Below are positions 1 to 64,000 of a stretch of 64,000 nucleotides of DNA, piece by piece. The DNA is taken from NCBI RefSeq assembly GCF_014203425.1, contig NZ_JACHJC010000001.1, positions 4,738,001 through 4,802,000 on the forward strand, in the 5' to 3' direction. The notes under the pieces were generated by a model. That model had not been told where the DNA came from. It ran no database searches and saw only the letters and a program-made list of their open reading frames with translations. The DNA is from Micromonospora echinospora. GTDB taxonomy: Bacteria > Actinomycetota > Actinomycetes > Mycobacteriales > Micromonosporaceae. Made by a program: the position numbers and the translations under genes. Positions within the stretch are counted from its first letter, which is position 1; every line of letters begins with the position of its first letter.

Positions 1-447
1 CGGCCGGTGCTCGTGGTGGCCCCGCAGGACCGGGAGGAGGAGATCGTCGTCCGCCTCGCCCGGATCGGCTTCGACCGGGTGATCGGCTACCTGCGCGAGC
101 CGGAGACGGCCTTCCTGGAGATGGTCGCCGAGATGACCCGGGCCAGCCGGGTCACCGCCACCGAGCTGCGCGCGGCACTGGAGCGTCCGGACGCGCCGGT
201 GGTGCTCGACGTCCGCAACGCCGGTGAGCGGGAGCAGGGCGCGGTGCACGGCTCCCGGCACATCCCGCTGGCCGAGCTGACCCACCGCCTCGGCGAGGTG
301 CCCGCCGGCCGGCCCGTCGTCGTGCACTGCGCCGGCGGCTACCGGTCCTCGGTCGCCGCCAGCCTGCTGCGCGCCGCCGGTCACGCCGACGTGTCCGACC
401 TGCTCGGCGGGTACGGCGCCTGGCAGGGCCTGCACGCCGCCGCGTGA
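1..447 (+). CDS. Rhodanese-domain protein, 3' part (5' end outside window)
   Basis: The frame is open from base 1, so the gene starts upstream and only its last part is seen. The visible protein has a stretch ending in GFDRVIGYL, then a complete rhodanese domain with DVRNAGEREQGAVHGSRHIP and the active-site loop VVHCAGGYRSS, whose Cys would carry the persulfide. The piece before the domain resembles the link between the two sulfurtransferase-like regions of metallo-beta-lactamase/rhodanese fusion proteins (persulfide dioxygenase-like). I infer that the missing N-terminus is an MBL-fold hydrolase. The GTG at base 7 is unlikely to be the true start because the homologous region continues through it. 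Probable role: cytosolic sulfane-sulfur handling. Confidence 0.8.
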   Translation, partial: RPVLVVAPQDREEEIVVRLARIGFDRVIGYLREPETAFLEMVAEMTRASRVTATELRAALERPDAPVVLDVRNAGEREQGAVHGSRHIPLAELTHRLGEVPAGRPVVVHCAGGYRSSVAASLLRAAGHADVSDLLGGYGAWQGLHAAA

Positions 448-537
448 GGCACAGGTCCGGCCCGGCCGCCAGGATTAGCACTCCCCTCGCATGGGCAGAC
501 ATTTGTCATCAGTCACGCGACCCAGGGAGCTGACGGC

Positions 538-768
538 ATGGCGAAGGGCGACATCGACACCTACCAGCAGGACGGGCAGTGGAAGAACCGCCCGGAGGGC
601 AACGAGCGCGCGAGCAGCCGCCACGACACCAAGGCGGAGGCGGAGGCGGCCGGCCGGGAGATGGCGGTCGAGCGCGGCACCGAGCACGTCATCAAGAAGC
701 AGGACGGCACCATCGGCGAGAAGAACACGTACCCCCGCGAGCGCGACCCACGGGACATCCCGGGCTGA
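538..768 (+). CDS. Small DUF2188-family protein
   Basis: A 76-residue, highly charged soluble protein with the DUF2188 pattern: a short N-terminal strand (DIDTYQQDGQWKNRPEG), a helix rich in Ala/Glu (TKAEAEAAGREMAVERGTEH) and the closing motif HVIKKQDGTIGEKNTYP. Members of this family are small cytosolic proteins of unknown function. The ATG is preceded by a good ribosome site (AGGGAG). It stands alone between the rhodanese gene and a strong hairpin terminator. A short GACATTTGTC palindrome at 498-507 lies in its promoter region and could be an operator, but nothing else supports that. Confidence 0.75.
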   Translation: MAKGDIDTYQQDGQWKNRPEGNERASSRHDTKAEAEAAGREMAVERGTEHVIKKQDGTIGEKNTYPRERDPRDIPG

Positions 769-790
769 GCCCGCACCGCAGGCACGTCAC

Positions 791-819
791 GGCGCCGGAC
801 CCGCAACGGGTCCGGCGCC
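791..819. terminator. GC-rich hairpin terminator
   Basis: Perfect 13-bp stem (GGCGCCGGACCCG and its complement) with a 3-nt CAA loop, 22 bp after the DUF2188 stop. No T-tract, as usual in actinomycetes. The rest of 820-1004 holds only the AT-richer promoter region (around 852-880) of the carboxylase gene and its AAGGGG ribosome site. Confidence 0.75.
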
Positions 820-1004
820 GTAGCGCGTACCGGCGGGTAGTGAGTGGCTGGCTAAAAAGTTTTGTTCGGTTCCTACAACGGCTCCCGCTCAGGCTTCGGC
901 CGTTACGACATGGCGCCGCCCGCGCACAGGCGGAAGGGTGAGGCAAGCCGGGGGCATCGCCGCGCCCGGCGCGCCACCGTGGGTCTACCGAAGGGGACGG
1001 TCAC

Positions 1005-6464
<5,460 letters not shown>

Positions 6465-6482
6465 CACGTTTCACTGCGGGGC

Positions 6483-6510
6483 GGCGGGCGGGCCTTCGGG
6501 TCCGTCCGCC
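6483..6510. terminator. Hairpin terminator with UUCG tetraloop
   Basis: A 12-bp stem (GGCGGGCGGGCC against GGTCCGTCCGCC, two G-U pairs) closed by C-TTCG-G, 18 bp after the carboxylase stop. It separates that gene from the convergent fur-type gene. Confidence 0.75.
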
Positions 6511-6588
6511 GTTTCGCGTGCGCCGGCGCTGCTGTCGGCGGGGCGAGACGCGTGTTTGATAACGGAAACCGTGTTCGCCCGATGCGGG

Positions 6589-6993
6589 TCAGGCGGCGCA
6601 GCGGTCGCAGGTGCCGAAGATTTCCAGCGTGTGCCCGACGTCGGTGAAGCCGTGCTGGGCGGCGACCTGATCGGCCCAGCGCTCCACGGCCGGCCCGGCC
6701 ACCTCCACGGCCCGGCCGCAGCGGCGGCAGACCAGGTGGTGGTGATGGCGGCTCTGGCTGCACCGCCGGTACAGGTGCTCGCCGCCGGGCAGCCGCGCCG
6801 AGTCGATCTCGCCGTTCTCCACCAGCAGCTGCAACGTCCGGTAGACAGTTGTCAGGCCCACCTTCGCCTGCCGCTGCACGAGCATCTGGTGCAGCTGCTG
6901 CGCGCTGTGGAAGCCGTCCAGCTCCCGTAGCAGCGCCAGCACCTCGGCGCGCTGGCGGGTGTTGCGGGTCGCCCCGGTCGTCGCCTGGGTCAC
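6589..6993 (-). CDS. Fur/Zur-family metalloregulator
   Basis: A 134-residue Fur-superfamily repressor. The N-terminal winged helix contains TRQRAEVLALL, the recognition-helix region KVGLTTVYRTLQLL and the wing residues GEHLYRRC. The C-terminal part has the His cluster SRHHHHLVCRRCG and a second CxxC at the end (GTCDRC), a structural zinc site. The residue pattern is closest to Zur or Fur, and metal specificity is not certain. I chose the GTG start because it is preceded by a GGGAGGG ribosome site, whereas the frame stays open far upstream only as a GC artefact. It is divergent from the PCu(A)C lipoprotein gene, so the 214-bp gap may contain its operator, but I could not identify a clear Zur or Fur box. 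Confidence 0.88.
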   Translation of the reverse strand: MTQATTGATRNTRQRAEVLALLRELDGFHSAQQLHQMLVQRQAKVGLTTVYRTLQLLVENGEIDSARLPGGEHLYRRCSQSRHHHHLVCRRCGRAVEVAGPAVERWADQVAAQHGFTDVGHTLEIFGTCDRCAA

Positions 6994-7207
6994 CGTCCGC
7001 CCTCCCTCGTCCGGGCGCCCTCTCCGGCCACGGCCGCGCCCGGCGCGCCACGTGACACCCGGAACCATTATGCCTTCCGCGCGCGCCCCGGTCCCGGCCG
7101 CCGTGATCCCGGACGGCGTGTGACACGACCTACTCCCCGGGCCGGAACTATCCGCTGTTCCGCCCCGACCAACGGTACGAACACCGGATCTTCGAGGGGA
7201 CGACGTC

Positions 7208-7774
7208 ATGCCCAGCACCACCAGCCGCCGGTTCCTGCGCCCGGCGGCCCTGATCGGCGCCGCCGTGCTGGCCGCGTCCGTCGCCGCCTGCGGCTCCGCC
7301 GACGCCACGCCCACGGCCACGCCGTCGGCGTCGGCGCCTGCCTCGGCCCCGGCGAGCGCGGCGGCGGGCGTGCTCACGATCCGCGACCCGTGGGTGAAGG
7401 CCGCCGACAAGGGCATGACCGCCGCCTTCGGCACGCTCGTCAACGACAGCGACACCGACGTCACGATCACCGGCGTGAGCACCGACGTCTCCCGGGCCGA
7501 GCTGCACGAGATGGCGATGAAGGACGGGAAGATGGTCATGCAGGCCAAGCAGGGCGGCGTCGTGGTCAAGGCCCGCTCCCAGGCCGCTCTGGAGCCCGGC
7601 GGCGACCACCTCATGCTGATGGACCTGACCCGGCCGGTGCGCCCCGGTGACCAGCTCGACATCACGCTCACCTTCGCCGACGGCCGCACCCAGACGTTCA
7701 CCGCCGTGGCGAAGCCGTTCACCGGCGCCCAGGAGTCGTACGCGCCCGGACACGGCGCCACTGGAGCGTCATGA
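7208..7774 (+). CDS. PCu(A)C-type copper chaperone lipoprotein
   Basis: A 188-residue exported protein. The signal peptide ends in a lipobox (SVAAC), followed by a Thr/Ala/Ser/Pro linker and a PCu(A)C domain (about 50-175). The Cu(I)-binding pattern is visible as H-x10-M (HEMAMKDGKMVM) followed 22 residues later by H-x-M (HLM). Proteins of this family carry Cu(I) outside the membrane, for example to cuproenzymes. It overlaps the next gene, a DyP peroxidase, by ATGA, and a CopC-like gene follows. In Streptomyces lividans a PCu(A)C protein (ECuC) and the DyP peroxidase DtpA work together in extracellular copper trafficking. The same pairing is seen here, but without a Sco gene in the window. 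Confidence 0.88.
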   Translation: MPSTTSRRFLRPAALIGAAVLAASVAACGSADATPTATPSASAPASAPASAAAGVLTIRDPWVKAADKGMTAAFGTLVNDSDTDVTITGVSTDVSRAELHEMAMKDGKMVMQAKQGGVVVKARSQAALEPGGDHLMLMDLTRPVRPGDQLDITLTFADGRTQTFTAVAKPFTGAQESYAPGHGATGAS

Positions 7775-9003
7775 CCGAGACCACCGCACCCGCCCGCCGG
7801 ATGAGCCGGCGCGGCCTGCTCACCGGCGGCGCGGTCGCCGCCGGGGGCGCACTGGCAGGCGCCGGCGCGCTCGCCGCCGCCCGTTCCGGCGATCCCGGGG
7901 TACGCGCAGCCGAACCCGTTCCGGTGGCCCACGTCGGCAGCGCTGTCGAGCCGTTCCACGGCGCGCGCCAGTCGGGTGTCACCACCGAGCCGCAGGCACA
8001 CGCCGCGTTCGTCGCGTTCACGCTGCGCCCGGGCACCGACCGGGCCGCGCTCGGGCGGATGCTGCGGCTGCTCTCCGACGACGCCGCCCGGCTCACCCAG
8101 GGCCGCCCGGCGCTCGCCGACACCGAACCGGAACTGGGCCTGCTCCCGGCCCGGCTGACGGTCACGTTCGGTTTCGGCCCCGGGCTCTACACCGCCGCCG
8201 GGCTCGACGACCGGCGGCCCGCGTCGGTGGCCGACCTGCCGGCGTTGCGCATCGACCGGTTGCAGCCGCGCTGGTCCGGCGGGGACCTGCTGCTGCAGAT
8301 CTGCGCCGACGACCCGCTCACCGTCTCCCACGCCCAGCGGGTCCTGACCAAGGACGGCCGCCCGTTCGCCACCGTCCGCTGGGTGCAGCAGGGCTTCCGC
8401 CGGGCCGCCGGCGCCGAGCCGGGGCGCACCCAGCGCAACCTGTTCGGCCAGCTCGACGGCACCGCCAACCCGAAGCCCGGCGCACCCGCCGACACCGCCG
8501 TCTGGGTGACCGACGGACCGGACTGGCTGCGCGACTCCACCACCCTGGTGGTACGCCGGATCAGCATGAACCTGGAGACCTGGGACCTGCTGGGCCGCGC
8601 CGACCGGGAACTCGCGGTGGGCCGGCGCCTCGACACCGGCGCGCCGCTGACCGGCCAGGCGGAGCACGACGAGCCGGACTTCGCCGCGCTCGGGCCGGAC
8701 GGGCTCACCGTGATCCCCGACTTCTCGCACCTGACCCGGGCCCGCGTCACCGACGACCGGCAGAAGATCCTGCGCCGGCCCTACAACTACGACGGCGCGC
8801 CGACCGCCGAGGGACACGCCGACAGCGGGCTCGTCTTCGCCGCGTACCAGGCCGACATCGCCCGTCAGTTCCTGCCCATCCAGCGGCGGCTGGCCGAACA
8901 GGACCTGCTCAACGAGTGGACCACCCCGATCGGCTCCGCCGTGTTCGCCGTACCGCCCGGCTGCCCCGAGGGCGGCTGGATCGGCCAGCAGCTGCTCGGC
9001 TGA
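7771..9003 (+). CDS. Tat-exported DyP-type heme peroxidase
   Basis: A 410-residue protein with an N-terminal twin-arginine signal (MSRRGLLTGG, then an Ala-rich hydrophobic segment). The DyP fold shows the GxxDG motif (GQLDGTANP, catalytic Asp), the heme-ligand region HLTRARV and the distal RRPYNYDG region. These enzymes use H2O2 to oxidise dyes, phenols or Cu(I). It is also similar to the EfeB branch of iron uptake peroxidases, but no EfeU/EfeO genes are adjacent. Coupling to the copper chaperone gene (4-bp overlap) favours a DtpA-like role in copper handling. This functional reading is inference; the family call is firm. Confidence 0.9.
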   Translation: MTETTAPARRMSRRGLLTGGAVAAGGALAGAGALAAARSGDPGVRAAEPVPVAHVGSAVEPFHGARQSGVTTEPQAHAAFVAFTLRPGTDRAALGRMLRLLSDDAARLTQGRPALADTEPELGLLPARLTVTFGFGPGLYTAAGLDDRRPASVADLPALRIDRLQPRWSGGDLLLQICADDPLTVSHAQRVLTKDGRPFATVRWVQQGFRRAAGAEPGRTQRNLFGQLDGTANPKPGAPADTAVWVTDGPDWLRDSTTLVVRRISMNLETWDLLGRADRELAVGRRLDTGAPLTGQAEHDEPDFAALGPDGLTVIPDFSHLTRARVTDDRQKILRRPYNYDGAPTAEGHADSGLVFAAYQADIARQFLPIQRRLAEQDLLNEWTTPIGSAVFAVPPGCPEGGWIGQQLLG

Positions 9004-9036
9004 CCACGACGCTGACCACTACCAGGAAGGCGCGTC

Positions 9037-9645
9037 ATGCGTACCCGTACCGTCTCCGCACTCCTCGCCGCACTGTTCACCGCGGCGCTGCTGCTGGTCC
9101 CGGCCACGCCCGCCGCGGCGCACAACTCGCTGCAGGAGGCCACACCGGCGCGCGACGCCCGGCTCACCACCGCGCCGACGCAGGTGACGCTGCGGTTCAT
9201 GCAACGGCTCAACCCGGCCTTCACCACCATCACGCTGCGCGACGCCGCCGAGCGTCCGGTGCCCGCCGGCGCACCCGCCGTGGACGGCGCGACGGGCACG
9301 GTGACGATCGAGGAGCCGCTGGGCAACGGCACCTACACGGTCGCCTACCGGGTGGTCTCCCGCGACGGCCACCCGGTCCAGGGCTCGTACCGCTTCACTG
9401 TCGCCGACCCGGCCGCTCCCCCGGCGGCCGTCCCGTCACCGACCGCCGACGCTTCGGCGGGCGCTTCCGCTTCGGCTCCGGCGGACGCTTCGACAGGTGC
9501 GGACGCCTCTGCGGCGGGCGCCGACGCCTCGGCGGGCGCCGACGACGGCGGTCTGCCGGTGGGGCTCCTGGCCGGCGGAGCGGTCGCCGCGGTGGCAGCA
9601 GCCGCCGTGACCACGCTGCTGCTCCGACGTCGCCGCCCTTCCTGA
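9037..9645 (+). CDS. CopC-domain exported protein with C-terminal membrane anchor
   Basis: A 202-residue protein with a cleavable signal peptide (ending PAAAAH). The mature N-terminus starts with His, as in CopC proteins where it binds Cu(II). A CopC immunoglobulin-like domain (about 30-125, with RDGHPVQGSYRFTV) is followed by a low-complexity Ala/Ser/Asp/Gly linker, one transmembrane helix (about 172-195) and a basic RRRR tail. This resembles YcnJ/CopC proteins without the CopD domain. It follows the DyP gene by 33 bp and is probably co-transcribed. The palindrome that looks like its terminator is interrupted by the insertion sequence just downstream. Confidence 0.87.
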   Translation: MRTRTVSALLAALFTAALLLVPATPAAAHNSLQEATPARDARLTTAPTQVTLRFMQRLNPAFTTITLRDAAERPVPAGAPAVDGATGTVTIEEPLGNGTYTVAYRVVSRDGHPVQGSYRFTVADPAAPPAAVPSPTADASAGASASAPADASTGADASAAGADASAGADDGGLPVGLLAGGAVAAVAAAAVTTLLLRRRRPS

Positions 9646-9672
9646 CCCGTCACCCGCTACGCGGGTCCGCCC

Positions 9673-9705
9673 GGAGATCTTGGTACGAAACGGCCCTCAT
9701 AGGGG
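9673..9705. repeat. Left half of a split palindrome plus target-site copy
   Basis: Begins GGAGATCTTGG (9673-9683) and ends with CATAGGGG (9698-9705). Joined to 11,039-11,059 it forms an imperfect stem-loop of about 50 nt whose outer arms GGAGATCTTGG/CCAAGATCTCC are perfect. It lies 28 bp after the CopC-like gene, so it was probably that gene's terminator before the IS landed in its loop. Confidence 0.65.
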
Positions 9706-9706
9706 G

Positions 9707-9756
9707 CTGTCATGTCCCGGGACATGTGTCAACGGGAAGTCCCGATAGATGTGTCA
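9707..9756. repeat. IS left terminal inverted repeat
   Basis: Starts CTGTCATGTCCC and includes AAGTCCCGATAGATGTGTCA. The reverse complement of the right end matches it with scattered mismatches and one 1-nt gap. The transposase stop codon (9754-9756) lies inside the repeat. Confidence 0.8.
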
Positions 9757-10938
9757 GGGGTTGTGGGTCATGGGGGTGGGGGTGAGGGGGATGTAGTTCT
9801 TGTCGGGGTTGAGGTGGAGGTAGCCGATGGGTTGGCCGTCGGGGTGGTAGATGGTGACGTGGTTGTTGTCGCGGATGGCGGTGACGGTGGTGCCGGCGTG
9901 GGTGGTGCCGACGCTGGTGCGGTGTCCGGCGACGGCGATGGCGCCGTTGCTGGCCACGGGGCAGTGGTGCAGGGTGGCGTCGGTTTGCAGGGGTGTGCTG
10001 GTGGGTCCGCCGAGGGTGGGTGCGTGGGTCCAGGCGTGGGCGGGTGTGGTGCGGCGGGGTAGGGCGCTGTGGCGGCGTTGGGTGTTGTAGTAGCGGCGGT
10101 AGGTGTCCAGGAGTGCTTGCAGGGCGGTGAGGGTCTGCGGTGGGGGTTGGGTGCTCAGCCATTTCTTGAGGGTTTGGTGGTGGCGTTCGACCTTGCCGCA
10201 GGTTTGTGGGTGGTAGGGGCTGGAGTTGATCGGGCGGGCGCCGTGGTCGATCAGGGTCTGCACGAAGGTGGAGATTGATCCGGGTCGGGTCCGGCGGCTG
10301 GTGAACGCGATGCCGTTGTCGCTGAGCACGATGGCCGGCACGCCGTAGGCGGTGAACGCCTGTCTGATCGCGGTGATCGCGGCTCGGGCGGTCTCCGCGG
10401 CGGCGGCGTGGCAGGCGACCAGGGTGCGGGTGCAGTCGTCCAGGACGTCGAAGACGACGACAGTGCGGCCGTCGGCGAGTTTCACTTCGGTGGCGTCGAT
10501 CTGATAGCAGTCGCGGGGCCGGGCATAGCTGAAACGCCGCCACGAACTACGCGGTCGTTTAGCCGGAGTAGCCACGAGCAGGTCATGTCGGGCCAGCACC
10601 CGGTTGACCGTCGAGCGTGACGGCACCGACCAGGACGCGTCGGTGCGCCGGCGCACATCGTCCAACGCGTCTCGGATGAAGTCCGCCCCGTTGTCCGGGC
10701 CGAGTTCAGCGCGCAGTTTGCAGATCCACGCGTCCACCTCCGGCGGCGTGACCCGCGGACTGCTACGCGGACGCCGGGATCGTTCCTGCCACTGACCCTC
10801 GGCCCGGATACGTGCGCGGTGCCGGTACACCGTGCGCACCGACACCCCGTGCTCACGCGCGAACTCGGCCGCGTTCACCCGAACCCCCGCCGCCAGCTGC
10901 GCGTCCAGCAGGTTCATCACATGCCGCCGAGAAGCCAT
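9754..10938 (-). CDS. IS481-family transposase (DDE integrase fold)
   Basis: A 394-residue transposase. N-terminal helix-turn-helix region (VNAAEFAREHGVSVRTVYRH), then the integrase core with the catalytic triad: Asp in CYQIDATEV, Asp in IVLSDNG, and Glu in CGKVERHHQTLKKW, followed by the typical YNTQRRHSAL motif. The C-terminal region is basic with a small beta domain. I take the ATG at 10,938 as start; a GTG four codons upstream is possible. The gene fills the element and is complete, so it could be active. Confidence 0.9.
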   Translation of the reverse strand: MASRRHVMNLLDAQLAAGVRVNAAEFAREHGVSVRTVYRHRARIRAEGQWQERSRRPRSSPRVTPPEVDAWICKLRAELGPDNGADFIRDALDDVRRRTDASWSVPSRSTVNRVLARHDLLVATPAKRPRSSWRRFSYARPRDCYQIDATEVKLADGRTVVVFDVLDDCTRTLVACHAAAAETARAAITAIRQAFTAYGVPAIVLSDNGIAFTSRRTRPGSISTFVQTLIDHGARPINSSPYHPQTCGKVERHHQTLKKWLSTQPPPQTLTALQALLDTYRRYYNTQRRHSALPRRTTPAHAWTHAPTLGGPTSTPLQTDATLHHCPVASNGAIAVAGHRTSVGTTHAGTTVTAIRDNNHVTIYHPDGQPIGYLHLNPDKNYIPLTPTPMTHNP

Positions 10939-10979
10939 GCCCGGCAGCACATACCACCCGACCCAAGATCCCTACCACG

Positions 10980-11030
10980 TGACACATGTATCGGGACTTC
11001 AACGCTGACAGATGTCATGGGACTGAACAG
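10980..11030. repeat. IS right terminal inverted repeat
   Basis: Read from the outside it begins CTGTTCAGTCCC and ends AAGTCCCGATACATGTGTCA, matching the left end. It contains the region upstream of the transposase start, so it may carry the transposase promoter. Confidence 0.8.
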
Positions 11031-11059
11031 CATAGGGGCGCTTTCCTTCCAAGATCTCC
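11031..11059. repeat. Right half of the split palindrome plus target-site copy
   Basis: Starts with the second CATAGGGG copy and ends CCAAGATCTCC (11,049-11,059), the complement of the arm at 9673-9683. From 11,060 to about 11,165 I see only GC-rich DNA with no gene, presumably the promoter of the riboswitch transcript. Confidence 0.65.
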
Positions 11060-11164
11060 GGGCTTGCTATAGAGCGGGAGCGGTCGCGCTTGGCGCGGGA
11101 CGGGCGGGGACACGGCGCCGCAGGGCGGAACGCGGGTCCCGGCGAGGGCGGGTCGGGGCTGGGT

Positions 11165-11362
11165 TAGGCTGCCGGGAGCGCTGGTTCACCCGGTCGGCGA
11201 CGGCCGGGTGTCGTAAGAGGGAACCCGGTGGAAGTCCGGGACTGCCCCGCAGCGGTGAGTGGGAACGACCGCCGTCAACAGCACTGGGCCACCGGCCTGG
11301 GAAGCGACGGCCAGTAGGCGACCTCGTGTCAGGCCCGCGAGTCCGAAGACCTGCCCGCGTCG
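11165..11362 (+). promoter_or_regulatory. Cobalamin riboswitch 1
   Basis: Contains the B12-element signatures in order: AAGAGGGAACCCGGTG, AAGTCCGGGACTGCCCCGCA, GCGGTGAG, CACTGGG, CTGGGAAG, and GCGAGTCCGAAGACCTGCC at the 3' side. It lies on the strand of the next two genes, ending about 140 bp before the thioesterase ATG. Bases 11,215-11,355 match riboswitch 2 with 3 differences in 141 positions. B12 riboswitches normally switch expression off when adenosylcobalamin is bound. The outer stem boundaries are approximate. Confidence 0.93.
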
Positions 11363-11502
11363 CGCGTACCACCGGTGCGCGCTGCCGTCGACCTCGCGGG
11401 TGGGTCGGGCGGGTGACACGCCGGGCGCGAGCCGTCGGCGTGCCTCGACGTGCACACCCCGTCCGGTCGGCGGTCCGCTTCTGCGTAGGACGGAACCGCA
11501 CG

Positions 11503-12015
11503 ATGACCGACGCCATCACCCTGACCGGCCGACCACCGTCGGCCTCGCACCTGACCCTGTCGCAGATCATGGACCAGCACCACACCAACCTGATGGGTAC
11601 GGTGCACGGCGGCCGGATCCTCAACCTGATCGACTCGGTCGCCGGGGTGGTCGCCGCCCGTCACTCCGACGGACCGGCCGTCACCGCCGCGATCGACGAG
11701 ACGGCCTTCCTGCGCGCGGTCCGCGTCGGTGACGTGGTCCACGTGGACGCCCGGATCACCTGGGCCGGCCGCAGCTCGATGGAGGTGGCGGTGAAGGTCA
11801 GCGCGGACCGCTGGGACCGTGCGGTGCCACCGGTGGACGTGGCCACAGCGCACCTGGTGATGGTGGCGGTGGACGACGAGGGCCAGCCCCGGCCGGTGCC
11901 GCCGCTGCTGCCCGGCACCGACGGTGACCGGCGGCGCTACCGGGAGGCGCAGATCCGGCGCGAACACCGGCTGGCGCTGCGCCGGGCGCTGCTCGACGGC
12001 GTCGAGGAGGGCTGA
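11503..12015 (+). CDS. Hotdog-fold acyl-CoA thioesterase under B12 riboswitch
   Basis: A 170-residue protein of the YciA/BACH-type acyl-CoA thioesterase group: LTLSQIMDQHHTNLMGTVHGGRI contributes the hotdog helix and the conserved N/G-T-V-H-G-G segment, with IDETAFLRAVRVGDVVHVDARI as the next conserved strand pair. It hydrolyses acyl-CoA to free acid and CoA in the cytosol; chain-length preference is unknown. The ATG at 11,503 was chosen because the longer frame runs back through the riboswitch. It is followed after 3 bp by a LysE-type exporter. Control by a B12 riboswitch is unusual for a thioesterase. A link to methylmalonyl/propionyl-CoA build-up under B12 shortage is possible but inferred. 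Confidence 0.85.
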   Translation: MTDAITLTGRPPSASHLTLSQIMDQHHTNLMGTVHGGRILNLIDSVAGVVAARHSDGPAVTAAIDETAFLRAVRVGDVVHVDARITWAGRSSMEVAVKVSADRWDRAVPPVDVATAHLVMVAVDDEGQPRPVPPLLPGTDGDRRRYREAQIRREHRLALRRALLDGVEEG

Positions 12016-12018
12016 GGC

Positions 12019-12642
12019 GTGCTCGGACTGTCGGCGGCCACGCTCGCGGGTTACCTGGCCGCGATCGTGGTGCTCATGCTCACCCCCGGCCCGGACATGA
12101 TGTTCGTGCTGGCGAACGCCACCCGGTACGATGCGCGGGCCGGGGCTGTGGCGGCGCTCGGGGTCGCGGCCGGGGAGGCGGTGCACGTCGCCGCCGTGGT
12201 GGCCGGTCTCGCCACCGTGATCGCCGCGTCCCCGGTGCTGTTCACCGCGATCCGGTGGGCGGGTGCGGCGTACCTGATCGTGCTGGGCCTGCGGGCGCTG
12301 CGCGGCACGGGCCGGACCGGTCCAGCGGCCGGTGGGCCGGACGGCGGCGCCTCGCGGGCGTTCCGGCGCGGACTGCTCACGAACCTGCTCAACCCGAAGA
12401 TGATCCTGTTCAGCGTGGCGTTCCTGCCGCAGTTCGTCCGGCCCGACGCGGGCCCGGTGGCGGCACAACTGATGCTGCTCGGCGCGCTGTTCGTCGCGGT
12501 ACAGCTCACCGTGGACCTGGCTCTCGGCCTGGGCGCGGGGCGCTTCGCCCGCCGCTGGGGCGACAGCCGCTGGTCGCGGCGGGTCGACCGGCTCTGCGCT
12601 GTCGCCTTCGTCGCGCTCGGCGTCCGGCTGGCCGCCGGCTGA
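12019..12642 (+). CDS. LysE/RhtB-family exporter
   Basis: A 207-residue integral membrane protein with about six hydrophobic segments and the LysE-family signature near the N-terminus (MLTPGPDMMFVLANA) plus the internal GLLTNLLNPKMILFSVAFLPQF motif. The family exports amino acids such as lysine, arginine, homoserine or threonine. GTG start, 3 bp after the thioesterase stop, so the two are almost certainly co-transcribed from the riboswitch-controlled promoter. The exported substrate cannot be deduced. A weak hairpin (CGCGCC/GGCGCG, 12,645-12,665) follows. Confidence 0.88.
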   Translation: MLGLSAATLAGYLAAIVVLMLTPGPDMMFVLANATRYDARAGAVAALGVAAGEAVHVAAVVAGLATVIAASPVLFTAIRWAGAAYLIVLGLRALRGTGRTGPAAGGPDGGASRAFRRGLLTNLLNPKMILFSVAFLPQFVRPDAGPVAAQLMLLGALFVAVQLTVDLALGLGAGRFARRWGDSRWSRRVDRLCAVAFVALGVRLAAG

Positions 12643-12716
12643 GACGCGCCGGAGCCGGAGGCGCGACGAGGCGGGTCAGGCGGCTTGATCGACTCCAGCA
12701 CGCCGGGGTGGCGGCA

Positions 12717-13544
12717 TCAGGAGGGCTCCGACCCCGCCACCTCGGCGAGCTGGTGAGGATCATGCTCCGACGCCCGGGGCGGGGTGGCCGGCCGCTCGCG
12801 GTCCAGGTGCAGACGCAGCAGCACCCAGCCCAGCGACACGCCGCCGATGAACAGGTAGGCGGGCTGCGTGCCGAACGTGTCCCAGCAGGTGTGCAGCATG
12901 ACGGCGGCGGCAAAGGTGAGCAGGAACGCCGCCAGTCTCCGGCCGCCGGGCGCGGCGGCGAACGTGAACAACGCGGCGGCGGTCAGCCCGGTCCAGGCCA
13001 GGTGCGCGGCGGGCGCGGTGAGACCGCGTACCAGCAGCGTCCGCTCGACCGCGCCGAGGCTGCCCTGCGACCCGACGAACGCGGCGAACGCGTACCCCAT
13101 CGTCTCCAGCGCGGCGAACCCGGCACCGGAGGCCACCCCGATCACCAGGCCCTGCGCCGGTGACCGGTGCCGCCGCCAGAGCAGCAGGATGCCGGCCGGC
13201 ACGATCAGCTTCGCGGCCTCCTCGGCCAGGCCGACGAACGCCATCGGCAGGACTCCGAGCCGGTGCAGCGTGCCGTACTCCAGCCAGCCGGCGGCGACGA
13301 CGCCGATCACTCCACCGAGGAACGCGGCGACGCCGACGACCGGGCCGGGCACCCGGCGGTGGCCGGGCCGCCCCTGGGCGAAGGCCAGGAACGTGGCCGG
13401 GGCGACTGACGCGCCGAGCACGATGAGCGTCGGAACGAACGTGACGGTCCCGGTGCCGGCCAGCGTCTCCAGCACCAGCAGGTGAAGCCCGACGCCGACG
13501 AGCAGGACCGCTATCCACGCCCAGCGGCGCCCGGCATTCCCCAT
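12717..13544 (-). CDS. PrsW-family intramembrane metalloprotease
   Basis: A 275-residue membrane protein with about eight hydrophobic segments. PrsW motifs are visible: GLAEEAAKLIVP (EExxK), ALETMGYAF and, near the C-terminus, HTCWD (H-x3-D), which together form the metal site inside the membrane. Family members cut anti-sigma factors or other membrane substrates, and PrsW of Bacillus starts RsiW degradation. No sigma/anti-sigma pair is adjacent here, so the target is unknown. The start at 13,544 (MGNAGRRWAW) precedes the first membrane segment; the long upstream extension of the frame overlaps riboswitch 2 and nrdA and is not real. Convergent with the LysE gene. Confidence 0.85.
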   Translation of the reverse strand: MGNAGRRWAWIAVLLVGVGLHLLVLETLAGTGTVTFVPTLIVLGASVAPATFLAFAQGRPGHRRVPGPVVGVAAFLGGVIGVVAAGWLEYGTLHRLGVLPMAFVGLAEEAAKLIVPAGILLLWRRHRSPAQGLVIGVASGAGFAALETMGYAFAAFVGSQGSLGAVERTLLVRGLTAPAAHLAWTGLTAAALFTFAAAPGGRRLAAFLLTFAAAVMLHTCWDTFGTQPAYLFIGGVSLGWVLLRLHLDRERPATPPRASEHDPHQLAEVAGSEPS

Positions 13545-13667
13545 GCCGCCGAGTATCGCGCCCGCCGGGTCGCGCCGGAATCGGGGGTGGGCACTGTGGA
13601 CGGTGAGATCAATCCGACACGCCGACACGACATCTGGTGTTGCCAGACATCCCTCACCGCCATATAT

Positions 13668-13862
13668 GGTGGTGCCGCAGCTGGTTCGGCCGAGCCCACC
13701 CGGGCAGGGCCGAGGCAAGAGGGAACCCGGTGCAAGTCCGGGACTGCCCCGCAGCGGTGAGTGGGAACGACCGCCGTCAACAGCACTGGGCCACCGGCCT
13801 GGGAAGCGACGGCCAGTAGGCGACCTCGTGTCGTGCCCGCGAGTCCGAAGACCTGCCAGCGC
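13668..13862 (+). promoter_or_regulatory. Cobalamin riboswitch 2, upstream of nrdAB
   Basis: Same B12-element signatures as riboswitch 1, in the nrdA leader, ending about 130 bp before the ATG. In Streptomyces coelicolor the class Ia nrdABS operon is repressed by B12 through such a riboswitch while the B12-dependent class II enzyme NrdJ supports growth (established knowledge). The same logic very likely applies. The 13,545-13,667 stretch between the PrsW start and the riboswitch holds the divergent promoters and no gene. Confidence 0.95.
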
Positions 13863-13989
13863 GCCGTGCGCCTCCGCGTACGGCGGTCGGAGGTCGCGCG
13901 GGACGACCGACGCCAGCAGCCGGGCCGGCCGTGCGCCGCGCCCGTTGGCGTCTCCCGCCGTCTCCAGACGGTGACAGCGAGGAGAGGTC

Positions 13990-16386
13990 ATGACGGTCGT
14001 GCAGGAACGTCCCCCGTCCACCGCCGGCGGGTCCGAGCCCCGCCGGCTGGCGATGCGGGTACGCAAGCGGGACGGCGACACCGAGCCGGTGGACGTCAAC
14101 AAGATCGTCCGGGCGGTCGAGCGCTGGGTCGCGGACCTGGACGAGGTGGACCCGCTGCGGGTGGCCACGAAGACGATCAGCGGCCTCTACGACGGGGCGA
14201 GCACCGCGGAGCTGGACCGGTTGTCGATCCAGACCGCGGCGGAGCTGATCGGCGAGGAGCCGCAGTACTCGAAGCTCGCGGCGCGGCTGCTGGCCGCGTA
14301 CGTGGACAAGGAGGTACGCGGGCAGCAGGTGGCGAGCTTCAGTCAGTCGATCGCGTACGCGCACGGGCTGGGGCTGATCGGCGACGAGACCGCCGCGTTC
14401 GTCTCGCGCCACGCCCGCAAGCTCGACGACGCCGTGGACCCGGCCGGTGACCTCCGGTTCGAGTACTTCGGGCTGCGGACGGTGGCGGACCGCTATCTGC
14501 TGCGGCACCCGCAGTCGCGGCTGGTGGTGGAGACGCCGCAGTACTGGCTGCTGCGGGTGGCCTGCGGGCTGTCCCGCACCCCGGGCGAGGCGGTCGGCTT
14601 CTACCGGCTGATGTCCAGCCTGGCCTATCTGCCCAGCTCCCCCACGCTGTTCAACTCCGGCACCCGGCACACCCAGATGTCGTCCTGCTTCCTGGTCGAC
14701 TCGCCGCGCGACGAGCTGGACTCGATCTACGAGCGGTACCACCAGGTGGCGAAGCTGTCGAAGTTCTCCGGCGGCATCGGCATCTCCTGGTCGCGGGTGC
14801 GCGGCCGGGGCGCGCTGATCCGGGGCACCAACGGGCGGTCCAACGGCATCGTGCCGTTCCTCAAGACGCTCGACGCCGGGGTGGCCGCGGTCAACCAGGG
14901 CGGCCGGCGCAAGGGCGCGGCCTGCGTCTACCTGGAGCCGTGGCACCCGGACGTGGAGGAGTTCCTGGAGCTGCGGGACAACACCGGCGAGGAGTCCCGC
15001 CGGACCCACAACCTCAACCTGGCCAACTGGATCCCGGACGAGTTCATGCGCCGGGTCGAGGCCGACGCCGAGTGGTCGCTGATCGACCCGTCGGACGCTC
15101 CGGAGCTGCCCGACCTGTACGGGGAGGCGTTCAACGCCGCGTACCGGGCGGCCGAGAAGAACGCGGTGCGCACGGTACGGGCCCGGGATCTGTACGGGCG
15201 GATGATGCGCACGCTGGCGCAGACCGGCAACGGCTGGATGACGTTCAAGGACGCCGCGAACCGGCTGTCCAACCAGACCGGTGAGCCGGGCAACGTCATC
15301 CACCTGTCCAACCTGTGCACGGAGATCCTGGAGGTCAACGACGACGCCGAGACAGCCGTGTGCAACCTCGGCTCGGTGAACCTCGGCGCCCACGTCACCG
15401 CCGACGGCGTGGACTGGGAGCGGCTGCGCGCGACGGTACGCACGGCAGTGGTCTTCCTCGACCGGGTGATCGACATCAACTACTACCCGGCCGAGCAGGC
15501 GGCGGCGTCCAACCCACGCTGGCGGCCGGTCGGGCTCGGGCTGATGGGCCTGCAGGACGCGTTCTTCACGCTGCGCCTGCCGTTCGACTCGCCGGAGGCG
15601 AAGGAGTTGTCCACCCGGGTGCAGGAGGAGATCCTGCTGACCGCGCTGGAGACCTCCGCCGGGCTGGCCGAGCGGTTCGGGCCGCATCCGGCGTACCCGC
15701 AGACCCGGGCCGCCAAGGGTGGCCTGCACCCGGACCTGTGGGGCGCGGAGCCGGCGCAGACCGGGCGGTGGGCGGCGCTGCGCGAGCGGATCGCCGGGCA
15801 CGGGCTGCGCAACTCGCTGCTGGTGGCGATCGCGCCGACCGCCACCATCGCCTCCATCGCCGGCTGCTACGAGTGCGTCGAGCCGCAGGTGTCCAACCTG
15901 TTCAAGCGCGAGACCATGTCCGGGGAGTTCCTCCAGGTCAACACGTACCTGGTGCGGGAGCTGAAGGCGCGCGGGCTGTGGACGCCGCAGGTCCGCGACC
16001 GGATCAAGCGGGCCGAGGGCTCGGTGCAGGGCGTCACCGAGCTGCCCGCGCCGGTGCGGGAGCTGTTCCGCACCGCCTGGGAGCTGCCGCAGCGGGCGCT
16101 GATCGACCTGGCCGCCGCGCGGGCGCCGTTCGTCGACCAGTCCCAGTCGCTGAACCTGTTCCTGAGCGCGCCGACCATCGGCAAGCTCTCCTCGATGTAC
16201 CTGTACGCCTGGAAGGCCGGGCTGAAGACCACGTACTACCTGCGATCCCGTCCCGCCACCCGCATCCAGCAGGCCACCGTCGCGCCGGTGCTCGCCCCGG
16301 TCTCCGGCGTGGTTTCCGCCGTGAGTGACGACGAGGCGCTGGCCTGTTCCCTGGAGAACCCCGAGAGCTGCGAGGCATGCCAGTGA
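13990..16386 (+). CDS. nrdA: Ribonucleoside-diphosphate reductase class Ia, alpha subunit
   Basis: A 798-residue catalytic subunit that reduces ribonucleoside diphosphates to deoxyribonucleotides. An N-terminal ATP-cone (about 20-110, MRVRKRDGDTEPVDVNKIVRAVERW region) indicates dATP/ATP activity control. Catalytic core: Cys233 in QMSSCFLV, N441/C443/E445 in LSNLCTEI, Cys458 in AVCNLGSVN, the radical-path Tyr pair in TTYYLRSRPATRIQQ, and the redox-active C-terminal CEAC. A complete class Ia set is therefore present. Translation starts at an ATG with GAGGAGAGG upstream. The gene overlaps nrdB by 10 bp. The leader carries a cobalamin riboswitch, so expression should fall when B12 is plentiful. 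Confidence 0.97.
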   Translation: MTVVQERPPSTAGGSEPRRLAMRVRKRDGDTEPVDVNKIVRAVERWVADLDEVDPLRVATKTISGLYDGASTAELDRLSIQTAAELIGEEPQYSKLAARLLAAYVDKEVRGQQVASFSQSIAYAHGLGLIGDETAAFVSRHARKLDDAVDPAGDLRFEYFGLRTVADRYLLRHPQSRLVVETPQYWLLRVACGLSRTPGEAVGFYRLMSSLAYLPSSPTLFNSGTRHTQMSSCFLVDSPRDELDSIYERYHQVAKLSKFSGGIGISWSRVRGRGALIRGTNGRSNGIVPFLKTLDAGVAAVNQGGRRKGAACVYLEPWHPDVEEFLELRDNTGEESRRTHNLNLANWIPDEFMRRVEADAEWSLIDPSDAPELPDLYGEAFNAAYRAAEKNAVRTVRARDLYGRMMRTLAQTGNGWMTFKDAANRLSNQTGEPGNVIHLSNLCTEILEVNDDAETAVCNLGSVNLGAHVTADGVDWERLRATVRTAVVFLDRVIDINYYPAEQAAASNPRWRPVGLGLMGLQDAFFTLRLPFDSPEAKELSTRVQEEILLTALETSAGLAERFGPHPAYPQTRAAKGGLHPDLWGAEPAQTGRWAALRERIAGHGLRNSLLVAIAPTATIASIAGCYECVEPQVSNLFKRETMSGEFLQVNTYLVRELKARGLWTPQVRDRIKRAEGSVQGVTELPAPVRELFRTAWELPQRALIDLAAARAPFVDQSQSLNLFLSAPTIGKLSSMYLYAWKAGLKTTYYLRSRPATRIQQATVAPVLAPVSGVVSAVSDDEALACSLENPESCEACQ

Positions 16387-17405
16387 CCACCACCGCGCCG
16401 ACCCGGCACATGCTGCTCGACCCCGGCATGGACCTGACCCTGCGGCCGATGCGCTACCCGCGCTTCTTCGACCGGTTCAAGGACGCCATCAAGAACACCT
16501 GGACGGTCGAGGAGGTGGACCTGCACTCGGACCTGGCCGACCTGGCGAAGCTGTCGGCGGCCGAACGGCACCTGGTGTCGCGGCTCGTGGCGTTCTTCGC
16601 CACCGGCGACACCATCGTCGCCAACAACCTGGTGCTCAACCTCTACCAGCACGTCAACTCCCCGGAGGGCCGGCTCTACCTGTCCCGGCAGCTGTTCGAG
16701 GAGGCGGTGCACGTCCAGTTCTACCTGAACCTGCTTGATACGTACGTGCCGGACGAGAAGGAGCGGTTCGCCGCGTTCGCGGCGGTGGAGAACATCCCGT
16801 CGATCGCCCGCAAGGCGGAGTTCTGCTTCAAGTGGATCGACTCGATCTTCGAGCTGCGGGAACTCCGGACCCGCGACGACCGGCGGGCGTTCCTGCTCAA
16901 CCTGATCTGCTTCGCCGCCTGCATCGAGGGCCTGTTCTTCTACGGCGCGTTCGCCTACGTCTACTTCCTGCGGTCCCGGGGCCTGCTCAACGGGCTGGCC
17001 TCCGGCACCAACTGGGTGTTCCGGGACGAGTCGATGCACATGGCATTCGCGTTCGACGTGGTGGAGACCGTACGCGCCGAGGAGCCGGACCTGTTCGACG
17101 CCGAGATGGAGCGGCAGGTGAAGGAGATGCTGGCCGAGGCGGTGGAGTGTGAGGTGAGCTTCGCCGCGGACCTGCTGGGGCAGGGCGTGCCCGGGATGTC
17201 GCTCGCGGACATGCGCGAGTACCTCCAGCACGTGGCCGACCGCCGGCTGGCGGTGCTCGGCATCGCCCCGATGTACGGCAGCGCCAACCCGTTCGCGTTC
17301 ATGGAGTTGCAGGACGTGCAGGAGCTGTCGAACTTCTTCGAGCGGCGGGTGTCGGCGTACCAGGTCGGGGTGACCGGTTCCGTCACGTTCGACGACGACT
17401 TCTGA
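16377..17405 (+). CDS. nrdB: Ribonucleoside-diphosphate reductase class Ia, beta subunit
   Basis: A 342-residue radical-generating subunit. Metal ligands and radical site are readable: D78 (ATGDTI), E109 and H112 (FEEAVH), with Y116 four residues after the His, the position of the stable tyrosyl radical in E. coli NrdB; then E in CIEGLFFYG and E/H in FRDESMHMAF. The C-terminal tail ends VTFDDDF, suited to docking on NrdA. Start codon lies inside the end of nrdA, so translation is coupled. No nrdS-like regulator follows; a strong hairpin ends the operon directly after the stop. Confidence 0.97.
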   Translation: MPVTTTAPTRHMLLDPGMDLTLRPMRYPRFFDRFKDAIKNTWTVEEVDLHSDLADLAKLSAAERHLVSRLVAFFATGDTIVANNLVLNLYQHVNSPEGRLYLSRQLFEEAVHVQFYLNLLDTYVPDEKERFAAFAAVENIPSIARKAEFCFKWIDSIFELRELRTRDDRRAFLLNLICFAACIEGLFFYGAFAYVYFLRSRGLLNGLASGTNWVFRDESMHMAFAFDVVETVRAEEPDLFDAEMERQVKEMLAEAVECEVSFAADLLGQGVPGMSLADMREYLQHVADRRLAVLGIAPMYGSANPFAFMELQDVQELSNFFERRVSAYQVGVTGSVTFDDDF

Positions 17406-17410
17406 CCGCC

Positions 17411-17445
17411 GGCCCCGCCCCGGCCGTCACGGCCGGGGCGGGGCC
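17411..17445. terminator. Bidirectional hairpin between nrdB and MFS gene
   Basis: Perfect 16-bp stem (GGCCCCGCCCCGGCCG and complement) with loop TCA. The loop is itself the stop codon of the convergent MFS gene, so the hairpin overlaps that gene's 3' end. Confidence 0.85.
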
Positions 17446-18662
17446 GGGCTCTCGCCGGGCAGCGCCGCCGCCCGGACCCGCCCGATCAACGCCACGACGG
17501 CAAGCGCCAGCACGGCCACCACCACGAACGCGGTACGCAGGTCCAGCGCGCCGGCGAGCAGACCGATCACCGGCGCCGCGAGCAGCGCGCCCGGCCACTG
17601 GCCCATCGCCACCACGGAGACGCCCTCGCCGGACGTGAGGCCCGGCTGCTCACCGGCGAAGCCGAGCACCGTCGGGGTCACGCACGCCAGGCCGAACCCG
17701 AGCAGTCCGAAACCGGCCATCACCGCCGCCGGATGGGGGTACGCCACCGGCAGCGCCACGCCGACGGTCGCGACGAGCGCGGACAGCCGGACGAAGCGGA
17801 TCCGCCCGACCCGGCCGGCCAGCCGGTCGCCGAACAGCCGGGCGACGGTCGCGGCCAGCGAGAGACAGGTGTACGTGGCCGCGGCGAGCACCGCCGTGGC
17901 GCCGGCCACCTCGGTCGCGTACAGCGCGCTCCACTGGGCGCCGGCCATCTCGATGAACGAGGCCAGGAAGGCGATCACCGCGAGCAGCAGCAGTTGCGGG
18001 GTGAACCGGTCACGCAGCCGGCGCCGCGCCTCGCCGTCCTTCGTCTCCTGGCGGGGCGTGTCGGGCAGCCAGCGGTGCGTGCCGACCAGCAGCGCGCCCA
18101 GCAGGACACTGGTGACGGCCATCTGCGCCGACGGCGACATCCCGATCGCCGCGGCGCCGGTGCCGCAGAGGCCGCCGACCAGCATGCCGATGCTGAAGCC
18201 CGCGTGGAACGTGGACAGGATGGGCCGCCCGTACCGCTTCTGCACCTCGACCGACTGGGCGTTCATCGGCGTGGCCAGCAGATTCGCCGCGAAGCCCCAG
18301 ACCGCGAGCCCGCCGACCAGCGCCACCACAGTGGTGGACGCGGCCAGCAGCGGCGCGTTGAGCAGGATCAGCGCCGCCCCGGCCAGCGCCAGCCGGCGGG
18401 TGTTGATCCGGCTGATCAGCACCGCCACCACGACCAGGGAGACCAGTTCCCCTGCGTTCGTGGCGATGTTCGCCAGGCCCCAGCCGGTGTTGCCGACCCC
18501 TACCGCGTCGCGGACGTCCGGCACACGGGCCGACCAGCCGCCGATGGCCAGACCCATGATGACGAAGAGCAGCACCACCGACCAGCGGGCCTGTACGGCC
18601 GCGCGTGGCACGGGCGGCGCGGGCGGCTCCGTCGTGTGCTGGTTCGTCGAGGTGTCCGTCAT
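17427..18662 (-). CDS. MFS exporter at the edge of the aminocyclitol cluster
   Basis: A 411-residue major facilitator with about 12 hydrophobic segments. After a 30-residue polar N-terminus the first helix is followed by GGWSARVPDVRDAVG, resembling the loop after helix 1 in drug-efflux-type MFS proteins of the YbjJ-like group. It lies downstream of the condensation-domain gene on the same strand (36-bp gap) and so is the last gene of the divergent arm of the cluster. Likely exports the cluster product or gives self-resistance; this is inferred from position. The stop codon sits in the loop of the shared terminator. Confidence 0.85.
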   Translation of the reverse strand: MTDTSTNQHTTEPPAPPVPRAAVQARWSVVLLFVIMGLAIGGWSARVPDVRDAVGVGNTGWGLANIATNAGELVSLVVVAVLISRINTRRLALAGAALILLNAPLLAASTTVVALVGGLAVWGFAANLLATPMNAQSVEVQKRYGRPILSTFHAGFSIGMLVGGLCGTGAAAIGMSPSAQMAVTSVLLGALLVGTHRWLPDTPRQETKDGEARRRLRDRFTPQLLLLAVIAFLASFIEMAGAQWSALYATEVAGATAVLAAATYTCLSLAATVARLFGDRLAGRVGRIRFVRLSALVATVGVALPVAYPHPAAVMAGFGLLGFGLACVTPTVLGFAGEQPGLTSGEGVSVVAMGQWPGALLAAPVIGLLAGALDLRTAFVVVAVLALAVVALIGRVRAAALPGESPAPPRP

Positions 18663-18698
18663 ATCGTCGTACCTCTCTGGGAGCGGTCCGGTCCTCTC

Positions 18699-20138
18699 CT
18701 ACCCGATCGCGTGGTCGAGGAAGCACGCACCGTCAGGCAGGCGCACCTGCCCCGGGGACATGTCGGGAGTGGTGACGAGTGCCGACACCACAGCGACGTA
18801 GTCGTCGATCAGCCCGCGGACGAGGTCGTCGCCGAAGACGCCCCGGTTGCGGATCACCACGCCCCCGGCCCGGTCGTCGTCCACCACGACGATCGGTGAG
18901 CCCCGCTTCACCCAGACGGGCAGGCACTCGGACGGCACGTCGGCGGCGACCACCGGCGGCGGGGTGCCGGGCGCGGGCCGGGCGGTGATGTCGACCGGCT
19001 CCACCAGCAGGTCCGGGCAGTGCAGCACCGGTGACGCCGACGCGGCGGACTGGAACCAGGCGTCGAACAGGTGGTTGTCCGGCCAGGGCCGGATCGCCGG
19101 GAAGTCGGGGCGGACCGACCGGGCCACCCGGTGGAACGCGGTGGCGTGCGCGACGGCCTCGGCCAGCGAGGCGTGCGCGGCCTCGACCACCGCGCGCATC
19201 GGCGCGTCCGGCTCGACGGTGACCGGCAGGTAGACGTTGTTCGTGAACTGACCGACGAGCCGGCGGGACAGCGGGCTCTCCCGGCCCAGCGTCGTGGTGC
19301 CCAGCACCACCCGGGACCGTCCGGCCCGCCGCGCCAGCAGCACCAGGTACGCGGCGAGCAGCAGCACGTACGGGCTGGTGCGGGCCCGCCGGGCGGCCGG
19401 GCGCAACCGCGCGGTGACCTCGGCCGGGAACGCGAAGCGGGTGGCCACCTCGGCGCTGAGCGCGACGTCCGGCGCCGGTGGCGACGCCGGGAAGAGCTGG
19501 TACGGCTCCACCGGCCGCAGCCGGTCCCGCCAGTACGCGGCCCGGGCGGCGGCGTCGACGCCGTTCCCGGCCTGCTCCGTCTCCTGGAGCGCGGCGAGCG
19601 CGGTGAAGTCCACGCCGAGCGGCGGCTGCGGGTCGGCCGCGCCGAGTCGGGCCGTGTACGCGTGGCACAGGTCCTCCACCACGACCCGGCACGACCAGCC
19701 GTCGGAGACCATGTGGAAGAAGCAGAGCGCGAGCACGTGCTCGGTCGCGGAGAGCCGGACCAGCGCGGCCCGCCACAGCGGCGCCCGGCCGGGGTCGAAC
19801 GCGTCGTTGCGGTGCGCGTACGCGATCCGCTCCACGCGGGCCTGTTGCTCGGCCGGCGGCAGGCCGGACAGGTCGACGTACTCCAGCGGGGACTCCACAT
19901 GCGGCAGGATCCGCACCGCCGGCTCCACGCCGACGCGGTCGAACCGCATCCGCAGCGCGTCGTGCCGGTCCACCACGTCCTGCATCGCCTGCCGCAGCAC
20001 GTCGACCCGAAGCGTGCCCCGCAACCGGCGGAACTCCACCACCACGAGCCGGGCGGCGCCGGGGTGGGCCGGGTCGAGCGCGGTCATGAACTCCCACATC
20101 ATCTGCTGGCCGGGGGCCAGCGGCAGCGTCGTCGCCAC
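18699..20138 (-). CDS. Free-standing NRPS condensation-domain protein
   Basis: A 479-residue single condensation domain without attached adenylation or carrier domains. The N-terminal motif is LPLAPGQQMMWEF and the active-site motif reads FFHMVSDGWS: the catalytic second His and Asp-Gly of HHxxxDG are kept, but the first His is Phe. Later motifs include VGQFTNNVYLPV (C5) and the region around 360-400. Such stand-alone enzymes join a carrier-bound acyl group to an amine or alcohol, so this is a candidate for coupling the acyl unit to the amino-inositol. GTG start at 20,138 with a GAGGGGG ribosome site; 10 bp after the GT2 stop. The upstream frame extension is Arg-rich shadow and was rejected. 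Confidence 0.85.
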   Translation of the reverse strand: MATTLPLAPGQQMMWEFMTALDPAHPGAARLVVVEFRRLRGTLRVDVLRQAMQDVVDRHDALRMRFDRVGVEPAVRILPHVESPLEYVDLSGLPPAEQQARVERIAYAHRNDAFDPGRAPLWRAALVRLSATEHVLALCFFHMVSDGWSCRVVVEDLCHAYTARLGAADPQPPLGVDFTALAALQETEQAGNGVDAAARAAYWRDRLRPVEPYQLFPASPPAPDVALSAEVATRFAFPAEVTARLRPAARRARTSPYVLLLAAYLVLLARRAGRSRVVLGTTTLGRESPLSRRLVGQFTNNVYLPVTVEPDAPMRAVVEAAHASLAEAVAHATAFHRVARSVRPDFPAIRPWPDNHLFDAWFQSAASASPVLHCPDLLVEPVDITARPAPGTPPPVVAADVPSECLPVWVKRGSPIVVVDDDRAGGVVIRNRGVFGDDLVRGLIDDYVAVVSALVTTPDMSPGQVRLPDGACFLDHAIG

Positions 20139-20148
20139 GGCCGCCCCC

Positions 20149-21264
20149 TCAGGCCGCCACCGGCGGCGCCGCCACCGGCGGGATCGGCTGGTAGTCCGCC
20201 TCGTCCGGCGCGCGGAAGCCGGTGAAGAGCAGGTCCGGGCGGCCGAGCCGCAGCGAGGTGACGAACGCGGCCCCGTCGAAGAGCGTCTCGATGGCCACGC
20301 AGGCCGCCGACTCGGCCACCGCGCGCGGTCCCCGGTCACCGCCGAGCCGGCCGGGTGTCTTCGCGGCGATCACGGCGACCGCGACGGCCGGCACCGCGAG
20401 CAGGCTGCGTCCCCCGCTGCGCCGAGCGGTCAGCAGCCCGGCCAGCGCGGTCACGGCGAGCGTGCTGGCGGTGTTGAGCACGAACCGGCGCCGATGCGGG
20501 TGGGCCAGGCAGAGCCACTGCTCGGAGCGCCCGTACGTGGTGAACCGGTAGGCGACCGCGCGGAACGTGTCGGCGACGCCGGTGTCGTGGGTGACCACGC
20601 CGTCCGGGTCGGTGAGCAGCACGTAGCCGGCGTCGGTGAGGAGCAGCCCGAGGTGCAGGTCCTCCCCGCCCAGCGGCATCGGGGAATCCTCCGGGAACCC
20701 GCCGACCGCTTCGAAGACCGCGCGCTTCACGGCCATGTTCGCCCCGGCGCCCCAGGACACGCGCTCGTAGTGCAGCGGCCGGGTCAGGTCGCCGAGCAGC
20801 AGGTAGGAGCGGCGCATCACGCGGAAGAACGCGCTGTCGCCGGGCTCCACGAGCACCGGGCCGGTGACGCCGGCGACCTCGTCGCCCGAGGCGCGCAGCC
20901 GGGCCGCGTACCGGGTGATCAGGTCGGCGGGCACCCGGCAGTCGGAGTCGGTGAACAGCACCAGGTCGTGGCGGGCGTGCCGGACGCCCAGGTTACGTTT
21001 GGCCCCGACGTGCCGGGGTCCGCGCACGTAGCGGGCGCCGTACTCGGCGCAGGCCGCGCGGTGGGCGGCGGCCGCGGCGGGCGCCGAGTCGTCGACGACC
21101 ACCACCTCCACCGGCTCCGGGCAGTTCGGGGCGGCGTCGCGCAGGCTGCGCAGCTGGCGGCGCATCTCCGCCACCCGGTCCTTGACCGGGATGACCACGG
21201 AGACGCCGCGCGTGACGGCGTGGGGTTCGGTCGGTTCGCCCACGGGCGATGCGGATCGGCTCAT
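20149..21264 (-). CDS. GT2-family glycosyltransferase, membrane-associated
   Basis: A 371-residue protein. Catalytic GT-A domain about 25-260: VSVVIPVKDRVAEM, VEVVVVDDSAP, GAKRNLGVRHARHDLVLFTDSDCRVP (DxD-type motif) and GGEDLHLGLLLTDAGY. C-terminal hydrophobic segments (about 285-320) suggest membrane attachment. Similarity in layout to the mycofactocin glycosyltransferase MftF group is visible but not decisive. First gene of the divergent arm; its ATG lies 20 nt downstream of one pair of SARP-like repeats, with no clear ribosome site, which suggests a leaderless or very short transcript. Could add a sugar to the cyclitol product; the donor is unknown. Confidence 0.8.
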   Translation of the reverse strand: MSRSASPVGEPTEPHAVTRGVSVVIPVKDRVAEMRRQLRSLRDAAPNCPEPVEVVVVDDSAPAAAAAHRAACAEYGARYVRGPRHVGAKRNLGVRHARHDLVLFTDSDCRVPADLITRYAARLRASGDEVAGVTGPVLVEPGDSAFFRVMRRSYLLLGDLTRPLHYERVSWGAGANMAVKRAVFEAVGGFPEDSPMPLGGEDLHLGLLLTDAGYVLLTDPDGVVTHDTGVADTFRAVAYRFTTYGRSEQWLCLAHPHRRRFVLNTASTLAVTALAGLLTARRSGGRSLLAVPAVAVAVIAAKTPGRLGGDRGPRAVAESAACVAIETLFDGAAFVTSLRLGRPDLLFTGFRAPDEADYQPIPPVAAPPVAA

Positions 21265-21284
21265 GCACCGAGAGTCGACCACCG

Positions 21285-21302
21285 GGATACAACGCCGATA
21301 CA
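21285..21302 (-). promoter_or_regulatory. SARP-type direct repeat for the leftward promoter
   Basis: On the minus strand: TGTATCG, 4-nt spacer, TGTATCC (11-bp period). Eight bp further is GACTCT, a possible -10, and then the GT2 ATG six bp later. SARP activators bind 7-bp repeats at 11-bp period just upstream of the -10, so the geometry fits. Confidence 0.6.
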
Positions 21303-21330
21303 CGGCGCCGCCCGCCCCGGACATCGCGTG

Positions 21331-21348
21331 TGTACCGCTGATGTATCG
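21331..21348 (+). promoter_or_regulatory. SARP-type direct repeat for the rightward promoter
   Basis: TGTACCG, 4-nt spacer, TGTATCG on the plus strand, again 8 bp before a hexamer (CAAGGT) and 21 nt before the aminotransferase ATG. Same sequence and spacing as the leftward pair. The intended activator is presumably the SARP encoded at 34,458-36,311. Confidence 0.6.
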
Positions 21349-21369
21349 ACGAGCATCAAGGTCGAAGGC

Positions 21370-22644
21370 ATGACGACCTCCATCCCCATCGACCGGCGGC
21401 TCGCCGTGGACGGCGGCCGGCCGGTCCGCCCGCCGGACCGCCCATGGCCACGCTGGCCGACCCCCGCGCCGGACGCCGCCGCCAACCTGACCGCGGTGCT
21501 GACCGGCGGCCGGTGGGCGATCAGCAGCCCGTCCGTCGGCGACGGCGTCCTGTTCGAGCGCCGCTTCGCCGCCGACTTCGCCCGCTACGTCGGCACCCGC
21601 CACTGCGTACCCGTCGACCACGGGTCCAGCGCCCTGGTGGTGGCCCTGGAATCACTCGGCCTCGGCTACGGCGACACAGTGCTCGTACCGGCGCTGACCT
21701 GGACCGCCTCCGCCACCGCCGCGCTGCGCGCCGGCCTGGTTCCGGTGCTCGTCGACGTCGACCGCGACACCGGCTGCGTCGGGCCGGACGACCTCGACCT
21801 GTCCGTGGACCCGCGGGCCGTGGTCGCCGTGCACTGGGCCTCCAACATGGCCGACGTGCCGGCGCTCGACGCGGTCACCCGGCCGCGCGGCATCTCCGTC
21901 GTGGAGGACTGCGCGCAGGCCCACGGCGCCACCTGGCAGGGCCGCCAGGCCGGCTCACTCGGCCGGCTCGGCTGCTTCAGCTTCCAGCACGGCAAGGTCC
22001 TCACCTGCGGTGAGGGCGGGGCCGTCGTCACCGACGACGACACGCTCGCGCCGGTGCTCGAGGAGCTGCGGGCCGATTCGCGCCGCTACCGCGGCGACCG
22101 GACGCCCCCGGGCGAACTGGACCTGGAGGAGAGCGCCGGCGTGCAGGGGGCCAACTTCTGCCTGGACGAGTTCTCCGCCGCCGTGGCCTGCGCGCAACTG
22201 GCCGTCCTGGACGACCAGCACGACGTGCGCAACCACAACTACCGGCTGCTCGCCGACCTGCTCGACGGCGTCGACGGCGTACGGCTGCTGCAACCCGCGC
22301 CGGAGCAGACCCGCATCTCGATCTACGAGGGCACGATCGTCTTCGACGAGCTGCCGGCCGGCCTGGACAACGCCGCGGTGGCCGCCGCGCTCACCGCAGA
22401 GCTGGGCCGGCGGTTTTACTGCACCGACGAGCCGCTGCACCGCAGCCGGCTGCTGCAGCCGTGGACCAAGCCGCTGCTCGCGCCGCTGGCCGAACGCTTC
22501 GCGGCGATCCACCGGGACCGGACGTACCCGAACACCGAATGGCTCGCCGCACACACCGTCCAGACGCACCACAGCACCTTCCTCGGCACCGAGCAGGACA
22601 TGCACGACGTCGCCGCCGCCGTCGCCAAGGTGCTCGCCCGCTGA
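21370..22644 (+). CDS. DegT/DnrJ/StrS PLP aminotransferase (probable inosose aminotransferase)
   Basis: A 424-residue fold-type I aminotransferase of the DegT/DnrJ/EryC1/StrS family, the group that includes scyllo-inosose and 2-deoxy-scyllo-inosose aminotransferases and AHBA synthase. PLP-binding features: DHGSSALVVAL, VVEDCAQAHG (Asp180) and FSFQHGKVLTCGEGG with Lys209 as the Schiff-base lysine. The N-terminus RRLAVDGGRPVR is typical of the aminocyclitol branch. With the MIPS, phosphatase and dehydrogenase genes in the same cluster, the likely reaction is transfer of an amino group from Glu/Gln to an inosose. First gene of the rightward arm, starting 21 nt after a SARP-like repeat pair. Confidence 0.88.
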   Translation: MTTSIPIDRRLAVDGGRPVRPPDRPWPRWPTPAPDAAANLTAVLTGGRWAISSPSVGDGVLFERRFAADFARYVGTRHCVPVDHGSSALVVALESLGLGYGDTVLVPALTWTASATAALRAGLVPVLVDVDRDTGCVGPDDLDLSVDPRAVVAVHWASNMADVPALDAVTRPRGISVVEDCAQAHGATWQGRQAGSLGRLGCFSFQHGKVLTCGEGGAVVTDDDTLAPVLEELRADSRRYRGDRTPPGELDLEESAGVQGANFCLDEFSAAVACAQLAVLDDQHDVRNHNYRLLADLLDGVDGVRLLQPAPEQTRISIYEGTIVFDELPAGLDNAAVAAALTAELGRRFYCTDEPLHRSRLLQPWTKPLLAPLAERFAAIHRDRTYPNTEWLAAHTVQTHHSTFLGTEQDMHDVAAAVAKVLAR

Positions 22645-22683
22645 TCCGCGCCATCGCCGGCGCACCAGAGAAGGGAACTTCCC

Positions 22684-23904
22684 GTGACCGTCACCCATCA
22701 CGAGACCTCGCACGCCTCGACTCCGTCCCCCGACACGGACGCACCCGTCGGCGTGTGGCTCAACGGCGCCCGCGGTTCGGTCGCCACCACGGCGATCACC
22801 GGTCTGCTGGCGCTGCGCGCCGGCATGGCCGACTCGACCGGCTGCGTCACCGACACCGGCATGCTGCGCGACGCGCCGCTGGCGAGCTGGACCGACCTGG
22901 TGGTCGGCGGGCACGACATCGTCGACACGCCGCTGGAGAAGAAGGCCGAGTCGCTCGTCGACTCCGGCGTCATCCCGGCGCCGGTGCTGGCCGCCGTACG
23001 GGGCAGCCTGCCCGAGGTCGAGCAGAACCTGCGCACCGGCTACGACGCGCGTACCGAGACCGGTCCGCTGGCCGAGGTGGTCGAGCGGCTGGCCGGCGAC
23101 ATCGAGGAGTTCCGCGCCCGCAACGGGCTGTCCCGGGTCGTCGTCATCAACGTGTCCTCGACCGAGCCGCCGGCCGACCACCGGCCCGAGCACGACGACC
23201 TGGACGCGCTGACCCGCGCCCTGGCCGACCCGGACGACAAGGCGCTGCCGGCCAGCTCGGTGGTCGCGTACGCGGCGTTCCGGGCCGGCTGCGGCTTCGT
23301 CGACTTCACCCCGTCCACCGGGGCCCGGCTGCCCGCGCTGGAGATGCTGGCGCAGCGGGAGCGGGTGCCGTTCGCCGGCTCCGACGGCAAGACCGGGGAG
23401 ACGCTGCTGCGCACCGCCCTGGCGCCGATGTTCACCAGCCGCGCCCTGCATGTGCTCTCCTGGGCCGGGGTGAACCTGCTCGGCGGCGGTGACGGCGCGA
23501 CGCTGGAGGACCCGCGCAACGCCCGCAGCAAGCTCAGCTCGAAGTCGGGTGTGCTGCCCGCGCTGCTCGGTGAGGACGTCACCGCCCCGCTGCACATCGA
23601 CAACGTGCCGGACCTCGGCGACCACAAGACCGCCTGGGACCACGTGTCGTTCGAGGGCTTCCTCGGCGTCCGGATGTCCATGCAGCTCACCTGGAGCGGG
23701 GTGGACTCCACGCTGGCCGCCCCGCTCGTGCTCGACCTGGCCCGGCTGACCGCCGCGGCGCACCGCGCCGGACACGTCGGCCCGATCGAGGAGCTGGGGT
23801 TCTTCTTCAAGGACCCGATCGGCACCGACGAGCACGCGCTGGCCGAGCAGGCGCACGCGCTCGCCGCCTGGGCCAACGGGCTGGACGGCCGCGGCGACAG
23901 CTGA
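22684..23904 (+). CDS. Inositol-3-phosphate synthase (myo-inositol-1-phosphate synthase family)
   Basis: A 406-residue enzyme that converts glucose-6-phosphate to inositol phosphate with bound NAD. The dinucleotide-binding region is VGVWLNGARGSVATTAITGL. The central family signature is GSDGKTGETLLRTALAPMF, with later NLLGGGDGATLEDPRNARSKLSSKSGVL and SMQLTWSGVDSTLAAPLVLDL. It is longer than, and different from, the short housekeeping mycobacterial Ino1 type, and resembles copies found in secondary-metabolite clusters. It would provide the first committed step of cyclitol formation here. Co-directional, 39 bp after the aminotransferase. Confidence 0.9.
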   Translation: MTVTHHETSHASTPSPDTDAPVGVWLNGARGSVATTAITGLLALRAGMADSTGCVTDTGMLRDAPLASWTDLVVGGHDIVDTPLEKKAESLVDSGVIPAPVLAAVRGSLPEVEQNLRTGYDARTETGPLAEVVERLAGDIEEFRARNGLSRVVVINVSSTEPPADHRPEHDDLDALTRALADPDDKALPASSVVAYAAFRAGCGFVDFTPSTGARLPALEMLAQRERVPFAGSDGKTGETLLRTALAPMFTSRALHVLSWAGVNLLGGGDGATLEDPRNARSKLSSKSGVLPALLGEDVTAPLHIDNVPDLGDHKTAWDHVSFEGFLGVRMSMQLTWSGVDSTLAAPLVLDLARLTAAAHRAGHVGPIEELGFFFKDPIGTDEHALAEQAHALAAWANGLDGRGDS

Positions 23905-23915
23905 CCTTCTTCACC

Positions 23916-23949
23916 GGCCGCCGGCGCGGCAACTCCCGCGCCGGCGGCC
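23916..23949. terminator. Intra-cluster hairpin after the MIPS gene
   Basis: Perfect 13-bp stem (GGCCGCCGGCGCG and complement) with an 8-nt loop, 12 bp after the MIPS stop and 34 bp before the next ATG. It may reduce read-through and set the ratio of cyclitol to carrier-pathway transcripts. Confidence 0.5.
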
Positions 23950-23982
23950 CCGCCCCCACGTATCCGCATCGAGGAGCCTCCC

Positions 23983-25227
23983 ATGTCCCCACACGTCCCG
24001 AACGCGCCGGACCGGCCGAGCACGGATCCGGTGTGGACGCCGATCCTGACCGGTCTGCACGCGACCGCGCTGGACTGTCTCCAGACGAGCTTCGCCCTGC
24101 TCGCCGACTACGCCAACGGGTCCGGCAGCCACCTCGCCCTCGGCGCCCGGTACGGGTTCCGCACCCGGGATCAGGACGCTCTGATCTCCGTCGAGGCGAC
24201 CTCGGACGACCGGGCCGCCGAAGCGGTAGACCTGCTGGGCCTGCGGGTCGAGGGCCGGTGGATGCAGCTCGACGGCCCGCAGGTCCGCCGGCTGTGCGCC
24301 CCGGGCCAGCCGCTCTACGTCACGGCCGACGCGTACGACCTGCCGTGGTGTCCCTACCACGGGCACGAGCACATGCGGCACAGCTTCCTCGTCACCGACG
24401 CCGGGCCGGATCAGGTCACAGTGGTCGACGCCTACCAGAACGACACCGCCTGGGGCCCCGCGCGTCCCGGCGTGTGGCGGCTGCCCACCGCCGCGTTCGA
24501 CGCGGCGCTGGCCGGGGGCGCGCACACGCTGGCGGTGACGGCACACCCGGCGCCGGCGATCGACGTACCCGCCATGCTCGCCGGCAACGCCGCCCGGGCC
24601 CGGCGGGCTCGCCCGGAGATCGCCCGCTACCTGGACCGCACCGGCGCCGCCCTGGACACCGTGGCCGGGCTGCACCGCTTCGTGCTCGACGTCTGGCTGC
24701 TGGCGCGCGCACGCGACCTGCACGAACGCTGGCTGGCCGCGGTCCGGCCCGAGGCCGTCGCCGCGCTGGCCGGGCAGGCAGCCCGCTGGCAGCAGCTCGC
24801 CACGCGCAGCTACGTGGCGCTGCGGCGGGCCCAGGCGGGCCGGCCGGCCGCGCCGGAGCTGGTGGACGCGCTCGGCACGCTGATCTCCGACCACCTCGCC
24901 GCGCTGGAGTCGATCGCCGAACCGGCCGCCATGCCCGGCCACGACGCCGTGCCGGCCGCGCCGGACCCGGCAGGCGGGGACGGCGTACGCGCGGCGGTGC
25001 TCGGCGCGCTGGGCGACACCCTGGACCTGGACGGCTCGACGCTGCGCACCACCGACGTGCTCCGGGAGCTTCCCGGCTTCGACTCGTTCCGGCTGGTCGA
25101 CGTCATCGACCGGGTCGAGCGGCGGCTCGGCGTCGAGGTTCCGGCCACCGCGCTCTCCGCGGCCGACCTGCGCGACGTCGGCTCCCTGTGCGCCATGTTC
25201 GGCGCCGCCACCGGAGGTGCCCGATGA
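23983..25227 (+). CDS. BtrH-like acyltransferase fused to an acyl carrier domain
   Basis: A 414-residue two-part protein. Residues about 1-310 resemble the BtrH family (BtrH_N plus the following helical domain): an N-terminal Cys in TALDCLQTSFALLADY and a His/Asp pair around HEHMRHSFLVTDAG and TVVDAYQND suggest a cysteine-protease-like fold. In butirosin biosynthesis BtrH moves the acyl side chain from its carrier protein to the aminoglycoside. Residues about 325-405 form a carrier domain with GFDSFRLVDVI, Ser368 being the probable phosphopantetheine site. A fusion of the two would tether donor and transferase. ATGA overlap with the following AMP ligase. Confidence 0.78.
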   Translation: MSPHVPNAPDRPSTDPVWTPILTGLHATALDCLQTSFALLADYANGSGSHLALGARYGFRTRDQDALISVEATSDDRAAEAVDLLGLRVEGRWMQLDGPQVRRLCAPGQPLYVTADAYDLPWCPYHGHEHMRHSFLVTDAGPDQVTVVDAYQNDTAWGPARPGVWRLPTAAFDAALAGGAHTLAVTAHPAPAIDVPAMLAGNAARARRARPEIARYLDRTGAALDTVAGLHRFVLDVWLLARARDLHERWLAAVRPEAVAALAGQAARWQQLATRSYVALRRAQAGRPAAPELVDALGTLISDHLAALESIAEPAAMPGHDAVPAAPDPAGGDGVRAAVLGALGDTLDLDGSTLRTTDVLRELPGFDSFRLVDVIDRVERRLGVEVPATALSAADLRDVGSLCAMFGAATGGAR

Positions 25228-26723
25228 GTACCGAACTCCTGCACGACCTGCTGGACCGCACCGCCGGCGCGCGCCCCGACGCGCCCGCCGTCGGGGACGG
25301 GACCGTCGGGCGCACGTACCGCCAGGTGCGGGCCGACAGCCTGCGCCTGGCTGGCTGGCTGCGCGGGCAGGGCGTCCGGCGCGGCGACCGGGTGCTGGTG
25401 GCGCTGCCCGCCGACGCGACACTGCCGGCGCTGCTGTACGCGGTCGCCCGTACCGGCGCGGTCTTCGTCGTCCTCCGGACGCCGGCCCCCGAGGTCGCCC
25501 TCGCCCACGTGCTGGACGACGCGGAACCGGTCCTGGTCCTCACCGACGACCGGGTTCTCACCGACCTGTGCCACGCCCGTGGCGTCCGGGTGTGCGACGC
25601 CGCCGCGCTGCGGCGCGCGGCATCCGCCGTGGCCGGCGGCGACGCGCCGGCCGGGCCGGGCCCGCTGGCCGTCGACCCGGTCTGCCTGATCTACACCTCC
25701 GGCAGCACCGGCATGCCGAAGGCCGTCGTCTCCACGCACGCCCAGGTCACGTTCGCGGTCCGGGCGATCCAGTCGGAGCTGCGCTACCGGCCCGACGACG
25801 TGGTGCACGTCCTGCTGCCGCCCTCGTTCGACTACGGCCTCTACCAGATCTTCCTGAGCACCGTCGCCGGCGCCCGGCTGCGCCTGGGCGACAGCGCGGA
25901 GACCGGTGGCCGCCTTCTGGTGAGCCTTGTCGAGTCCGGCGCCACGGTGCTGCCCTGCGTGCCGTCGCTGGCGATCAACCTGCTGCGGCTGCTCGGCCGG
26001 GCGGGCGCGCCGCGCCCGCCACTGCGCCTGCTCACGAACACCGGCGCCGCCATGCCGCCGGAGGTGCTGGCCGGCCTGCGCCGGCTGCTGCCCGGCCTGG
26101 CCGTCCAACTGATGTTCGGTCTCACCGAGTGCAAACGCGCGGCGATCATGCCGCCGGACGCCGACCTGCGCCGGCCCGGCGCCTGCGGGCGGGCGCTGCC
26201 CGGCACCGAGATCTTCACAGTGGACGCCGAGGGGCGGCGTCAACCACCGGGCGTCCCCGGCGAGCTGGTGGTACGCGGCCCGCACGTGATGGCCGGCTAC
26301 TGGCGGCGGCCGGAGCTGACCGCACAGCGGTTCCGGCGCGCACAAGGGCTCTTCCCGCAGCTGCACACCGGCGACCACGGCCACGTGGACGACGACGGGT
26401 ACGTCCACTTCGCCGGCCGGCGCGACGACGTCTACAAGGAGAAGGGCACCCGGGTCAGCGCCACCGAGGTGGAGGCCGCCGCGTACCGGGTCGACGGCGT
26501 GGACGCGGCCGGGGTGCTGCCGCCGGCCGACGGCCACGACGGCGCGACGCTGTTCGTGGTGGCCGCGCTCAGCCCCGCCGACGTGCTGCGCCGGCTGCGG
26601 GAGCAGCTCGAGGAGATGAAGGTGCCAGCGCGCTGCGTCGTGCTGCCCGACCTGCCGCTCACCGGCAACGGCAAGGTGGACCGGCGGGCGCTGGCCCGGC
26701 TGGCGGGTGAGCACAATGGCTGA
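25224..26723 (+). CDS. AMP-forming acyl/aminoacyl ligase (adenylation enzyme 1)
   Basis: A 499-residue stand-alone ANL-superfamily adenylating enzyme. Core motifs: LIYTSGSTGMPKAVV (P-loop), LMFGLTECKRAAIMPP (A5), HTGDHGHVDDDGYVHFAGR (A7/A8) and LTGNGKVDRRAL with the C-terminal catalytic Lys. It would activate a carboxylic or amino acid as the adenylate and load it on a carrier. The likely partner is the carrier domain just upstream (4-bp overlap) or the free carrier protein two genes downstream. Substrate not predictable by eye. It takes the place that the ATP-grasp ligase BtrJ has in butirosin-type pathways. Overlaps the decarboxylase gene by 8 bp. Confidence 0.88.
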   Translation: MSTELLHDLLDRTAGARPDAPAVGDGTVGRTYRQVRADSLRLAGWLRGQGVRRGDRVLVALPADATLPALLYAVARTGAVFVVLRTPAPEVALAHVLDDAEPVLVLTDDRVLTDLCHARGVRVCDAAALRRAASAVAGGDAPAGPGPLAVDPVCLIYTSGSTGMPKAVVSTHAQVTFAVRAIQSELRYRPDDVVHVLLPPSFDYGLYQIFLSTVAGARLRLGDSAETGGRLLVSLVESGATVLPCVPSLAINLLRLLGRAGAPRPPLRLLTNTGAAMPPEVLAGLRRLLPGLAVQLMFGLTECKRAAIMPPDADLRRPGACGRALPGTEIFTVDAEGRRQPPGVPGELVVRGPHVMAGYWRRPELTAQRFRRAQGLFPQLHTGDHGHVDDDGYVHFAGRRDDVYKEKGTRVSATEVEAAAYRVDGVDAAGVLPPADGHDGATLFVVAALSPADVLRRLREQLEEMKVPARCVVLPDLPLTGNGKVDRRALARLAGEHNG

Positions 26724-27963
26724 CCTGCCCTTCGACACCCCGGCCTACCGCTACGACCTGGCCCGGGTACGCGCCAACCACGCAACCCTGGTCGCCGCGC
26801 TGCCCACGCCGAGCCGGCTGTTCTACTCGCTCAAGGCCAACCCGCACCCGGCGCTGGTGGCGGCGCTGCACACCGCCGGCTGCGACGCGGAGATCTGCTC
26901 CCCGGGCGAGCTGGCCGCGGCGCTGCGGGCCGGCGTGCCGGGCGACCGCATGCTCTACACCGGACCCGGCAAGCGCGACGCCGAGGTGGCCGAGGCGGTG
27001 CGCGCCGGTGTCCGCTGGTTCTCCGTCGACTCGCCCGAGGGCCTGGACCAGGCCGACCGGATCGCCGCCGCGCACGGCGTCGAACTGCGGTGCCTGCTGC
27101 GGGTCAACGACCGGGTGCCCAACCCGGGTCAGGGACTCACCATGACCGGCGTCGCGTCCCAGTTCGGCGCCGACGTCGACTGGATCGAGCAGGAACCGCA
27201 GCGGTTCCGCTCCCGCCCGTCGGCCCCGGTCCGCGGGTTCCACCTCTACACCGGCAGCAACGTCGACTCGGTGGAATCGCTGGTGGCCCAGTTCACCGCC
27301 GCGGCGCGTACCGCCCGGCGGCTGCGGGACCTGCTCGACATCGACCTGACCCTGCTCGACCTCGGCGGCGGCTTCGGCGCGCCGTTCGCCCGGCCCGGCC
27401 ACAACGCGGACCTGACCGGTCTCGCCGACCGGGTCGGCCCGGCCCTGGACGGGCTCTTCCCCGGCTGGCGCGACGGCGCGCCCACGGTGGCCTTCGAGTC
27501 GGGACGGTTCCTCACCGCCACCGCCGGCACGCTGCTGACCCGGGTGCTGGACGTCAAGCGGTCGCAGGGCACGCCGGTGGTGGTGCTGGAGTCCGGCATC
27601 AACCACCTCGGCGGGATGTCCGGCCTGCGCCGGCTGCCGCCACTCGTGCCCACCCTGCACGCCGCTGACGACCGCGACGGCGCGCCGCTCGAGGCCGCGA
27701 TCGTCGCCGGACCGCTGTGCACTCCGCTGGACACCTGGGCCCGCGCCGCGAGCCTGCCCGACGTACGGCCGGGCGACGTGCTCGCCGTGCCGAACGTCGG
27801 GGCGTACGGGCTCTCGGCGAGCCTGCTGGCCTTCCTCGGCCACCCGGCGCCGGCCGAGGTCGTCTGCGACGGCGACCACGTCGTCGAGACGTCCCGGCTG
27901 ACCCTGACACGGCACCCGGTGGACACGCCGGGAGCCACTGACGAACCACGAGAAGAAAGGTGA
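26716..27963 (+). CDS. PLP-dependent decarboxylase, BtrK/DAP-decarboxylase fold
   Basis: A 415-residue fold-type III PLP decarboxylase. PLP Lys40 lies in LFYSLKANPHP. The Gly-rich phosphate-binding strand is LLDLGGGFGAPF, the ESGRF motif follows, and AGPLCTPLD contains the catalytic Cys335 from the partner subunit. Family members include diaminopimelate and ornithine decarboxylases and BtrK, which decarboxylates a glutamyl group while it is bound to the carrier protein BtrI. A carrier-protein gene follows directly (4-bp gap) and an AMP ligase precedes, so carrier-bound decarboxylation is the favoured reading. Free diaminopimelate decarboxylation is unlikely in this context. Confidence 0.87.
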   Translation: MADLPFDTPAYRYDLARVRANHATLVAALPTPSRLFYSLKANPHPALVAALHTAGCDAEICSPGELAAALRAGVPGDRMLYTGPGKRDAEVAEAVRAGVRWFSVDSPEGLDQADRIAAAHGVELRCLLRVNDRVPNPGQGLTMTGVASQFGADVDWIEQEPQRFRSRPSAPVRGFHLYTGSNVDSVESLVAQFTAAARTARRLRDLLDIDLTLLDLGGGFGAPFARPGHNADLTGLADRVGPALDGLFPGWRDGAPTVAFESGRFLTATAGTLLTRVLDVKRSQGTPVVVLESGINHLGGMSGLRRLPPLVPTLHAADDRDGAPLEAAIVAGPLCTPLDTWARAASLPDVRPGDVLAVPNVGAYGLSASLLAFLGHPAPAEVVCDGDHVVETSRLTLTRHPVDTPGATDEPREER

Positions 27964-27967
27964 CGTC

Positions 27968-28222
27968 ATGAACGCCGAATTCACCGAGCTGCTCCGGCCG
28001 TTCCTCAAGTTCGCCGGCCCGGACGAGATCACCGAGGACGCCCGGCTGCGCGACCTCGGCCTGGACTCCATGCGCGAGATCGAGCTGCTCTTCGCCATTG
28101 AGGAGACGTTCGGGGTCGCTGTGCCCGACGACAAGCTGGTCGACTCCACGTTCGCCACCGCCGGCGGGCTGTGGGGCGTGGTCGAGGAGCTGCGCACGCC
28201 GGTGGGCGGTGGTTCCCGATGA
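27968..28222 (+). CDS. Free acyl/peptidyl carrier protein
   Basis: An 84-residue carrier protein. The phosphopantetheine site is Ser34 in DLGLDSMREIELLFAIEE, a four-helix pattern of normal length, acidic overall. Ribosome site GAAGAAAGG precedes the ATG. Located between the decarboxylase and two acyl-CoA-dehydrogenase-fold genes and overlapping the first of these by ATGA, it is the probable platform on which the acyl unit is made and modified, like BtrI in butirosin biosynthesis. Confidence 0.92.
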   Translation: MNAEFTELLRPFLKFAGPDEITEDARLRDLGLDSMREIELLFAIEETFGVAVPDDKLVDSTFATAGGLWGVVEELRTPVGGGSR

Positions 28223-29379
28223 CGGCCGTCGCCGGGTACGCCCCGGCCGTCGAGACCGTCGCCGGCGTCGCGGCGGAGCACGCCCGGGAGGCCGACGAGG
28301 CCGCGGCCTTCCCCACCGAGGCGCTGGCCGCCATGCGTCGTAGCGGGCTGCTGGGGCTGCTGGTCCCGGTCGCCGAGGGCGGCGCCGGCGGAACGCTGCC
28401 GGACCTGGTCGACGTCACGCTGGCGCTGGGCCGGGTGGACATGTCGGTGGCGATGGTCTTCGCCATGCACTGCCAGCAGGTCGCCGCGATCACCGCGTAC
28501 GGCGGGGAGAAGCTGCGCGCCGAGGTGCTGCCGTCGGTGGCCCGGGGCGAGCGGTATCTCGGCTCGGTCACCACCGAGGCCGGCAAGGGCGGTCACCTGC
28601 TGACCGCCGAGTCGGCGCTGGAGCACGACGGCGAGATGCTGCGCGTCGACCGGCAGGCCCCGATCGTCACCGGCGGCCCGTACGCGGACGCCTTCCTGAT
28701 CACCACCCGCGCCCCGGGTGCCGACTCGGCGGCTCAGGTGGACCTGGTCTACGCCGACCGGGACCAGGTGGAGGTCGAGGTGACCGGCGGGTGGCGTCCG
28801 CTGGGCATGCGGGCCACGCACAGCGTCCCGATGCGGCTGCGCGGCGCGGTGCCGCAGTGGCAGGTGATCGGCGAACACGGCGGGTTCCGGGAGATCGCCA
28901 CCACTGTCTTCGCGCCGCTGGCGCACGTCGGCTGGGCGGCGGCCTGGATCGGGGCGGCGGCCGGCGCGTACGCCCGGGTGCTGCGGCACGCCCGCAGCGA
29001 GGCGGGACGGCGGCAGTTCGCCCCCTCCTCCGAGCTGGTGCTGCTGCGGCTGGCCGGGATCCGGGCCCGGCTGGACGCGGCGCACGCGCTGCTGCGGCAC
29101 ACCGTCTCGGTGGTCACCGACGCGCCGGACATGTCGGCGGCGCCGGTGCAGATGCTGCTCAACACGCTGAAGATCCGCGCGGCCGAGGAGTCCTTCGCCG
29201 CCGCGCACGAACTGGTCGAGCTGGCGGGCCTGCGCCACGGCTACCTGACCGACTCGCCGCTGGCGCTGGAGCGCACGTTCCGGGATCTGCGCTCGGCCTC
29301 GCTGAACTACGCGAACGACCGGCTGCGCCTGGCGAACGGGGCGCTGTCACTGCGCGACCCGGGGGTGCGTCTTGCCTGA
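28219..29379 (+). CDS. Acyl-CoA-dehydrogenase-fold flavoprotein 1
   Basis: A 386-residue member of the ACAD superfamily: helical N-terminal domain (GLLGLLVPVAEGGAGG), beta domain with SVTTEAGKGG in place of the usual TEPxAGSD, and C-terminal helices with RSEAGRRQFAPSSELVLLRLA. The C-terminal motif that normally carries the catalytic glutamate (YEGT) reads SLNYANDRL, without Glu. It may therefore act as a flavin monooxygenase of the ACAD fold, or use a glutamate placed elsewhere, rather than as an ordinary dehydrogenase. The substrate is probably an acyl group on the adjacent carrier protein. Translationally coupled on both sides. Confidence 0.85.
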   Translation: MTAVAGYAPAVETVAGVAAEHAREADEAAAFPTEALAAMRRSGLLGLLVPVAEGGAGGTLPDLVDVTLALGRVDMSVAMVFAMHCQQVAAITAYGGEKLRAEVLPSVARGERYLGSVTTEAGKGGHLLTAESALEHDGEMLRVDRQAPIVTGGPYADAFLITTRAPGADSAAQVDLVYADRDQVEVEVTGGWRPLGMRATHSVPMRLRGAVPQWQVIGEHGGFREIATTVFAPLAHVGWAAAWIGAAAGAYARVLRHARSEAGRRQFAPSSELVLLRLAGIRARLDAAHALLRHTVSVVTDAPDMSAAPVQMLLNTLKIRAAEESFAAAHELVELAGLRHGYLTDSPLALERTFRDLRSASLNYANDRLRLANGALSLRDPGVRLA

Positions 29380-30484
29380 GCCGACACCGACACCGACGCC
29401 GGCCGGGGACCACGCCGCCCCGGTGGGCGCCGCGCTGTCCGGAGTGGACCCCACCGACCCGGGTGCGGTGTGGCGCGCGCTGGGCGCCGCCGGGATCGTC
29501 GAGGCGCTCTACGGCGACGGCGTCCAGCCCGACCCCCGGCGGCTGTCGGCCCTGCTCACCGAACTGGACGCCCGGTGCCCGCTCGGCGTGACGCTGTCGG
29601 TCTGCGTCCAGGTCGCCACGGTGCTGCCGCTGCTGGCCGGCGCGACCGGGCCGGCGGAGCGCGCGCGGCGCGGGATGCTGCGCGGCGAGACCGTGGTGGC
29701 GCTGGCCGTCACCGACGCCGCCGGGTCGGGCTCGGACCTGCTCGACGCCGCGACCCGGGTGAAGCTGGGCGACGACGGCGCGGTCCTGGACGGGGGCAAG
29801 GACTGGATCACGAACGCGACGAGCTGTGACGCGGCGCTGGTGCTGGCCCGGCACCGCGAGGCGCGGCACTTCACCAGCTTCTGCTGGGTGCTGGTGCCGG
29901 CCGACGCGCCCGGCGTGACAGTCGGATCCGCCGGCCGGGCGTTCGCCGGGTCCGGCGTGGGCCACCTGCGCTTCGCCGGCGTGGCGCTCGGCCCGGACGC
30001 CGTGCTGGGCCGCCCCGGCCGGGCGCTGGCCGGGTTCGCCCGGCAGGTCGGCGTCGAACGGGTCGCCGGGGCGCTGTGGGCCCGGGCGATGTGCCACCGG
30101 ATGCTGACGGGCCTGCGCGACTGGCTGCGGCGGCGGCCGGCCGGGGCGGGCACGCTGTGGGACCGCCCCGCGGTCCGCGAGCGGTACGCCCGGTGCCTGG
30201 TCGCCGTGCACCAACTCGACGCGCTGTGCGCGCCGCTGCTGGACGCGCCGGCGGCCGTCCCGTCCGCGGTCGCCGGGATGCTGCTGAAGGTCAGCGCCGC
30301 CGAGACCGTGGACCGGGTCGCCGCCGAGGCGGTGCGCCTGCGCGGCGCGGACGCGTTCCGCGACGGCGGGGAGGCTCAGCTGCGCACCGAGGCGGCCATG
30401 TTCGGCATCGCCGGTGGAGCAACCGGAGCGATGCTCGCCGGCATCGCCGACCACGCCGACGAGCTGGCCGGCGCGGTGACCTGA
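29372..30484 (+). CDS. Acyl-CoA-dehydrogenase-fold flavoprotein 2
   Basis: A 370-residue ACAD-like protein, somewhat short and divergent. The beta-domain motif is AVTDAAGSGSDL (TEPxAGSD equivalent), then GGKDWITNATSCDAALVLAR and, near the C-terminus, MFGIAGGATGAML where YEGT would be expected, so the canonical catalytic Glu is again missing. Start taken as TTG, overlapping the end of the preceding gene by 8 bp with a G-rich ribosome site; no better start exists in frame before the homologous region. Likely forms a pair or hetero-oligomer with the preceding protein. A hairpin follows the stop. Confidence 0.8.
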   Translation: MPEPTPTPTPAGDHAAPVGAALSGVDPTDPGAVWRALGAAGIVEALYGDGVQPDPRRLSALLTELDARCPLGVTLSVCVQVATVLPLLAGATGPAERARRGMLRGETVVALAVTDAAGSGSDLLDAATRVKLGDDGAVLDGGKDWITNATSCDAALVLARHREARHFTSFCWVLVPADAPGVTVGSAGRAFAGSGVGHLRFAGVALGPDAVLGRPGRALAGFARQVGVERVAGALWARAMCHRMLTGLRDWLRRRPAGAGTLWDRPAVRERYARCLVAVHQLDALCAPLLDAPAAVPSAVAGMLLKVSAAETVDRVAAEAVRLRGADAFRDGGEAQLRTEAAMFGIAGGATGAMLAGIADHADELAGAVT

Positions 30485-30486
30485 CG

Positions 30487-30517
30487 GGCGTCCCGCGCCC
30501 GGTGGCGGCGGGACGCC
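30487..30517. terminator. Intra-cluster hairpin after the second ACAD-like gene
   Basis: Perfect 10-bp stem (GGCGTCCCGC and complement) with an 11-nt loop, directly after the stop. Together with the hairpin at 23,916 it divides the rightward arm into three blocks. No second promoter is evident in the 33 bp before the next GTG, so it may act as an attenuator. Confidence 0.5.
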
Positions 30518-30550
30518 GATCGACGACAGCACAGCGAAGGGAGCAACGTC

Positions 30551-32044
30551 GTGAGTCTCTACCAGTGGTTCGAGCGAACCGTGGCGCGGGTGCCGGAGGC
30601 GGTCGCGCTGGAGGTCGGCGGGGAGTCGGTGACCTACCGCCGGCTGCGCGACCTCGCCGACGGCCTCGCCGGCCGGATCCACGCCGAGGTGGGCCGACGC
30701 CCCCGCGCGGTCGGCCTGCTGGCCGCCCGCAGCCTGCCCGCGTACGCCGGCTATCTGGCCGCGCTGCGCGCCGGAGCGGTGGTGGTGCCGCTCAACCCGG
30801 CCTTCCCGCCGGCCCGCACCGCCCGGCTGTGCCGGGACGCGGGGGTGGACGCGCTGGTGGTCGACGACGCCGGCGCCGCGACGGCGGCGCAGGTCGCGGG
30901 CGGCGCCGTGACGGTACGCCTCGACGGCGCACCGGGCGTCCCGCCGCCGACCGCCCCGGTGGCGCCGGACGACGTGGCGTACCTGCTGTTCACCTCCGGG
31001 TCGACCGGGCGGCCCAAGGGCGTGCCGATCCGGCACCGCAACGTCGACGCGTTCCTCACGTACTGCCGGGACCGCTACCCCGTCGGCCCGGGCGACCGGC
31101 TGTCGCAGACCTTCGACCTGACCTTCGACCCGTCCGTCTTCGACTTGTTCGTCGCCTGGGGCGGCGGCGCCACGCTCGTGGTGCCGCAGCCCGACGAGGT
31201 GCTGACGCCGGTGCGGTTCGTCAACGAACGACGGATCACGCACTGGTTCTCGGTGCCCTCGGTGGTCTCGCTGGCCCGCCGGATGCGGATGCTCTCTCCC
31301 GGCGCCATGCCGAGCCTGCGGCACAGCCTCTTCGCCGGCGAGGCGCTGACGCTGGAGCAGGCGCGGGCGTGGGCCGCGGCGGCGCCGGGCAGCGGGGTGG
31401 AGAACCTCTACGGGCCCACCGAGCTGACCGTGACCTGCACCGGTCACCGGCTGCCGGCGGATCCGGCGGCCTGGCCGGCCACCTCGAACGGCACCGTGCC
31501 GATCGGTGACGCGCACCCCGGGCTCGACGCGATCCTGCGCGGCGAGGACGGCACCGTCGGCGGTGACGACGGCGAGCTGTGCGTGCACGGGCCGCAGCGG
31601 TTCGACGGCTACCTCGACCCGGCCGACGACGAGGACCGGTTCGTCACGTACGCCGGTCACCGGTACTACCGCACCGGGGACCGGGTCCGCCGCGAGCACG
31701 GCACGCTCGTGCACCACGGCCGCCTGGACGACCAGGTCAAGCTGCGCGGCTACCGGATCGAGCTCGGCGAGATCGAAATGGTCCTGCGCGGCCACCCGGG
31801 GGTGCAGGACGCGGTGGTGCTGGCGTTCGGCGCGGGCGACGACGTCGCCCTGCGAGCCGTCTACACCGGCGCCGCCGGGATCACCGCCGAGTTGACCCGC
31901 CGGTGCGCGGACCGGCTGCCCGGCTACATGGTGCCGGCCCGGATCCACCACGTGGCCGCGCTTCCCACGAACGCCAACGGCAAGACCGACCGACGCCGGA
32001 CCGCCGACCTGGTCGGCAGCGCGACGAGAGGAGAACGACGATGA
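30551..32044 (+). CDS. Amino-acid adenylation enzyme 2 (NRPS A-domain type)
   Basis: A 497-residue free-standing adenylation domain closer to NRPS A-domains and D-alanine-carrier ligases than enzyme 1. Motifs: LLFTSGSTGRPKG (A3), FDLTFDPSVFDLF (A4 region, with an Asp at the position that usually binds the amino group), NLYGPTELTV (A5), YYRTGDRVRR (A7), GRLDDQVKLRGYRIELGEIE (A8) and LPTNANGKTDRR (A10). No carrier domain is attached, so it must load a carrier in trans. GTG start with AAGGGAGC upstream. It overlaps the flavin reductase gene by ATGA. Confidence 0.9.
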   Translation: MSLYQWFERTVARVPEAVALEVGGESVTYRRLRDLADGLAGRIHAEVGRRPRAVGLLAARSLPAYAGYLAALRAGAVVVPLNPAFPPARTARLCRDAGVDALVVDDAGAATAAQVAGGAVTVRLDGAPGVPPPTAPVAPDDVAYLLFTSGSTGRPKGVPIRHRNVDAFLTYCRDRYPVGPGDRLSQTFDLTFDPSVFDLFVAWGGGATLVVPQPDEVLTPVRFVNERRITHWFSVPSVVSLARRMRMLSPGAMPSLRHSLFAGEALTLEQARAWAAAAPGSGVENLYGPTELTVTCTGHRLPADPAAWPATSNGTVPIGDAHPGLDAILRGEDGTVGGDDGELCVHGPQRFDGYLDPADDEDRFVTYAGHRYYRTGDRVRREHGTLVHHGRLDDQVKLRGYRIELGEIEMVLRGHPGVQDAVVLAFGAGDDVALRAVYTGAAGITAELTRRCADRLPGYMVPARIHHVAALPTNANGKTDRRRTADLVGSATRGERR

Positions 32045-32574
32045 CCGGGACAGGAAACGGACACGAGCAGGAAGGGGCGTTCCGTTCGGTGGCCGGGCGG
32101 TTCGCCACCGGAGTGGCGGTGGCGACGGCCGTCGGACCCGACGGCCCGGTGGGCATGACGGTGAACTCCTTCACCACCGTGTCGCTGTCGCCCCGGATGC
32201 TGCTGGTCTGCCTGCGGCGGGACTGCCGGCTGCTCGGCGCGGTCCGGCGTACCGGGCGCTTCGCGGTGACAGTGCTCGCCGACGACCAGCGCGCGGAGGC
32301 GGCCTGGTTCGCCAGCCGGGGACGGCCCAGCGGCGCCGACGGCTTCACCGGCGTCACCTACGACGCGGAGCGGGCGACCGGCTGCCCGCGCCTGACCGAC
32401 GGGGTGGCGTACTTCGGCTGCGAGGCCGTCTCCGCCGACCCGGCCGGTGACCACGCCGTGCTGATCGGCGCGGTCCGCTCCGCCGGCCTGCTCCGGCCGA
32501 CCCCGCCGCTGCTGTTCGTGGACGGCCACTACGCGCGGGTCGCCGCACCGGCGGAAGCGCAGGTGGCGCGATGA
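32041..32574 (+). CDS. Flavin reductase (two-component monooxygenase partner)
   Basis: A 177-residue protein of the flavin reductase-like domain family: RSVAGRFATGVAVATAVG, GMTVNSFTTVSLSPRMLLVCL and the closing GHYARV motif are typical of NAD(P)H:FMN/FAD reductases that supply reduced flavin to separate monooxygenases. No luciferase-type or other classic monooxygenase is present in the cluster. The two ACAD-fold proteins are the only evident flavin partners, which supports an oxygenase reading for one of them. In butirosin biosynthesis the comparable pair is BtrV with BtrO. Overlaps both neighbours by 4 bp. Confidence 0.88.
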   Translation: MTGTGNGHEQEGAFRSVAGRFATGVAVATAVGPDGPVGMTVNSFTTVSLSPRMLLVCLRRDCRLLGAVRRTGRFAVTVLADDQRAEAAWFASRGRPSGADGFTGVTYDAERATGCPRLTDGVAYFGCEAVSADPAGDHAVLIGAVRSAGLLRPTPPLLFVDGHYARVAAPAEAQVAR

Positions 32575-33416
32575 GCATCGGCGCCGCTCCCGGGGACCTG
32601 CGCTACCTGAGCCTGCGCGCCGCGCGGGCCGGGGCGGACGCGATCCGCGAGGCGCGGAGCCAGGGCTTCCGGACCATGCACAAGGGCGGGGCGGCACAGG
32701 ACCCGGTGACCACCGCCGACCACGCCAGCGAACGGGCCATCCTCGACCTGCTCGCCCGCGACCGGCCGCAGGACGCCGTCCTGGCCGAGGAGTCCGGACT
32801 CAGCGCCGGCTGCTCCGGCCTGCGCTGGATCGTCGACCCGCTCGACGGCACGCTGAACTTCAGCCACGGGGCGAGCCGCTACGCGGTGAGCATCGCGGTG
32901 GCGACCGGCTGCGACGACGGCGACGGCCAGGTGGTCGCCGCCACCATCCTGCAACCGGCCACCGGCGCCTGCCTGGTGCTCGACGGCGACGGCGCGCTCG
33001 ACGGCGACGTCCCGGTCACCGTCGACCGGGAGGCCGCGCCGGGGCACGCCCTGGTGGCGTTCGCGGTGCCGAACGCGCCCGGGCCGCGGCGGCGGGCGTA
33101 CCAGTCGCTCGTCGGCGTCGCGCCCCTCGTCGCCGACCTGCGCAACTCCGGCTCCACGGTCTGCGACCTGGCGGCGGTGGCCCGGGGGGAACTGGACGCG
33201 TTCGTCAGCTTCGACCCCGCGCCGTGGGACGTCGCGGCCGGCACCGCGCTGGTCGAGGCCGCCGGCGGGGTGAGCCGGCGGTGGCGCCACGACGGGCTGG
33301 CGGTCCTGGCCACCGGCGCGCCGGCCGTCGTGGACGCGCTGGCCGGCTGGCTGAGCCCCGACCGTACGAACGGCGCCGACGAGAAGAAGGGAACCGACGA
33401 TGACAGGCAGCGATGA
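32571..33416 (+). CDS. Inositol monophosphatase family protein
   Basis: A 281-residue Mg-dependent phosphatase. The metal sites are readable: EES (LAEESGLSAG), WIVDPLDGTLNFSHG and, near the C-terminus, PWDVAAGTALVEAAGG. It would remove phosphate from inositol-1-phosphate made by the synthase at 22,684, giving free myo-inositol for the dehydrogenase encoded next. It overlaps the dehydrogenase gene by 17 bp, so the two steps are translationally linked. An N-terminal extension with TADHASERAILDLL is normal for the family. Confidence 0.92.
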   Translation: MSIGAAPGDLRYLSLRAARAGADAIREARSQGFRTMHKGGAAQDPVTTADHASERAILDLLARDRPQDAVLAEESGLSAGCSGLRWIVDPLDGTLNFSHGASRYAVSIAVATGCDDGDGQVVAATILQPATGACLVLDGDGALDGDVPVTVDREAAPGHALVAFAVPNAPGPRRRAYQSLVGVAPLVADLRNSGSTVCDLAAVARGELDAFVSFDPAPWDVAAGTALVEAAGGVSRRWRHDGLAVLATGAPAVVDALAGWLSPDRTNGADEKKGTDDDRQR

Positions 33417-34356
33417 GTTCCGGCTGGCACTTGTGGGAGCGGGCCGGATGGGCCGCCACCACCTGCGGGCCCTGGCCGACCACCGGACGGTCCGGATCCG
33501 GCACGTCGTCGACCCGGTTCCGGCGGCACGGGCGGAGGCCGCCGCGGCCGGGCTGCCCGCGTACCCGAGCGTGGCGGACCTGCTCGCGGACGCCGTGCCG
33601 GACGGTCTCCTGGTGACCGCGCCCACCGGCCGGCACGGCGAGCTGGTCGCGGCCGCCGCCGAGGCCGGGCTGCCGGTGCTGTGCGAGAAGCCGGCCGGGC
33701 TCGACCCGGCCGAGGCGGCGGAGGCGGGGCGGGTGGCCGCCGCCGCCGGGATCCCGTTCCAGGTCGCCTACTGGCGGCGGTTCGTCCCGCAGCTGCGCCG
33801 GCTGCGCGAGCGGATCGCCGGCGGCGCGCTCGGCGAGGTCCTGTTCGTGGCCGCGTCGCAGTGGGACGGCGAGCCGCCGGCGGCGGCGTTCCGCACCGGC
33901 AGCGGCGGGATCTTCGTGGACATGGGCGTGCACGAGTTCGACCAGATCCGGTGGCTGACCGGGCAGGACATCGACCGGGTCGCCGCGCAGCCGGCCGGTC
34001 CGGTCACCGACCCGGCGGTACGCGGCCGGGACGTGGACAGCGCGCAGGCGTTGCTCGGCCTGTCCGGCGGCGGTACCGCGCTGGTCTCGCTCGGCCGGCA
34101 CCACCGGGGCGGCGACATGGCGACGGTGGAGGTGTTCGGCACCCGGGACCACGAGCGGCTGACCTTCCTCGACCCGGCCGACGGGGACGCCACCATGTAC
34201 GCGGCCCTGGCGCGCCAGGCGGAGGACTTCGCCGAGCTGGTCCGCGCGGGCCGGTCGGCGGGCGCCGGGGTGGCGGACGCGGTGGCGGTGCTCGACGCGG
34301 CGCACCGGGCGACCGCGCAACTCACCCGGGGTCACGAATTACACACCGTTCGGTGA
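33400..34356 (+). CDS. Gfo/Idh/MocA oxidoreductase (probable inositol 2-dehydrogenase type)
   Basis: A 318-residue NAD(P)-dependent dehydrogenase. Rossmann motif LALVGAGRMGRHHLRAL, catalytic-lysine motif CEKPAGLDP, and the C-terminal substrate region GGIFVDMGVHEFDQIRWLTG with the His that serves as general acid/base in inositol dehydrogenases. It would oxidise one hydroxyl of myo-inositol to an inosose, the substrate of the aminotransferase at 21,370. Which carbon is oxidised, and so which inosamine isomer results, cannot be read from the sequence. Last enzyme gene before the regulator. Confidence 0.9.
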   Translation: MTGSDEFRLALVGAGRMGRHHLRALADHRTVRIRHVVDPVPAARAEAAAAGLPAYPSVADLLADAVPDGLLVTAPTGRHGELVAAAAEAGLPVLCEKPAGLDPAEAAEAGRVAAAAGIPFQVAYWRRFVPQLRRLRERIAGGALGEVLFVAASQWDGEPPAAAFRTGSGGIFVDMGVHEFDQIRWLTGQDIDRVAAQPAGPVTDPAVRGRDVDSAQALLGLSGGGTALVSLGRHHRGGDMATVEVFGTRDHERLTFLDPADGDATMYAALARQAEDFAELVRAGRSAGAGVADAVAVLDAAHRATAQLTRGHELHTVR

Positions 34357-34410
34357 CTACTTGCACCATCTGGGATCGAGGTATTCCCCAGCCGAAGGTG
34401 GGAAATCCAG

Positions 34411-34434
34411 CCGTACACCACACTGTGGACGGTA
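34411..34434. promoter_or_regulatory. Inverted repeat upstream of the SARP gene
   Basis: CCACA-C-TGTGG (34,418-34,428) is a perfect short palindrome, flanked on both sides by GTAC. It lies about 30-47 bp before the SARP ATG and may be an operator for a regulator of the regulator. No matching copy is seen elsewhere in the cluster. Confidence 0.35.
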
Positions 34435-34457
34435 CTGCGGAGCGGGGGAATACATCG

Positions 34458-36311
34458 ATGCGATTCAGTGTCCTCGGTCCGCTGGCCCTCCACGTGGACG
34501 ATCGCCCGGTCACGCTCACCGGCACCAAGCCCCGCCTCCTGCTCGCCGTGCTGCTGCTGAGCCCGGGGCGCACGGTCGCCACCTCCCGGCTGGTCGACGG
34601 CCTGTGGCCGGACTCGCCGCCCGCGTCGGCGGTACGCAACCTGCGGACGTACGTACACCGGCTGCGGCAGGCGCTGGACCGCGGCGGCGACTCGGCCGAC
34701 CGGCTGGTCCACGACGGCACCGGCTACCACCTGCGGGTCGACGAGGACGAGCTGGACCTGCTGCGGTTCCGGCGTCTCACCGACGAGGCCCGCCGGGCCG
34801 CGCGGGGGGACCGGCCGGAGGCCGCCGCCGAGCTGTTCGACCGGGCGGTCGAGCTGTGGGGCGGGCACCCGCTGGAGGACCTGGCGGATCCGGGCACCGA
34901 CCTGGGCGCGAACGTCACGGCGCTGCGGGAGCAGCACCGGGAGATCACGACCGAGCTGTTCGACCTGCGCCTGCGACTGGGGCAGCCGGCCCGGGTCATC
35001 CCGTCGCTGCGCCGGATGGTGGCCGAGGAGCCGCTCGACGAACGCTGGCAGGCGCAGCTGGTGACCGCGCTGACGCTGGAGGGGCGTGTGGCCGAGGCGC
35101 TGGCCGTGTACCAGCAGGCCCGGCGCGGCATCGTCGACGAGCTCGGCGTCGACCCCGGTCCCACCCTCCAGGGCGCCCTCCAGGCCGCGCTGGACGGGGA
35201 CTCCGCCGAGGTCCGGCCACCGTCCGGCTGGCCGGCGGCCCTCGGCGCCGGGCCCGCGGCGCCGCCCGGCCCGCCGCCGAGCCCGCAGGCCCTGCCGATG
35301 AAGCCGCCGTCCCTGGTCGGCCGGGACACCACGGCCAGCCAGCTCCGCACCATCGCCGAGGGGATCGCCGACCCGGCCGGCACCGACGAGCACGCCGGGG
35401 TCGTGCTCGTCTCCGGCGCGCCGGGCGTCGGCAAGTCGTCGTTCTCCGTGTCCAGCGGGTACGACCTGGCCGACCTCTTTCCCGACGGTCAGCTCTTCGT
35501 CAGCTTCGACAGCAGCGACGAGCCACCCCGCGGCAGCGGGGAACTGATCAGGGAGCTGCTCGTCGAGCTGGGTGTACCGCTGGCCGGCGTGTCCGAGGAC
35601 ATCCGGGAGCGCTCCGCCGCGCTGCGGTGCGCGCTCGCCGGCCGGCGGCTGCTGCTCATCATCGACGACGTCGACTGCGCGCAGCAGGTGCGCCCGCTGC
35701 TGCCGGGGGCGGGCCGCAGCCTGGTGCTGATCAACAGCCGGCAGCGCCTGCTGGACCTGGACGTCGGCTGGCGGTTGACGCTCGGCGCGCTCGACCGTGC
35801 CGACGCGGTGGAGCTGCTGGCCACGATCGCCGGTGAGCGCCGGGTACGTGAGCAACCGGAGGTGTTCGGCCGGATCGCCGCGGCCTGCGACCGGCTGCCA
35901 CTGGCGCTGCGGATCGTCGGCAGCCGGCTCGTCACCCAGCCCGACGTCGCCCTGCCCGGCTTCGCCGCGCACCTGGAGGACGAGGAGAACCGGCTGTCCG
36001 AGCTGGCCGTCGGGGACATCTCGGTGCGCGGCAGCCTCTCGGTCAGCTACCAGGCGCTGGACGTCGACGCCCGCCGGGCGCTGCGCGCGCTGGCCCGCGC
36101 CGGCTCGTTCATCACCCCGGCCAGCGCGGTGGAGATCCTGCGCCTGCCCCGGCAGCAGGCCAACCGGATGGTGGAGCACCTGGTCCAGCACAATCTGCTG
36201 CTGCCCGTCGACTCGGACGATCCGGGCCAGCACTTCCACCTGCCGGAGCTGCTGCGGCTCTTCGCCCGCGAGTGTGTGGACGCGCACGGCCGCCCGCTGC
36301 CGGCCACCTGA
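34458..36311 (+). CDS. SARP/AfsR-type transcriptional activator with NB-ARC domain
   Basis: A 617-residue pathway regulator. Winged-helix DNA-binding domain about 1-95 (FSVLGPLALHVDDRPVTLTG, VRNLRTYVHRLRQAL), bacterial transcriptional activation domain about 96-245 (ending RRGIVDELGVDPGPTLQ), then an ATPase domain from about 285 with Walker A SGAPGVGKSS near residue 320 and LLLIIDDVD as Walker B. It lacks the C-terminal tetratricopeptide region of full AfsR. SARPs activate biosynthetic operons by binding heptamer direct repeats near -35, and matching repeats occur at 21,285-21,348. It is the last gene of the cluster and is followed by a terminator. Confidence 0.93.
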   Translation: MRFSVLGPLALHVDDRPVTLTGTKPRLLLAVLLLSPGRTVATSRLVDGLWPDSPPASAVRNLRTYVHRLRQALDRGGDSADRLVHDGTGYHLRVDEDELDLLRFRRLTDEARRAARGDRPEAAAELFDRAVELWGGHPLEDLADPGTDLGANVTALREQHREITTELFDLRLRLGQPARVIPSLRRMVAEEPLDERWQAQLVTALTLEGRVAEALAVYQQARRGIVDELGVDPGPTLQGALQAALDGDSAEVRPPSGWPAALGAGPAAPPGPPPSPQALPMKPPSLVGRDTTASQLRTIAEGIADPAGTDEHAGVVLVSGAPGVGKSSFSVSSGYDLADLFPDGQLFVSFDSSDEPPRGSGELIRELLVELGVPLAGVSEDIRERSAALRCALAGRRLLLIIDDVDCAQQVRPLLPGAGRSLVLINSRQRLLDLDVGWRLTLGALDRADAVELLATIAGERRVREQPEVFGRIAAACDRLPLALRIVGSRLVTQPDVALPGFAAHLEDEENRLSELAVGDISVRGSLSVSYQALDVDARRALRALARAGSFITPASAVEILRLPRQQANRMVEHLVQHNLLLPVDSDDPGQHFHLPELLRLFARECVDAHGRPLPAT

Positions 36312-36322
36312 CCCGCCGGAAG

Positions 36323-36368
36323 CCGGATCGGGGTGTGCGGGTCAGCCGACGCGCACACCCCGATCCGG
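36323..36368. terminator. Bidirectional terminator closing the cluster
   Basis: Perfect 17-bp stem (CCGGATCGGGGTGTGCG and complement) with a 12-nt loop between the convergent SARP and repeat-protein genes. Confidence 0.85.
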
Positions 36369-36374
36369 GTCTCC

Positions 36375-37448
36375 TCACTTGAGGAAGCGGTCCAGCGCGG
36401 CCTCGATGGTGCCGCTGTCCGGCGACGCGTACGACTTCATCGTCACCTTGTTGTAGGAGATGAAGCTCGGGCAGCGGGCGGCCGGGGCCGTCACCGTGCC
36501 GCCGTCACCGACCTTCTCGCCGGTCTTGGCGGCGTGGAACGTCAGCGTGTACCGCGAGGAGATGTAGTCGACGGTGACGACCTTGTCCTCGCTGTTCTTG
36601 TACTGGCACTTCTTCGGCGTGCCCTCGCTGCCCTCGACCATCTTGAGGCAGCCGATGACCGACACGGTGGCGAAGTCCGCCGACTTGGCGTAGTAGGGCT
36701 TGGCCGAGCTGACCGTCTTCTGCGACCAGAACGTCGGCCGGTCCGGGGAGTTGGAGAAGACGTACGCCTTCGAGCCCGCCGGCGCGGTGTACGGGGCGGC
36801 GTTGAGGATCGCTCCCCCGTCGCAGACCGCCGACATCTCGCTGGCGTACCGCGCGGTGATCGAGTCGTTGTTGGCGGGGCCGTCCGGCCCGGGCGACTCC
36901 GGCCCGTCAGCGCTGGGGGTCGCGGACGGGCTGCCGTCCGGGCCGGGGGTGGCGCTGCCCGAGGCCACCGGCTTCGGGTCCTCCTCGTCGCCGTTGAAGG
37001 CGACGTAGGCGAGGCCGCCGCCGCAGCAGAGCAGGGTCAGCGTGACCGCGCCGGCGGCGAGGCCGACGATCAGCCCCTTGCTCTTGCCGCCGCCGCCCTG
37101 CGGCGTGCCGGGCGCGTAGGGCGCGGCCGGCGGCGGGAAGCCGGCCTGCCCCGGGTACGACACCGCGGGCTGCGGCGCCCCGTACGGCGCGCCGGAGGCG
37201 GGCTGTGATCCGTAGGGCGCGCCGGAAGCGGGCTGGGCGCCGTACGGCGCGCCGGAGGCCGGCTGTGATCCGTAGGGCGCGCCGGAGGCCGGCGGCGAGC
37301 CGTAGGGCGCACCTGACGCCGGTGGCGAACCGTAGGGCGCGCCGGAGGCCGGCTGGGCGCCGTACGGGGCGTTCGGGTCGGGCTGGTTGCCCCACGCTCC
37401 GGCGTTCGGGTCCGGATAGCCTCCGTAGGGAGGGTGATTGTCACTCAT
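36375..37448 (-). CDS. Membrane-anchored protein with PASGAPYG decapeptide repeats
   Basis: A 357-residue protein of unknown function. Residues 1-30 are Pro/Gly/Asn/Tyr-rich, residues 31-90 are six near-identical decapeptides (S/P/Q/A-P-ASGAPYG-S/A), then a Pro-rich stretch, one transmembrane helix (about 126-150, GLIVGLAAGAVTLTLLCCGG) and an extracellular domain of about 200 residues with several Cys and a Thr/Ser/Pro linker. The cytosolic repeat plus single helix is a layout common in actinobacterial envelope proteins. Start at 37,448 (MSDNHPPYGG) agrees with the repeat; the longer upstream frame has no sense. Confidence 0.82.
   Translation of the reverse strand: MSDNHPPYGGYPDPNAGAWGNQPDPNAPYGAQPASGAPYGSPPASGAPYGSPPASGAPYGSQPASGAPYGAQPASGAPYGSQPASGAPYGAPQPAVSYPGQAGFPPPAAPYAPGTPQGGGGKSKGLIVGLAAGAVTLTLLCCGGGLAYVAFNGDEEDPKPVASGSATPGPDGSPSATPSADGPESPGPDGPANNDSITARYASEMSAVCDGGAILNAAPYTAPAGSKAYVFSNSPDRPTFWSQKTVSSAKPYYAKSADFATVSVIGCLKMVEGSEGTPKKCQYKNSEDKVVTVDYISSRYTLTFHAAKTGEKVGDGGTVTAPAARCPSFISYNKVTMKSYASPDSGTIEAALDRFLK
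37179..37358 (-). repeat. Six tandem 30-bp coding repeats
   Basis: Six 30-bp units encode the decapeptides of the adjacent protein. Units differ at few positions, mostly Gln/Pro and Ser/Ala codons, so copy number is likely to vary between strains. Confidence 0.85.
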
Positions 37449-37859
37449 CTGAGGTTCTTCCACCTGTCGTCCGTGGTTCCGGCGATCAACCACTTCGCAG
37501 CGTAATGACGGCTGCAAATCCAGGATCGCCGACATTCGATCGGTCGTTTACCAGCCGTGCCGGGGTGGCTCCGGTGCGTGCCTTCGCAAATCCGGCCCCG
37601 GCCCGCCCACCAGGGATGACGGCGCCGGGGAGCGTTGCGCCGCAACGAATCGACCCGTGGGCACGCTCTCCGCACCCGGCTCCGAGCCAGCCCAAAAGTG
37701 TGACGTACGCAACATCGGCAGCCGCATGCCCGACCCCCCGCCGGGCGGCGCCGGACCACATCCCGGGACACCTTTTAATGAGCCCTGTCTATATTGACGT
37801 AAGTCACAGGCGTGGACAGAATCCCAGCACCACCACCAGGACCCCTCCGGGAGGGCCCC
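37449..37859. other. Intergenic region between the repeat protein and the GDSL esterase
   Basis: A 411-bp divergent gap. No gene is supported; frames here have no family motifs. It holds the two divergent promoters. The stretch 37,771-37,805 is notably AT-richer and contains TATATT (37,790-37,795), a possible -10 for the esterase gene, but no clear -35. Confidence 0.4.
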
Positions 37860-38750
37860 ATGAACCGTCCCCGCCTGCCGCTGATGCGGACCGCCACCCG
37901 ACTTGCCGCGGTCGCCGCGGCCACCGCCGGCGTACTGCTCGCGGTCACCGCACCCGCCGTCGCCGCCGCGCCCACCGGGCGGTACGTGGCGCTCGGCGAC
38001 TCCTACACCTCCGCCCCGCTCGTGCCCACCCAGGTCGACCTGAACTGCCTGCGCTCCAACCGCAACTACCCGTCGCTGGTCGCGGCGTCCGCCGGCTCGT
38101 CGTCGTTCGCCGACGTGAGCTGCTCCGGGGCCACCACCGAGGACATCCTGTACGGCGGCGACGGCGCGCTGGGGATCGCGCTGCCGCCGCAGGTCAACGC
38201 GGTCACCTCCGGCACCACGCTGGTCACAGTCCAGATCGGCGGCAACGACATCGGCTTCTCCGGCATCATCGGCGACTGCGCCGAGGCGAGCGTGAGCAGT
38301 CCCCTCGGCTCGCCCTGCAAGGACCGGTTCACCGCGGGCGGCACCGACCAGTTGCGGGCCCGGGTCGCCGCCACCGCGCCGAAGGTGACAGCGGTGCTGC
38401 GGGCGGTCCGCCAGGCCGCGCCGAACGCGCGCGTGGTGGTGCTCGGCTACCCGGCGATCCTGCCCGACAGCGGGTACGGCTGCTGGCCGGTGGTGCCGAT
38501 CGCCTACCAGGACGTGCCGTACCTGCGTGGCGTCCAGAAGGCGCTCAACACGATGCTCGCCGACACCGCGGCGGCGGGCGGGGCGAGCTACGCCGACGTC
38601 TACACCCCGTCGATCGGCCGGGACGCGTGCAAGAGCAGCGGCACCCGCTGGGTGGAGGGGCTGGTGCCGCAGAACTCCGCCGCGCCGTTCCACCCGAACG
38701 CGCGGGGCGAGCAGGGCATGGCCACCGCCCTGCTGGCGCACCTGAACTGA
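37860..38750 (+). CDS. Secreted SGNH/GDSL esterase-lipase
   Basis: A 296-residue exported hydrolase with a cleavable signal peptide (to about residue 36, AVAAAP). SGNH blocks: block I RYVALGDSYTSAP with the nucleophile Ser, block II Gly in CSGATTEDIL, block III Asn in VQIGGNDIGFSG, block V Asp/His in APFHPNARG. Six Cys residues suggest disulfides, as in the Streptomyces scabies esterase and S. coelicolor lipase group. Acts outside the cell on esters or lipids; substrate unknown. A Pro/Gly-rich ribosome region (GGAGGGCCCC) precedes the ATG. A strong hairpin follows. Confidence 0.9.
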   Translation: MNRPRLPLMRTATRLAAVAAATAGVLLAVTAPAVAAAPTGRYVALGDSYTSAPLVPTQVDLNCLRSNRNYPSLVAASAGSSSFADVSCSGATTEDILYGGDGALGIALPPQVNAVTSGTTLVTVQIGGNDIGFSGIIGDCAEASVSSPLGSPCKDRFTAGGTDQLRARVAATAPKVTAVLRAVRQAAPNARVVVLGYPAILPDSGYGCWPVVPIAYQDVPYLRGVQKALNTMLADTAAAGGASYADVYTPSIGRDACKSSGTRWVEGLVPQNSAAPFHPNARGEQGMATALLAHLN

Positions 38751-38760
38751 CCCGGCCCGG

Positions 38761-38794
38761 GTGAGCCGGTCCCGCCGCGGCGGGACCGGCTCAC
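38761..38794. terminator. Perfect 34-nt palindrome terminator
   Basis: GTGAGCCGGTCCCGCC, two-base centre GC, then the complement. Sits between the convergent esterase and DUF1906 genes and can serve both. Confidence 0.85.
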
Positions 38795-38804
38795 GTCCCG
38801 CGGC

Positions 38805-40064
38805 TCAGACCCGGGTGATGCGGACCGCGTCGGCGACCACGTACCCGGTCCCGGCGCTCCAGCGGCTGACCCCGACCTTGTCGCCAGTCCCGGCGGCGAG
38901 CGTGAACACGCCGAGCGAGACCCAGCGTCCGCCGCCGGCGCGCTGGTCGACAGCCACCGTCCGGTTTCCGGTCGTGGTGACCACCAGGTACGGGGTGCGG
39001 TCGTTGTAGCCGCTGTCGGCCGGGTACCACACCGAGACCTCGTAGCTGCCCGTCACCGGCAGGGTCGCCCGGTACCAGGCGACATCGCTCGCCGCCGTCG
39101 GCGTGGCGAAGCGGTAGTCGGCGCCGTACCGCTGCCCGGAGTACGCCGAGGTGCCCCACGCCGCGCCGGCGGTGAACCCGCCCGCGGTGCCGTTGTCCAC
39201 TGTCACGCTCCACGGCGCGGGCGTCGCCGTGCCGGCCCGGACGTCGAGGTAGTTGCGGTCGATCTTCATGGTCACGCCGCCCCACGTCTCGGTGACGTCC
39301 CCGGCGTACTGGTGCAGGCGCTGCTGGTCGGCGTACCGGTCGTCGGCGCAGTACGCGCCCCCGTCGGTGTCCGCGACGCCGTTCCACCAGGCGATCCAGA
39401 TCTGGTCCAGACGCAGGTAGCGGGTGTCGTCGTAGGCGTCGCAGACGTCCTTGATACCGGACGAGCCGCTGGAGTACATGCCGGCGAGGTAGCCGCGCGT
39501 GTGCAGGCGCTCGACCCAGCCGGAGAGGAAGGAGAGCACCGCGGCCCGGCAGGAGGCGTTCGTCGGGTACTGCTCGATGTCGTTGTAGAGCGTGCTGCCG
39601 GCGCCGATGCCGAGCGCCGCCGCCGCGGCGACCGCGCTGTCCGCCGCGGTCCTGCCCTGCCCGCGGGCGGTGGCCGGGTCGGCGGACATCTTCGGCGTAC
39701 GGGTGCCGCACGGCGCCTGGTAGCCCAGCTCGATCGGGATCAGCCGCCAGCCCTTGCGGGTCTGGTCGGCCACCCAGGTCGCGGTCAGGTTGGGCTGGGC
39801 GCACGTGCGGCTGCCGCCGCTGATGTAGACGCCGACCGCGCGGTACGGCGACGCGGCAAGCCAGGCGTCCATCGCGGCCTGGGACGGCGCGGTGCAGGTG
39901 TCGAAGCCCTTGCCGGTGAAGGTGCCGGGCTGCGGGCCGACCGCTGCCGCGACGGCCGGCTCGGCGGTGCCTGTCGTCCCGGCGCGGGCCGGGACGGCCG
40001 GAGCCGGGAGGGTCGCGGCCGCGACCACGGCGAGCAGTGTCAGGGCCGTGGTGATCGCTCTCAT
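38805..40064 (-). CDS. Secreted DUF1906 glycoside-hydrolase-like protein with golvesin-like C-terminal domain
   Basis: A 419-residue exported protein. Signal peptide about 1-28, then a DUF1906 TIM-barrel-like domain (about 45-270): GKGFDTCTAPSQAAMDAWL, AVGVYISGGSRTC, STLYNDIEQYP and WIAWWNGVADT. The family is related to lysozyme-like GH25 enzymes and is found in secreted wall-active or glycan-active proteins. The C-terminal about 130 residues (VDNGTAGGFTAG to DAVRITRV) form a golvesin/xanthan-lyase-like beta domain that also ends the divergently encoded amidase. AGGAGG ribosome site before the ATG at 40,064; a longer frame upstream is rejected for that reason. Confidence 0.85.
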   Translation of the reverse strand: MRAITTALTLLAVVAAATLPAPAVPARAGTTGTAEPAVAAAVGPQPGTFTGKGFDTCTAPSQAAMDAWLAASPYRAVGVYISGGSRTCAQPNLTATWVADQTRKGWRLIPIELGYQAPCGTRTPKMSADPATARGQGRTAADSAVAAAAALGIGAGSTLYNDIEQYPTNASCRAAVLSFLSGWVERLHTRGYLAGMYSSGSSGIKDVCDAYDDTRYLRLDQIWIAWWNGVADTDGGAYCADDRYADQQRLHQYAGDVTETWGGVTMKIDRNYLDVRAGTATPAPWSVTVDNGTAGGFTAGAAWGTSAYSGQRYGADYRFATPTAASDVAWYRATLPVTGSYEVSVWYPADSGYNDRTPYLVVTTTGNRTVAVDQRAGGGRWVSLGVFTLAAGTGDKVGVSRWSAGTGYVVADAVRITRV

Positions 40065-40273
40065 CGGCGCCCCTCCTGTGAAGGATTCCCCGCCGGACGG
40101 CGAGACCTGGGCAGGATTTCTACCACGCATCGACGGTTGACGACAGATGGCCGTGGCGAAAGTTTTCACAATGGAAACGATCATTGAAGGGTATCGACAA
40201 GCACCCGGTGCCGGGATAGCGTGCCAACACTCACATGCGTCGATCAGTGAAGCGCCGTCACCCGAGGAGCGCC
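40065..40273. promoter_or_regulatory. Divergent promoter region of two secreted wall enzymes
   Basis: Contains the AT-richer stretch CGAAAGTTTTCACAATGGAAAC (40,156-40,177, shown here only in part as motif) with an imperfect inverted repeat GTTTTC/GGAAAC, and TTGACGACAG at 40,137 as a possible -35. CGAAA-N-TTTCG-like elements are known upstream of actinomycete secreted hydrolase genes. No gene is supported here. Confidence 0.35.
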
Positions 40274-40426
40274 ATGCCCACGTCACGATCCCCCCGTCTG
40301 CGACGCCGAGGTCTGCTCGGCGTACCCGCCCTGGTGGCCGCCGCGGTCACCGTGGCCGTCCGTCCCGGCGCGGCGCACGCGGCGCCGAAGGCCGAGTGCC
40401 TCGCCGACCTGCTCCGGGAGCAGTGA
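40274..40426 (+). CDS. Short Tat-type signal-peptide ORF before the amidase gene
   Basis: Fifty codons: RSPRLRRRGLLGVPALVAA carries a twin-arginine-like n-region and hydrophobic core, then RPGAAHAAPKAEC as a likely cleavage site, and the frame stops after LADLLREQ. A very good ribosome site (GAGGAGC) precedes the ATG. The stop TGA and the amidase ATG share one base (TGATG), so the two frames are translationally coupled. Either this is a separate exported micro-protein or a frameshift has detached the signal peptide from the amidase, which itself has no signal sequence. It is the best-supported translation start in this region. Confidence 0.6.
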   Translation: MPTSRSPRLRRRGLLGVPALVAAAVTVAVRPGAAHAAPKAECLADLLREQ

Positions 40427-41391
40427 TGGCCACCATTCCCTGGCTGGTGGACGTGCTGCGGGGCGCCGGCGTGCAGGTCGTGGTCGAGGGCGACTGGCTC
40501 AACCGGATGCGCTCCGGCTCGTTCGACCCGATCGGCGTGCTGTGGCACCACACCGCGGCCACGTCCAGCGCCACCAACCCGCACCCGGCGCTGAACATCT
40601 GCATCAACGGCCGGTCCGACCTGCCCGGCCCGCTCTGCCAGGCGCTCGTGGACTACCACGGCGTGTTCCACGTGATCTCGGCCGGCCGGTGCAACCACGC
40701 CGGCACCAGCGGCGGCAGCGGCCCGATCCCGGTCGGCGACGGCAACACCCTGATGATCGGGTGGGAGATCGACTACAACGGCGTCGACCAGCGGATGACC
40801 ACCGCCCAGTACAACGCGAGCATCGCCGCCACCGCCGCCGTGCTCAAGCGACTCGGCCGGGACTCCAGCTACGCCCGCGGGCACCGGGAGACCAGCACCA
40901 CCGGCAAGATCGACCCGTCCTTCATCGACCTGAACACGATGCGCGCCGACGTGGCCGCCAAGATGGCCGGCGGCGGCACCGGCTGGACGTCGATAGTGGA
41001 CAACGCCACGGCGGGCCGGTTCACCGCCAGCGCCAACTGGGGCACCTCGACGTACTCCGGGCAGCGCTACGGCGCCGACTACCGCTACGCGGACCCGGTC
41101 GCCGCGAGCGACGCGGCCTGGTACAAGTTCAACGTCCCGCGCACCGGCAACTACCGGGTCGAGGCGTGGTGGCCGGCGAACGCGGGCTACAACGCGGCCA
41201 CGCCGTACATCGTCGCCACCACCACCGGCAACAAGACGGTCACCGTCGACCAGCGGGCGACCGGCGGGCAGTGGCGCTCGCTCGGCACGTTCACGCTGCC
41301 GGCCGGGGACGCCAACCGGGTGGCGGTCAGCCGGTGGAGCTCCGCCGCCGGCCTGGTCATCGCCGACGCGGTCCGGTTGACCGAGGTCTGA
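40426..41391 (+). CDS. Peptidoglycan N-acetylmuramoyl-L-alanine amidase (PGRP-type) with golvesin-like domain
   Basis: A 321-residue protein. Residues about 1-180 form an amidase/PGRP domain: Zn-ligand His in GVLWHHTAATSS, conserved YHGVFHVISAGRCNHAG and the C-terminal YARGHRETSTTGKIDPSF with His. It would cut the amide between MurNAc and the stem peptide. Residues about 190-321 (VDNATAGRFTAS to DAVRLTEV) are the same beta domain as in the divergent DUF1906 protein. As read, the ORF has no signal peptide; the signal is in the overlapping ORF just upstream, in another frame. The longer in-frame extension from 40,147 is Arg-rich and not credible. Confidence 0.87.
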   Translation: MATIPWLVDVLRGAGVQVVVEGDWLNRMRSGSFDPIGVLWHHTAATSSATNPHPALNICINGRSDLPGPLCQALVDYHGVFHVISAGRCNHAGTSGGSGPIPVGDGNTLMIGWEIDYNGVDQRMTTAQYNASIAATAAVLKRLGRDSSYARGHRETSTTGKIDPSFIDLNTMRADVAAKMAGGGTGWTSIVDNATAGRFTASANWGTSTYSGQRYGADYRYADPVAASDAAWYKFNVPRTGNYRVEAWWPANAGYNAATPYIVATTTGNKTVTVDQRATGGQWRSLGTFTLPAGDANRVAVSRWSSAAGLVIADAVRLTEV

Positions 41392-41401
41392 CCCGGGCGT
41401 A

Positions 41402-41438
41402 CGGACGCGGCCCGGTGGCGTCCACCCGGCCGCGTCCG
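41402..41438. terminator. Bidirectional hairpin, amidase / epoxide hydrolase
   Basis: Eleven-bp perfect stem (CGGACGCGGCC and complement), extended by further pairs around a small mismatch, between convergent stops. Confidence 0.7.
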
Positions 41439-41446
41439 GTCGTCGG

Positions 41447-42676
41447 TCAGCGCAGTGACCGGAAGGCCGCCCGCATCTCCTGCGCGAACAACTCCGGCTG
41501 CTCCCAGGCGGCGAAGTGCCCACCCCGGTCCAGCTGGTTGTAGTGGATCAGGTTCGGGTACGCCCGCTCCGCCCAGCTTCGCGGCGCGAGCAGGATCTCC
41601 TCCGGGAACTGGCTCACCGCGGCCGGCACCTGCACACCCTTCGCGGCGAAGAACGACAGCGCGTTCTGCGCGTACAGCCGGGCCGAGGACACGCCGGTGT
41701 TGGTCAGCCAGTAGAGCGTGACGTTGTCCAGGATGTCGTCGCGGCTCAGGCCGCCGGGGCGACCGGCGAAGGCGGCGCAGATCAGGTCCAGGCTGGCCGC
41801 GTCGTGGTCGAGCATGAACGTCGCCAGCCCGGCCGGCGAGTCGGCGAGCGCCGTCAGCGTCTCCGGACGGGTCGTCATCATCAGCGCGTACGCGGAGTGC
41901 TTCCAGAAGAAGTCGATCCGCTCGCAGGCGGCCCGCTCCTCGTCCGAGAGCCCGGCCGGCAACTCCGCGAGGGGGTTGTTCACGCCGGTGATGCCGCGCT
42001 GCAGCAACGCGTCGATGTCCGGCGGCACCACGCAGGGCATGTTGGTGTGGATGCCGGCCAGTTCCGGCGGCGCCTGCACGCCGAGCATGTCGGTGATCAG
42101 CGCGCCCCAGTCGCCGCCCTGGGCCACGAACCGGGTGTAGCCCAGCCGCCGCATCAGCTCGGTCCAGGCGCGGGCGATGTGCTGCGGGTCCCAGCCGGGC
42201 CCGTCCGGCTTGCCGGAGAAGCCGTAGCCGGGCATCGACGGGATGACCAGGTGGAACGCGTCCGAGGCGCGGCCGCCGTGCGCGGTCGGGTCGGTGAGCG
42301 GACCGATGATCTTCAGCTGCTCGATCACCGACCCCGGCCACCCGTGGGTGACGATCAGCGGCAGCGCGTCGTCGTGCCGGGACCGGACGTGGATGAAGTG
42401 GATGTCCAGGCCGTCGATCTCGGTGACGAAGTTCGGCAGGGCGTTGAGCCGCGCCTCGACCTTGCGCCAGTCGTACTCGGTCGCCCAGTACCGGGCCAGC
42501 GCCTGGCTGGTCTCCAGCGGCACGCCCTGGGACTGGTCGTCCACTGTCTGCCGCTCCGGCCACCGGGTGGCCGCGAGCCGGGTCCGCAGGTCCTGCAGGT
42601 CCGCCTCCGGCAAGTCGACGCGGAACTCGCGGATGTCGGTGCCGGTACGCGTCGGCGTCAGGGTCTTGACGGCCAC
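41447..42676 (-). CDS. Epoxide hydrolase (EHN plus alpha/beta-hydrolase)
   Basis: A 409-residue enzyme. The N-terminal EHN domain (about 12-125, IREFRVDLPEADLQDLRTRL) precedes the alpha/beta-hydrolase core with oxyanion-hole HGWPGS, nucleophile Asp in AQGGDWGALI, and a C-terminal His in GGHFAAWEQPELF. Soluble, no signal peptide, about the usual length for microsomal-type bacterial epoxide hydrolases. Opens epoxides to diols; natural substrate unknown. GTG start with a strong GGAGGAC ribosome site. Monocistronic; no link to the clusters on either side is apparent. Confidence 0.93.
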   Translation of the reverse strand: MAVKTLTPTRTGTDIREFRVDLPEADLQDLRTRLAATRWPERQTVDDQSQGVPLETSQALARYWATEYDWRKVEARLNALPNFVTEIDGLDIHFIHVRSRHDDALPLIVTHGWPGSVIEQLKIIGPLTDPTAHGGRASDAFHLVIPSMPGYGFSGKPDGPGWDPQHIARAWTELMRRLGYTRFVAQGGDWGALITDMLGVQAPPELAGIHTNMPCVVPPDIDALLQRGITGVNNPLAELPAGLSDEERAACERIDFFWKHSAYALMMTTRPETLTALADSPAGLATFMLDHDAASLDLICAAFAGRPGGLSRDDILDNVTLYWLTNTGVSSARLYAQNALSFFAAKGVQVPAAVSQFPEEILLAPRSWAERAYPNLIHYNQLDRGGHFAAWEQPELFAQEMRAAFRSLR

Positions 42677-42698
42677 GGGCTGTCCTCCTCGGGTCGGG

Positions 42699-42877
42699 TC
42701 AGGGACCGAACGTGAAGACGTACGCGCGGAGACCGGGCCGCTCGGCGCGCAGGGTGAGCCGGTGCTCCCCCGGCGGCGCGCCGTCGACCAGCCGGATCAT
42801 GGCCGCCCGGTCGGCGGACGCCTATCGGGCGGCAGCCGGGTCGCCACGGCAGGGCCGTCACGCGATGCGCCGGTCAT
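42699..42877 (-). pseudogene. Remnant of a deleted gene
   Basis: On the minus strand a well-placed ribosome site (GGAAGGGAG) precedes ATG at 42,877 and a 26-codon frame (MTGASRDGPAVATRLPPD...) whose TGA overlaps an ATG of a second 33-codon frame ending RAERPGLRAYVFTFGP. The second piece looks like the C-terminal end of a beta-rich protein and the first like the beginning of a normal gene. I read this as a gene that has lost its middle by deletion. The remaining bases 42,878-43,041 hold no gene. Confidence 0.4.
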
Positions 42878-43041
42878 GCCCGGCTCCCTTCCTCGGCGGT
42901 CCGGCGGCGGTTACCCGGACGGCACGGCTTCGAACGGCCGCCCGCCGGATCCGCGCGGCGTTTGCCGACGGCCCGGCGGGGTAGGACGCTGCGCCGCCCG
43001 AGGGCGGGCCGTGCAGGCGGCGAGGGCGGCGCGGAGGGTCG

Positions 43042-45267
43042 ATGACGGCTGGACCAGGGCGAGCGCAGGCCCCGTCGGGCGAGGTGGTGGAGCTGCGGGT
43101 GCACGGCGTCTCCTCGGCCGGCGCCGCCGAGGTGCTGGACCGGCCGCTGGTACGGCAGGTGGCGGGCGACCGCAGCGCCGGCTTCTACCGTCCCCGTCCC
43201 GGCCTGTCCGACGAGCGCGGCACGGGCGGCGTGACGCTGGAGGCGTACCGGTGGAGCGACCTGCCCTCCGGCACCGCGCTGCGGACCCTGTCGCTGCTGT
43301 TCCTGTTTCCGTTCATGCTGATCAACGTGGCCGTGTGGATGCGTCCGGGCGACGCGCTCGGCGGCGCGGTGGTACGGGCGCTGTGCCGGGTGCTGGGGCT
43401 GAGCCTGACCTCGCTGTACGTGCTCGCCGGCGCCGGGGTCGCGCTGGACCTGGTGGCCTGGCAGTGCCTGTCCTCCCCGGCCTGCCTGTCCGACCGCGAA
43501 TGGCTGTCCTGGCTGGGCGGCCGGCCGGTGGGCCTGCGGCTCGTGGTGCTGGCGCTGGTTCCGTCCGCCGCGGTGAGCCTGCTCTGGTGGGGCGCCCGGC
43601 GGCCGGGCCGCTCGTTCACCGCGTTCCGGGCGCCGGAGCGGGCGTCCGCCGGTCCACCGTTGAGCACGATCGGGCAGTGGGACACCGAGCCGCTGATGGG
43701 CCGGCTGCGTTCGATCCACATCGCGGCGGCCTTCGCCACCCTCGACGGCAGCCTCCTCGCCGCCCGGGCCGCGCAGGGCGTCCCGCCCGCCGTGGCGGCG
43801 CTGCTGGCGGTGACCGGCGCGGTCCTGCTCGCCTGCGTGGTCCTGGTCTGCGTGCCGCCGCTCGTCGACCGGGCGCCCGGCGACCCGCGACGCGACCGGA
43901 TCGCCCGGGCGCTGCGCGCCACCGCGATCGCCCTCACCGTCGCGGTGGCCGGCCACCTGCTGTTCGCCCCCGCCCGCTGGCGTGCCGACGGTGGCCTGCC
44001 CGGTTACGGCTCGATCCTGACCTGGCTGCTGGTGACGCACGCCGTGCTGCTGGGCGCGCTGGGCGTCGTGCTGCTCTGGCACCGCCTGCGGGCACGCGGT
44101 CACCAGCCGCCCAACGGACTCGGCGCGCTCGTGGTCGCGGCGGCGGCGGGTGGGCTCGCTGTCGCGTACTCCGCCGAACTGGTCCAGCGCGCCGCCGACC
44201 TGCTGGACCGGGGCAGGTCCCCGGCGGACGCCCTGCCGGGTCCGGCGCGCGCGTACGACTGGGCGATCTACGGCTTCTTCCGGGCGTTGCTGGTCACGCT
44301 GGTGGCCGCCGCCGTGGTGGCGCTGGTCTCCCGGCGCGGCCGGACACGGGCCGCCCAGGCGGTGGTGGAGCGCGACTTCCCGGCTCCACCGGCCGAGGCG
44401 GCGCCCCGGCTGCGGCAGGTCCGGGCGGCGATCGTCCGGGCCCGGTTCACCGACCTGCTGGTGCCGTTGGCGGTCCTGTTCGCGATCATGGCCGGGGCGG
44501 GCGCGGCGACCACCGCGATGGCGTTGCTTCGCCCCGACCCGGGTGAGGCGCTGCAACGCCGGACGCACGTACCGGCCGAACTGGTCATGTTCGGCATCGA
44601 GGTGGGCGGTGTGGCGCTCTCGGCGGCGGTGCTCGCCGTGGTGGTCGCCGCTGTCTTCGCCTACCGCAGTCCCGGGTTCCGGCGCCACGTCGGCGTGCTC
44701 TTCGACCTCGCGACGTTCTGGCCCCGGTCCGCGCATCCGTTCGCGCCGCCCTGCTACGCCGAGCGGGCCGTGCCGGAACTGGCCCGGCGCATCACGTTCC
44801 TGGTGCAGAGCGGCAACGGCGTGCTGCTCGCCGGGTACAGCCACGGCTCGGTGCTGGTCGCCGCCACCGTCCTGCAACTGCCCGCCGAGATCAGCGCGCG
44901 GGTCGCGCTGCTCACCTACAGCTCCCCGTTGCGCCGGCTCTACGCCCGGCTGTTCCCCGCCTACGTCGGCGACGAGATGCTGTGCGGCATCGGCGGCCGG
45001 GTCGGCTGGCGCTGGCTCAACCTGTGGCGGGACACCGACGCGGTGGGCGGATGGATCTTCTCCCCGCACCGCGCCGACGAGCCGGCCGGTATCACCGGCC
45101 CGGCGGCCACGGTGGACCGCCGGCTGCGGGATCCGGACGGCCTGGTCGCCCCGCCCGGGGACAGCGTCCCGCCGCCGATCAAGGGGCACTGGCCGGCCGA
45201 GTCCGACCAGGCGTACGGCGCCGCGGTGCGGGATCTGGCCGCTCGCCTGCGCGCCGCCGCGCCGTGA
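43042..45267 (+). CDS. Large integral membrane protein with lipase-like GYSHGS motif
   Basis: A 741-residue protein not assigned to a named family by me. It begins with a soluble segment (EVVELRVHGVSSAGAAEVL), has about ten hydrophobic segments between residues 75 and 545, and ends in a soluble domain of about 170 residues that contains GVLLAGYSHGSVLVAATV, a G-x-S-x-G nucleophile elbow in a typical alpha/beta-hydrolase strand-turn-helix setting. A possible Asp/His partner occurs later (WRDTD, IKGHWP). This suggests a membrane-bound hydrolase, perhaps acting on lipids. Stands alone, GGAGGG ribosome site, convergent with the GNAT gene. Confidence 0.8.
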   Translation: MTAGPGRAQAPSGEVVELRVHGVSSAGAAEVLDRPLVRQVAGDRSAGFYRPRPGLSDERGTGGVTLEAYRWSDLPSGTALRTLSLLFLFPFMLINVAVWMRPGDALGGAVVRALCRVLGLSLTSLYVLAGAGVALDLVAWQCLSSPACLSDREWLSWLGGRPVGLRLVVLALVPSAAVSLLWWGARRPGRSFTAFRAPERASAGPPLSTIGQWDTEPLMGRLRSIHIAAAFATLDGSLLAARAAQGVPPAVAALLAVTGAVLLACVVLVCVPPLVDRAPGDPRRDRIARALRATAIALTVAVAGHLLFAPARWRADGGLPGYGSILTWLLVTHAVLLGALGVVLLWHRLRARGHQPPNGLGALVVAAAAGGLAVAYSAELVQRAADLLDRGRSPADALPGPARAYDWAIYGFFRALLVTLVAAAVVALVSRRGRTRAAQAVVERDFPAPPAEAAPRLRQVRAAIVRARFTDLLVPLAVLFAIMAGAGAATTAMALLRPDPGEALQRRTHVPAELVMFGIEVGGVALSAAVLAVVVAAVFAYRSPGFRRHVGVLFDLATFWPRSAHPFAPPCYAERAVPELARRITFLVQSGNGVLLAGYSHGSVLVAATVLQLPAEISARVALLTYSSPLRRLYARLFPAYVGDEMLCGIGGRVGWRWLNLWRDTDAVGGWIFSPHRADEPAGITGPAATVDRRLRDPDGLVAPPGDSVPPPIKGHWPAESDQAYGAAVRDLAARLRAAAP

Positions 45268-45288
45268 CCGGCGCGCCGGTCACGGCGC
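45259..45288. terminator. Perfect 30-bp palindrome covering both convergent stop codons
   Basis: GCGCCGTGACCGGCG and its complement without interruption. The stop codons of the membrane protein (45,265-45,267) and of the acyltransferase (45,280-45,282) both lie within it, so termination structure and gene ends coincide. Confidence 0.75.
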
Positions 45289-45837
45289 CGGATGGTCCGC
45301 CTCGAACCGTTCCCGGGTCAGGAATGCCAGCCGGGCCCGCTTGTCCGGCATGTCGATCTCGTCGCCGAGCGTGAAGCCCTCGATCCGCAGCCGGCGCAGC
45401 ATCGCGTCGTTTCGCACGTCCGGTTCGAGCACGATCCGTCGCGCGGCCGGGTCGCGCAGCAGGAACCGCATCAGGGCCGGGAAGACGGCGCTGGTCACGC
45501 CGCGCGGATACCGCCGGGGCGGATCGAGCAGCAGGTGCGCGCCCACGTCGCCGGGGCGCACCGGATACCGCTCGCCGACCGGGTCCGCCTCCGGCTGGTA
45601 GGTCTGGAACAGCCCGATCGGCTCGCCGTCGAGCCGGATCAGGTACGCGTGGTGGGTGTCCAGCCCGTCGACGAACGCGTAGATCTCGCGTACCTGGTCG
45701 ACTGTGTGCGAGCCCATGCCCCAGAACCGGTTGCGGGGCCGGATCACCCAGCCGTGCAGCAGTTCGGCGTCCCGGTCGGGGCGGACCGGCTCCAGCGCCA
45801 GCTCGCCGAGGCCGGGGATCGGCTCCAGGTGGATCAC
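45280..45837 (-). CDS. GNAT acyltransferase of the siderophore locus (IucB/DesH-like)
   Basis: A 185-residue N-acyltransferase of the siderophore acetyltransferase type: LEPVRPDRDAELLHGWVI, HTVDQVREIYAFVDG, GDVGAHLLLDPPRRYPRGVTSAVFPALMRFLL and VLEPDVRNDAMLRRLRIEGF, very similar in layout to DesC encoded at 50,965. GTG start, GTGA overlap with the penicillin-acylase gene, and divergent from desABCD across an iron-box region. In some Streptomyces des loci an extra acyltransferase (desH) and a penicillin amidase (desG) accompany desABCD and are linked to acyl-modified ferrioxamines; the same pair appears here. Acyl donor unknown. Confidence 0.82.
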   Translation of the reverse strand: MIHLEPIPGLGELALEPVRPDRDAELLHGWVIRPRNRFWGMGSHTVDQVREIYAFVDGLDTHHAYLIRLDGEPIGLFQTYQPEADPVGERYPVRPGDVGAHLLLDPPRRYPRGVTSAVFPALMRFLLRDPAARRIVLEPDVRNDAMLRRLRIEGFTLGDEIDMPDKRARLAFLTRERFEADHPAP

Positions 45838-47870
45838 GTCGTCTCGTCTCCCGTCAGTGGGCCGGCGGGCACCGGGATCAACGTCCCGGCGGCCCAGTGG
45901 GTCAGTTGGTCGGCGAAGTGCGGGTCCCCGGGGCGCCCGGACGCGCCGAACGGGACGACCCAGCGGCTGGCCGCCCGGTCGGTCAGGTCCCACACGTAGC
46001 GGGCCACCGGGCCGCGCCAGCAGGCGTCGGAGACGCCCGGCACGCTGGAGGTCGCCAGCACGCAGTCGGTGTCGCCGGACAGCGCCACCCGCTCCCGCAT
46101 CGCGGTCACCGCGTCGGTGACCGCCGGGTCGACGCCCAGGTGCACCGGGTGCAGCAGGTGCCGGCTGCCCCACGCGCCGGGCGCCGGACCGGCGGCCACC
46201 TCGGCCAGCGCCTCGGCCGCCGGTTCCGCGAGGTCGAACCCGGCCGCGAGGTGGTCCAGCGCCAGGCCGATCCGGGCCGCCGGGTCGGTCCAGGGGGCGA
46301 ACAGCTCGTCGAATCCGCACGGCTCGTCCAGGGCACGCAACAGCGGGTGTACGCGCAGCCGCCGCGCCAACGCCGCCCGCCAGGCCGCGTACGCGCCGGC
46401 CTCGGCCGATCCGGCCGCCATCGCGCGGTCCCATTGGCGCAGCCGCCGCAGCAGCGCGCGGGCGGGTTCGTCGAGCCGGCCCGGGTCGAGGCGGTCGAGC
46501 AGCCGGTACAGCGGTCCGGCCGGGAGCCGGTCGTCGGTGTGCACTGCGGACGCCTCGGCGCCCTCGGCGAGCAGCGCGCGGATCCGGCGCGCCCGGTGCG
46601 GCGGGGCGAAGTCGTCGCCGTGCGCGGCCACGTCGTCGCGGCGGTCGTTGGCGCACACCGCCACGCCGTCGACCGGCTCGTCCACCGGCGGCAGGTAGTC
46701 GCCCCGCCACCGGTAGGCCGGCTCCCAGGCCGGCACCGGCTCCCGGCGGCACCGCTCGTCGCGTACCGGGACCAGGCCGGCGACCAGCCGGCGGACGCCG
46801 CCCTCGGTGTCGGCGACGAGCACGCTGTTGACCGGCTCGACCCAGTGGCGCAGCGCGTCGGCGACGTCCCCGGCACGACGGGCACGCAGCAGCGGCAGCA
46901 GCGCCTCGAAGCCGAGCCGGGCCTCCACCCGGCTCGGGGCGCGAAGCGCGATCGCCTCGCCGGTGACCCGGTCGTGGTCGATCACCGGGCCGCGCGGCGT
47001 CTCGATCACCTCGACCGTCTCCGGGTCGCCGCCGCGAACCTCGATCTCCTCGACGTGGCGCGAGACCGGGGTCCAGCCGTCGACGTCGCGCGCCAGCACC
47101 CGGTCGCCGTCGCGGCGCAGCCGCTCGCGGTAGAGGTCCTGGTAGTCGGCCATCGCGTTGGTGACGGCCCAGGCGACACGCCCGGTGTGGCCGAAGTGCG
47201 GCAGGCCCGGCACGCCGGGGAAGGCGAGACCGACCACGTCGAACTCCGGGCAGGCCAGCCGGACCTGCTGGTAGACGCCGGGCAGTTCGAGCAGCCGGTG
47301 CGGGTCCCCGGCGATCAGCGGGCCGCGCCCGGTGGCCGGGTCGGCGGGCAGCGCCCAGGCGTTGCTGCCCGCCGACGACGGTCCCTCCACGGCGAACAGT
47401 CCGGCCGCTTCGGGGCCGAGCGTGCGGGCCACGTGCGCGCGCCAGAGCTTGTTCGGGAAGGTGGAGAAGAGCACGTGCTGGACGAGGAAGACGCCGAGCG
47501 GCGACCAGGGGCGCCAGGGTTCGGGCGCGCTGCCGGTGGCGGCGAACTCGGGCGCGGCGGCGGCGCCCTCGGCGAGTCCGGAGTTGACCCCGTCGACGTA
47601 CGCCTCGACCCATCGCCGGGTGTCCGGGTCCAGCCGCTCGTAGCAGCGCCGGGCGGTGTCGTCGAGCCGTACGCGGCGGGCGAACCGGTCCCATGCCAGC
47701 TCGGACGGGCCGACGTGGGCGGCCAGGCGGCCCTCGGCGCGCCATCGTTCGACGCTGATCTGCCACGCCCGGTCCGTCGCGGCGACCCGGCCCTGCAGGC
47801 GGGCCAGCGCGTCGGCGTCGCCGGCCCACAGCTGCGGCACGCCCCACCTGTCGCGATCGACGCGCGTCAC
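45834..47870 (-). CDS. Penicillin-acylase-family Ntn hydrolase of the siderophore locus (DesG-like)
   Basis: A 678-residue member of the penicillin acylase family. The N-terminal part starts directly with VDRDRWGVPQLWAGD. The probable autoprocessing site and nucleophile Ser are in SSAGSNAWALPADPATGRGPLIAGDPH, at about residue 168. Unlike secreted penicillin acylases it has no signal peptide, so it should act in the cytosol. First gene of the leftward operon, 52 bp after an iron box, therefore expected to be induced by iron limitation. Likely role: removing or exchanging acyl groups on siderophore precursors, by analogy with desG; the substrate is inferred. Confidence 0.87.
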   Translation of the reverse strand: MTRVDRDRWGVPQLWAGDADALARLQGRVAATDRAWQISVERWRAEGRLAAHVGPSELAWDRFARRVRLDDTARRCYERLDPDTRRWVEAYVDGVNSGLAEGAAAAPEFAATGSAPEPWRPWSPLGVFLVQHVLFSTFPNKLWRAHVARTLGPEAAGLFAVEGPSSAGSNAWALPADPATGRGPLIAGDPHRLLELPGVYQQVRLACPEFDVVGLAFPGVPGLPHFGHTGRVAWAVTNAMADYQDLYRERLRRDGDRVLARDVDGWTPVSRHVEEIEVRGGDPETVEVIETPRGPVIDHDRVTGEAIALRAPSRVEARLGFEALLPLLRARRAGDVADALRHWVEPVNSVLVADTEGGVRRLVAGLVPVRDERCRREPVPAWEPAYRWRGDYLPPVDEPVDGVAVCANDRRDDVAAHGDDFAPPHRARRIRALLAEGAEASAVHTDDRLPAGPLYRLLDRLDPGRLDEPARALLRRLRQWDRAMAAGSAEAGAYAAWRAALARRLRVHPLLRALDEPCGFDELFAPWTDPAARIGLALDHLAAGFDLAEPAAEALAEVAAGPAPGAWGSRHLLHPVHLGVDPAVTDAVTAMRERVALSGDTDCVLATSSVPGVSDACWRGPVARYVWDLTDRAASRWVVPFGASGRPGDPHFADQLTHWAAGTLIPVPAGPLTGDETT

Positions 47871-47921
47871 CGTCTTGCCCCGCCCTGGCGCCTCGGGCGG
47901 CGGTTCCGTTCCACAGTCAAC

Positions 47922-47940
47922 TTAGGATAACCTCCCCTAA
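47922..47940 (-). promoter_or_regulatory. Iron box upstream of the acylase operon
   Basis: TTAGGATAACCTCCCCTAA matches the IdeR/DmdR consensus TTAGGTTAGGCTAACCTAA at 14 of 19 positions, with both outer TTAGG/CCTAA arms perfect. Placed 52 bp before the acylase start. Confidence 0.75.
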
Positions 47941-48023
47941 CCGACGGCGACCTTACCGCGACTGGCGGGATGCGCCAACCGGCGGTACATCCGGGACAAA
48001 GCATCCCGAGTCGCGCTTGCTAG

Positions 48024-48042
48024 TTAGGCCAGCCTAACCTAA
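48024..48042 (+). promoter_or_regulatory. Iron box upstream of desA
   Basis: TTAGGCCAGCCTAACCTAA, 16 of 19 positions identical to the IdeR/DmdR consensus. Lies 57 bp before the desA ATG. With the other box it makes the 228-bp divergent region a two-operator iron-controlled promoter. Confidence 0.88.
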
Positions 48043-48098
48043 CCTGATCGCCGCGGCTCTGGCCGCACGCCCTGTCCGTACGACCGCTGGGAAGTCGC

Positions 48099-49655
48099 AT
48101 GAGTTCGATCGGGAGCCCGACCGGCGCCGCGCCCACCGACACCGGCCGCGCCGCCGCCACGGCCCGCGGCCACCTGTTCAACGCCGGCTCGCTCGGGCGG
48201 TACCGGGACGTGCTGGCGCGCGGCGTCGACCGGGTCGCCCGGCGGGTGGGTGAGGTGGACACGCCGTTCACCGGCGTCACGCCCGACGAGCTGGCGCCGC
48301 TCATCGGCGGCATCGACCTCGACCGGCCGCTGGGCGACACCGACGCCGCTCTGGACGAGCTGCACGACGTGTGGCTTCGCGACGCGGTCTGGTTCCACCA
48401 CCCGCGCTACCTCGCCCACCTCAACTGCCCGGTGGTCATCCCGGCGCTGCTCGGCGAGGCGGTGCTCAGCGCGGTGAACTCCTCACTGGACACCTGGGAC
48501 CAGAGCGCGGGGGCCACGCTGATGGAGCGGCGGCTGATCGAGTGGACGGCCGGGCGGATCGGGCTGGGTCCGACCGCCGACGGCGTGTTCACCAGCGGCG
48601 GCACCCAGTCGAACCTCCAGGCCATGCTGCTCGCCCGGGAGGAGGCGTACCGCCGGGCGGTGGGCGGCGCGGCCACCCGGCCCGACCGGCCTCAGGTGCT
48701 GTCCCGGCTGCGCGTCATCACCTCCGCGGCCGGGCACTTCAGCGTGCAGAAGGCCGCCAAGCTGCTCGGCCTGGCCGCCGACGCGGTGCTCACCGTGCCC
48801 ACCGACGCGAGCCGCCGGATGCGCGCCGACGAGCTGGCCCGCACGATCGACCGCTGCCACCGCGACGGCGAGGTGGTGATGGCAGTGGTCGCCACCGCCG
48901 GCACCACCGACTTCGGCAGCATCGACCCGCTGCCGGAGATCGCCGACATCTGCGCCGACGCGGGCGTCTGGATGCACGTCGACGCCGCGTACGGCTGCGG
49001 GCTGCTCGTCTCCCCCACCCGCCGGCACCTGCTCGACGGCATCGAGCGGGCCACCTCGGTGACAGTCGACTACCACAAGTCGTTCTTCCAGCCGGTCAGC
49101 TCCAGCGCGCTGCTGGTACGCGACGGCCGGTCACTGCGCCACGCCACCTGGCACGCCGACTACCTCAACCCGGCCCGCGCGGTCGAGCAGGGCATCCCGA
49201 ACCAGGTCGACAAGAGCATCCAGACGACCCGCCGGTTCGACGCCTGCAAGCTCTGGCTGACCCTGCGGATCATGGGGCCGGACGCCGTCGGCGAGCTGTT
49301 CGACCAGGTCGTCGACCTCGCCGCGCAGGCGTGGCGGCGCCTCGACGCCGATCCCCGGTTCGAGGTGGCCGCACAGTCGCAGCTGAGCACAGTGGTCTTC
49401 CGCTACCGGCCACCCGGGCTCGCCCCCGACCTGGCCGACGAGGCCAACCTGCACGCCCGCGACGCGCTGGCCGCCTCCGGCGCCGCCCTGGTCGCCGGCA
49501 CCAAGGTCGACGGCGCGCACCACCTGAAACTCACACTGCTCAATCCCGAGACCACGGTGGACGACGTCGCCCACGTGCTGGACCTCATCGCCGACCACGC
49601 CGCCTGGTACGCCCGGACCGCGACCGCCGCCGAGCTGTCCTGCCCGGTCGGCTGA
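48099..49655 (+). CDS. desA: Lysine decarboxylase of desferrioxamine synthesis
   Basis: A 518-residue PLP-dependent group II decarboxylase that makes cadaverine from lysine. Motifs: [33 protein letters not shown] and [21 protein letters not shown], where the Lys forms the PLP Schiff base. Length and sequence agree with DesA. It is the first gene of a four-gene operon with lysine N6-hydroxylase, acyltransferase and NIS synthetase genes, behind an iron box. Start at 48,099 with GGGAAG upstream. Product feeds desferrioxamine-type trishydroxamate siderophores. Confidence 0.95.
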
Positions 49656-49681
49656 CCCCCGTCGAGGAGAACGAGAACCCC

Positions 49682-50968
49682 ATGTCGACCCACGACTTCA
49701 TCGCCGTCGGGCTGGGCCCCTACAACCTCGGCCTGGCCTGCCTCACCGCACCGATCGACGACCTCGACGGGCTGTTCCTGGAGGCCCGCGACAGCTTCGA
49801 CTGGCATCCCGGCATGCTGCTGGAATCCACCCGGCTCCAGACGCCGTTCATCGCCGACCTCGTGACGCTCGCGGACCCCACCTCGCCGTACTCGTTCCTG
49901 AGCTACCTCAAGGAGACCGGCCGGCTCTACCCGTTCTACATCCGGGAGAGCTTCTTCCCGCTGCGCGCCGAGTACAACGACTACTGCCGCTGGGCCGCCG
50001 CCAAGCTGCCGAACCTGCGCTTCCGGCACGCCGTCACCGCCGTCGAGTACGACGAGACCGACGACCGCTACGTGGTGCGCGCCGACACGCCGGACGGGCC
50101 GGTCACCCACCGGGCCCGGCACCTCGTGCTCGGCACCGGCACCCCGCCTTACCTGCCGCCGGCCTGCGCCGGACTCGGCGGTGACCTGATCCACAACTCG
50201 CGTTACCTGGAGCACCGGGAGGCGCTGCGGGCCAAGGACAGCATCACGATCGTCGGCAGCGGTCAGAGCGCCGCCGAGATCTACCACGACCTGCTCGGCG
50301 ACATCGACACGTACGGCTACCAGCTCACCTGGGTGACCCGCTCGCCGCGGTTCTTCCCGCTGGAGTACACCAAGCTCACGCTGGAGATGACCTCGCCGGA
50401 CTACGTGGACTACTTCCACGCGCTGCCCGAGCCGACCCGCTACGCGCTGGACGCCGCGCAGAAGCCGCTGTTCAAGGGCATCAACGCCGACCTGATCAAC
50501 GACATCTACGACCTGCTGTACGCCAAGAGCCTGCACGGCCCGGCGCCGACCCGCCTGCTGACGAACACCGAGCTGGTCGAGGCGGCGTACGCCGACGGCC
50601 GCTACCGGCTCGGACTGCGCCACACCGAGCAGGACCGCGCGTTCACGCTGGAGACCGAAGGGCTGGTGCTGGCCACCGGCTACCACTACCGGGTGCCGGA
50701 GTTCCTCGCGCCGATACGCGACCGGCTGCGCTTCGACGCCCACAGCCGTTTCGACGTGGCCCGCAACTACAGCGTCGACCACACCGGCCGCCGGGTGTTC
50801 CTGCAGAACGGCGGCACGCACACGCACAGCATCACCTCGCCCGACCTGGGCATGGGCCCGTACCGCAACTCGTGGCTGATCCGGGAGATGACCGGCCGGG
50901 AGCACTACCCGGTGGAGAAGACCATCGCGTTCCAGGAGTTCGGCGCGCCGGCCGGAGTGCCGGCATGA
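49682..50968 (+). CDS. desB: Cadaverine/lysine N-hydroxylase
   Basis: A 428-residue flavin monooxygenase of the lysine/ornithine N-monooxygenase family. FAD motif [20 protein letters not shown] motif [18 protein letters not shown], and the C-terminal [13 protein letters not shown] motif are all intact. In the desferrioxamine pathway it hydroxylates the terminal amine of cadaverine using FAD, NADPH and O2. GAGGAGAACGAG ribosome site; ends in an ATGA overlap with desC. Confidence 0.95.
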
Positions 50969-51078
50969 GCGAGCGCACCGAGCGAAGCGAGGGCCGTGAG
51001 CGCATGCCCAGCCGGCCCAGCATGAGCGAGCGCACCGAGCGAAGCGAGGGCCGCGAGCGCATGCCCAGCGAGCCCCGC
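50965..51078 (+). repeat. 57-bp tandem direct repeat at the start of desC
   Basis: Two units, 50,965-51,021 and 51,022-51,078, each starting ATGAGCGAGCGCACCGAGCG and differing at a few bases near the end. Sequences of the GAGCGAAGCGAG type occur at many gene starts in Micromonosporaceae as far as I know, so this may be a dispersed element that has duplicated locally. Confidence 0.85.
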
Positions 51079-51663
51079 ATGACCGTGTTCACCCGCGTCG
51101 ACGACGCGCTGGGCGAGTTCACGCTGCGCCCGCTGGACCCGGACGCCGACGCGGCGCTGCTGCACCGCTGGGTCACCCATCCCAAGTCCGCGTTCTGGCT
51201 GATGCAGGACGCCGACGTGGCCGCAGTGGCCGCGGAGTACCGGCGCATCGCCGACCACCCGCACCACGACGCGTACCTGGGATCGTGGCGCGGCACTCCA
51301 GCGTTCCTGGCCGAACGGTACGACCCGGCGCACGTCGAGCTGGCCGGCCTGTACGACCCGGAGCCCGGCGACGTCGGCATGCACTTCCTCTGCGCGCCCG
51401 CCGACACGCCGGTGCACGGCTTCACCCGCGCCGTCATCACCACGGTGATGGCGTGGCTGTTCGCCGACCCCGCCACCCGCCGGGTGGTGGTCGAGCCGGA
51501 CGTGCGCAACACCGCCGTGCACGCGCTCAACGCCGCAGTCGGCTTCACAGTCGTCGGCCCGATCCGCAAGCCCGAGAAGGAGGCGCTGCTCAGCGTCTGC
51601 ACCCGGGACCAGTTCCGGGCCGCCACCGGCGCGCCCGCCACCGAGGAAGGGGCACCGGCGTGA
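50965..51663 (+). CDS. desC: Hydroxamate-forming acyltransferase with duplicated N-terminal extension
   Basis: A GNAT acyltransferase that acylates N-hydroxycadaverine with succinyl- or acetyl-CoA. The core begins at [21 protein letters not shown] and has [32 protein letters not shown] and [20 protein letters not shown]. From the ATG that overlaps desB, 38 residues precede the core, made of a 19-residue unit repeated twice ([16 protein letters not shown]...), coded by a 57-bp tandem repeat. Translation could start at 50,965 (coupled), 51,022 or 51,079. I give the coupled start, 232 residues. GTGA overlap with desD. Confidence 0.9.
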
Positions 51664-53444
51664 ACGCCAGCGCATCAGTGGACCACCTGACCCCCGAGGC
51701 GTGGGCGACCGCCAACCGGCTGCTGGTGCGCAAGGCGCTCGCCGAGTTCGCCCACGAACGCCTGATCACCCCTGAGCCCACCGGCCCCGGACAGTGGCTC
51801 GTCCGCAGCGACGACGGCGCCGTGGAGTACCGGTTCGCCGCGCAGCGGCTGGCGCTGGACCACTGGCAGATCGACGCGGACAGCATCGTGCGCCACCGCG
51901 ACGGCGCGGACCTGCCGCCCGACGCCGTGGATCTCTGCGTGGAGTTGCGCGGCGCGCTCGGCCTCACCGACGCGATCCTGCCGGTCTACCTGGAGGAGAT
52001 CACCTCCACGCTCGCCGGGACCGCGTACAAGCTCGCCAAGCCCGCGGTGAGCGCCGCCGAACTGGCCGCCGCCGACTTCCAGGCGATCGAGACCGGGATG
52101 ACCGAGGGGCATCCATGCTTCGTGGCGAACAACGGCCGCATCGGCTTCGGCGTGCACGAATACCACGCGTACGCCCCGGAGGCCGCCGCGCCGGTACGGC
52201 TGCTCTGGCTCGCCGCGCACCGCGACCACACCACGTTCACCTGCGCCGACGACCTGGACTACGACACGCTGGTGCGGGCCGAGCTGAGCGAGCAGACACT
52301 GGCCGGGTTCACCGCCATGCTCACCGGGCTGGGCCTGGACCCGGCCGACTACCTGCTCGTGCCGGTGCACCCGTGGCAGTGGTGGAACAAGCTCGCCGTC
52401 ACGTTCGCCGGTGAGGTGGCCGCGCGCCGGCTGGTATGCCTCGGCGAAGGCCCGGACGAGTACCTCGCGCAGCAGTCCATCCGCACCTTCTTCAACGTCA
52501 GCGACCCGGCCAAGCACTATGTGAAGACCGCGCTGTCGGTGCTGAACATGGGCTTCATGCGCGGCCTGTCCGCCGCGTACATGGAGGCGACGCCCGCGAT
52601 CAACGACTGGCTGGCCGGGCTGATCGAGAACGACCCGGTGCTCAAGCGCACCGGCCTGTCGATCATCCGGGAGCGGGCCGCGATCGGCTACCGGCACCGG
52701 CAGTACGAGGCGGCGACCGACAGGTACTCCCCGTACCGGAAGATGCTGGCGGCGCTCTGGCGGGAGAGCCCGGTCCCCGCCCTGGAGCCCGGGCGGCGGC
52801 TGGCCACCATGGCGTCGTTGCTGCACGTGGACCGGGACGGGCGGTCCCTCGCGGCCGCGCTGATCGACGAGTCCGGGCTGGCCCCCGTCGACTGGCTGCG
52901 CCGCTACCTGGACGCCTACCTGGTGCCGCTGCTGCACAGCCTGTACGCCTACGACCTGGCGTTCATGCCGCACGGCGAGAACGTCATCCTGGTGCTGCGC
53001 GGCGGCGTGGTCGAACGGGTCGTCTTCAAGGACATCGCCGAGGAGATCGTGGTGATGGACCCGGACGCGGACCTGCCGGAGCGGGTACGGCGGATCCGGG
53101 CCGCGATCCCGGAGGACGAGAAGATCCTGTCCATCTTCACCGACGTGTTCGACTGCTTCCTGCGGCACCTCAGCGCCGCCCTGCACACCCAGGGCGTGCT
53201 CGACCAGGACGAGTTCTGGCGTACGGTCGCCGCGTGCGCCACCGGCTACGCCGAGACCGTGCCGCACCTGGCCGACCGGATGCGCCGGCACGACCTGTTC
53301 GCGCCGGAGTTCACGCTGTCCTGCCTCAACCGGCTCCAGTTGCGCAACAACCAGCAGATGGTGGACCTGTCCGACCCGTCGGCCGCGTTGCAGTTCGCCG
53401 GCACCCTGGTCAACCCGCTCGCCTCGCACGCGCGGCGCGGATGA
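51660..53444 (+). CDS. desD: IucA/IucC-type desferrioxamine synthetase
   Basis: A 594-residue NRPS-independent siderophore synthetase that joins and cyclises three hydroxamate units with ATP. Family motifs: ITSTLAGTAYKLAKP, EGHPCFVANNGRIGFGVHEYHAYAPE, LLVPVHPWQWWN, SIRTFFNVSDPAKHYVKTALSVLNMGFMRGL, and MPHGENVILVLRGG with HGEN near the ATP site. The set DesABCD is complete, so desferrioxamine E/B-type products (nocardamine) are expected. GTG start overlapping desC. Followed by a strong hairpin. Confidence 0.95.
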   Translation: MNASASVDHLTPEAWATANRLLVRKALAEFAHERLITPEPTGPGQWLVRSDDGAVEYRFAAQRLALDHWQIDADSIVRHRDGADLPPDAVDLCVELRGALGLTDAILPVYLEEITSTLAGTAYKLAKPAVSAAELAAADFQAIETGMTEGHPCFVANNGRIGFGVHEYHAYAPEAAAPVRLLWLAAHRDHTTFTCADDLDYDTLVRAELSEQTLAGFTAMLTGLGLDPADYLLVPVHPWQWWNKLAVTFAGEVAARRLVCLGEGPDEYLAQQSIRTFFNVSDPAKHYVKTALSVLNMGFMRGLSAAYMEATPAINDWLAGLIENDPVLKRTGLSIIRERAAIGYRHRQYEAATDRYSPYRKMLAALWRESPVPALEPGRRLATMASLLHVDRDGRSLAAALIDESGLAPVDWLRRYLDAYLVPLLHSLYAYDLAFMPHGENVILVLRGGVVERVVFKDIAEEIVVMDPDADLPERVRRIRAAIPEDEKILSIFTDVFDCFLRHLSAALHTQGVLDQDEFWRTVAACATGYAETVPHLADRMRRHDLFAPEFTLSCLNRLQLRNNQQMVDLSDPSAALQFAGTLVNPLASHARRG

Positions 53445-53445
53445 C

Positions 53446-53480
53446 GAAGCGGGCCGGCGCGCCGTGCGCCGGCCCGCTTC
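53446..53480. terminator. Bidirectional terminator, desD / siderophore reductase
   Basis: Perfect 15-bp stem GAAGCGGGCCGGCGC with a 5-nt loop between convergent genes. Confidence 0.85.
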
Positions 53481-53497
53481 AACGGCGGTGGGGACGA

Positions 53498-54400
53498 TCA
53501 GTTCTCCGCGCGACCGGCCCGCCAGTAGCCCATGAACGCCACCGCGCGCCGGTCCATGCCCCGCTCGGTGACCAGGTGCCGGCGCAGCCCGCGGATCACC
53601 GCCGCCTCCCCGGCGAGCCAGGCGTAGACCGCCGCGCCGTCGGGCCGCTCCGGCACCTCCCAGAGGATGTCCCGGTCCACGTCCACCTCGGCCAGCGGCG
53701 CCGCGGCCGGCCCGGCCGGTACGGGCACCAGCCGGTCGGCGAGGCTCGTCACGGCCTGGGTGAGCCGGCTGCCGTGCGGGGCGCCGGCTCGGGCCAGCCA
53801 GGTCACAGTGACGCCGGCCGGGGCCCGGCAGGGCAGTTCGTCGCCGGCCTCCGGCACCTCCACGAGCGCGTGCCCGCGCGTGCCGGCGGGCAGCCGCTCC
53901 AGGATCGCGCAGATCGCCGGCGCGGCGGTCTCGTCGCCGGCGAGCAGCAGCGTCGCACCGGCCGGCGGTTGGAACTCGACCCCGCCGTGCGGGCCGTCCC
54001 ACCCGGCATCGGGGCCGACCACAGCGATCCGGTCGCCGAGGCGTGCCCGCCGCGCCCACCGGGTGGCCGGGCCGCCGTCGCCGTGCAGCGCCATGTCCAC
54101 GTCCACCTCGTACGCCTCCGGGCGGACCGCGCGGACCGTGTAGGTGCGGATCGGGCTGCGCAGCCCGTCCGGCAGCTCACGCCACCGCGGGAACCAGTCC
54201 GGCCCGTCGGGCAGCTCCCCGGACGCGCCGTCGACCGGCGGCAGGGCCAGCTTGATCCGCTGGTCGTACCCGTTGTCGGCGAACCGGTCCAGGTCCGGGC
54301 CGGTGAGCGTCACGCGCAGGAACGACGGGCCGAGGCGGCGCAGCGCGCGGACCTCGACGGCGAAGACGCGCCAGGGCGCGACGGCCAGGGTGCTGGTCAT
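53498..54400 (-). CDS. Siderophore-interacting FAD-dependent ferric reductase
   Basis: A 300-residue SIP-family reductase (ViuB/YqjH type, the role of DesF in Streptomyces). FAD-binding barrel with LRSPIRTYTVRAVRPE (RxYT(S/V)R motif) and VDMALHGDGGPATRWA, then the NAD(P)H domain with TLLLAGDETAAPAICAIL and a C-terminal AVYAWLAGEAAVIRGLRRHL and AFMGYWRAG. Cytosolic; releases iron from imported ferrisiderophore by reduction. Last gene of the leftward uptake operon, 45 bp after the permease gene. Confidence 0.92.
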   Translation of the reverse strand: MTSTLAVAPWRVFAVEVRALRRLGPSFLRVTLTGPDLDRFADNGYDQRIKLALPPVDGASGELPDGPDWFPRWRELPDGLRSPIRTYTVRAVRPEAYEVDVDMALHGDGGPATRWARRARLGDRIAVVGPDAGWDGPHGGVEFQPPAGATLLLAGDETAAPAICAILERLPAGTRGHALVEVPEAGDELPCRAPAGVTVTWLARAGAPHGSRLTQAVTSLADRLVPVPAGPAAAPLAEVDVDRDILWEVPERPDGAAVYAWLAGEAAVIRGLRRHLVTERGMDRRAVAFMGYWRAGRAEN

Positions 54401-54445
54401 GCGTTATTCCTCTCACGGCCGGCGGGCGGCGCGTCGGTGAACGGG

Positions 54446-56548
54446 CTAACGGGCGGCTGCGGCGGCGCGCGAACGCCACAGCAGCCAGACGAAGTACGGG
54501 GTGCCGATCAGCGCGGTGACCAGACCTGCGGGGACCTGGGCGGGCGCGATCACGGTGCGGCCGAGCGTGTCGGCGAGGCTGACCAGGGTGGCGCCGAGCA
54601 GCACCGCGACCGGCAGGACGCGGGTGTGCCGCCCGCCGACGAGCGCGCGGGCCGCGTGCGGCGCGACCAGGCCGACGAAGCCGATCACGCCGACCGCCGA
54701 CACGGCGGTGGCGGTGAGCAGCGCCGCCAGGCCGAGCGCGACCAGCCGGGCCGGTTCCAGGCGCACGCCGAGCACCCGGGGGGTGTCGTCGTCAAGCGCC
54801 AGCAGGTCCAGCTCACGGCGCACGGCGGCCACCAGCGGCAGCGCCAGCAGCAGCGCGATTGCCACCGGCAGCACCTGCGGGGCGGTACGCCCGTAGGTGG
54901 AGCCGGACAGCCAGGTCAGCGCCTTGCCGGTGTTCCACGGGTCGGAGGACACCACGATGAACGTGATGATCGCCGCACCGCCCTGCCAGACCGCGAACCC
55001 GATCAGCACGAGCCGGTCGGAGTTGAGTCCCCGCCGCCGGGCCAGGCCGTAGACCAGCGCGAACGCGGCGACCGCGCCGATGCCGGCAGCGCCGGACAGC
55101 GCGAGCACGCCGGCCATCGGCGCGAACGTCAGCAGCGAGACCGCGCCGATGCCGGCGCCGCCGGTGATGCCGAGGATGCCCGGCTCGGCGAGCGGGTTAC
55201 GGCAGACCGCCTGCACCGTGGTGCCGGCCAGGGCCAGCGCGGCGCCGGCCAGCAGCGCCGCGGCGACCCGCGGCCAGCGGGCGTCCAGCACGAAGGTGTA
55301 CGCCGGGCCGGTGCGGCCCTGCAGCCAGTTGACGACGTCGCCCAGCAGCACCCAGGTGTCACCGAAGAGCATGCCGAGCACCAGCGCGGCGGTGACGACG
55401 ACCGCGCAGACCGCGATGACTGTGGCGACGAAGCCGCGGGAGCGGACGGCGGCGTGACCGCCCGGCGCCTGCCGGGTCGGTCCGGCGTCGCGGTGGCGGC
55501 GGGCCAGCCAGATCAGCAGCACCGCGCCGAAGAGCGTGGTCACCACGCCGGTCGGCACGTCGACGCCGGCCTGCCCGCCGAGCACGGCCCGCAGCAGCAC
55601 GTCGGAGCCGAGCACGATGACCACGCCGACGATGCCGGCCAGCGGCATCAGGACCCGGTGCCGGTGCACCTCGGGCACCCACTTGCCGAGCAGCCGGACG
55701 ATCACCGGCGCGCCGAGGCCGACGAAGCCGATCGGCCCGGCCATGGTGACCGCCGCGGCGGAGAGCAGCACCGCCAGCAGCACCACTGTGAGCCGGGTGC
55801 GGCGCACGTTGAGCCCGAGCACGGTGGCGGTGTCGTCGCCGAGGGCGAGCAGGTCCAGCCGGTGCCCGAGCGCCACGAGCAGCAGCGCGGCGACCCCGAT
55901 CACGGGGGCGAGCTGGGTGAACGCGACCAGGTCGCCCTGCACGAGCGAGCCGTTGCCCCAGGCGAACAGGCCGATGGTGGACTGCTCGAACAGCAGCAGG
56001 AGCAGCATGGTCACCGAGGCCAGCGCCATCGCGGTGGCCGAGCCGGCGAGGATGAGCCGGGTGGTGGCGGCCTGGCCGCCGGCCGAGAGCAGCATGACCA
56101 GCGAGGCGGCGGCGAGGCCGCCGCAGAACGCCAGGCCGCCCGAGGGCAGCGCCGGCAGCGCGATCCCGAACGCGGCGGTGGAGACGATCGCCAGGTGCGC
56201 GCCCGCGTTCACCGCGAGCGTGTCCGGCGAGGCGAGCGGGTTGCGGGTGGTCGACTGCAGCGCGGCGCCGGCGAAACCGAGCGCGACGCCGACGGCGAGG
56301 CCGGTGAGCAGCCGGGGCAGGCGGGAGGCGACAAGGATCCGGGCGGCCTCGTCGTCACCACCGGTGAGCAGCCGGAGCAGGTCCAGCGCCCCCACCGACG
56401 ACGTGCCCTGGGTGACGTGCATCGCGGTGATCGCGACGAGCAGCGCCGCGGCGAGGGCGAACGCGCCGGCGACCCGGCGGCACCGGGCGGGCGGCGGCCC
56501 GACCGGGGCCGGCCGGGTGGCCGGCCCCGGCGGGGCGGGGGCGGTCAT
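54446..56548 (-). CDS. Fused double FecCD-type ferrisiderophore permease
   Basis: A 700-residue membrane protein made of two complete FecCD/BtuC-like permease halves in tandem (about 30-355 and 380-700), each with the signature G-F-x-G-A-x-x-Q (FAGAALQSTTRNPLASPD; LAGTTVQAVCRNPLAEPG), the central GSATAMALASVT or equivalent, and the C-terminal GPIGFVGLGAPVIVRLL / GVIGFVGLVAPHAARALVGG coupling region. This is the FhuB arrangement, in which one gene gives the whole channel. It overlaps functionally with the ATPase and binding-protein genes upstream (5-bp gap to the latter). Start at 56,548; the frame further upstream lies inside the binding-protein gene. Confidence 0.93.
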   Translation of the reverse strand: MTAPAPPGPATRPAPVGPPPARCRRVAGAFALAAALLVAITAMHVTQGTSSVGALDLLRLLTGGDDEAARILVASRLPRLLTGLAVGVALGFAGAALQSTTRNPLASPDTLAVNAGAHLAIVSTAAFGIALPALPSGGLAFCGGLAAASLVMLLSAGGQAATTRLILAGSATAMALASVTMLLLLLFEQSTIGLFAWGNGSLVQGDLVAFTQLAPVIGVAALLLVALGHRLDLLALGDDTATVLGLNVRRTRLTVVLLAVLLSAAAVTMAGPIGFVGLGAPVIVRLLGKWVPEVHRHRVLMPLAGIVGVVIVLGSDVLLRAVLGGQAGVDVPTGVVTTLFGAVLLIWLARRHRDAGPTRQAPGGHAAVRSRGFVATVIAVCAVVVTAALVLGMLFGDTWVLLGDVVNWLQGRTGPAYTFVLDARWPRVAAALLAGAALALAGTTVQAVCRNPLAEPGILGITGGAGIGAVSLLTFAPMAGVLALSGAAGIGAVAAFALVYGLARRRGLNSDRLVLIGFAVWQGGAAIITFIVVSSDPWNTGKALTWLSGSTYGRTAPQVLPVAIALLLALPLVAAVRRELDLLALDDDTPRVLGVRLEPARLVALGLAALLTATAVSAVGVIGFVGLVAPHAARALVGGRHTRVLPVAVLLGATLVSLADTLGRTVIAPAQVPAGLVTALIGTPYFVWLLWRSRAAAAAR

Positions 56549-56553
56549 CGCGC

Positions 56554-57543
56554 TCAAGCCGTGTAGACCGCGACGAGCTGGTCGATGTACTGCTTCGCGG
56601 AGAGCGTGCCGCCGAAGGTCCAGATGCCGTTGGGCATCTTGTGCAGCTTGTTCTGCTGGACGAACGGCAGGGAACGCCAGATCGCGTTGCCGGAGAGGCC
56701 GTCGGCGAACACGTCGGTGCCGTCCGAGGCGTTGTAGAAGAAGTGCAGGTCCTGGCTCTTCAGGACGTTCAGGCCCTCGACGTCGGTCTGGCCCAGGCCC
56801 CACATCTCGTCGGTCTTGCCGGTCCAGGCGTTCTTGAGGCCGAGCTGGATGCCGAGCTGGGAGACGAGCGCGCCCTGGCCGAACATCCGGATCGAGACGG
56901 TGCTGCCCTCCTTCCAGCCGTCGGCGATGGCGAACTGCTTACCGGCCGCCCCGGCGTCGGCGATCTTCTTCTTGCCGTCGGCGAGCGCGGCGTCGAAGTC
57001 GGCGAGCAGCTTGTCAGCCTGCGCGGTGCGCCCGGTGGCGGTGGCGATCATCTTCAGGTCCGAGCGCATCCGGCCGATGTTGTCGGAGGCGTCGCTGCCC
57101 TTGGTGACCAGCACCGGGACGTACTTCTCCAGCTGAGTGACGACGGCGGAGCCGCGCTCGGCCTCCATCACCACGAGGTCCGGCTGGAGGGCGACGATGG
57201 AGTCGACGCTCGGCTCACCCCGGGTGCCGACGTCCTTGACGCCCGGGTCGAGCGGGGCGGCGGTCACCCAGGTGGCGTACCCCTTGGGGTCGGCCACGCC
57301 GACCGGCATGACGCCGAGGCCGACGAGCATCTCGACCTCGCCCCACTCCAGGCCGACGACCTTTGTGGCGGGGCTCTTGAGGGTGATGGTCTTGCCCCGG
57401 CTGTCGGTGACGGTGACCGGGCCGGTGGGCGCGGCGTCGGAGGGGGACGGTGCGGCGGCGGGCTCCTCGGTGGTGCCGCAGCCGGCGATCAGCAGCGCGC
57501 TCGCCGCAGCGGCGGCGAGCAGGGTCAGGCGGGTACGCAACAT
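56554..57543 (-). CDS. Ferrisiderophore-binding lipoprotein (FecB/DesE-like)
   Basis: A 329-residue class III periplasmic-binding-type lipoprotein. Lipobox LIAGC at residues 18-22, Ala/Pro/Ser linker, then the domain TVTDSRGKTITLKSPATKVVGLEWGEVEMLVGLGVMPVGVAD and DLVVMEAERG, followed by the helix-linked second lobe. Captures ferrisiderophore at the outer face and hands it to the permease. Iron-regulated as part of the operon headed by the ATPase gene. Confidence 0.92.
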   Translation of the reverse strand: MLRTRLTLLAAAAASALLIAGCGTTEEPAAAPSPSDAAPTGPVTVTDSRGKTITLKSPATKVVGLEWGEVEMLVGLGVMPVGVADPKGYATWVTAAPLDPGVKDVGTRGEPSVDSIVALQPDLVVMEAERGSAVVTQLEKYVPVLVTKGSDASDNIGRMRSDLKMIATATGRTAQADKLLADFDAALADGKKKIADAGAAGKQFAIADGWKEGSTVSIRMFGQGALVSQLGIQLGLKNAWTGKTDEMWGLGQTDVEGLNVLKSQDLHFFYNASDGTDVFADGLSGNAIWRSLPFVQQNKLHKMPNGIWTFGGTLSAKQYIDQLVAVYTA

Positions 57544-57571
57544 CGGTTTCTCTTCTGTGTGCAGGGATCGG

Positions 57572-58396
57572 TCAGGCGGGGATGCGGGTCGTGTGCCGGC
57601 CGACGGGACGTGTGGAGAGCAGGTTGGTGACCGGGTCGACGATCACCTCGACGCGGATGCCGTACGCCTCGGTGAGCGCCGCCTCGGTGAACACCTCGTG
57701 CGGCGTGCCGGTGCCGCGGACCCGGCCTTCGTGCAGGAGCACGACCTGGTCGGCGACGGCGGCGGCCTGGTTGAGGTCGTGCAGCACCACACCGACGGCG
57801 ACGCCGGCGGTGTCCGCGAGTTCGCGCATCAGGTCGAGGATCTCCACCTGGTAGCGCAGGTCCAGGAACGTGGTGGGCTCGTCGAGCAGCAGGATCGCGG
57901 TGTCCTGGGCCAGGCAGGTGGCCAGCCAGACACGTTGCAGCTCGCCGCCGGACAGCTCGTCGACCGGACGGCCGGCCATGCCGTCGACACCTGTCACGCT
58001 CATGGCCCGGTCGATCGCCGCGGGCCCGTCGGGGTCGTTGGCCCGCCACCGCTGCCGGTACGGGTGCCGGCCGTAGCCGACCACGTCGCGCACCGTGACC
58101 CCGCTCGGGGTGGGGCGGCTCTGCGCCAGCAGCGTGATCCGGCGGGCGAAGTCCCGGGCGGACAGCGCCCGGGCCGGGGTGCCGTCGGCGAGCACGACCT
58201 CGCCGTGTTCCAGCGGGTGCAGGCGGGCCAGCCCGCGCAGCAGCGTCGACTTGCCGCTGCCGTTCGGGCCGACCAGCGCGGTCACCGCCGCGGGCCGCAG
58301 CGTGATGGCGGCGTCGTGCACCACCGTCTTGCCGTGGTAGCCCAGCCGCAGCTCACTGCCCGTCAGGCCGTCGGCCCGCACCGCTCCGCTCGTCAC
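57572..58396 (-). CDS. Ferrisiderophore ABC transporter ATPase
   Basis: A 274-residue ATP-binding subunit of FecE/FhuC type: Walker A LVGPNGSGKST, Q-loop LLAQSR, signature ELSGGELQRVWLATCLAQDT, Walker B ILLLDEPTTFLD and H-loop VLHDLNQAA. First gene of the uptake operon (ATPase, binding protein, double permease, reductase). GTG start only 7 nt after a probable -10, with the iron box directly in front and no ribosome site, so the mRNA is probably leaderless. Confidence 0.93.
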   Translation of the reverse strand: MTSGAVRADGLTGSELRLGYHGKTVVHDAAITLRPAAVTALVGPNGSGKSTLLRGLARLHPLEHGEVVLADGTPARALSARDFARRITLLAQSRPTPSGVTVRDVVGYGRHPYRQRWRANDPDGPAAIDRAMSVTGVDGMAGRPVDELSGGELQRVWLATCLAQDTAILLLDEPTTFLDLRYQVEILDLMRELADTAGVAVGVVLHDLNQAAAVADQVVLLHEGRVRGTGTPHEVFTEAALTEAYGIRVEVIVDPVTNLLSTRPVGRHTTRIPA

Positions 58397-58434
58397 GCAG
58401 GTTAGGCTAACCTAAGACTCGATCATCCTGTCAA
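58397..58434 (-). promoter_or_regulatory. Iron-regulated promoter of the uptake operon
   Basis: Iron box at 58,397-58,415 (17 of 19 consensus positions; perfect core TTAGGTTAGCCTAA on the minus strand). A consensus -35 TTGACA at 58,429-58,434 and a possible -10 TAGCCT at 58,404-58,409 (19-bp spacing) place the box over the -10 and the start codon, so bound IdeR/DmdR would block initiation. Confidence 0.8.
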
Positions 58435-58497
58435 GCCGGTCCTTCGGTCGGATCTCCCCTCCCCCGCGCTCCCCCTCCCACCCCGCCCCACCCGGTC

Positions 58498-58552
58498 GAT
58501 CATGAGGTTGACGGCGTTGTCGATCTCCGATCCGGCCGCCAACCTCATGATC
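58498..58552. repeat. Intergenic inverted repeat GATCATGAGGTTG
   Basis: Two 18-nt arms (GATCATGAGGTTGACGGC and its complement with one mismatch) around a 19-nt loop, just beyond the stop of the polysaccharide-lyase gene. Probably its terminator. The arm sequence looks like a dispersed intergenic element rather than a simple GC hairpin. Confidence 0.65.
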
Positions 58553-58574
58553 AAAGCAGTGGGGGCGCGGGCTG

Positions 58575-60209
58575 TCAGAGGGAGACGGCGCGGCCGCCGA
58601 GGGTCACCGTGAGGCGGCCGTCGGCGGCGAAGGACCAGGCCAGAGCCCCGGAGTACGTGGCGCACCGGGAGCCGTTGGAGCCGGACCAGAACTGGTTCGA
58701 GCTGTCCACGTTGCCGACCGTCTTGTCGTTCGATCCACTGCCGGCGAAGCGGCAGGAGGTGTTGTTCCGGAACACCGAGGTGCCGGCGTCGAACGAGAAG
58801 TTCCGTTCGGTGCTGTCGATGCTCAGGTTGTTCGAGATCGTCATGGCGCCCGGGTTCCGGTTGTACGTGAAGCCGTGCTTGCCGTTGCGGTACGCGATGG
58901 TGCGCCGCACGGTGTGGTTGACAGCGATGTCCTCGCCGCCGAGCTTGAAGCCGTTGCGGTCGCCGTTGCCGTTCTGGGCGCCGTTGCTGAGCGTGCCGTT
59001 GCTGTACGCGAGGGAGTCCTCGATGGTCACCGGTCCGATCGCCCCGGTGTCGGACTTGGTGTAGAGGTCCCACCCGTCGTCGATGTTGTGGTGCGACACC
59101 GCGTACCGGAAGACGTTGCCACTGCCCACTGTGAGCTTGGCGGCGAAGCCGTCGGCGTCCTCGCCGTCGGAGTCGGCGTTGTCGTGCGACTCGACGCTGA
59201 CCATCAGGTTGTTGGCGGGCCACTGGTCGCGGGGCGTGCTGGAGGCGATCCGGGACAGTTGCAGCCCGGTGTCACGGTTGAAGCGGGTCACCGTCCGTTC
59301 GATGACGTTGTTGCTGCCGCCGACGAAGATGCCGTTGTCACCCGCGCGCTCGACCACGAGCCCCCGCACGTGCCAGTACGAGGCGTTGAGCGCCAGTCCC
59401 CGGTTGGCCGGGTCCTCGCTCATCGCCGAGAAGTTCAGGATCGGCGTCTCGCCCGGGTAGGCGTACAGGTTCTTGCGGGCGCTCGACGTGCCGTCGTTGC
59501 CGGCGGCGACGGTGACCGTCTGGGACAGGTTGTAGGTGCCGCCGCGCAGGTAGATCGTGCCGCCCGCGCCGACGCGGGTGATCGCCGCGGCGATCGTGGT
59601 GGGGCTGGCCTGGGTGCCGGCCGCCCCGGCGGTTCCGTTCGGCGCGGCGTAGATCGCCCCGCCCGCCGGCGGCGGCGTGCTGGGCGGCGGGGTGCTCGGG
59701 GGCGGGGTGCTGGGCGGGGGCGTGCTCGGGGGTGGGCTGCTCGGCGGCGGCGCGCTGGTCGGCGGCGTGCCGGTGGTGGGGGTGACGCCGCCGGTGCAGG
59801 TGACGCCGTTGACCGCGAACGCGGACGGGACCGGGTTACTGCTGTTGTTCCAGGTGCCGTTGAAGCCGAACGACGTGGTCGCGTTGGTGCCGAGGCTGCC
59901 GTTGTAGCTGACGTTGGCGGCCCGCACGGACGCGCCGCTGGCGGTGATCTCGGCGCCCCAGGCCTGACTGACGGTCTGCCCGGCGGCGAAGGTCCAGGTG
60001 ACGGCCCAGCCGTTGAGCGGGTCGCCGAGGTTGGTCAGGTTGACGTTGGCGGTGAAGCCGCCGCCCCACTGCGCCGTGACGGCGTAGTCGACGCGGCAGC
60101 CGGCGGCGGCCTGGGCGGCGGTCGCGCCGACGGCCAGGCCGGACGCGGCGAGCGCCGCCGTCGCCGCGGCCGAGGTCCACAACACCGTACGGCGGTGTCG
60201 GTTGATCAT
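58575..60209 (-). CDS. Secreted right-handed beta-helix polysaccharide lyase with CBM2
   Basis: A 544-residue secreted protein. Signal peptide about 1-36 (with RHRRTVLW n-region, cleavage near AQAAAG), CBM2 cellulose-binding domain about 37-138 (CRVDYAVTAQWGGGFTANVNLTN, opened and closed by Cys), a Pro-Ser-Thr linker with four repeated PPPST units (about 150-180), and a right-handed beta-helix catalytic domain resembling PL9-type pectate lyases (TIYLRGGTYNLSQTV, GNVFRYAVSHHNIDDGWDLYTKSD, GDRNGFKLGGED). Degrades plant pectin-like polymers outside the cell. GGAGGAG ribosome site. Monocistronic, probably repressed through the LacI-type site upstream. Confidence 0.88.
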   Translation of the reverse strand: MINRHRRTVLWTSAAATAALAASGLAVGATAAQAAAGCRVDYAVTAQWGGGFTANVNLTNLGDPLNGWAVTWTFAAGQTVSQAWGAEITASGASVRAANVSYNGSLGTNATTSFGFNGTWNNSSNPVPSAFAVNGVTCTGGVTPTTGTPPTSAPPPSSPPPSTPPPSTPPPSTPPPSTPPPAGGAIYAAPNGTAGAAGTQASPTTIAAAITRVGAGGTIYLRGGTYNLSQTVTVAAGNDGTSSARKNLYAYPGETPILNFSAMSEDPANRGLALNASYWHVRGLVVERAGDNGIFVGGSNNVIERTVTRFNRDTGLQLSRIASSTPRDQWPANNLMVSVESHDNADSDGEDADGFAAKLTVGSGNVFRYAVSHHNIDDGWDLYTKSDTGAIGPVTIEDSLAYSNGTLSNGAQNGNGDRNGFKLGGEDIAVNHTVRRTIAYRNGKHGFTYNRNPGAMTISNNLSIDSTERNFSFDAGTSVFRNNTSCRFAGSGSNDKTVGNVDSSNQFWSGSNGSRCATYSGALAWSFAADGRLTVTLGGRAVSL

Positions 60210-60561
60210 GCTGCTCTCCTCCGGGTGATGGTGCGGTGCCCGCGCCGCAACCGGCACCGATGCCCGGTCGGTGTCAGGGGCGGGCCTTGTCGCCCGGACG
60301 TCCGCGTCATCACGGACGAACGCTCACGTCTCCCGCACAGTAAGCGCTTTCAGCGCAGCCTAACGACGGACGTCGATGCGGTCAAACATCCGGCGCACTG
60401 AACGATCTCGCGCCTCGGTCCGTATCCACCGCCGACGGGAACATCGGCCGGAACCGCGATGCCGGAGCGGACACGAGCACGATTCCTCCAGTCGTCACTT
60501 CGCACCGCGGAGGCGGCGCGGCAGCGGCCGCACCCCTCCCGGTCAACCAGAGGAGAGGTGC
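60210..60561. other. Divergent intergenic region, lyase / two-domain secreted protein
   Basis: 352 bp without a credible gene. It contains the lyase promoter with its operator near 60,340 and, towards the right, the promoter and AGAGGAGAGG ribosome site of the secreted protein at 60,562. Confidence 0.6.
60340..60351. promoter_or_regulatory. LacI-family-type operator upstream of the lyase
   Basis: GTAAGCGCTTTC contains the AAGCGCTT palindrome typical of LacI-family (sugar-responsive) operators, about 130 bp before the lyase start. Confidence 0.5.
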
Positions 60562-61419
60562 ATGGCCAGGGGTACGCGCAAGACCGCGGTCCTGAAGCTT
60601 GGCGGGGTGGGCGCCCTCGCGGCGCTGTTGTTCGCCGGTGGGCTGCAACTGGCGTCGGCGGGCGAGAACAACCGCCCGGCCACCACTGCCGCCGCGCAGA
60701 CCGTGAACTGCCCGACGGTGCGCGACAAGCTGCCCGCCGTACCGGCGGCGGCATCGGCCCAGGTGGAGCGGGAACTGGCCAACCTGGACCAGGAGATCGC
60801 CCGGCAGAACGAGCGGCTGGCCCGGCAGGCGGTACGCCCCGAAGGCGGACCGAACTTCATCGACAACGCGATTCTCAGCCCGCTGCGCAGCAAGCGCGTC
60901 GCCGTGCTCGACCGCATCGAGATCGCGTTCAACCGGATCGGCGCGCAGCGCCCGGACCTGGACTCCCTTGCTACCTGCTCGCTCAACGCCCCGGGCGTGC
61001 CGAGCGCCGTCAACGGCGGCGCCGGCCAGAACGCCGGCGGACAGAACGGCAACGCGGGCGGCCAGAACGGGAACGCCGGGGGTCAGAACGGGAACAACGG
61101 CGGACAGAACGGCAACGCGGGCGGACAGGCCCGGACGGTCAACTGCCCGCGCGTCGCGCTGCCCGCCGTCCCGGCGGCGGCCGTCGGCCAGGTGCAGGCC
61201 GAACTGGCCACGCTGGACAAGCAGATCGCCGACGCCAACGCCCGCCTCGCCCAGCTCGCGGTACGCCCCGAAGGCGGACCGGCCTTCATCGACAACGCGA
61301 TCCTCGGGCCGCTGCGCAGCAAGCGCGTCGCGGCGCTCGACCGCATCGAGATCGCGTTCAACCGGGTCGGCGCGCAGCGCCCGAACCTGGACGCGCTGGC
61401 CACCTGCGGCCTGAACTGA
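60562..61419 (+). CDS. Secreted protein with duplicated Cys-pair domain and QNGNAGG linker
   Basis: A 285-residue exported protein of unknown function. Signal peptide about 1-33. Two copies of a domain of about 92 residues (46-140 and 191-283) follow, each starting TVNCP, with a charged helix, the invariant block AVRPEGGP-FIDNAIL-PLRSKRVA-LDRIEIAFNR-GAQRP, and ending in ATC; each holds two Cys that probably form one disulfide. They are joined by a Gly/Asn/Gln linker (153-189) of QNGNAGG repeats. The helical pattern suggests a small coiled or four-helix unit. No named family recognised. Confidence 0.8.
   Translation: MARGTRKTAVLKLGGVGALAALLFAGGLQLASAGENNRPATTAAAQTVNCPTVRDKLPAVPAAASAQVERELANLDQEIARQNERLARQAVRPEGGPNFIDNAILSPLRSKRVAVLDRIEIAFNRIGAQRPDLDSLATCSLNAPGVPSAVNGGAGQNAGGQNGNAGGQNGNAGGQNGNNGGQNGNAGGQARTVNCPRVALPAVPAAAVGQVQAELATLDKQIADANARLAQLAVRPEGGPAFIDNAILGPLRSKRVAALDRIEIAFNRVGAQRPNLDALATCGLN
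61018..61128 (+). repeat. Tandem repeats coding the QNGNAGG linker
   Basis: Short 21-bp-type units (GGCGGACAGAACGGCAACGC and variants) coding five QNG-type heptapeptides between the two domains. Confidence 0.8.
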
Positions 61420-61430
61420 GCGCCCGGTAG

Positions 61431-61460
61431 CGGCCCGGCGGTGCGCATCCCGCCGGGCCG
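61431..61460. terminator. Bidirectional hairpin
   Basis: Eleven-bp stem CGGCCCGGCGG with an 8-nt loop between convergent genes. Confidence 0.75.
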
Positions 61461-61470
61461 CGACCCGGGG

Positions 61471-61941
61471 TCACAGCGGTCCGAAGACGTCGGCCGGGTC
61501 GGCGTCCAGCGCCAGCGTCTCCAGCACTGTCAGAAGCTGCCGCTCCTCGTACCGGAAGTGCGACTCCATGATCGCCGCCACGCCCTCCAGGTGCCGGGCC
61601 AACTCCCCCGGCGGGGCGTCGCGGGCCACCGCCGCGCTCAGCCCGGCCAGCAGGTACCCGATCATCGAGTGGTCCTGCCGCAGCCGGTCCAGCGTCTCGC
61701 GCAGCCCGGGATGCCACGCCGCGATCGCCGGGAAGAGGCTGTGGTCCTCGCCCGCGTGATGCGCGGTGAGCGCCGCGCAGAACCCGTGGCAGAACAGCAG
61801 CAGGTCCCGCGTAGCGGGCCGCGCCGGCTCACCGGCGGCGAGCGCCTGCCGGGTCACCTCCAACGCCTCGCGCAGCCGCTCGTGGACGGCGCGCATCTCT
61901 CGGCTCCAGGCCACCAGCCTGGTCTGTTCGCCCTCAGCCAT
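61471..61941 (-). CDS. Hemerythrin-like HHE-domain protein
   Basis: A 156-residue all-helical protein with the hemerythrin HHE pattern: His in MRAVHERLREAL, CHGFCAALTAHHAGEDHSLFPAI (HxxxE-type ligands), DHSMIGYLLAGL and HFRYEERQLL. These residues bind a di-iron centre used for O2, NO or redox sensing. Soluble, monocistronic. The exact role is unknown. The 235 bp upstream to the next gene hold only its promoter and that of the serine hydrolase. Confidence 0.87.
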   Translation of the reverse strand: MAEGEQTRLVAWSREMRAVHERLREALEVTRQALAAGEPARPATRDLLLFCHGFCAALTAHHAGEDHSLFPAIAAWHPGLRETLDRLRQDHSMIGYLLAGLSAAVARDAPPGELARHLEGVAAIMESHFRYEERQLLTVLETLALDADPADVFGPL

Positions 61942-62176
61942 GGGAAGAGGGCGAAGGGACGACGAGTGTCATCGTCGTGCTCCCTTCGGTCCGGCGCCTC
62001 CATGCCTGACACGGTCTGCCACCGGCACGCGACGCTGCGCGGAGCCTAACCGGCGGCACCGGCCCCATCAAGTAGTGCCAGCGCTACCCCGGTTCGGGCA
62101 GCAGGCGGTATGGAACGTGGAGCCCGATTCTCCGAGGCTTGAGGCCGTACCCGTTCACCTCCGTCGAGGAGTTCCC

Positions 62177-63343
62177 ATGACCCGCCGTACCTTCCCGGTC
62201 GCAGTCGGCGCCACGGCCCTGCTGACCGTCACCGCGCTCGGTGTGCCGGCCGCGTCCGCCACGACCACCGACACCCGGCGTCCCGCCGCCGACGCCGTCC
62301 AGAAGCAACTGGACGGCCTGGTCGCCGAGCACGGCTTCCCGGGGGCGCTGGCCTCCGTCCGCCGCGACGGCCGGGTGCGCGACTACACCGCCGGGGTCGG
62401 CGACCTGCGCACCGGCGCCGGGATTCCCCGCGACGCCCGGGTGCGCGTCGGCAGCAACACCAAGACGTTCACCGCCGTGGTCGTCCTCCAGCTCGTCGGC
62501 GAGGGGCGGGTCGATCTGGACGCGCCCGTCGAGCGCTACCTGCCGGGAATGGTGCGCGCCAACGGCAACGACGGGCGGCGGATCACCGTACGCCAGCTGT
62601 TGCAGCAGACCAGCGGCCTGCCCGACTACGACGAGGTCGTGTTCAGCAAGGCGCAGGATCTGGTGGACCGCCGCAGCGACTACTTCGACCCGCGCCGGCT
62701 GGTGGACGAGGCGCTCACCCAGTCCCGGCGCTTCCCGCCGGGTGAGAAGTGGGAGTACAGCAACACCAACTTCGTGCTGGCCGGGCTGATCGTCGAGCGG
62801 GTCACCAAGCGCCCGGTCGGTGAGGAGATCACCCGGCGGATCATCGAGCCGTTGCGGCTGCGCGACACCTACTGGCCGCAGACCGGCGAGCAGGACCTGC
62901 CGGGCCGGCTGCCGCGCGGGTACGTGGCGGTGGAGCCGGGCGCGCCGTGGGTCGACGTGACCCGGATGGACCCGTCGCTGGGCTGGGCCGCCGGTCAGCT
63001 CGTCTCGACGCCGTCGGACCTGCGGACGTTCTTCGAGGCGCTGCTGGCGGGCAAGCTGCTCAAGCCCGCCCAGCAGGCGGCCCTGACGCGCACGGTGCCG
63101 GCGGCCGACTTCGAACCCACCGGGGTGTGGGAGTACGGCCTGGGCATCGCCCGGCACGAGCTGCCCTGCGGCGGCCACGCCTGGGGACACGGCGGCGACA
63201 TCCAGGGCTTCCAGACCCGCAACCTGGCCACCACGGACGGGCGCAGCGCCGTGGTCGCGGTGACCGCGCTGCCGACCAGCCTGGAGATGCTGGAGGCGGT
63301 CACCAGCACCGTCGACGCGGCCCTGTGCGGCACCCACCGCTGA
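62177..63343 (+). CDS. Secreted serine hydrolase, beta-lactamase/D-Ala-D-Ala carboxypeptidase class C type
   Basis: A 388-residue exported enzyme. Signal peptide about 1-28 (cleavage near ASA-TT). Penicillin-binding fold motifs: S93-x-x-K96 in VGSNTKTFTAVVVLQL, Y-x-N in WEYSNTNFVLAGLI and HGG in AWGHGGDIQGF. The sequence is closest to the Streptomyces R61-type DD-peptidase and esterase group. It acts outside on peptidoglycan peptides or on esters and beta-lactams. ATG with GAGGAG ribosome site. A terminator hairpin follows. Confidence 0.9.
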   Translation: MTRRTFPVAVGATALLTVTALGVPAASATTTDTRRPAADAVQKQLDGLVAEHGFPGALASVRRDGRVRDYTAGVGDLRTGAGIPRDARVRVGSNTKTFTAVVVLQLVGEGRVDLDAPVERYLPGMVRANGNDGRRITVRQLLQQTSGLPDYDEVVFSKAQDLVDRRSDYFDPRRLVDEALTQSRRFPPGEKWEYSNTNFVLAGLIVERVTKRPVGEEITRRIIEPLRLRDTYWPQTGEQDLPGRLPRGYVAVEPGAPWVDVTRMDPSLGWAAGQLVSTPSDLRTFFEALLAGKLLKPAQQAALTRTVPAADFEPTGVWEYGLGIARHELPCGGHAWGHGGDIQGFQTRNLATTDGRSAVVAVTALPTSLEMLEAVTSTVDAALCGTHR

Positions 63344-63363
63344 TCCGGGTCACAGCCGCACAA

Positions 63364-63389
63364 GCGCCGCCTCCCCGGTGAGGCGGCGC
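63364..63389. terminator. Bidirectional hairpin
   Basis: Ten-bp perfect stem GCGCCGCCTC with a 6-nt loop between convergent stops. Confidence 0.75.
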
Positions 63390-63404
63390 GCCTGCGTGCG
63401 AGGT

Positions 63405-64000
63405 CTACCGTCGGCCGTCGAGGTAGCGCAGCACGGCGGTGACCCGGCGGTCGGCGCGGTCGTCCGGCGGCAGGCCGAGCTTCGCGAAAATGCTGCGGAT
63501 GTGCTTGTGCACCGCGCCGTCGGTGACGAACAGCCGCTCGGCGATCGCGCCGTTGCCGAGCCCTTCCGCCATCAGCGCCAGCACCTCGTGCTCGCGCGGC
63601 GACAGCTCGGCCAGCGCGGTGTCCGGCCGCCGGTTGCGGGCCAGCAGCTGCCCGACCACCTCGGGGTCGATCACGCTGCCACCGCCCGCGACCCGGTGCA
63701 GCGCGGCGAGGAACTCCTCGACCCGCCCGACCCGCTCCTTGAGCAGATAGCCGAGCCCGGACGCGCCGACCGAGAACAGCTCGGTGGCGAACGCCTGCTC
63801 GACGTACGCCGACAGGACCAGCACCGCGAGGCCCGGCCGGCGGCGGCGGGCCTCGACCGCGGCGACGATGCCCTCGTCGGTGTGGGTGGGCGGCATCCGC
63901 ACGTCGACGATCGCCACGTCCGGCCGGTGTTCGTCCACAGCGGCCAGGAACTCCCCCGGCGTGCCGGCGGTGGCTACCACGTCCAGGTCCTCGGCGCGCA
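63405..64000 (-). CDS. NarL/LuxR-type response regulator, 3' part (start outside window)
   Basis: The frame is open to the window edge, so the N-terminus is missing. What is seen: the receiver domain from its second strand (VVATAGTPGEFLAAV), the phosphoacceptor Asp in VAIVDVRMPP, the conserved Lys in GYLLKERVGRVEEFL, and a C-terminal LuxR helix-turn-helix (LSPREHEVLALMAEGLGNGAIAERLFVTDGAVHKHIRSIFAKLGL). The partner histidine kinase is presumably just beyond the window. Controls unknown target genes after phosphorylation. Confidence 0.92.
   Translation of the reverse strand, partial: RAEDLDVVATAGTPGEFLAAVDEHRPDVAIVDVRMPPTHTDEGIVAAVEARRRRPGLAVLVLSAYVEQAFATELFSVGASGLGYLLKERVGRVEEFLAALHRVAGGGSVIDPEVVGQLLARNRRPDTALAELSPREHEVLALMAEGLGNGAIAERLFVTDGAVHKHIRSIFAKLGLPPDDRADRRVTAVLRYLDGRR

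Follow-up and report, generated by a model that had tools for sequence, protein, structure and literature searches.

The AHBA side chain of butirosin (BtrK, BtrH, BtrI) combines a BtrK-family decarboxylase and a free ACP with a BtrH-fold transferase and an aminocyclitol-type acceptor. Its ligase BtrJ is an ATP-grasp enzyme and BtrO is a luciferase-like hydroxylase. Bolagladin contains a dehydro-beta-alanine unit made by a VinN-like/BtrK-like/ACP/ACAD set; deletion of bolN abolishes production and deletion of bolQ yields dihydro products (PMC7756342). The loading of vicenistatin and fluvirucin (VinN, VinL, VinO, VinM) relies on VinN-like and VinM-like A enzymes, an ACP and a decarboxylase (PMC11284099). 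On the aminocyclitol side, hygromycin A employs a myo-inositol-1-phosphate synthase (MIPS), a phosphatase, a Gfo dehydrogenase and an aminotransferase (Hyg18, Hyg25, Hyg17, Hyg8; PMC10949010), while the nabscessins of Nocardia abscessus are aminocyclitol derivatives with 3-hydroxybenzoic and 6-methylsalicylic moieties (PMC11364655).

The gene cluster described here shares parts with each of the first four systems. With the bolagladin unit (BolO/BolC/BolN/BolQ; PMC7756342) it has in common a VinN-like, putatively aspartate-loading ligase, a free ACP, a BtrK-like decarboxylase and a putative ACAD-type desaturase. Unlike bolagladin, which feeds a lipodepsipeptide NRPS, it adds an inosamine route, a BtrH-carrier protein, a second ACAD, a VinM-like ligase (AMP2) and a flavin reductase. 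It has the A enzymes, ACP and decarboxylase of vicenistatin and fluvirucin but differs by the BtrH-carrier protein and by the lack of any PKS, VinK-type acyltransferase or amidohydrolase in Pfam scans of its 16 genes. Like butirosin it has a BtrK-family decarboxylase with a free ACP, along with a candidate BtrH-fold transferase and a predicted aminocyclitol-type acceptor. Unlike in butirosin, its ligase is of the AMP-binding family and a MIPS route replaces 2-deoxystreptamine; Pfam gave no ATP-grasp or luciferase-like (PF00296) match among the 16 genes. All four hygromycin A-type aminocyclitol enzymes are present, whereas no methyltransferase (Hyg6, methylenedioxy group) was found among the 16 genes with Pfam, and the acyl part would be a carrier-bound beta-amino acid instead of cinnamic acid. 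The nabscessins are set apart by their aryl acids and their proposed 2-deoxy-scyllo-inosose synthase route (PMC11364655). In the parts of the literature consulted, no cluster or product pairing an inosamine route with a carrier-loaded beta-amino acid was named.

We judge, with slightly better than even confidence, that both halves act in a single scheme leading to an inosamine amide. If so, the cluster would join two antibiotic logics known separately, inositol-derived aminocyclitols and aspartate-derived (dehydro-)beta-alanine carrier chemistry.

A compact and conserved cluster

Gene calls with Pfam and NCBIfam scans delimit a compact cluster of 16 genes at positions 17427..36311 of the window, the whole stretch of 64,000 nucleotides from a Micromonospora chromosome that was analysed (Table 1), and recover every gene class named in the initial annotation. 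The minus strand carries the MFS, condensation (C) and GT2 genes. The plus strand runs from the aminotransferase, MIPS, the BtrH-like protein with its C-terminal carrier and AMP1, through the decarboxylase, free ACP, ACAD1, ACAD2, AMP2 and flavin reductase, to the phosphatase, the Gfo dehydrogenase and the SARP. Several plus-strand neighbours overlap or almost abut (25224/25227, 26716/26723, 27963/27968, 28219/28222, 32041/32044, 32571/32574, 33400/33416), and a script look-up found the sequence motifs that were sought.

Table 1. Genes of the cluster, with window positions, strands and supporting features
Feature	Position	Strand	Support
MFS exporter	17427..18662	-	PF07690 E 2.9e-21; in 12/12 relatives
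Free-standing condensation (C) enzyme	18699..20138	-	PF00668 E 4.5e-46
Family 2 glycosyltransferase (GT2), MftF-like	20149..21243	-	PF00535
DegT/StrS aminotransferase (putatively inosose to inosamine)	21370..22644	+	PF01041; PLP Lys in HGKVL
MIPS, archaeal-like type	22684..23904	+	PF07994/PF01658
BtrH-fold papain-like acyl transferase fused to carrier domain (DSF)	23983..25227	+	candidate triad C32, H133, D149
AMP1, VinN/BolO-like ligase	25224..26723	+	AMP-binding family; 400 bits to 3wvn (VinN)
Aminoacyl-ACP decarboxylase, BtrK/VinO family	26716..27963	+	PF02784
Free acyl carrier protein	27968..28222	+	PF00550; GLDSM motif
ACAD1, acyl-CoA-dehydrogenase fold	28219..29379	+	Pfam; structure model pLDDT 91.6
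ACAD2, acyl-CoA-dehydrogenase family, proposed thioester desaturase	29372..30484	+	Pfam
AMP2, VinM/IdnL7-like amino-acid ligase	30551..32044	+	pocket code DPFFLALVTK
Flavin reductase, HsaB-like	32041..32574	+	PF01613
Inositol monophosphatase	32571..33416	+	PF00459 E 1.5e-44
Gfo/Idh/MocA dehydrogenase, IolG-like inositol dehydrogenase	33400..34356	+	GAGRMG at N-terminus
SARP/AfsR-type regulator (BTAD + NB-ARC)	34458..36311	+	PF03704, PF00931

Each of the 16 genes was matched in all 12 fetched relatives (11 Micromonospora, one Dactylosporangium), the decarboxylase match spanning just 57% in one of them (L149). As these relatives come from other genomes, the cluster is not a chance assembly, and the claim that a single compact block holds both the inosamine and the carrier genes is borne out. 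From aminotransferase to SARP the gene order is identical in the 12 relatives, bar a PPTase gene inserted in three; this gene of the carrier cassette is absent from the window and from the nine others. The distribution is patchy, with the cluster in 12 of 160 genomes of the genus; named carriers are M. chalcea, M. tulbaghiae, M. marina, M. humi, M. phaseoli and D. sucinum.

Flanking genes were not retained as parts of the cluster. The small subunit of the ribonucleotide reductase (13990-17405) lies near only six of the 12 relatives (flank below about 1 kb). To the right of 36375, Pfam gave no match for the first gene and marked the second as a GDSL lipase; the former adjoins the cluster in nine of the 12 fetched stretches and has no match in L008 and L009, both of which extend beyond the SARP gene.

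Predicted inosamine route and carrier loading

That a single operon encodes MIPS and the phosphatase along with the Gfo dehydrogenase and a StrS-type aminotransferase bears out the hygromycin A-style logic first suggested and supports a predicted route from glucose-6-phosphate to an inosamine, perhaps of the scyllo or neo form, in which the first three enzymes would provide the inosose and the fourth would aminate it. The best structure match of the MIPS is 1u1i (220 bits), and the enzyme retains the lysines, presumably catalytic, that lie in the active-site segments of 1u1i. The closest solved relatives of the aminotransferase are the 2-deoxy-scyllo-inosose aminotransferases 5w70, 5w71 and 2c7t, its family-level NCBIfam match lying under the curated cut-off; no Pfam match to a 2-deoxy-scyllo-inosose synthase (DHQ-synthase fold) was obtained among the 16 genes. 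Read from 33400, which is probably the true start rather than 33448, the Gfo dehydrogenase scores 183.5 bits against TIGR04380 (IolG), below the cut-off of 355. The genome encodes a second MIPS (6076740-6077870, 56% identity) in different surroundings (UbiA, Gfo, permease).

As judged from sequence, the VinN-like ligase, BtrK-family decarboxylase, ACP, VinM-like ligase and an ACAD with an invariant Glu form a set that matches the published (dehydro-)beta-alanyl thioester routes of vicenistatin and bolagladin. VinN binds its isoaspartyl substrate with Asp230, Ser299 and Arg331 (PMC7756342), and at these positions AMP1 has D, T and R in 68 of 68 rows, Ser299 being Thr throughout. Since the isoaspartyl-binding residues are kept, the acyl unit is probably of the aspartate/beta-alanine rather than the glutamate/GABA type. 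AMP1 thus probably loads aspartate onto the ACP, or may accept another dicarboxylic amino acid. Butirosin-type ligation is rejected because the ligase belongs to the AMP-binding family and is VinN-like, of isoaspartyl type. The BtrK-like decarboxylase with its free carrier stands, the enzyme being closest to BtrK 2j66 (176.6 bits). L-Aspartate would be attached to the free ACP through its beta-carboxyl, and the BtrK/VinO-type enzyme would strip the alpha-carboxyl to leave beta-alanyl-ACP.

The best structure matches of AMP2 are 8k4r and 6akd, which we take to be VinM and IdnL7. By eye, its pocket code agrees with that of 8k4r at seven of ten positions, or eight if the Cys of 8k4r is a mutated Asp. 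This likeness makes an aminoacyl-beta-alanine chain probable: AMP2 would attach a small amino acid of the Ala/Ser/Gly class to the beta-amino group as a cap, in the manner of VinM. As none of the 16 genes was recognised as a deprotecting amidohydrolase, the added residue may remain in the product. Alternatively, AMP2 may load the carrier of the BtrH protein.

Proposed oxidation and transfer of the chain

ACAD2 is proposed to be a desaturase with a candidate catalytic Glu. This residue, E212 when numbered from 29423 (the gene starts there or at 29372), is invariant in 37 of 37 rows and occupies what we take to be the LCAD/IVD-type base position; the best NCBIfam match is the prolyl-PCP dehydrogenase RedW, at 64 bits against a cut-off of 650. 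Together with the bolagladin precedent, the ACADs point to dehydro-beta-alanine, which ACAD2 would form from the capped beta-alanyl thioester, while ACAD1 would carry out a second oxidation with the flavin reductase or serve as a partner subunit.

Neither of the usual base positions carries a Glu in ACAD1, which is possibly a flavin monooxygenase or a partner subunit. With the flavin reductase, it could hydroxylate the carrier-bound beta-alanine as in butirosin, giving an isoserine-type or N-hydroxy acyl unit in place of desaturation or after it, an alternative that we consider rather unlikely. Besides the missing Glu, it is favoured by a top Foldseek match to FMN-bound DszC and by sequence matches that include DszC entries and 3m9v/4kcf, presumably KijD3. 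However, a plain acyl-CoA dehydrogenase follows directly in the Foldseek ranking at a nearly equal E-value and VIA-align ranked plain dehydrogenases at or above DszC, so that the fold does not decide between dehydrogenase and monooxygenase. The flavin reductase (114 bits against NF045630, cut-off 230) lies in the operon and recurs in five of the six core loci that lack an ACAD2 match (the remaining locus, L018, is a cut contig), which again suits hydroxylation, but it was not found in 18 of the 38 core loci having both ACADs, some of those stretches being cut. The bolagladin precedent favours desaturation, which we retain.

The BtrH-like protein scores 16.8 bits against BtrH_N (PF14399), where the Pfam cut-off is 29.7, and its assignment rests on the fold match. 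It shares the papain-like fold of AziU3, CtaG and CcbD, which match it by fold only (about 10-23% identity), and contains Cys, His and Asp; the solved CtaG variants C11A, H128A and D144N suggest the same kind of triad. A profile search of its alignment against solved structures returned carrier proteins only among the best 60 of 101 matches, all to the carrier end. Here the carrier is fused to the transferase, as it is in at least 37 of the 44 loci sharing the carrier cassette. What had been annotated as a BtrH-like protein with a carrier is thus upheld in its fold and fusion, with the Pfam family below cut-off. The enzyme would take the chain over from the ACP onto its fused carrier, comparable to VinK in vicenistatin, a role for carrier-fused BtrH-fold proteins that the scheme, if true, suggests.

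Of the condensation-domain motif HHxxxDG, the C enzyme keeps the second His as well as the DG, in the form FHMVSDG; its best solved relative is 4znm ('C-domain type II peptide synthetase'). Direct acylation of the inosamine by BtrH, the C enzyme performing another condensation, would parallel CcbD, which couples an amino sugar with an acid tethered to a carrier. We find this unlikely, because the BtrH-like protein accompanies the core of the carrier cassette in 37 further loci that have no inositol genes, and because C-enzyme relatives stand with GT2 and cyclase genes in L162, L163 and L168, where the stretches fetched hold no BtrH match. The C enzyme therefore appears the likelier inosamine N-acyltransferase.

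The GT2 scores 120 bits against TIGR03965 (cut-off 280) and is proposed to act on the aminocyclitol. Alongside N-acylation by the C enzyme it would glycosylate the ring, the MFS protein would export the product and the SARP would activate the cluster. The sequence data establish which genes are present, their key residues and their conservation, whereas we infer every reaction of the scheme, the order from capping onwards and the product; the most likely product is then an inosamine amide with an aminoacyl-(dehydro)-beta-alanyl chain, probably glycosylated. The inosamine N-acylated with a small decarboxylated amino acid and possibly glycosylated, as initially read, holds in outline, with the ligase type, the acyl unit and the acyl-transfer role corrected. 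If the scheme is right, one small cluster in named strains would make a new compound class directly testable.

Possible modularity of the two halves

Separate occurrence of the halves could mean that two unrelated pathways, to an inosamine and to a beta-aminoacyl unit, are merely adjacent: the carrier cassette is found without inositol genes, and L161 and L165-L167 hold the aminotransferase/GT2/cyclase set without carrier matches. This is very unlikely, as the genes are interleaved in one operon, with aminotransferase and MIPS before and phosphatase and Gfo dehydrogenase after the carrier genes, in an order conserved as described above, and G255, G334 and G185 likewise combine elements of the two. 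An inositol conjugate with a cell-surface or redox role, akin to mycothiol or a glycolipid, is more improbable still: the GT2 resembles MftF of mycofactocin glycosylation and the make-up recalls mycothiol, itself built of inositol, amine and amino acid, but the SARP regulator, the MFS exporter, the patchy distribution and the antibiotic-type carrier logic argue against it.

A bolder reading, which we hold less likely than not, places the cluster in a so far unrecognised family in Micromonosporaceae that is modular in make-up and yields aminocyclitol-(dehydro)-beta-peptides. Its members would have one aminocyclitol tool-kit in common, consisting of the StrS aminotransferase, the GT2 and the C enzyme and supplied by either an inositol-phosphate synthase or a dehydroquinate-synthase-type cyclase. 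A BtrH-fold dipeptidyl transferase with its own carrier would link this tool-kit to beta-amino acids bound on carriers, and the resulting inosamines would bear an aminoacyl-dehydro-beta-alanyl (enamide) chain on nitrogen. Distant GT2 homologs lie near a cyclitol synthase in ten of 12 loci (in one of these only with the adjoining stretch L170), and these synthases are mostly of the dehydroquinate-synthase type. C-enzyme relatives covering more than 90% of the length occur in five of these 12 loci; the one in L169 belongs to a longer protein. No close aminotransferase was found in G334 and G185, which leaves the substrate of their GT2 uncertain. In both, a carrier decarboxylase meets cyclitol/GT2 genes, and these decarboxylases fall in another supported clade, the placement of the G185 row being unsure on its long branch. 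Carrier and cyclitol genes appear to have come together at least twice.

Cluster layout and the proposed inosamine half

With a codon model fitted to the window itself, 52 genes were called, 16 of which form the cluster. The source genome consists of one contig of 7.13 Mb. The gene classes listed by the initial annotation were each borne out by Pfam and NCBIfam, the BtrH-like protein scoring below the Pfam cut-off.

Coordinates and surroundings of the cluster and of other genes in the window
Feature	Coordinates	Strand	Content
Cluster	17427-36311		16 genes
MFS, condensation, GT2		minus	three genes
Aminotransferase through SARP	21370 (start)-36311 (end)	plus	thirteen genes, several overlapping
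Gfo gene	33400 (probable start)
Left flank of cluster			ribonucleotide reductase
Right flank of cluster			protein without Pfam match, then GDSL lipase
Siderophore genes	45280-57543		PLP decarboxylase, Lys/Orn oxygenase, Acetyltransf_8, IucA/IucC synthetase, FecCD transporter; penicillin amidase adjoins
Single-chain protein	1005-6464		1819 residues; biotin carboxylase, biotinyl and carboxyl transferase domains

As a whole, we favour with modest confidence a cluster that makes an inosamine amide with a capped beta-aminoacyl chain. On the inosamine side, the myo-inositol-1-phosphate synthase (MIPS) matches 1u1i with 220 bits and retains, in the aligned active-site segments, Lys residues that we take to be the catalytic ones. 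The top three solved relatives of the aminotransferase are 2-deoxy-scyllo-inosose aminotransferases (295, 285 and 282 bits). The phosphatase and the Gfo enzyme were assigned to their families by Pfam, the latter, read from 33400, scoring 183.5 bits against the IolG model, below its cut-off of 355. The aminocyclitol of hygromycin A is proposed to arise by a route that begins with these four enzyme types (Hyg18, Hyg25, Hyg17 and Hyg8), and Hyg17 was shown to be a myo-inositol dehydrogenase (PMC10949010). A second archaeal-like MIPS, 56% identical, lies elsewhere in the genome (G000:C1:6076740-6077870, locus L157) with UbiA and Gfo genes adjoining, and 126 of the 160 genus genomes have paralogs of 54-59% identity (E 1e-80).

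Proposed loading, decarboxylation and oxidation on the carrier

The first ligase, AMP1, matches 3wvn with 400 bits, an entry titled 'Non-ribosomal peptide synthetase' that is presumably VinN; at the places of VinN Asp230, Ser299 and Arg331, D, T and R are found in 68/68 rows, one of which (L001) repeats the window sequence. BtrK is the closest match of the decarboxylase (176.6 bits). The best solved matches of the second ligase, AMP2, are 8k4r and 6akd, the latter presumably IdnL7. In 8k4r the conserved Asp of AMP2 is replaced by Cys, which fits the 'VinM cysteine mutant' used for cross-linking, and 8k4r was therefore taken as VinM, a capping enzyme for beta-aminoacyl-ACP that activates Ala, Ser and Gly (PMC11284099). 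Read by eye, 7 of the 10 pocket positions of AMP2 (DPFFLALVTK) equal those of 8k4r, the differences being the Cys at the conserved Asp, Pro/Cys and Leu/Phe.

In the alignment, Glu212 of ACAD2 is invariant (37/37 rows) at a place occupied by Gly in short-chain dehydrogenase. This is presumably the base position of the long-chain/isovaleryl type, with which the title of the solved MCAD mutant T255E/E376G agrees. In ACAD1, Glu is absent from the equivalent place and from the other usual base place of the alignment; its model (pLDDT 91.6) has a plain ACAD fold, for which FMN-bound DszC and ordinary dehydrogenases were near-equal matches. Bolagladin production was lost when bolN was deleted, and bolQ mutants made dihydro-bolagladins, which is genetic support in print that a VinN-like/ACP/BtrK-like/ACAD set makes dehydro-beta-alanine (PMC7756342). 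This residue is also present in the olenamidonins, kin of the enamidonins (PMC11204786).

The most likely product class is an inosamine amide whose beta-aminoacyl chain derives from aspartate; suggested less firmly are the nature of the cap, the desaturation, the glycosylation and the identity of the amide-forming enzyme. No published cluster with this gene set was named in the open-access papers searched, in which the nearest aminocyclitol derivatives found were the nabscessins (PMC11364655).

Distribution of the cluster and its cassette

A decarboxylase scan, with gene presence called by thresholds of our own and some stretches cut by contig ends, returned at least 80 loci, those nearest to the window's coming from Micromonospora among the matches listed. 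Within the 80 listed, 44 hold the core set (BtrH-like protein, AMP1, decarboxylase, ACP and ACAD1), accompanied by ACAD2 (38), AMP2 (36), flavin reductase (25) and PPTase (30). The inositol block is present in seven; in the other 73, aminotransferase, MIPS, phosphatase, Gfo and GT2 all stayed below threshold. The 37 core loci without inositol genes (within L010-L083), compared by similarity clusters alone except for L012, are nearly all actinomycete, mostly with ACAD2 and often with PPTase and a VinM-like ligase. Locus L012 carries thioesterase, SDR, ALDH-like, carrier, PALP and NRPS-type C-T-TE proteins instead, and a second BtrH-like protein scoring below the cut-off.

All 16 genes were matched in 12/12 relatives fetched, seven of these being strains already among the scanned loci (L004-L009, L046). 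The MFS/condensation/GT2 block is divergent in 11 and inverted in a Dactylosporangium locus (L156); a PPTase gene, absent from the window, stands between ACAD2 and AMP2 in three. MIPS at 84% identity or more occurs in 12/160 genus genomes, the window's own counted (next best 59%). GT2 is matched at E 1e-60 in 25/354 family genomes, with an identity of at least 76% in 13 of them and of 45-51% in the other 12. In the draft genome of L046 (the contig of L149), the decarboxylase match spans only 57% in one frame, which suggests a frame break or sequencing error.

Probable repeated union of parts of the two halves

Eight of the 12 distant GT2 homologs have a dehydroquinate-synthase-family cyclase within the same 20-kb stretch (the Pfam scan covering only that of L166); a ninth, in genome G255, has one in the adjoining stretch (L170), and in G185 a MIPS adjoins. 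Neither was seen in the stretches around GT2 at L158 and L159. Five of the cyclases are near AroB by NCBIfam, below its cut-off. We infer 2-deoxy-scyllo-inosose synthases because an aminotransferase adjoins, sharing 62-69% identity with that of the window at 6/12 loci. A search of seven of these genomes for the aminotransferase at E 1e-60 found none in G334, G335, G185 and G231 and, in G193 and G267, one distant from GT2, which counts against a uniform cyclitol picture. The sets at L161, L165, L166 and L167 are small, comprising two GT2s together with a StrS aminotransferase, a dehydroquinate-synthase-type cyclase and an MFS gene; carrier genes were not matched within the stretch.

In G255, cyclase and aminotransferase accompany GT2, the condensation enzyme, AMP2, flavin reductase, both ACADs, ACP, PPTase, MFS and a BtrH-like protein. 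That protein spans 70% of its counterpart in the window and appears to be without the carrier; no cassette-type decarboxylase was found beside these genes, the best match (34%) lying elsewhere in the genome. G334 joins decarboxylase, AMP1 and ACP to cyclase, GT2 and condensation enzyme, and G185 joins decarboxylase, AMP1, ACPs and ACAD1 to MIPS and GT2.

A tree of 64 decarboxylase rows, from which the frame-broken L046 was omitted, unites the seven inositol rows (window, L004-L009) and the window's duplicate in one clade (99/97), nested in a 44-row clade (100/99). The G334 and G185 rows fall in a separate 13-row clade (100/99), G185 on a long branch and unsurely placed. Judged by the decarboxylase, cyclitol/GT2 genes thus came together with carrier decarboxylation on at least two occasions, one of them including the complete inosamine route, and this repetition counts against an accidental neighbourhood. 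A modular family of aminocyclitol-(dehydro)-beta-peptides, built through a self-carrying BtrH-fold transferase, is a tentative extension. Both this family and the inosamine amide itself become slightly less probable because the G255 BtrH-like protein seems not to be carrier-fused and because two of the three re-joinings (G255, G334, G185) lack the aminotransferase.

Locus L050, labelled Burkholderia multivorans, sits among actinomycete rows of the tree, perhaps through contamination or transfer. The siderophore genes of the window are a hydroxamate set, desferrioxamine-like.
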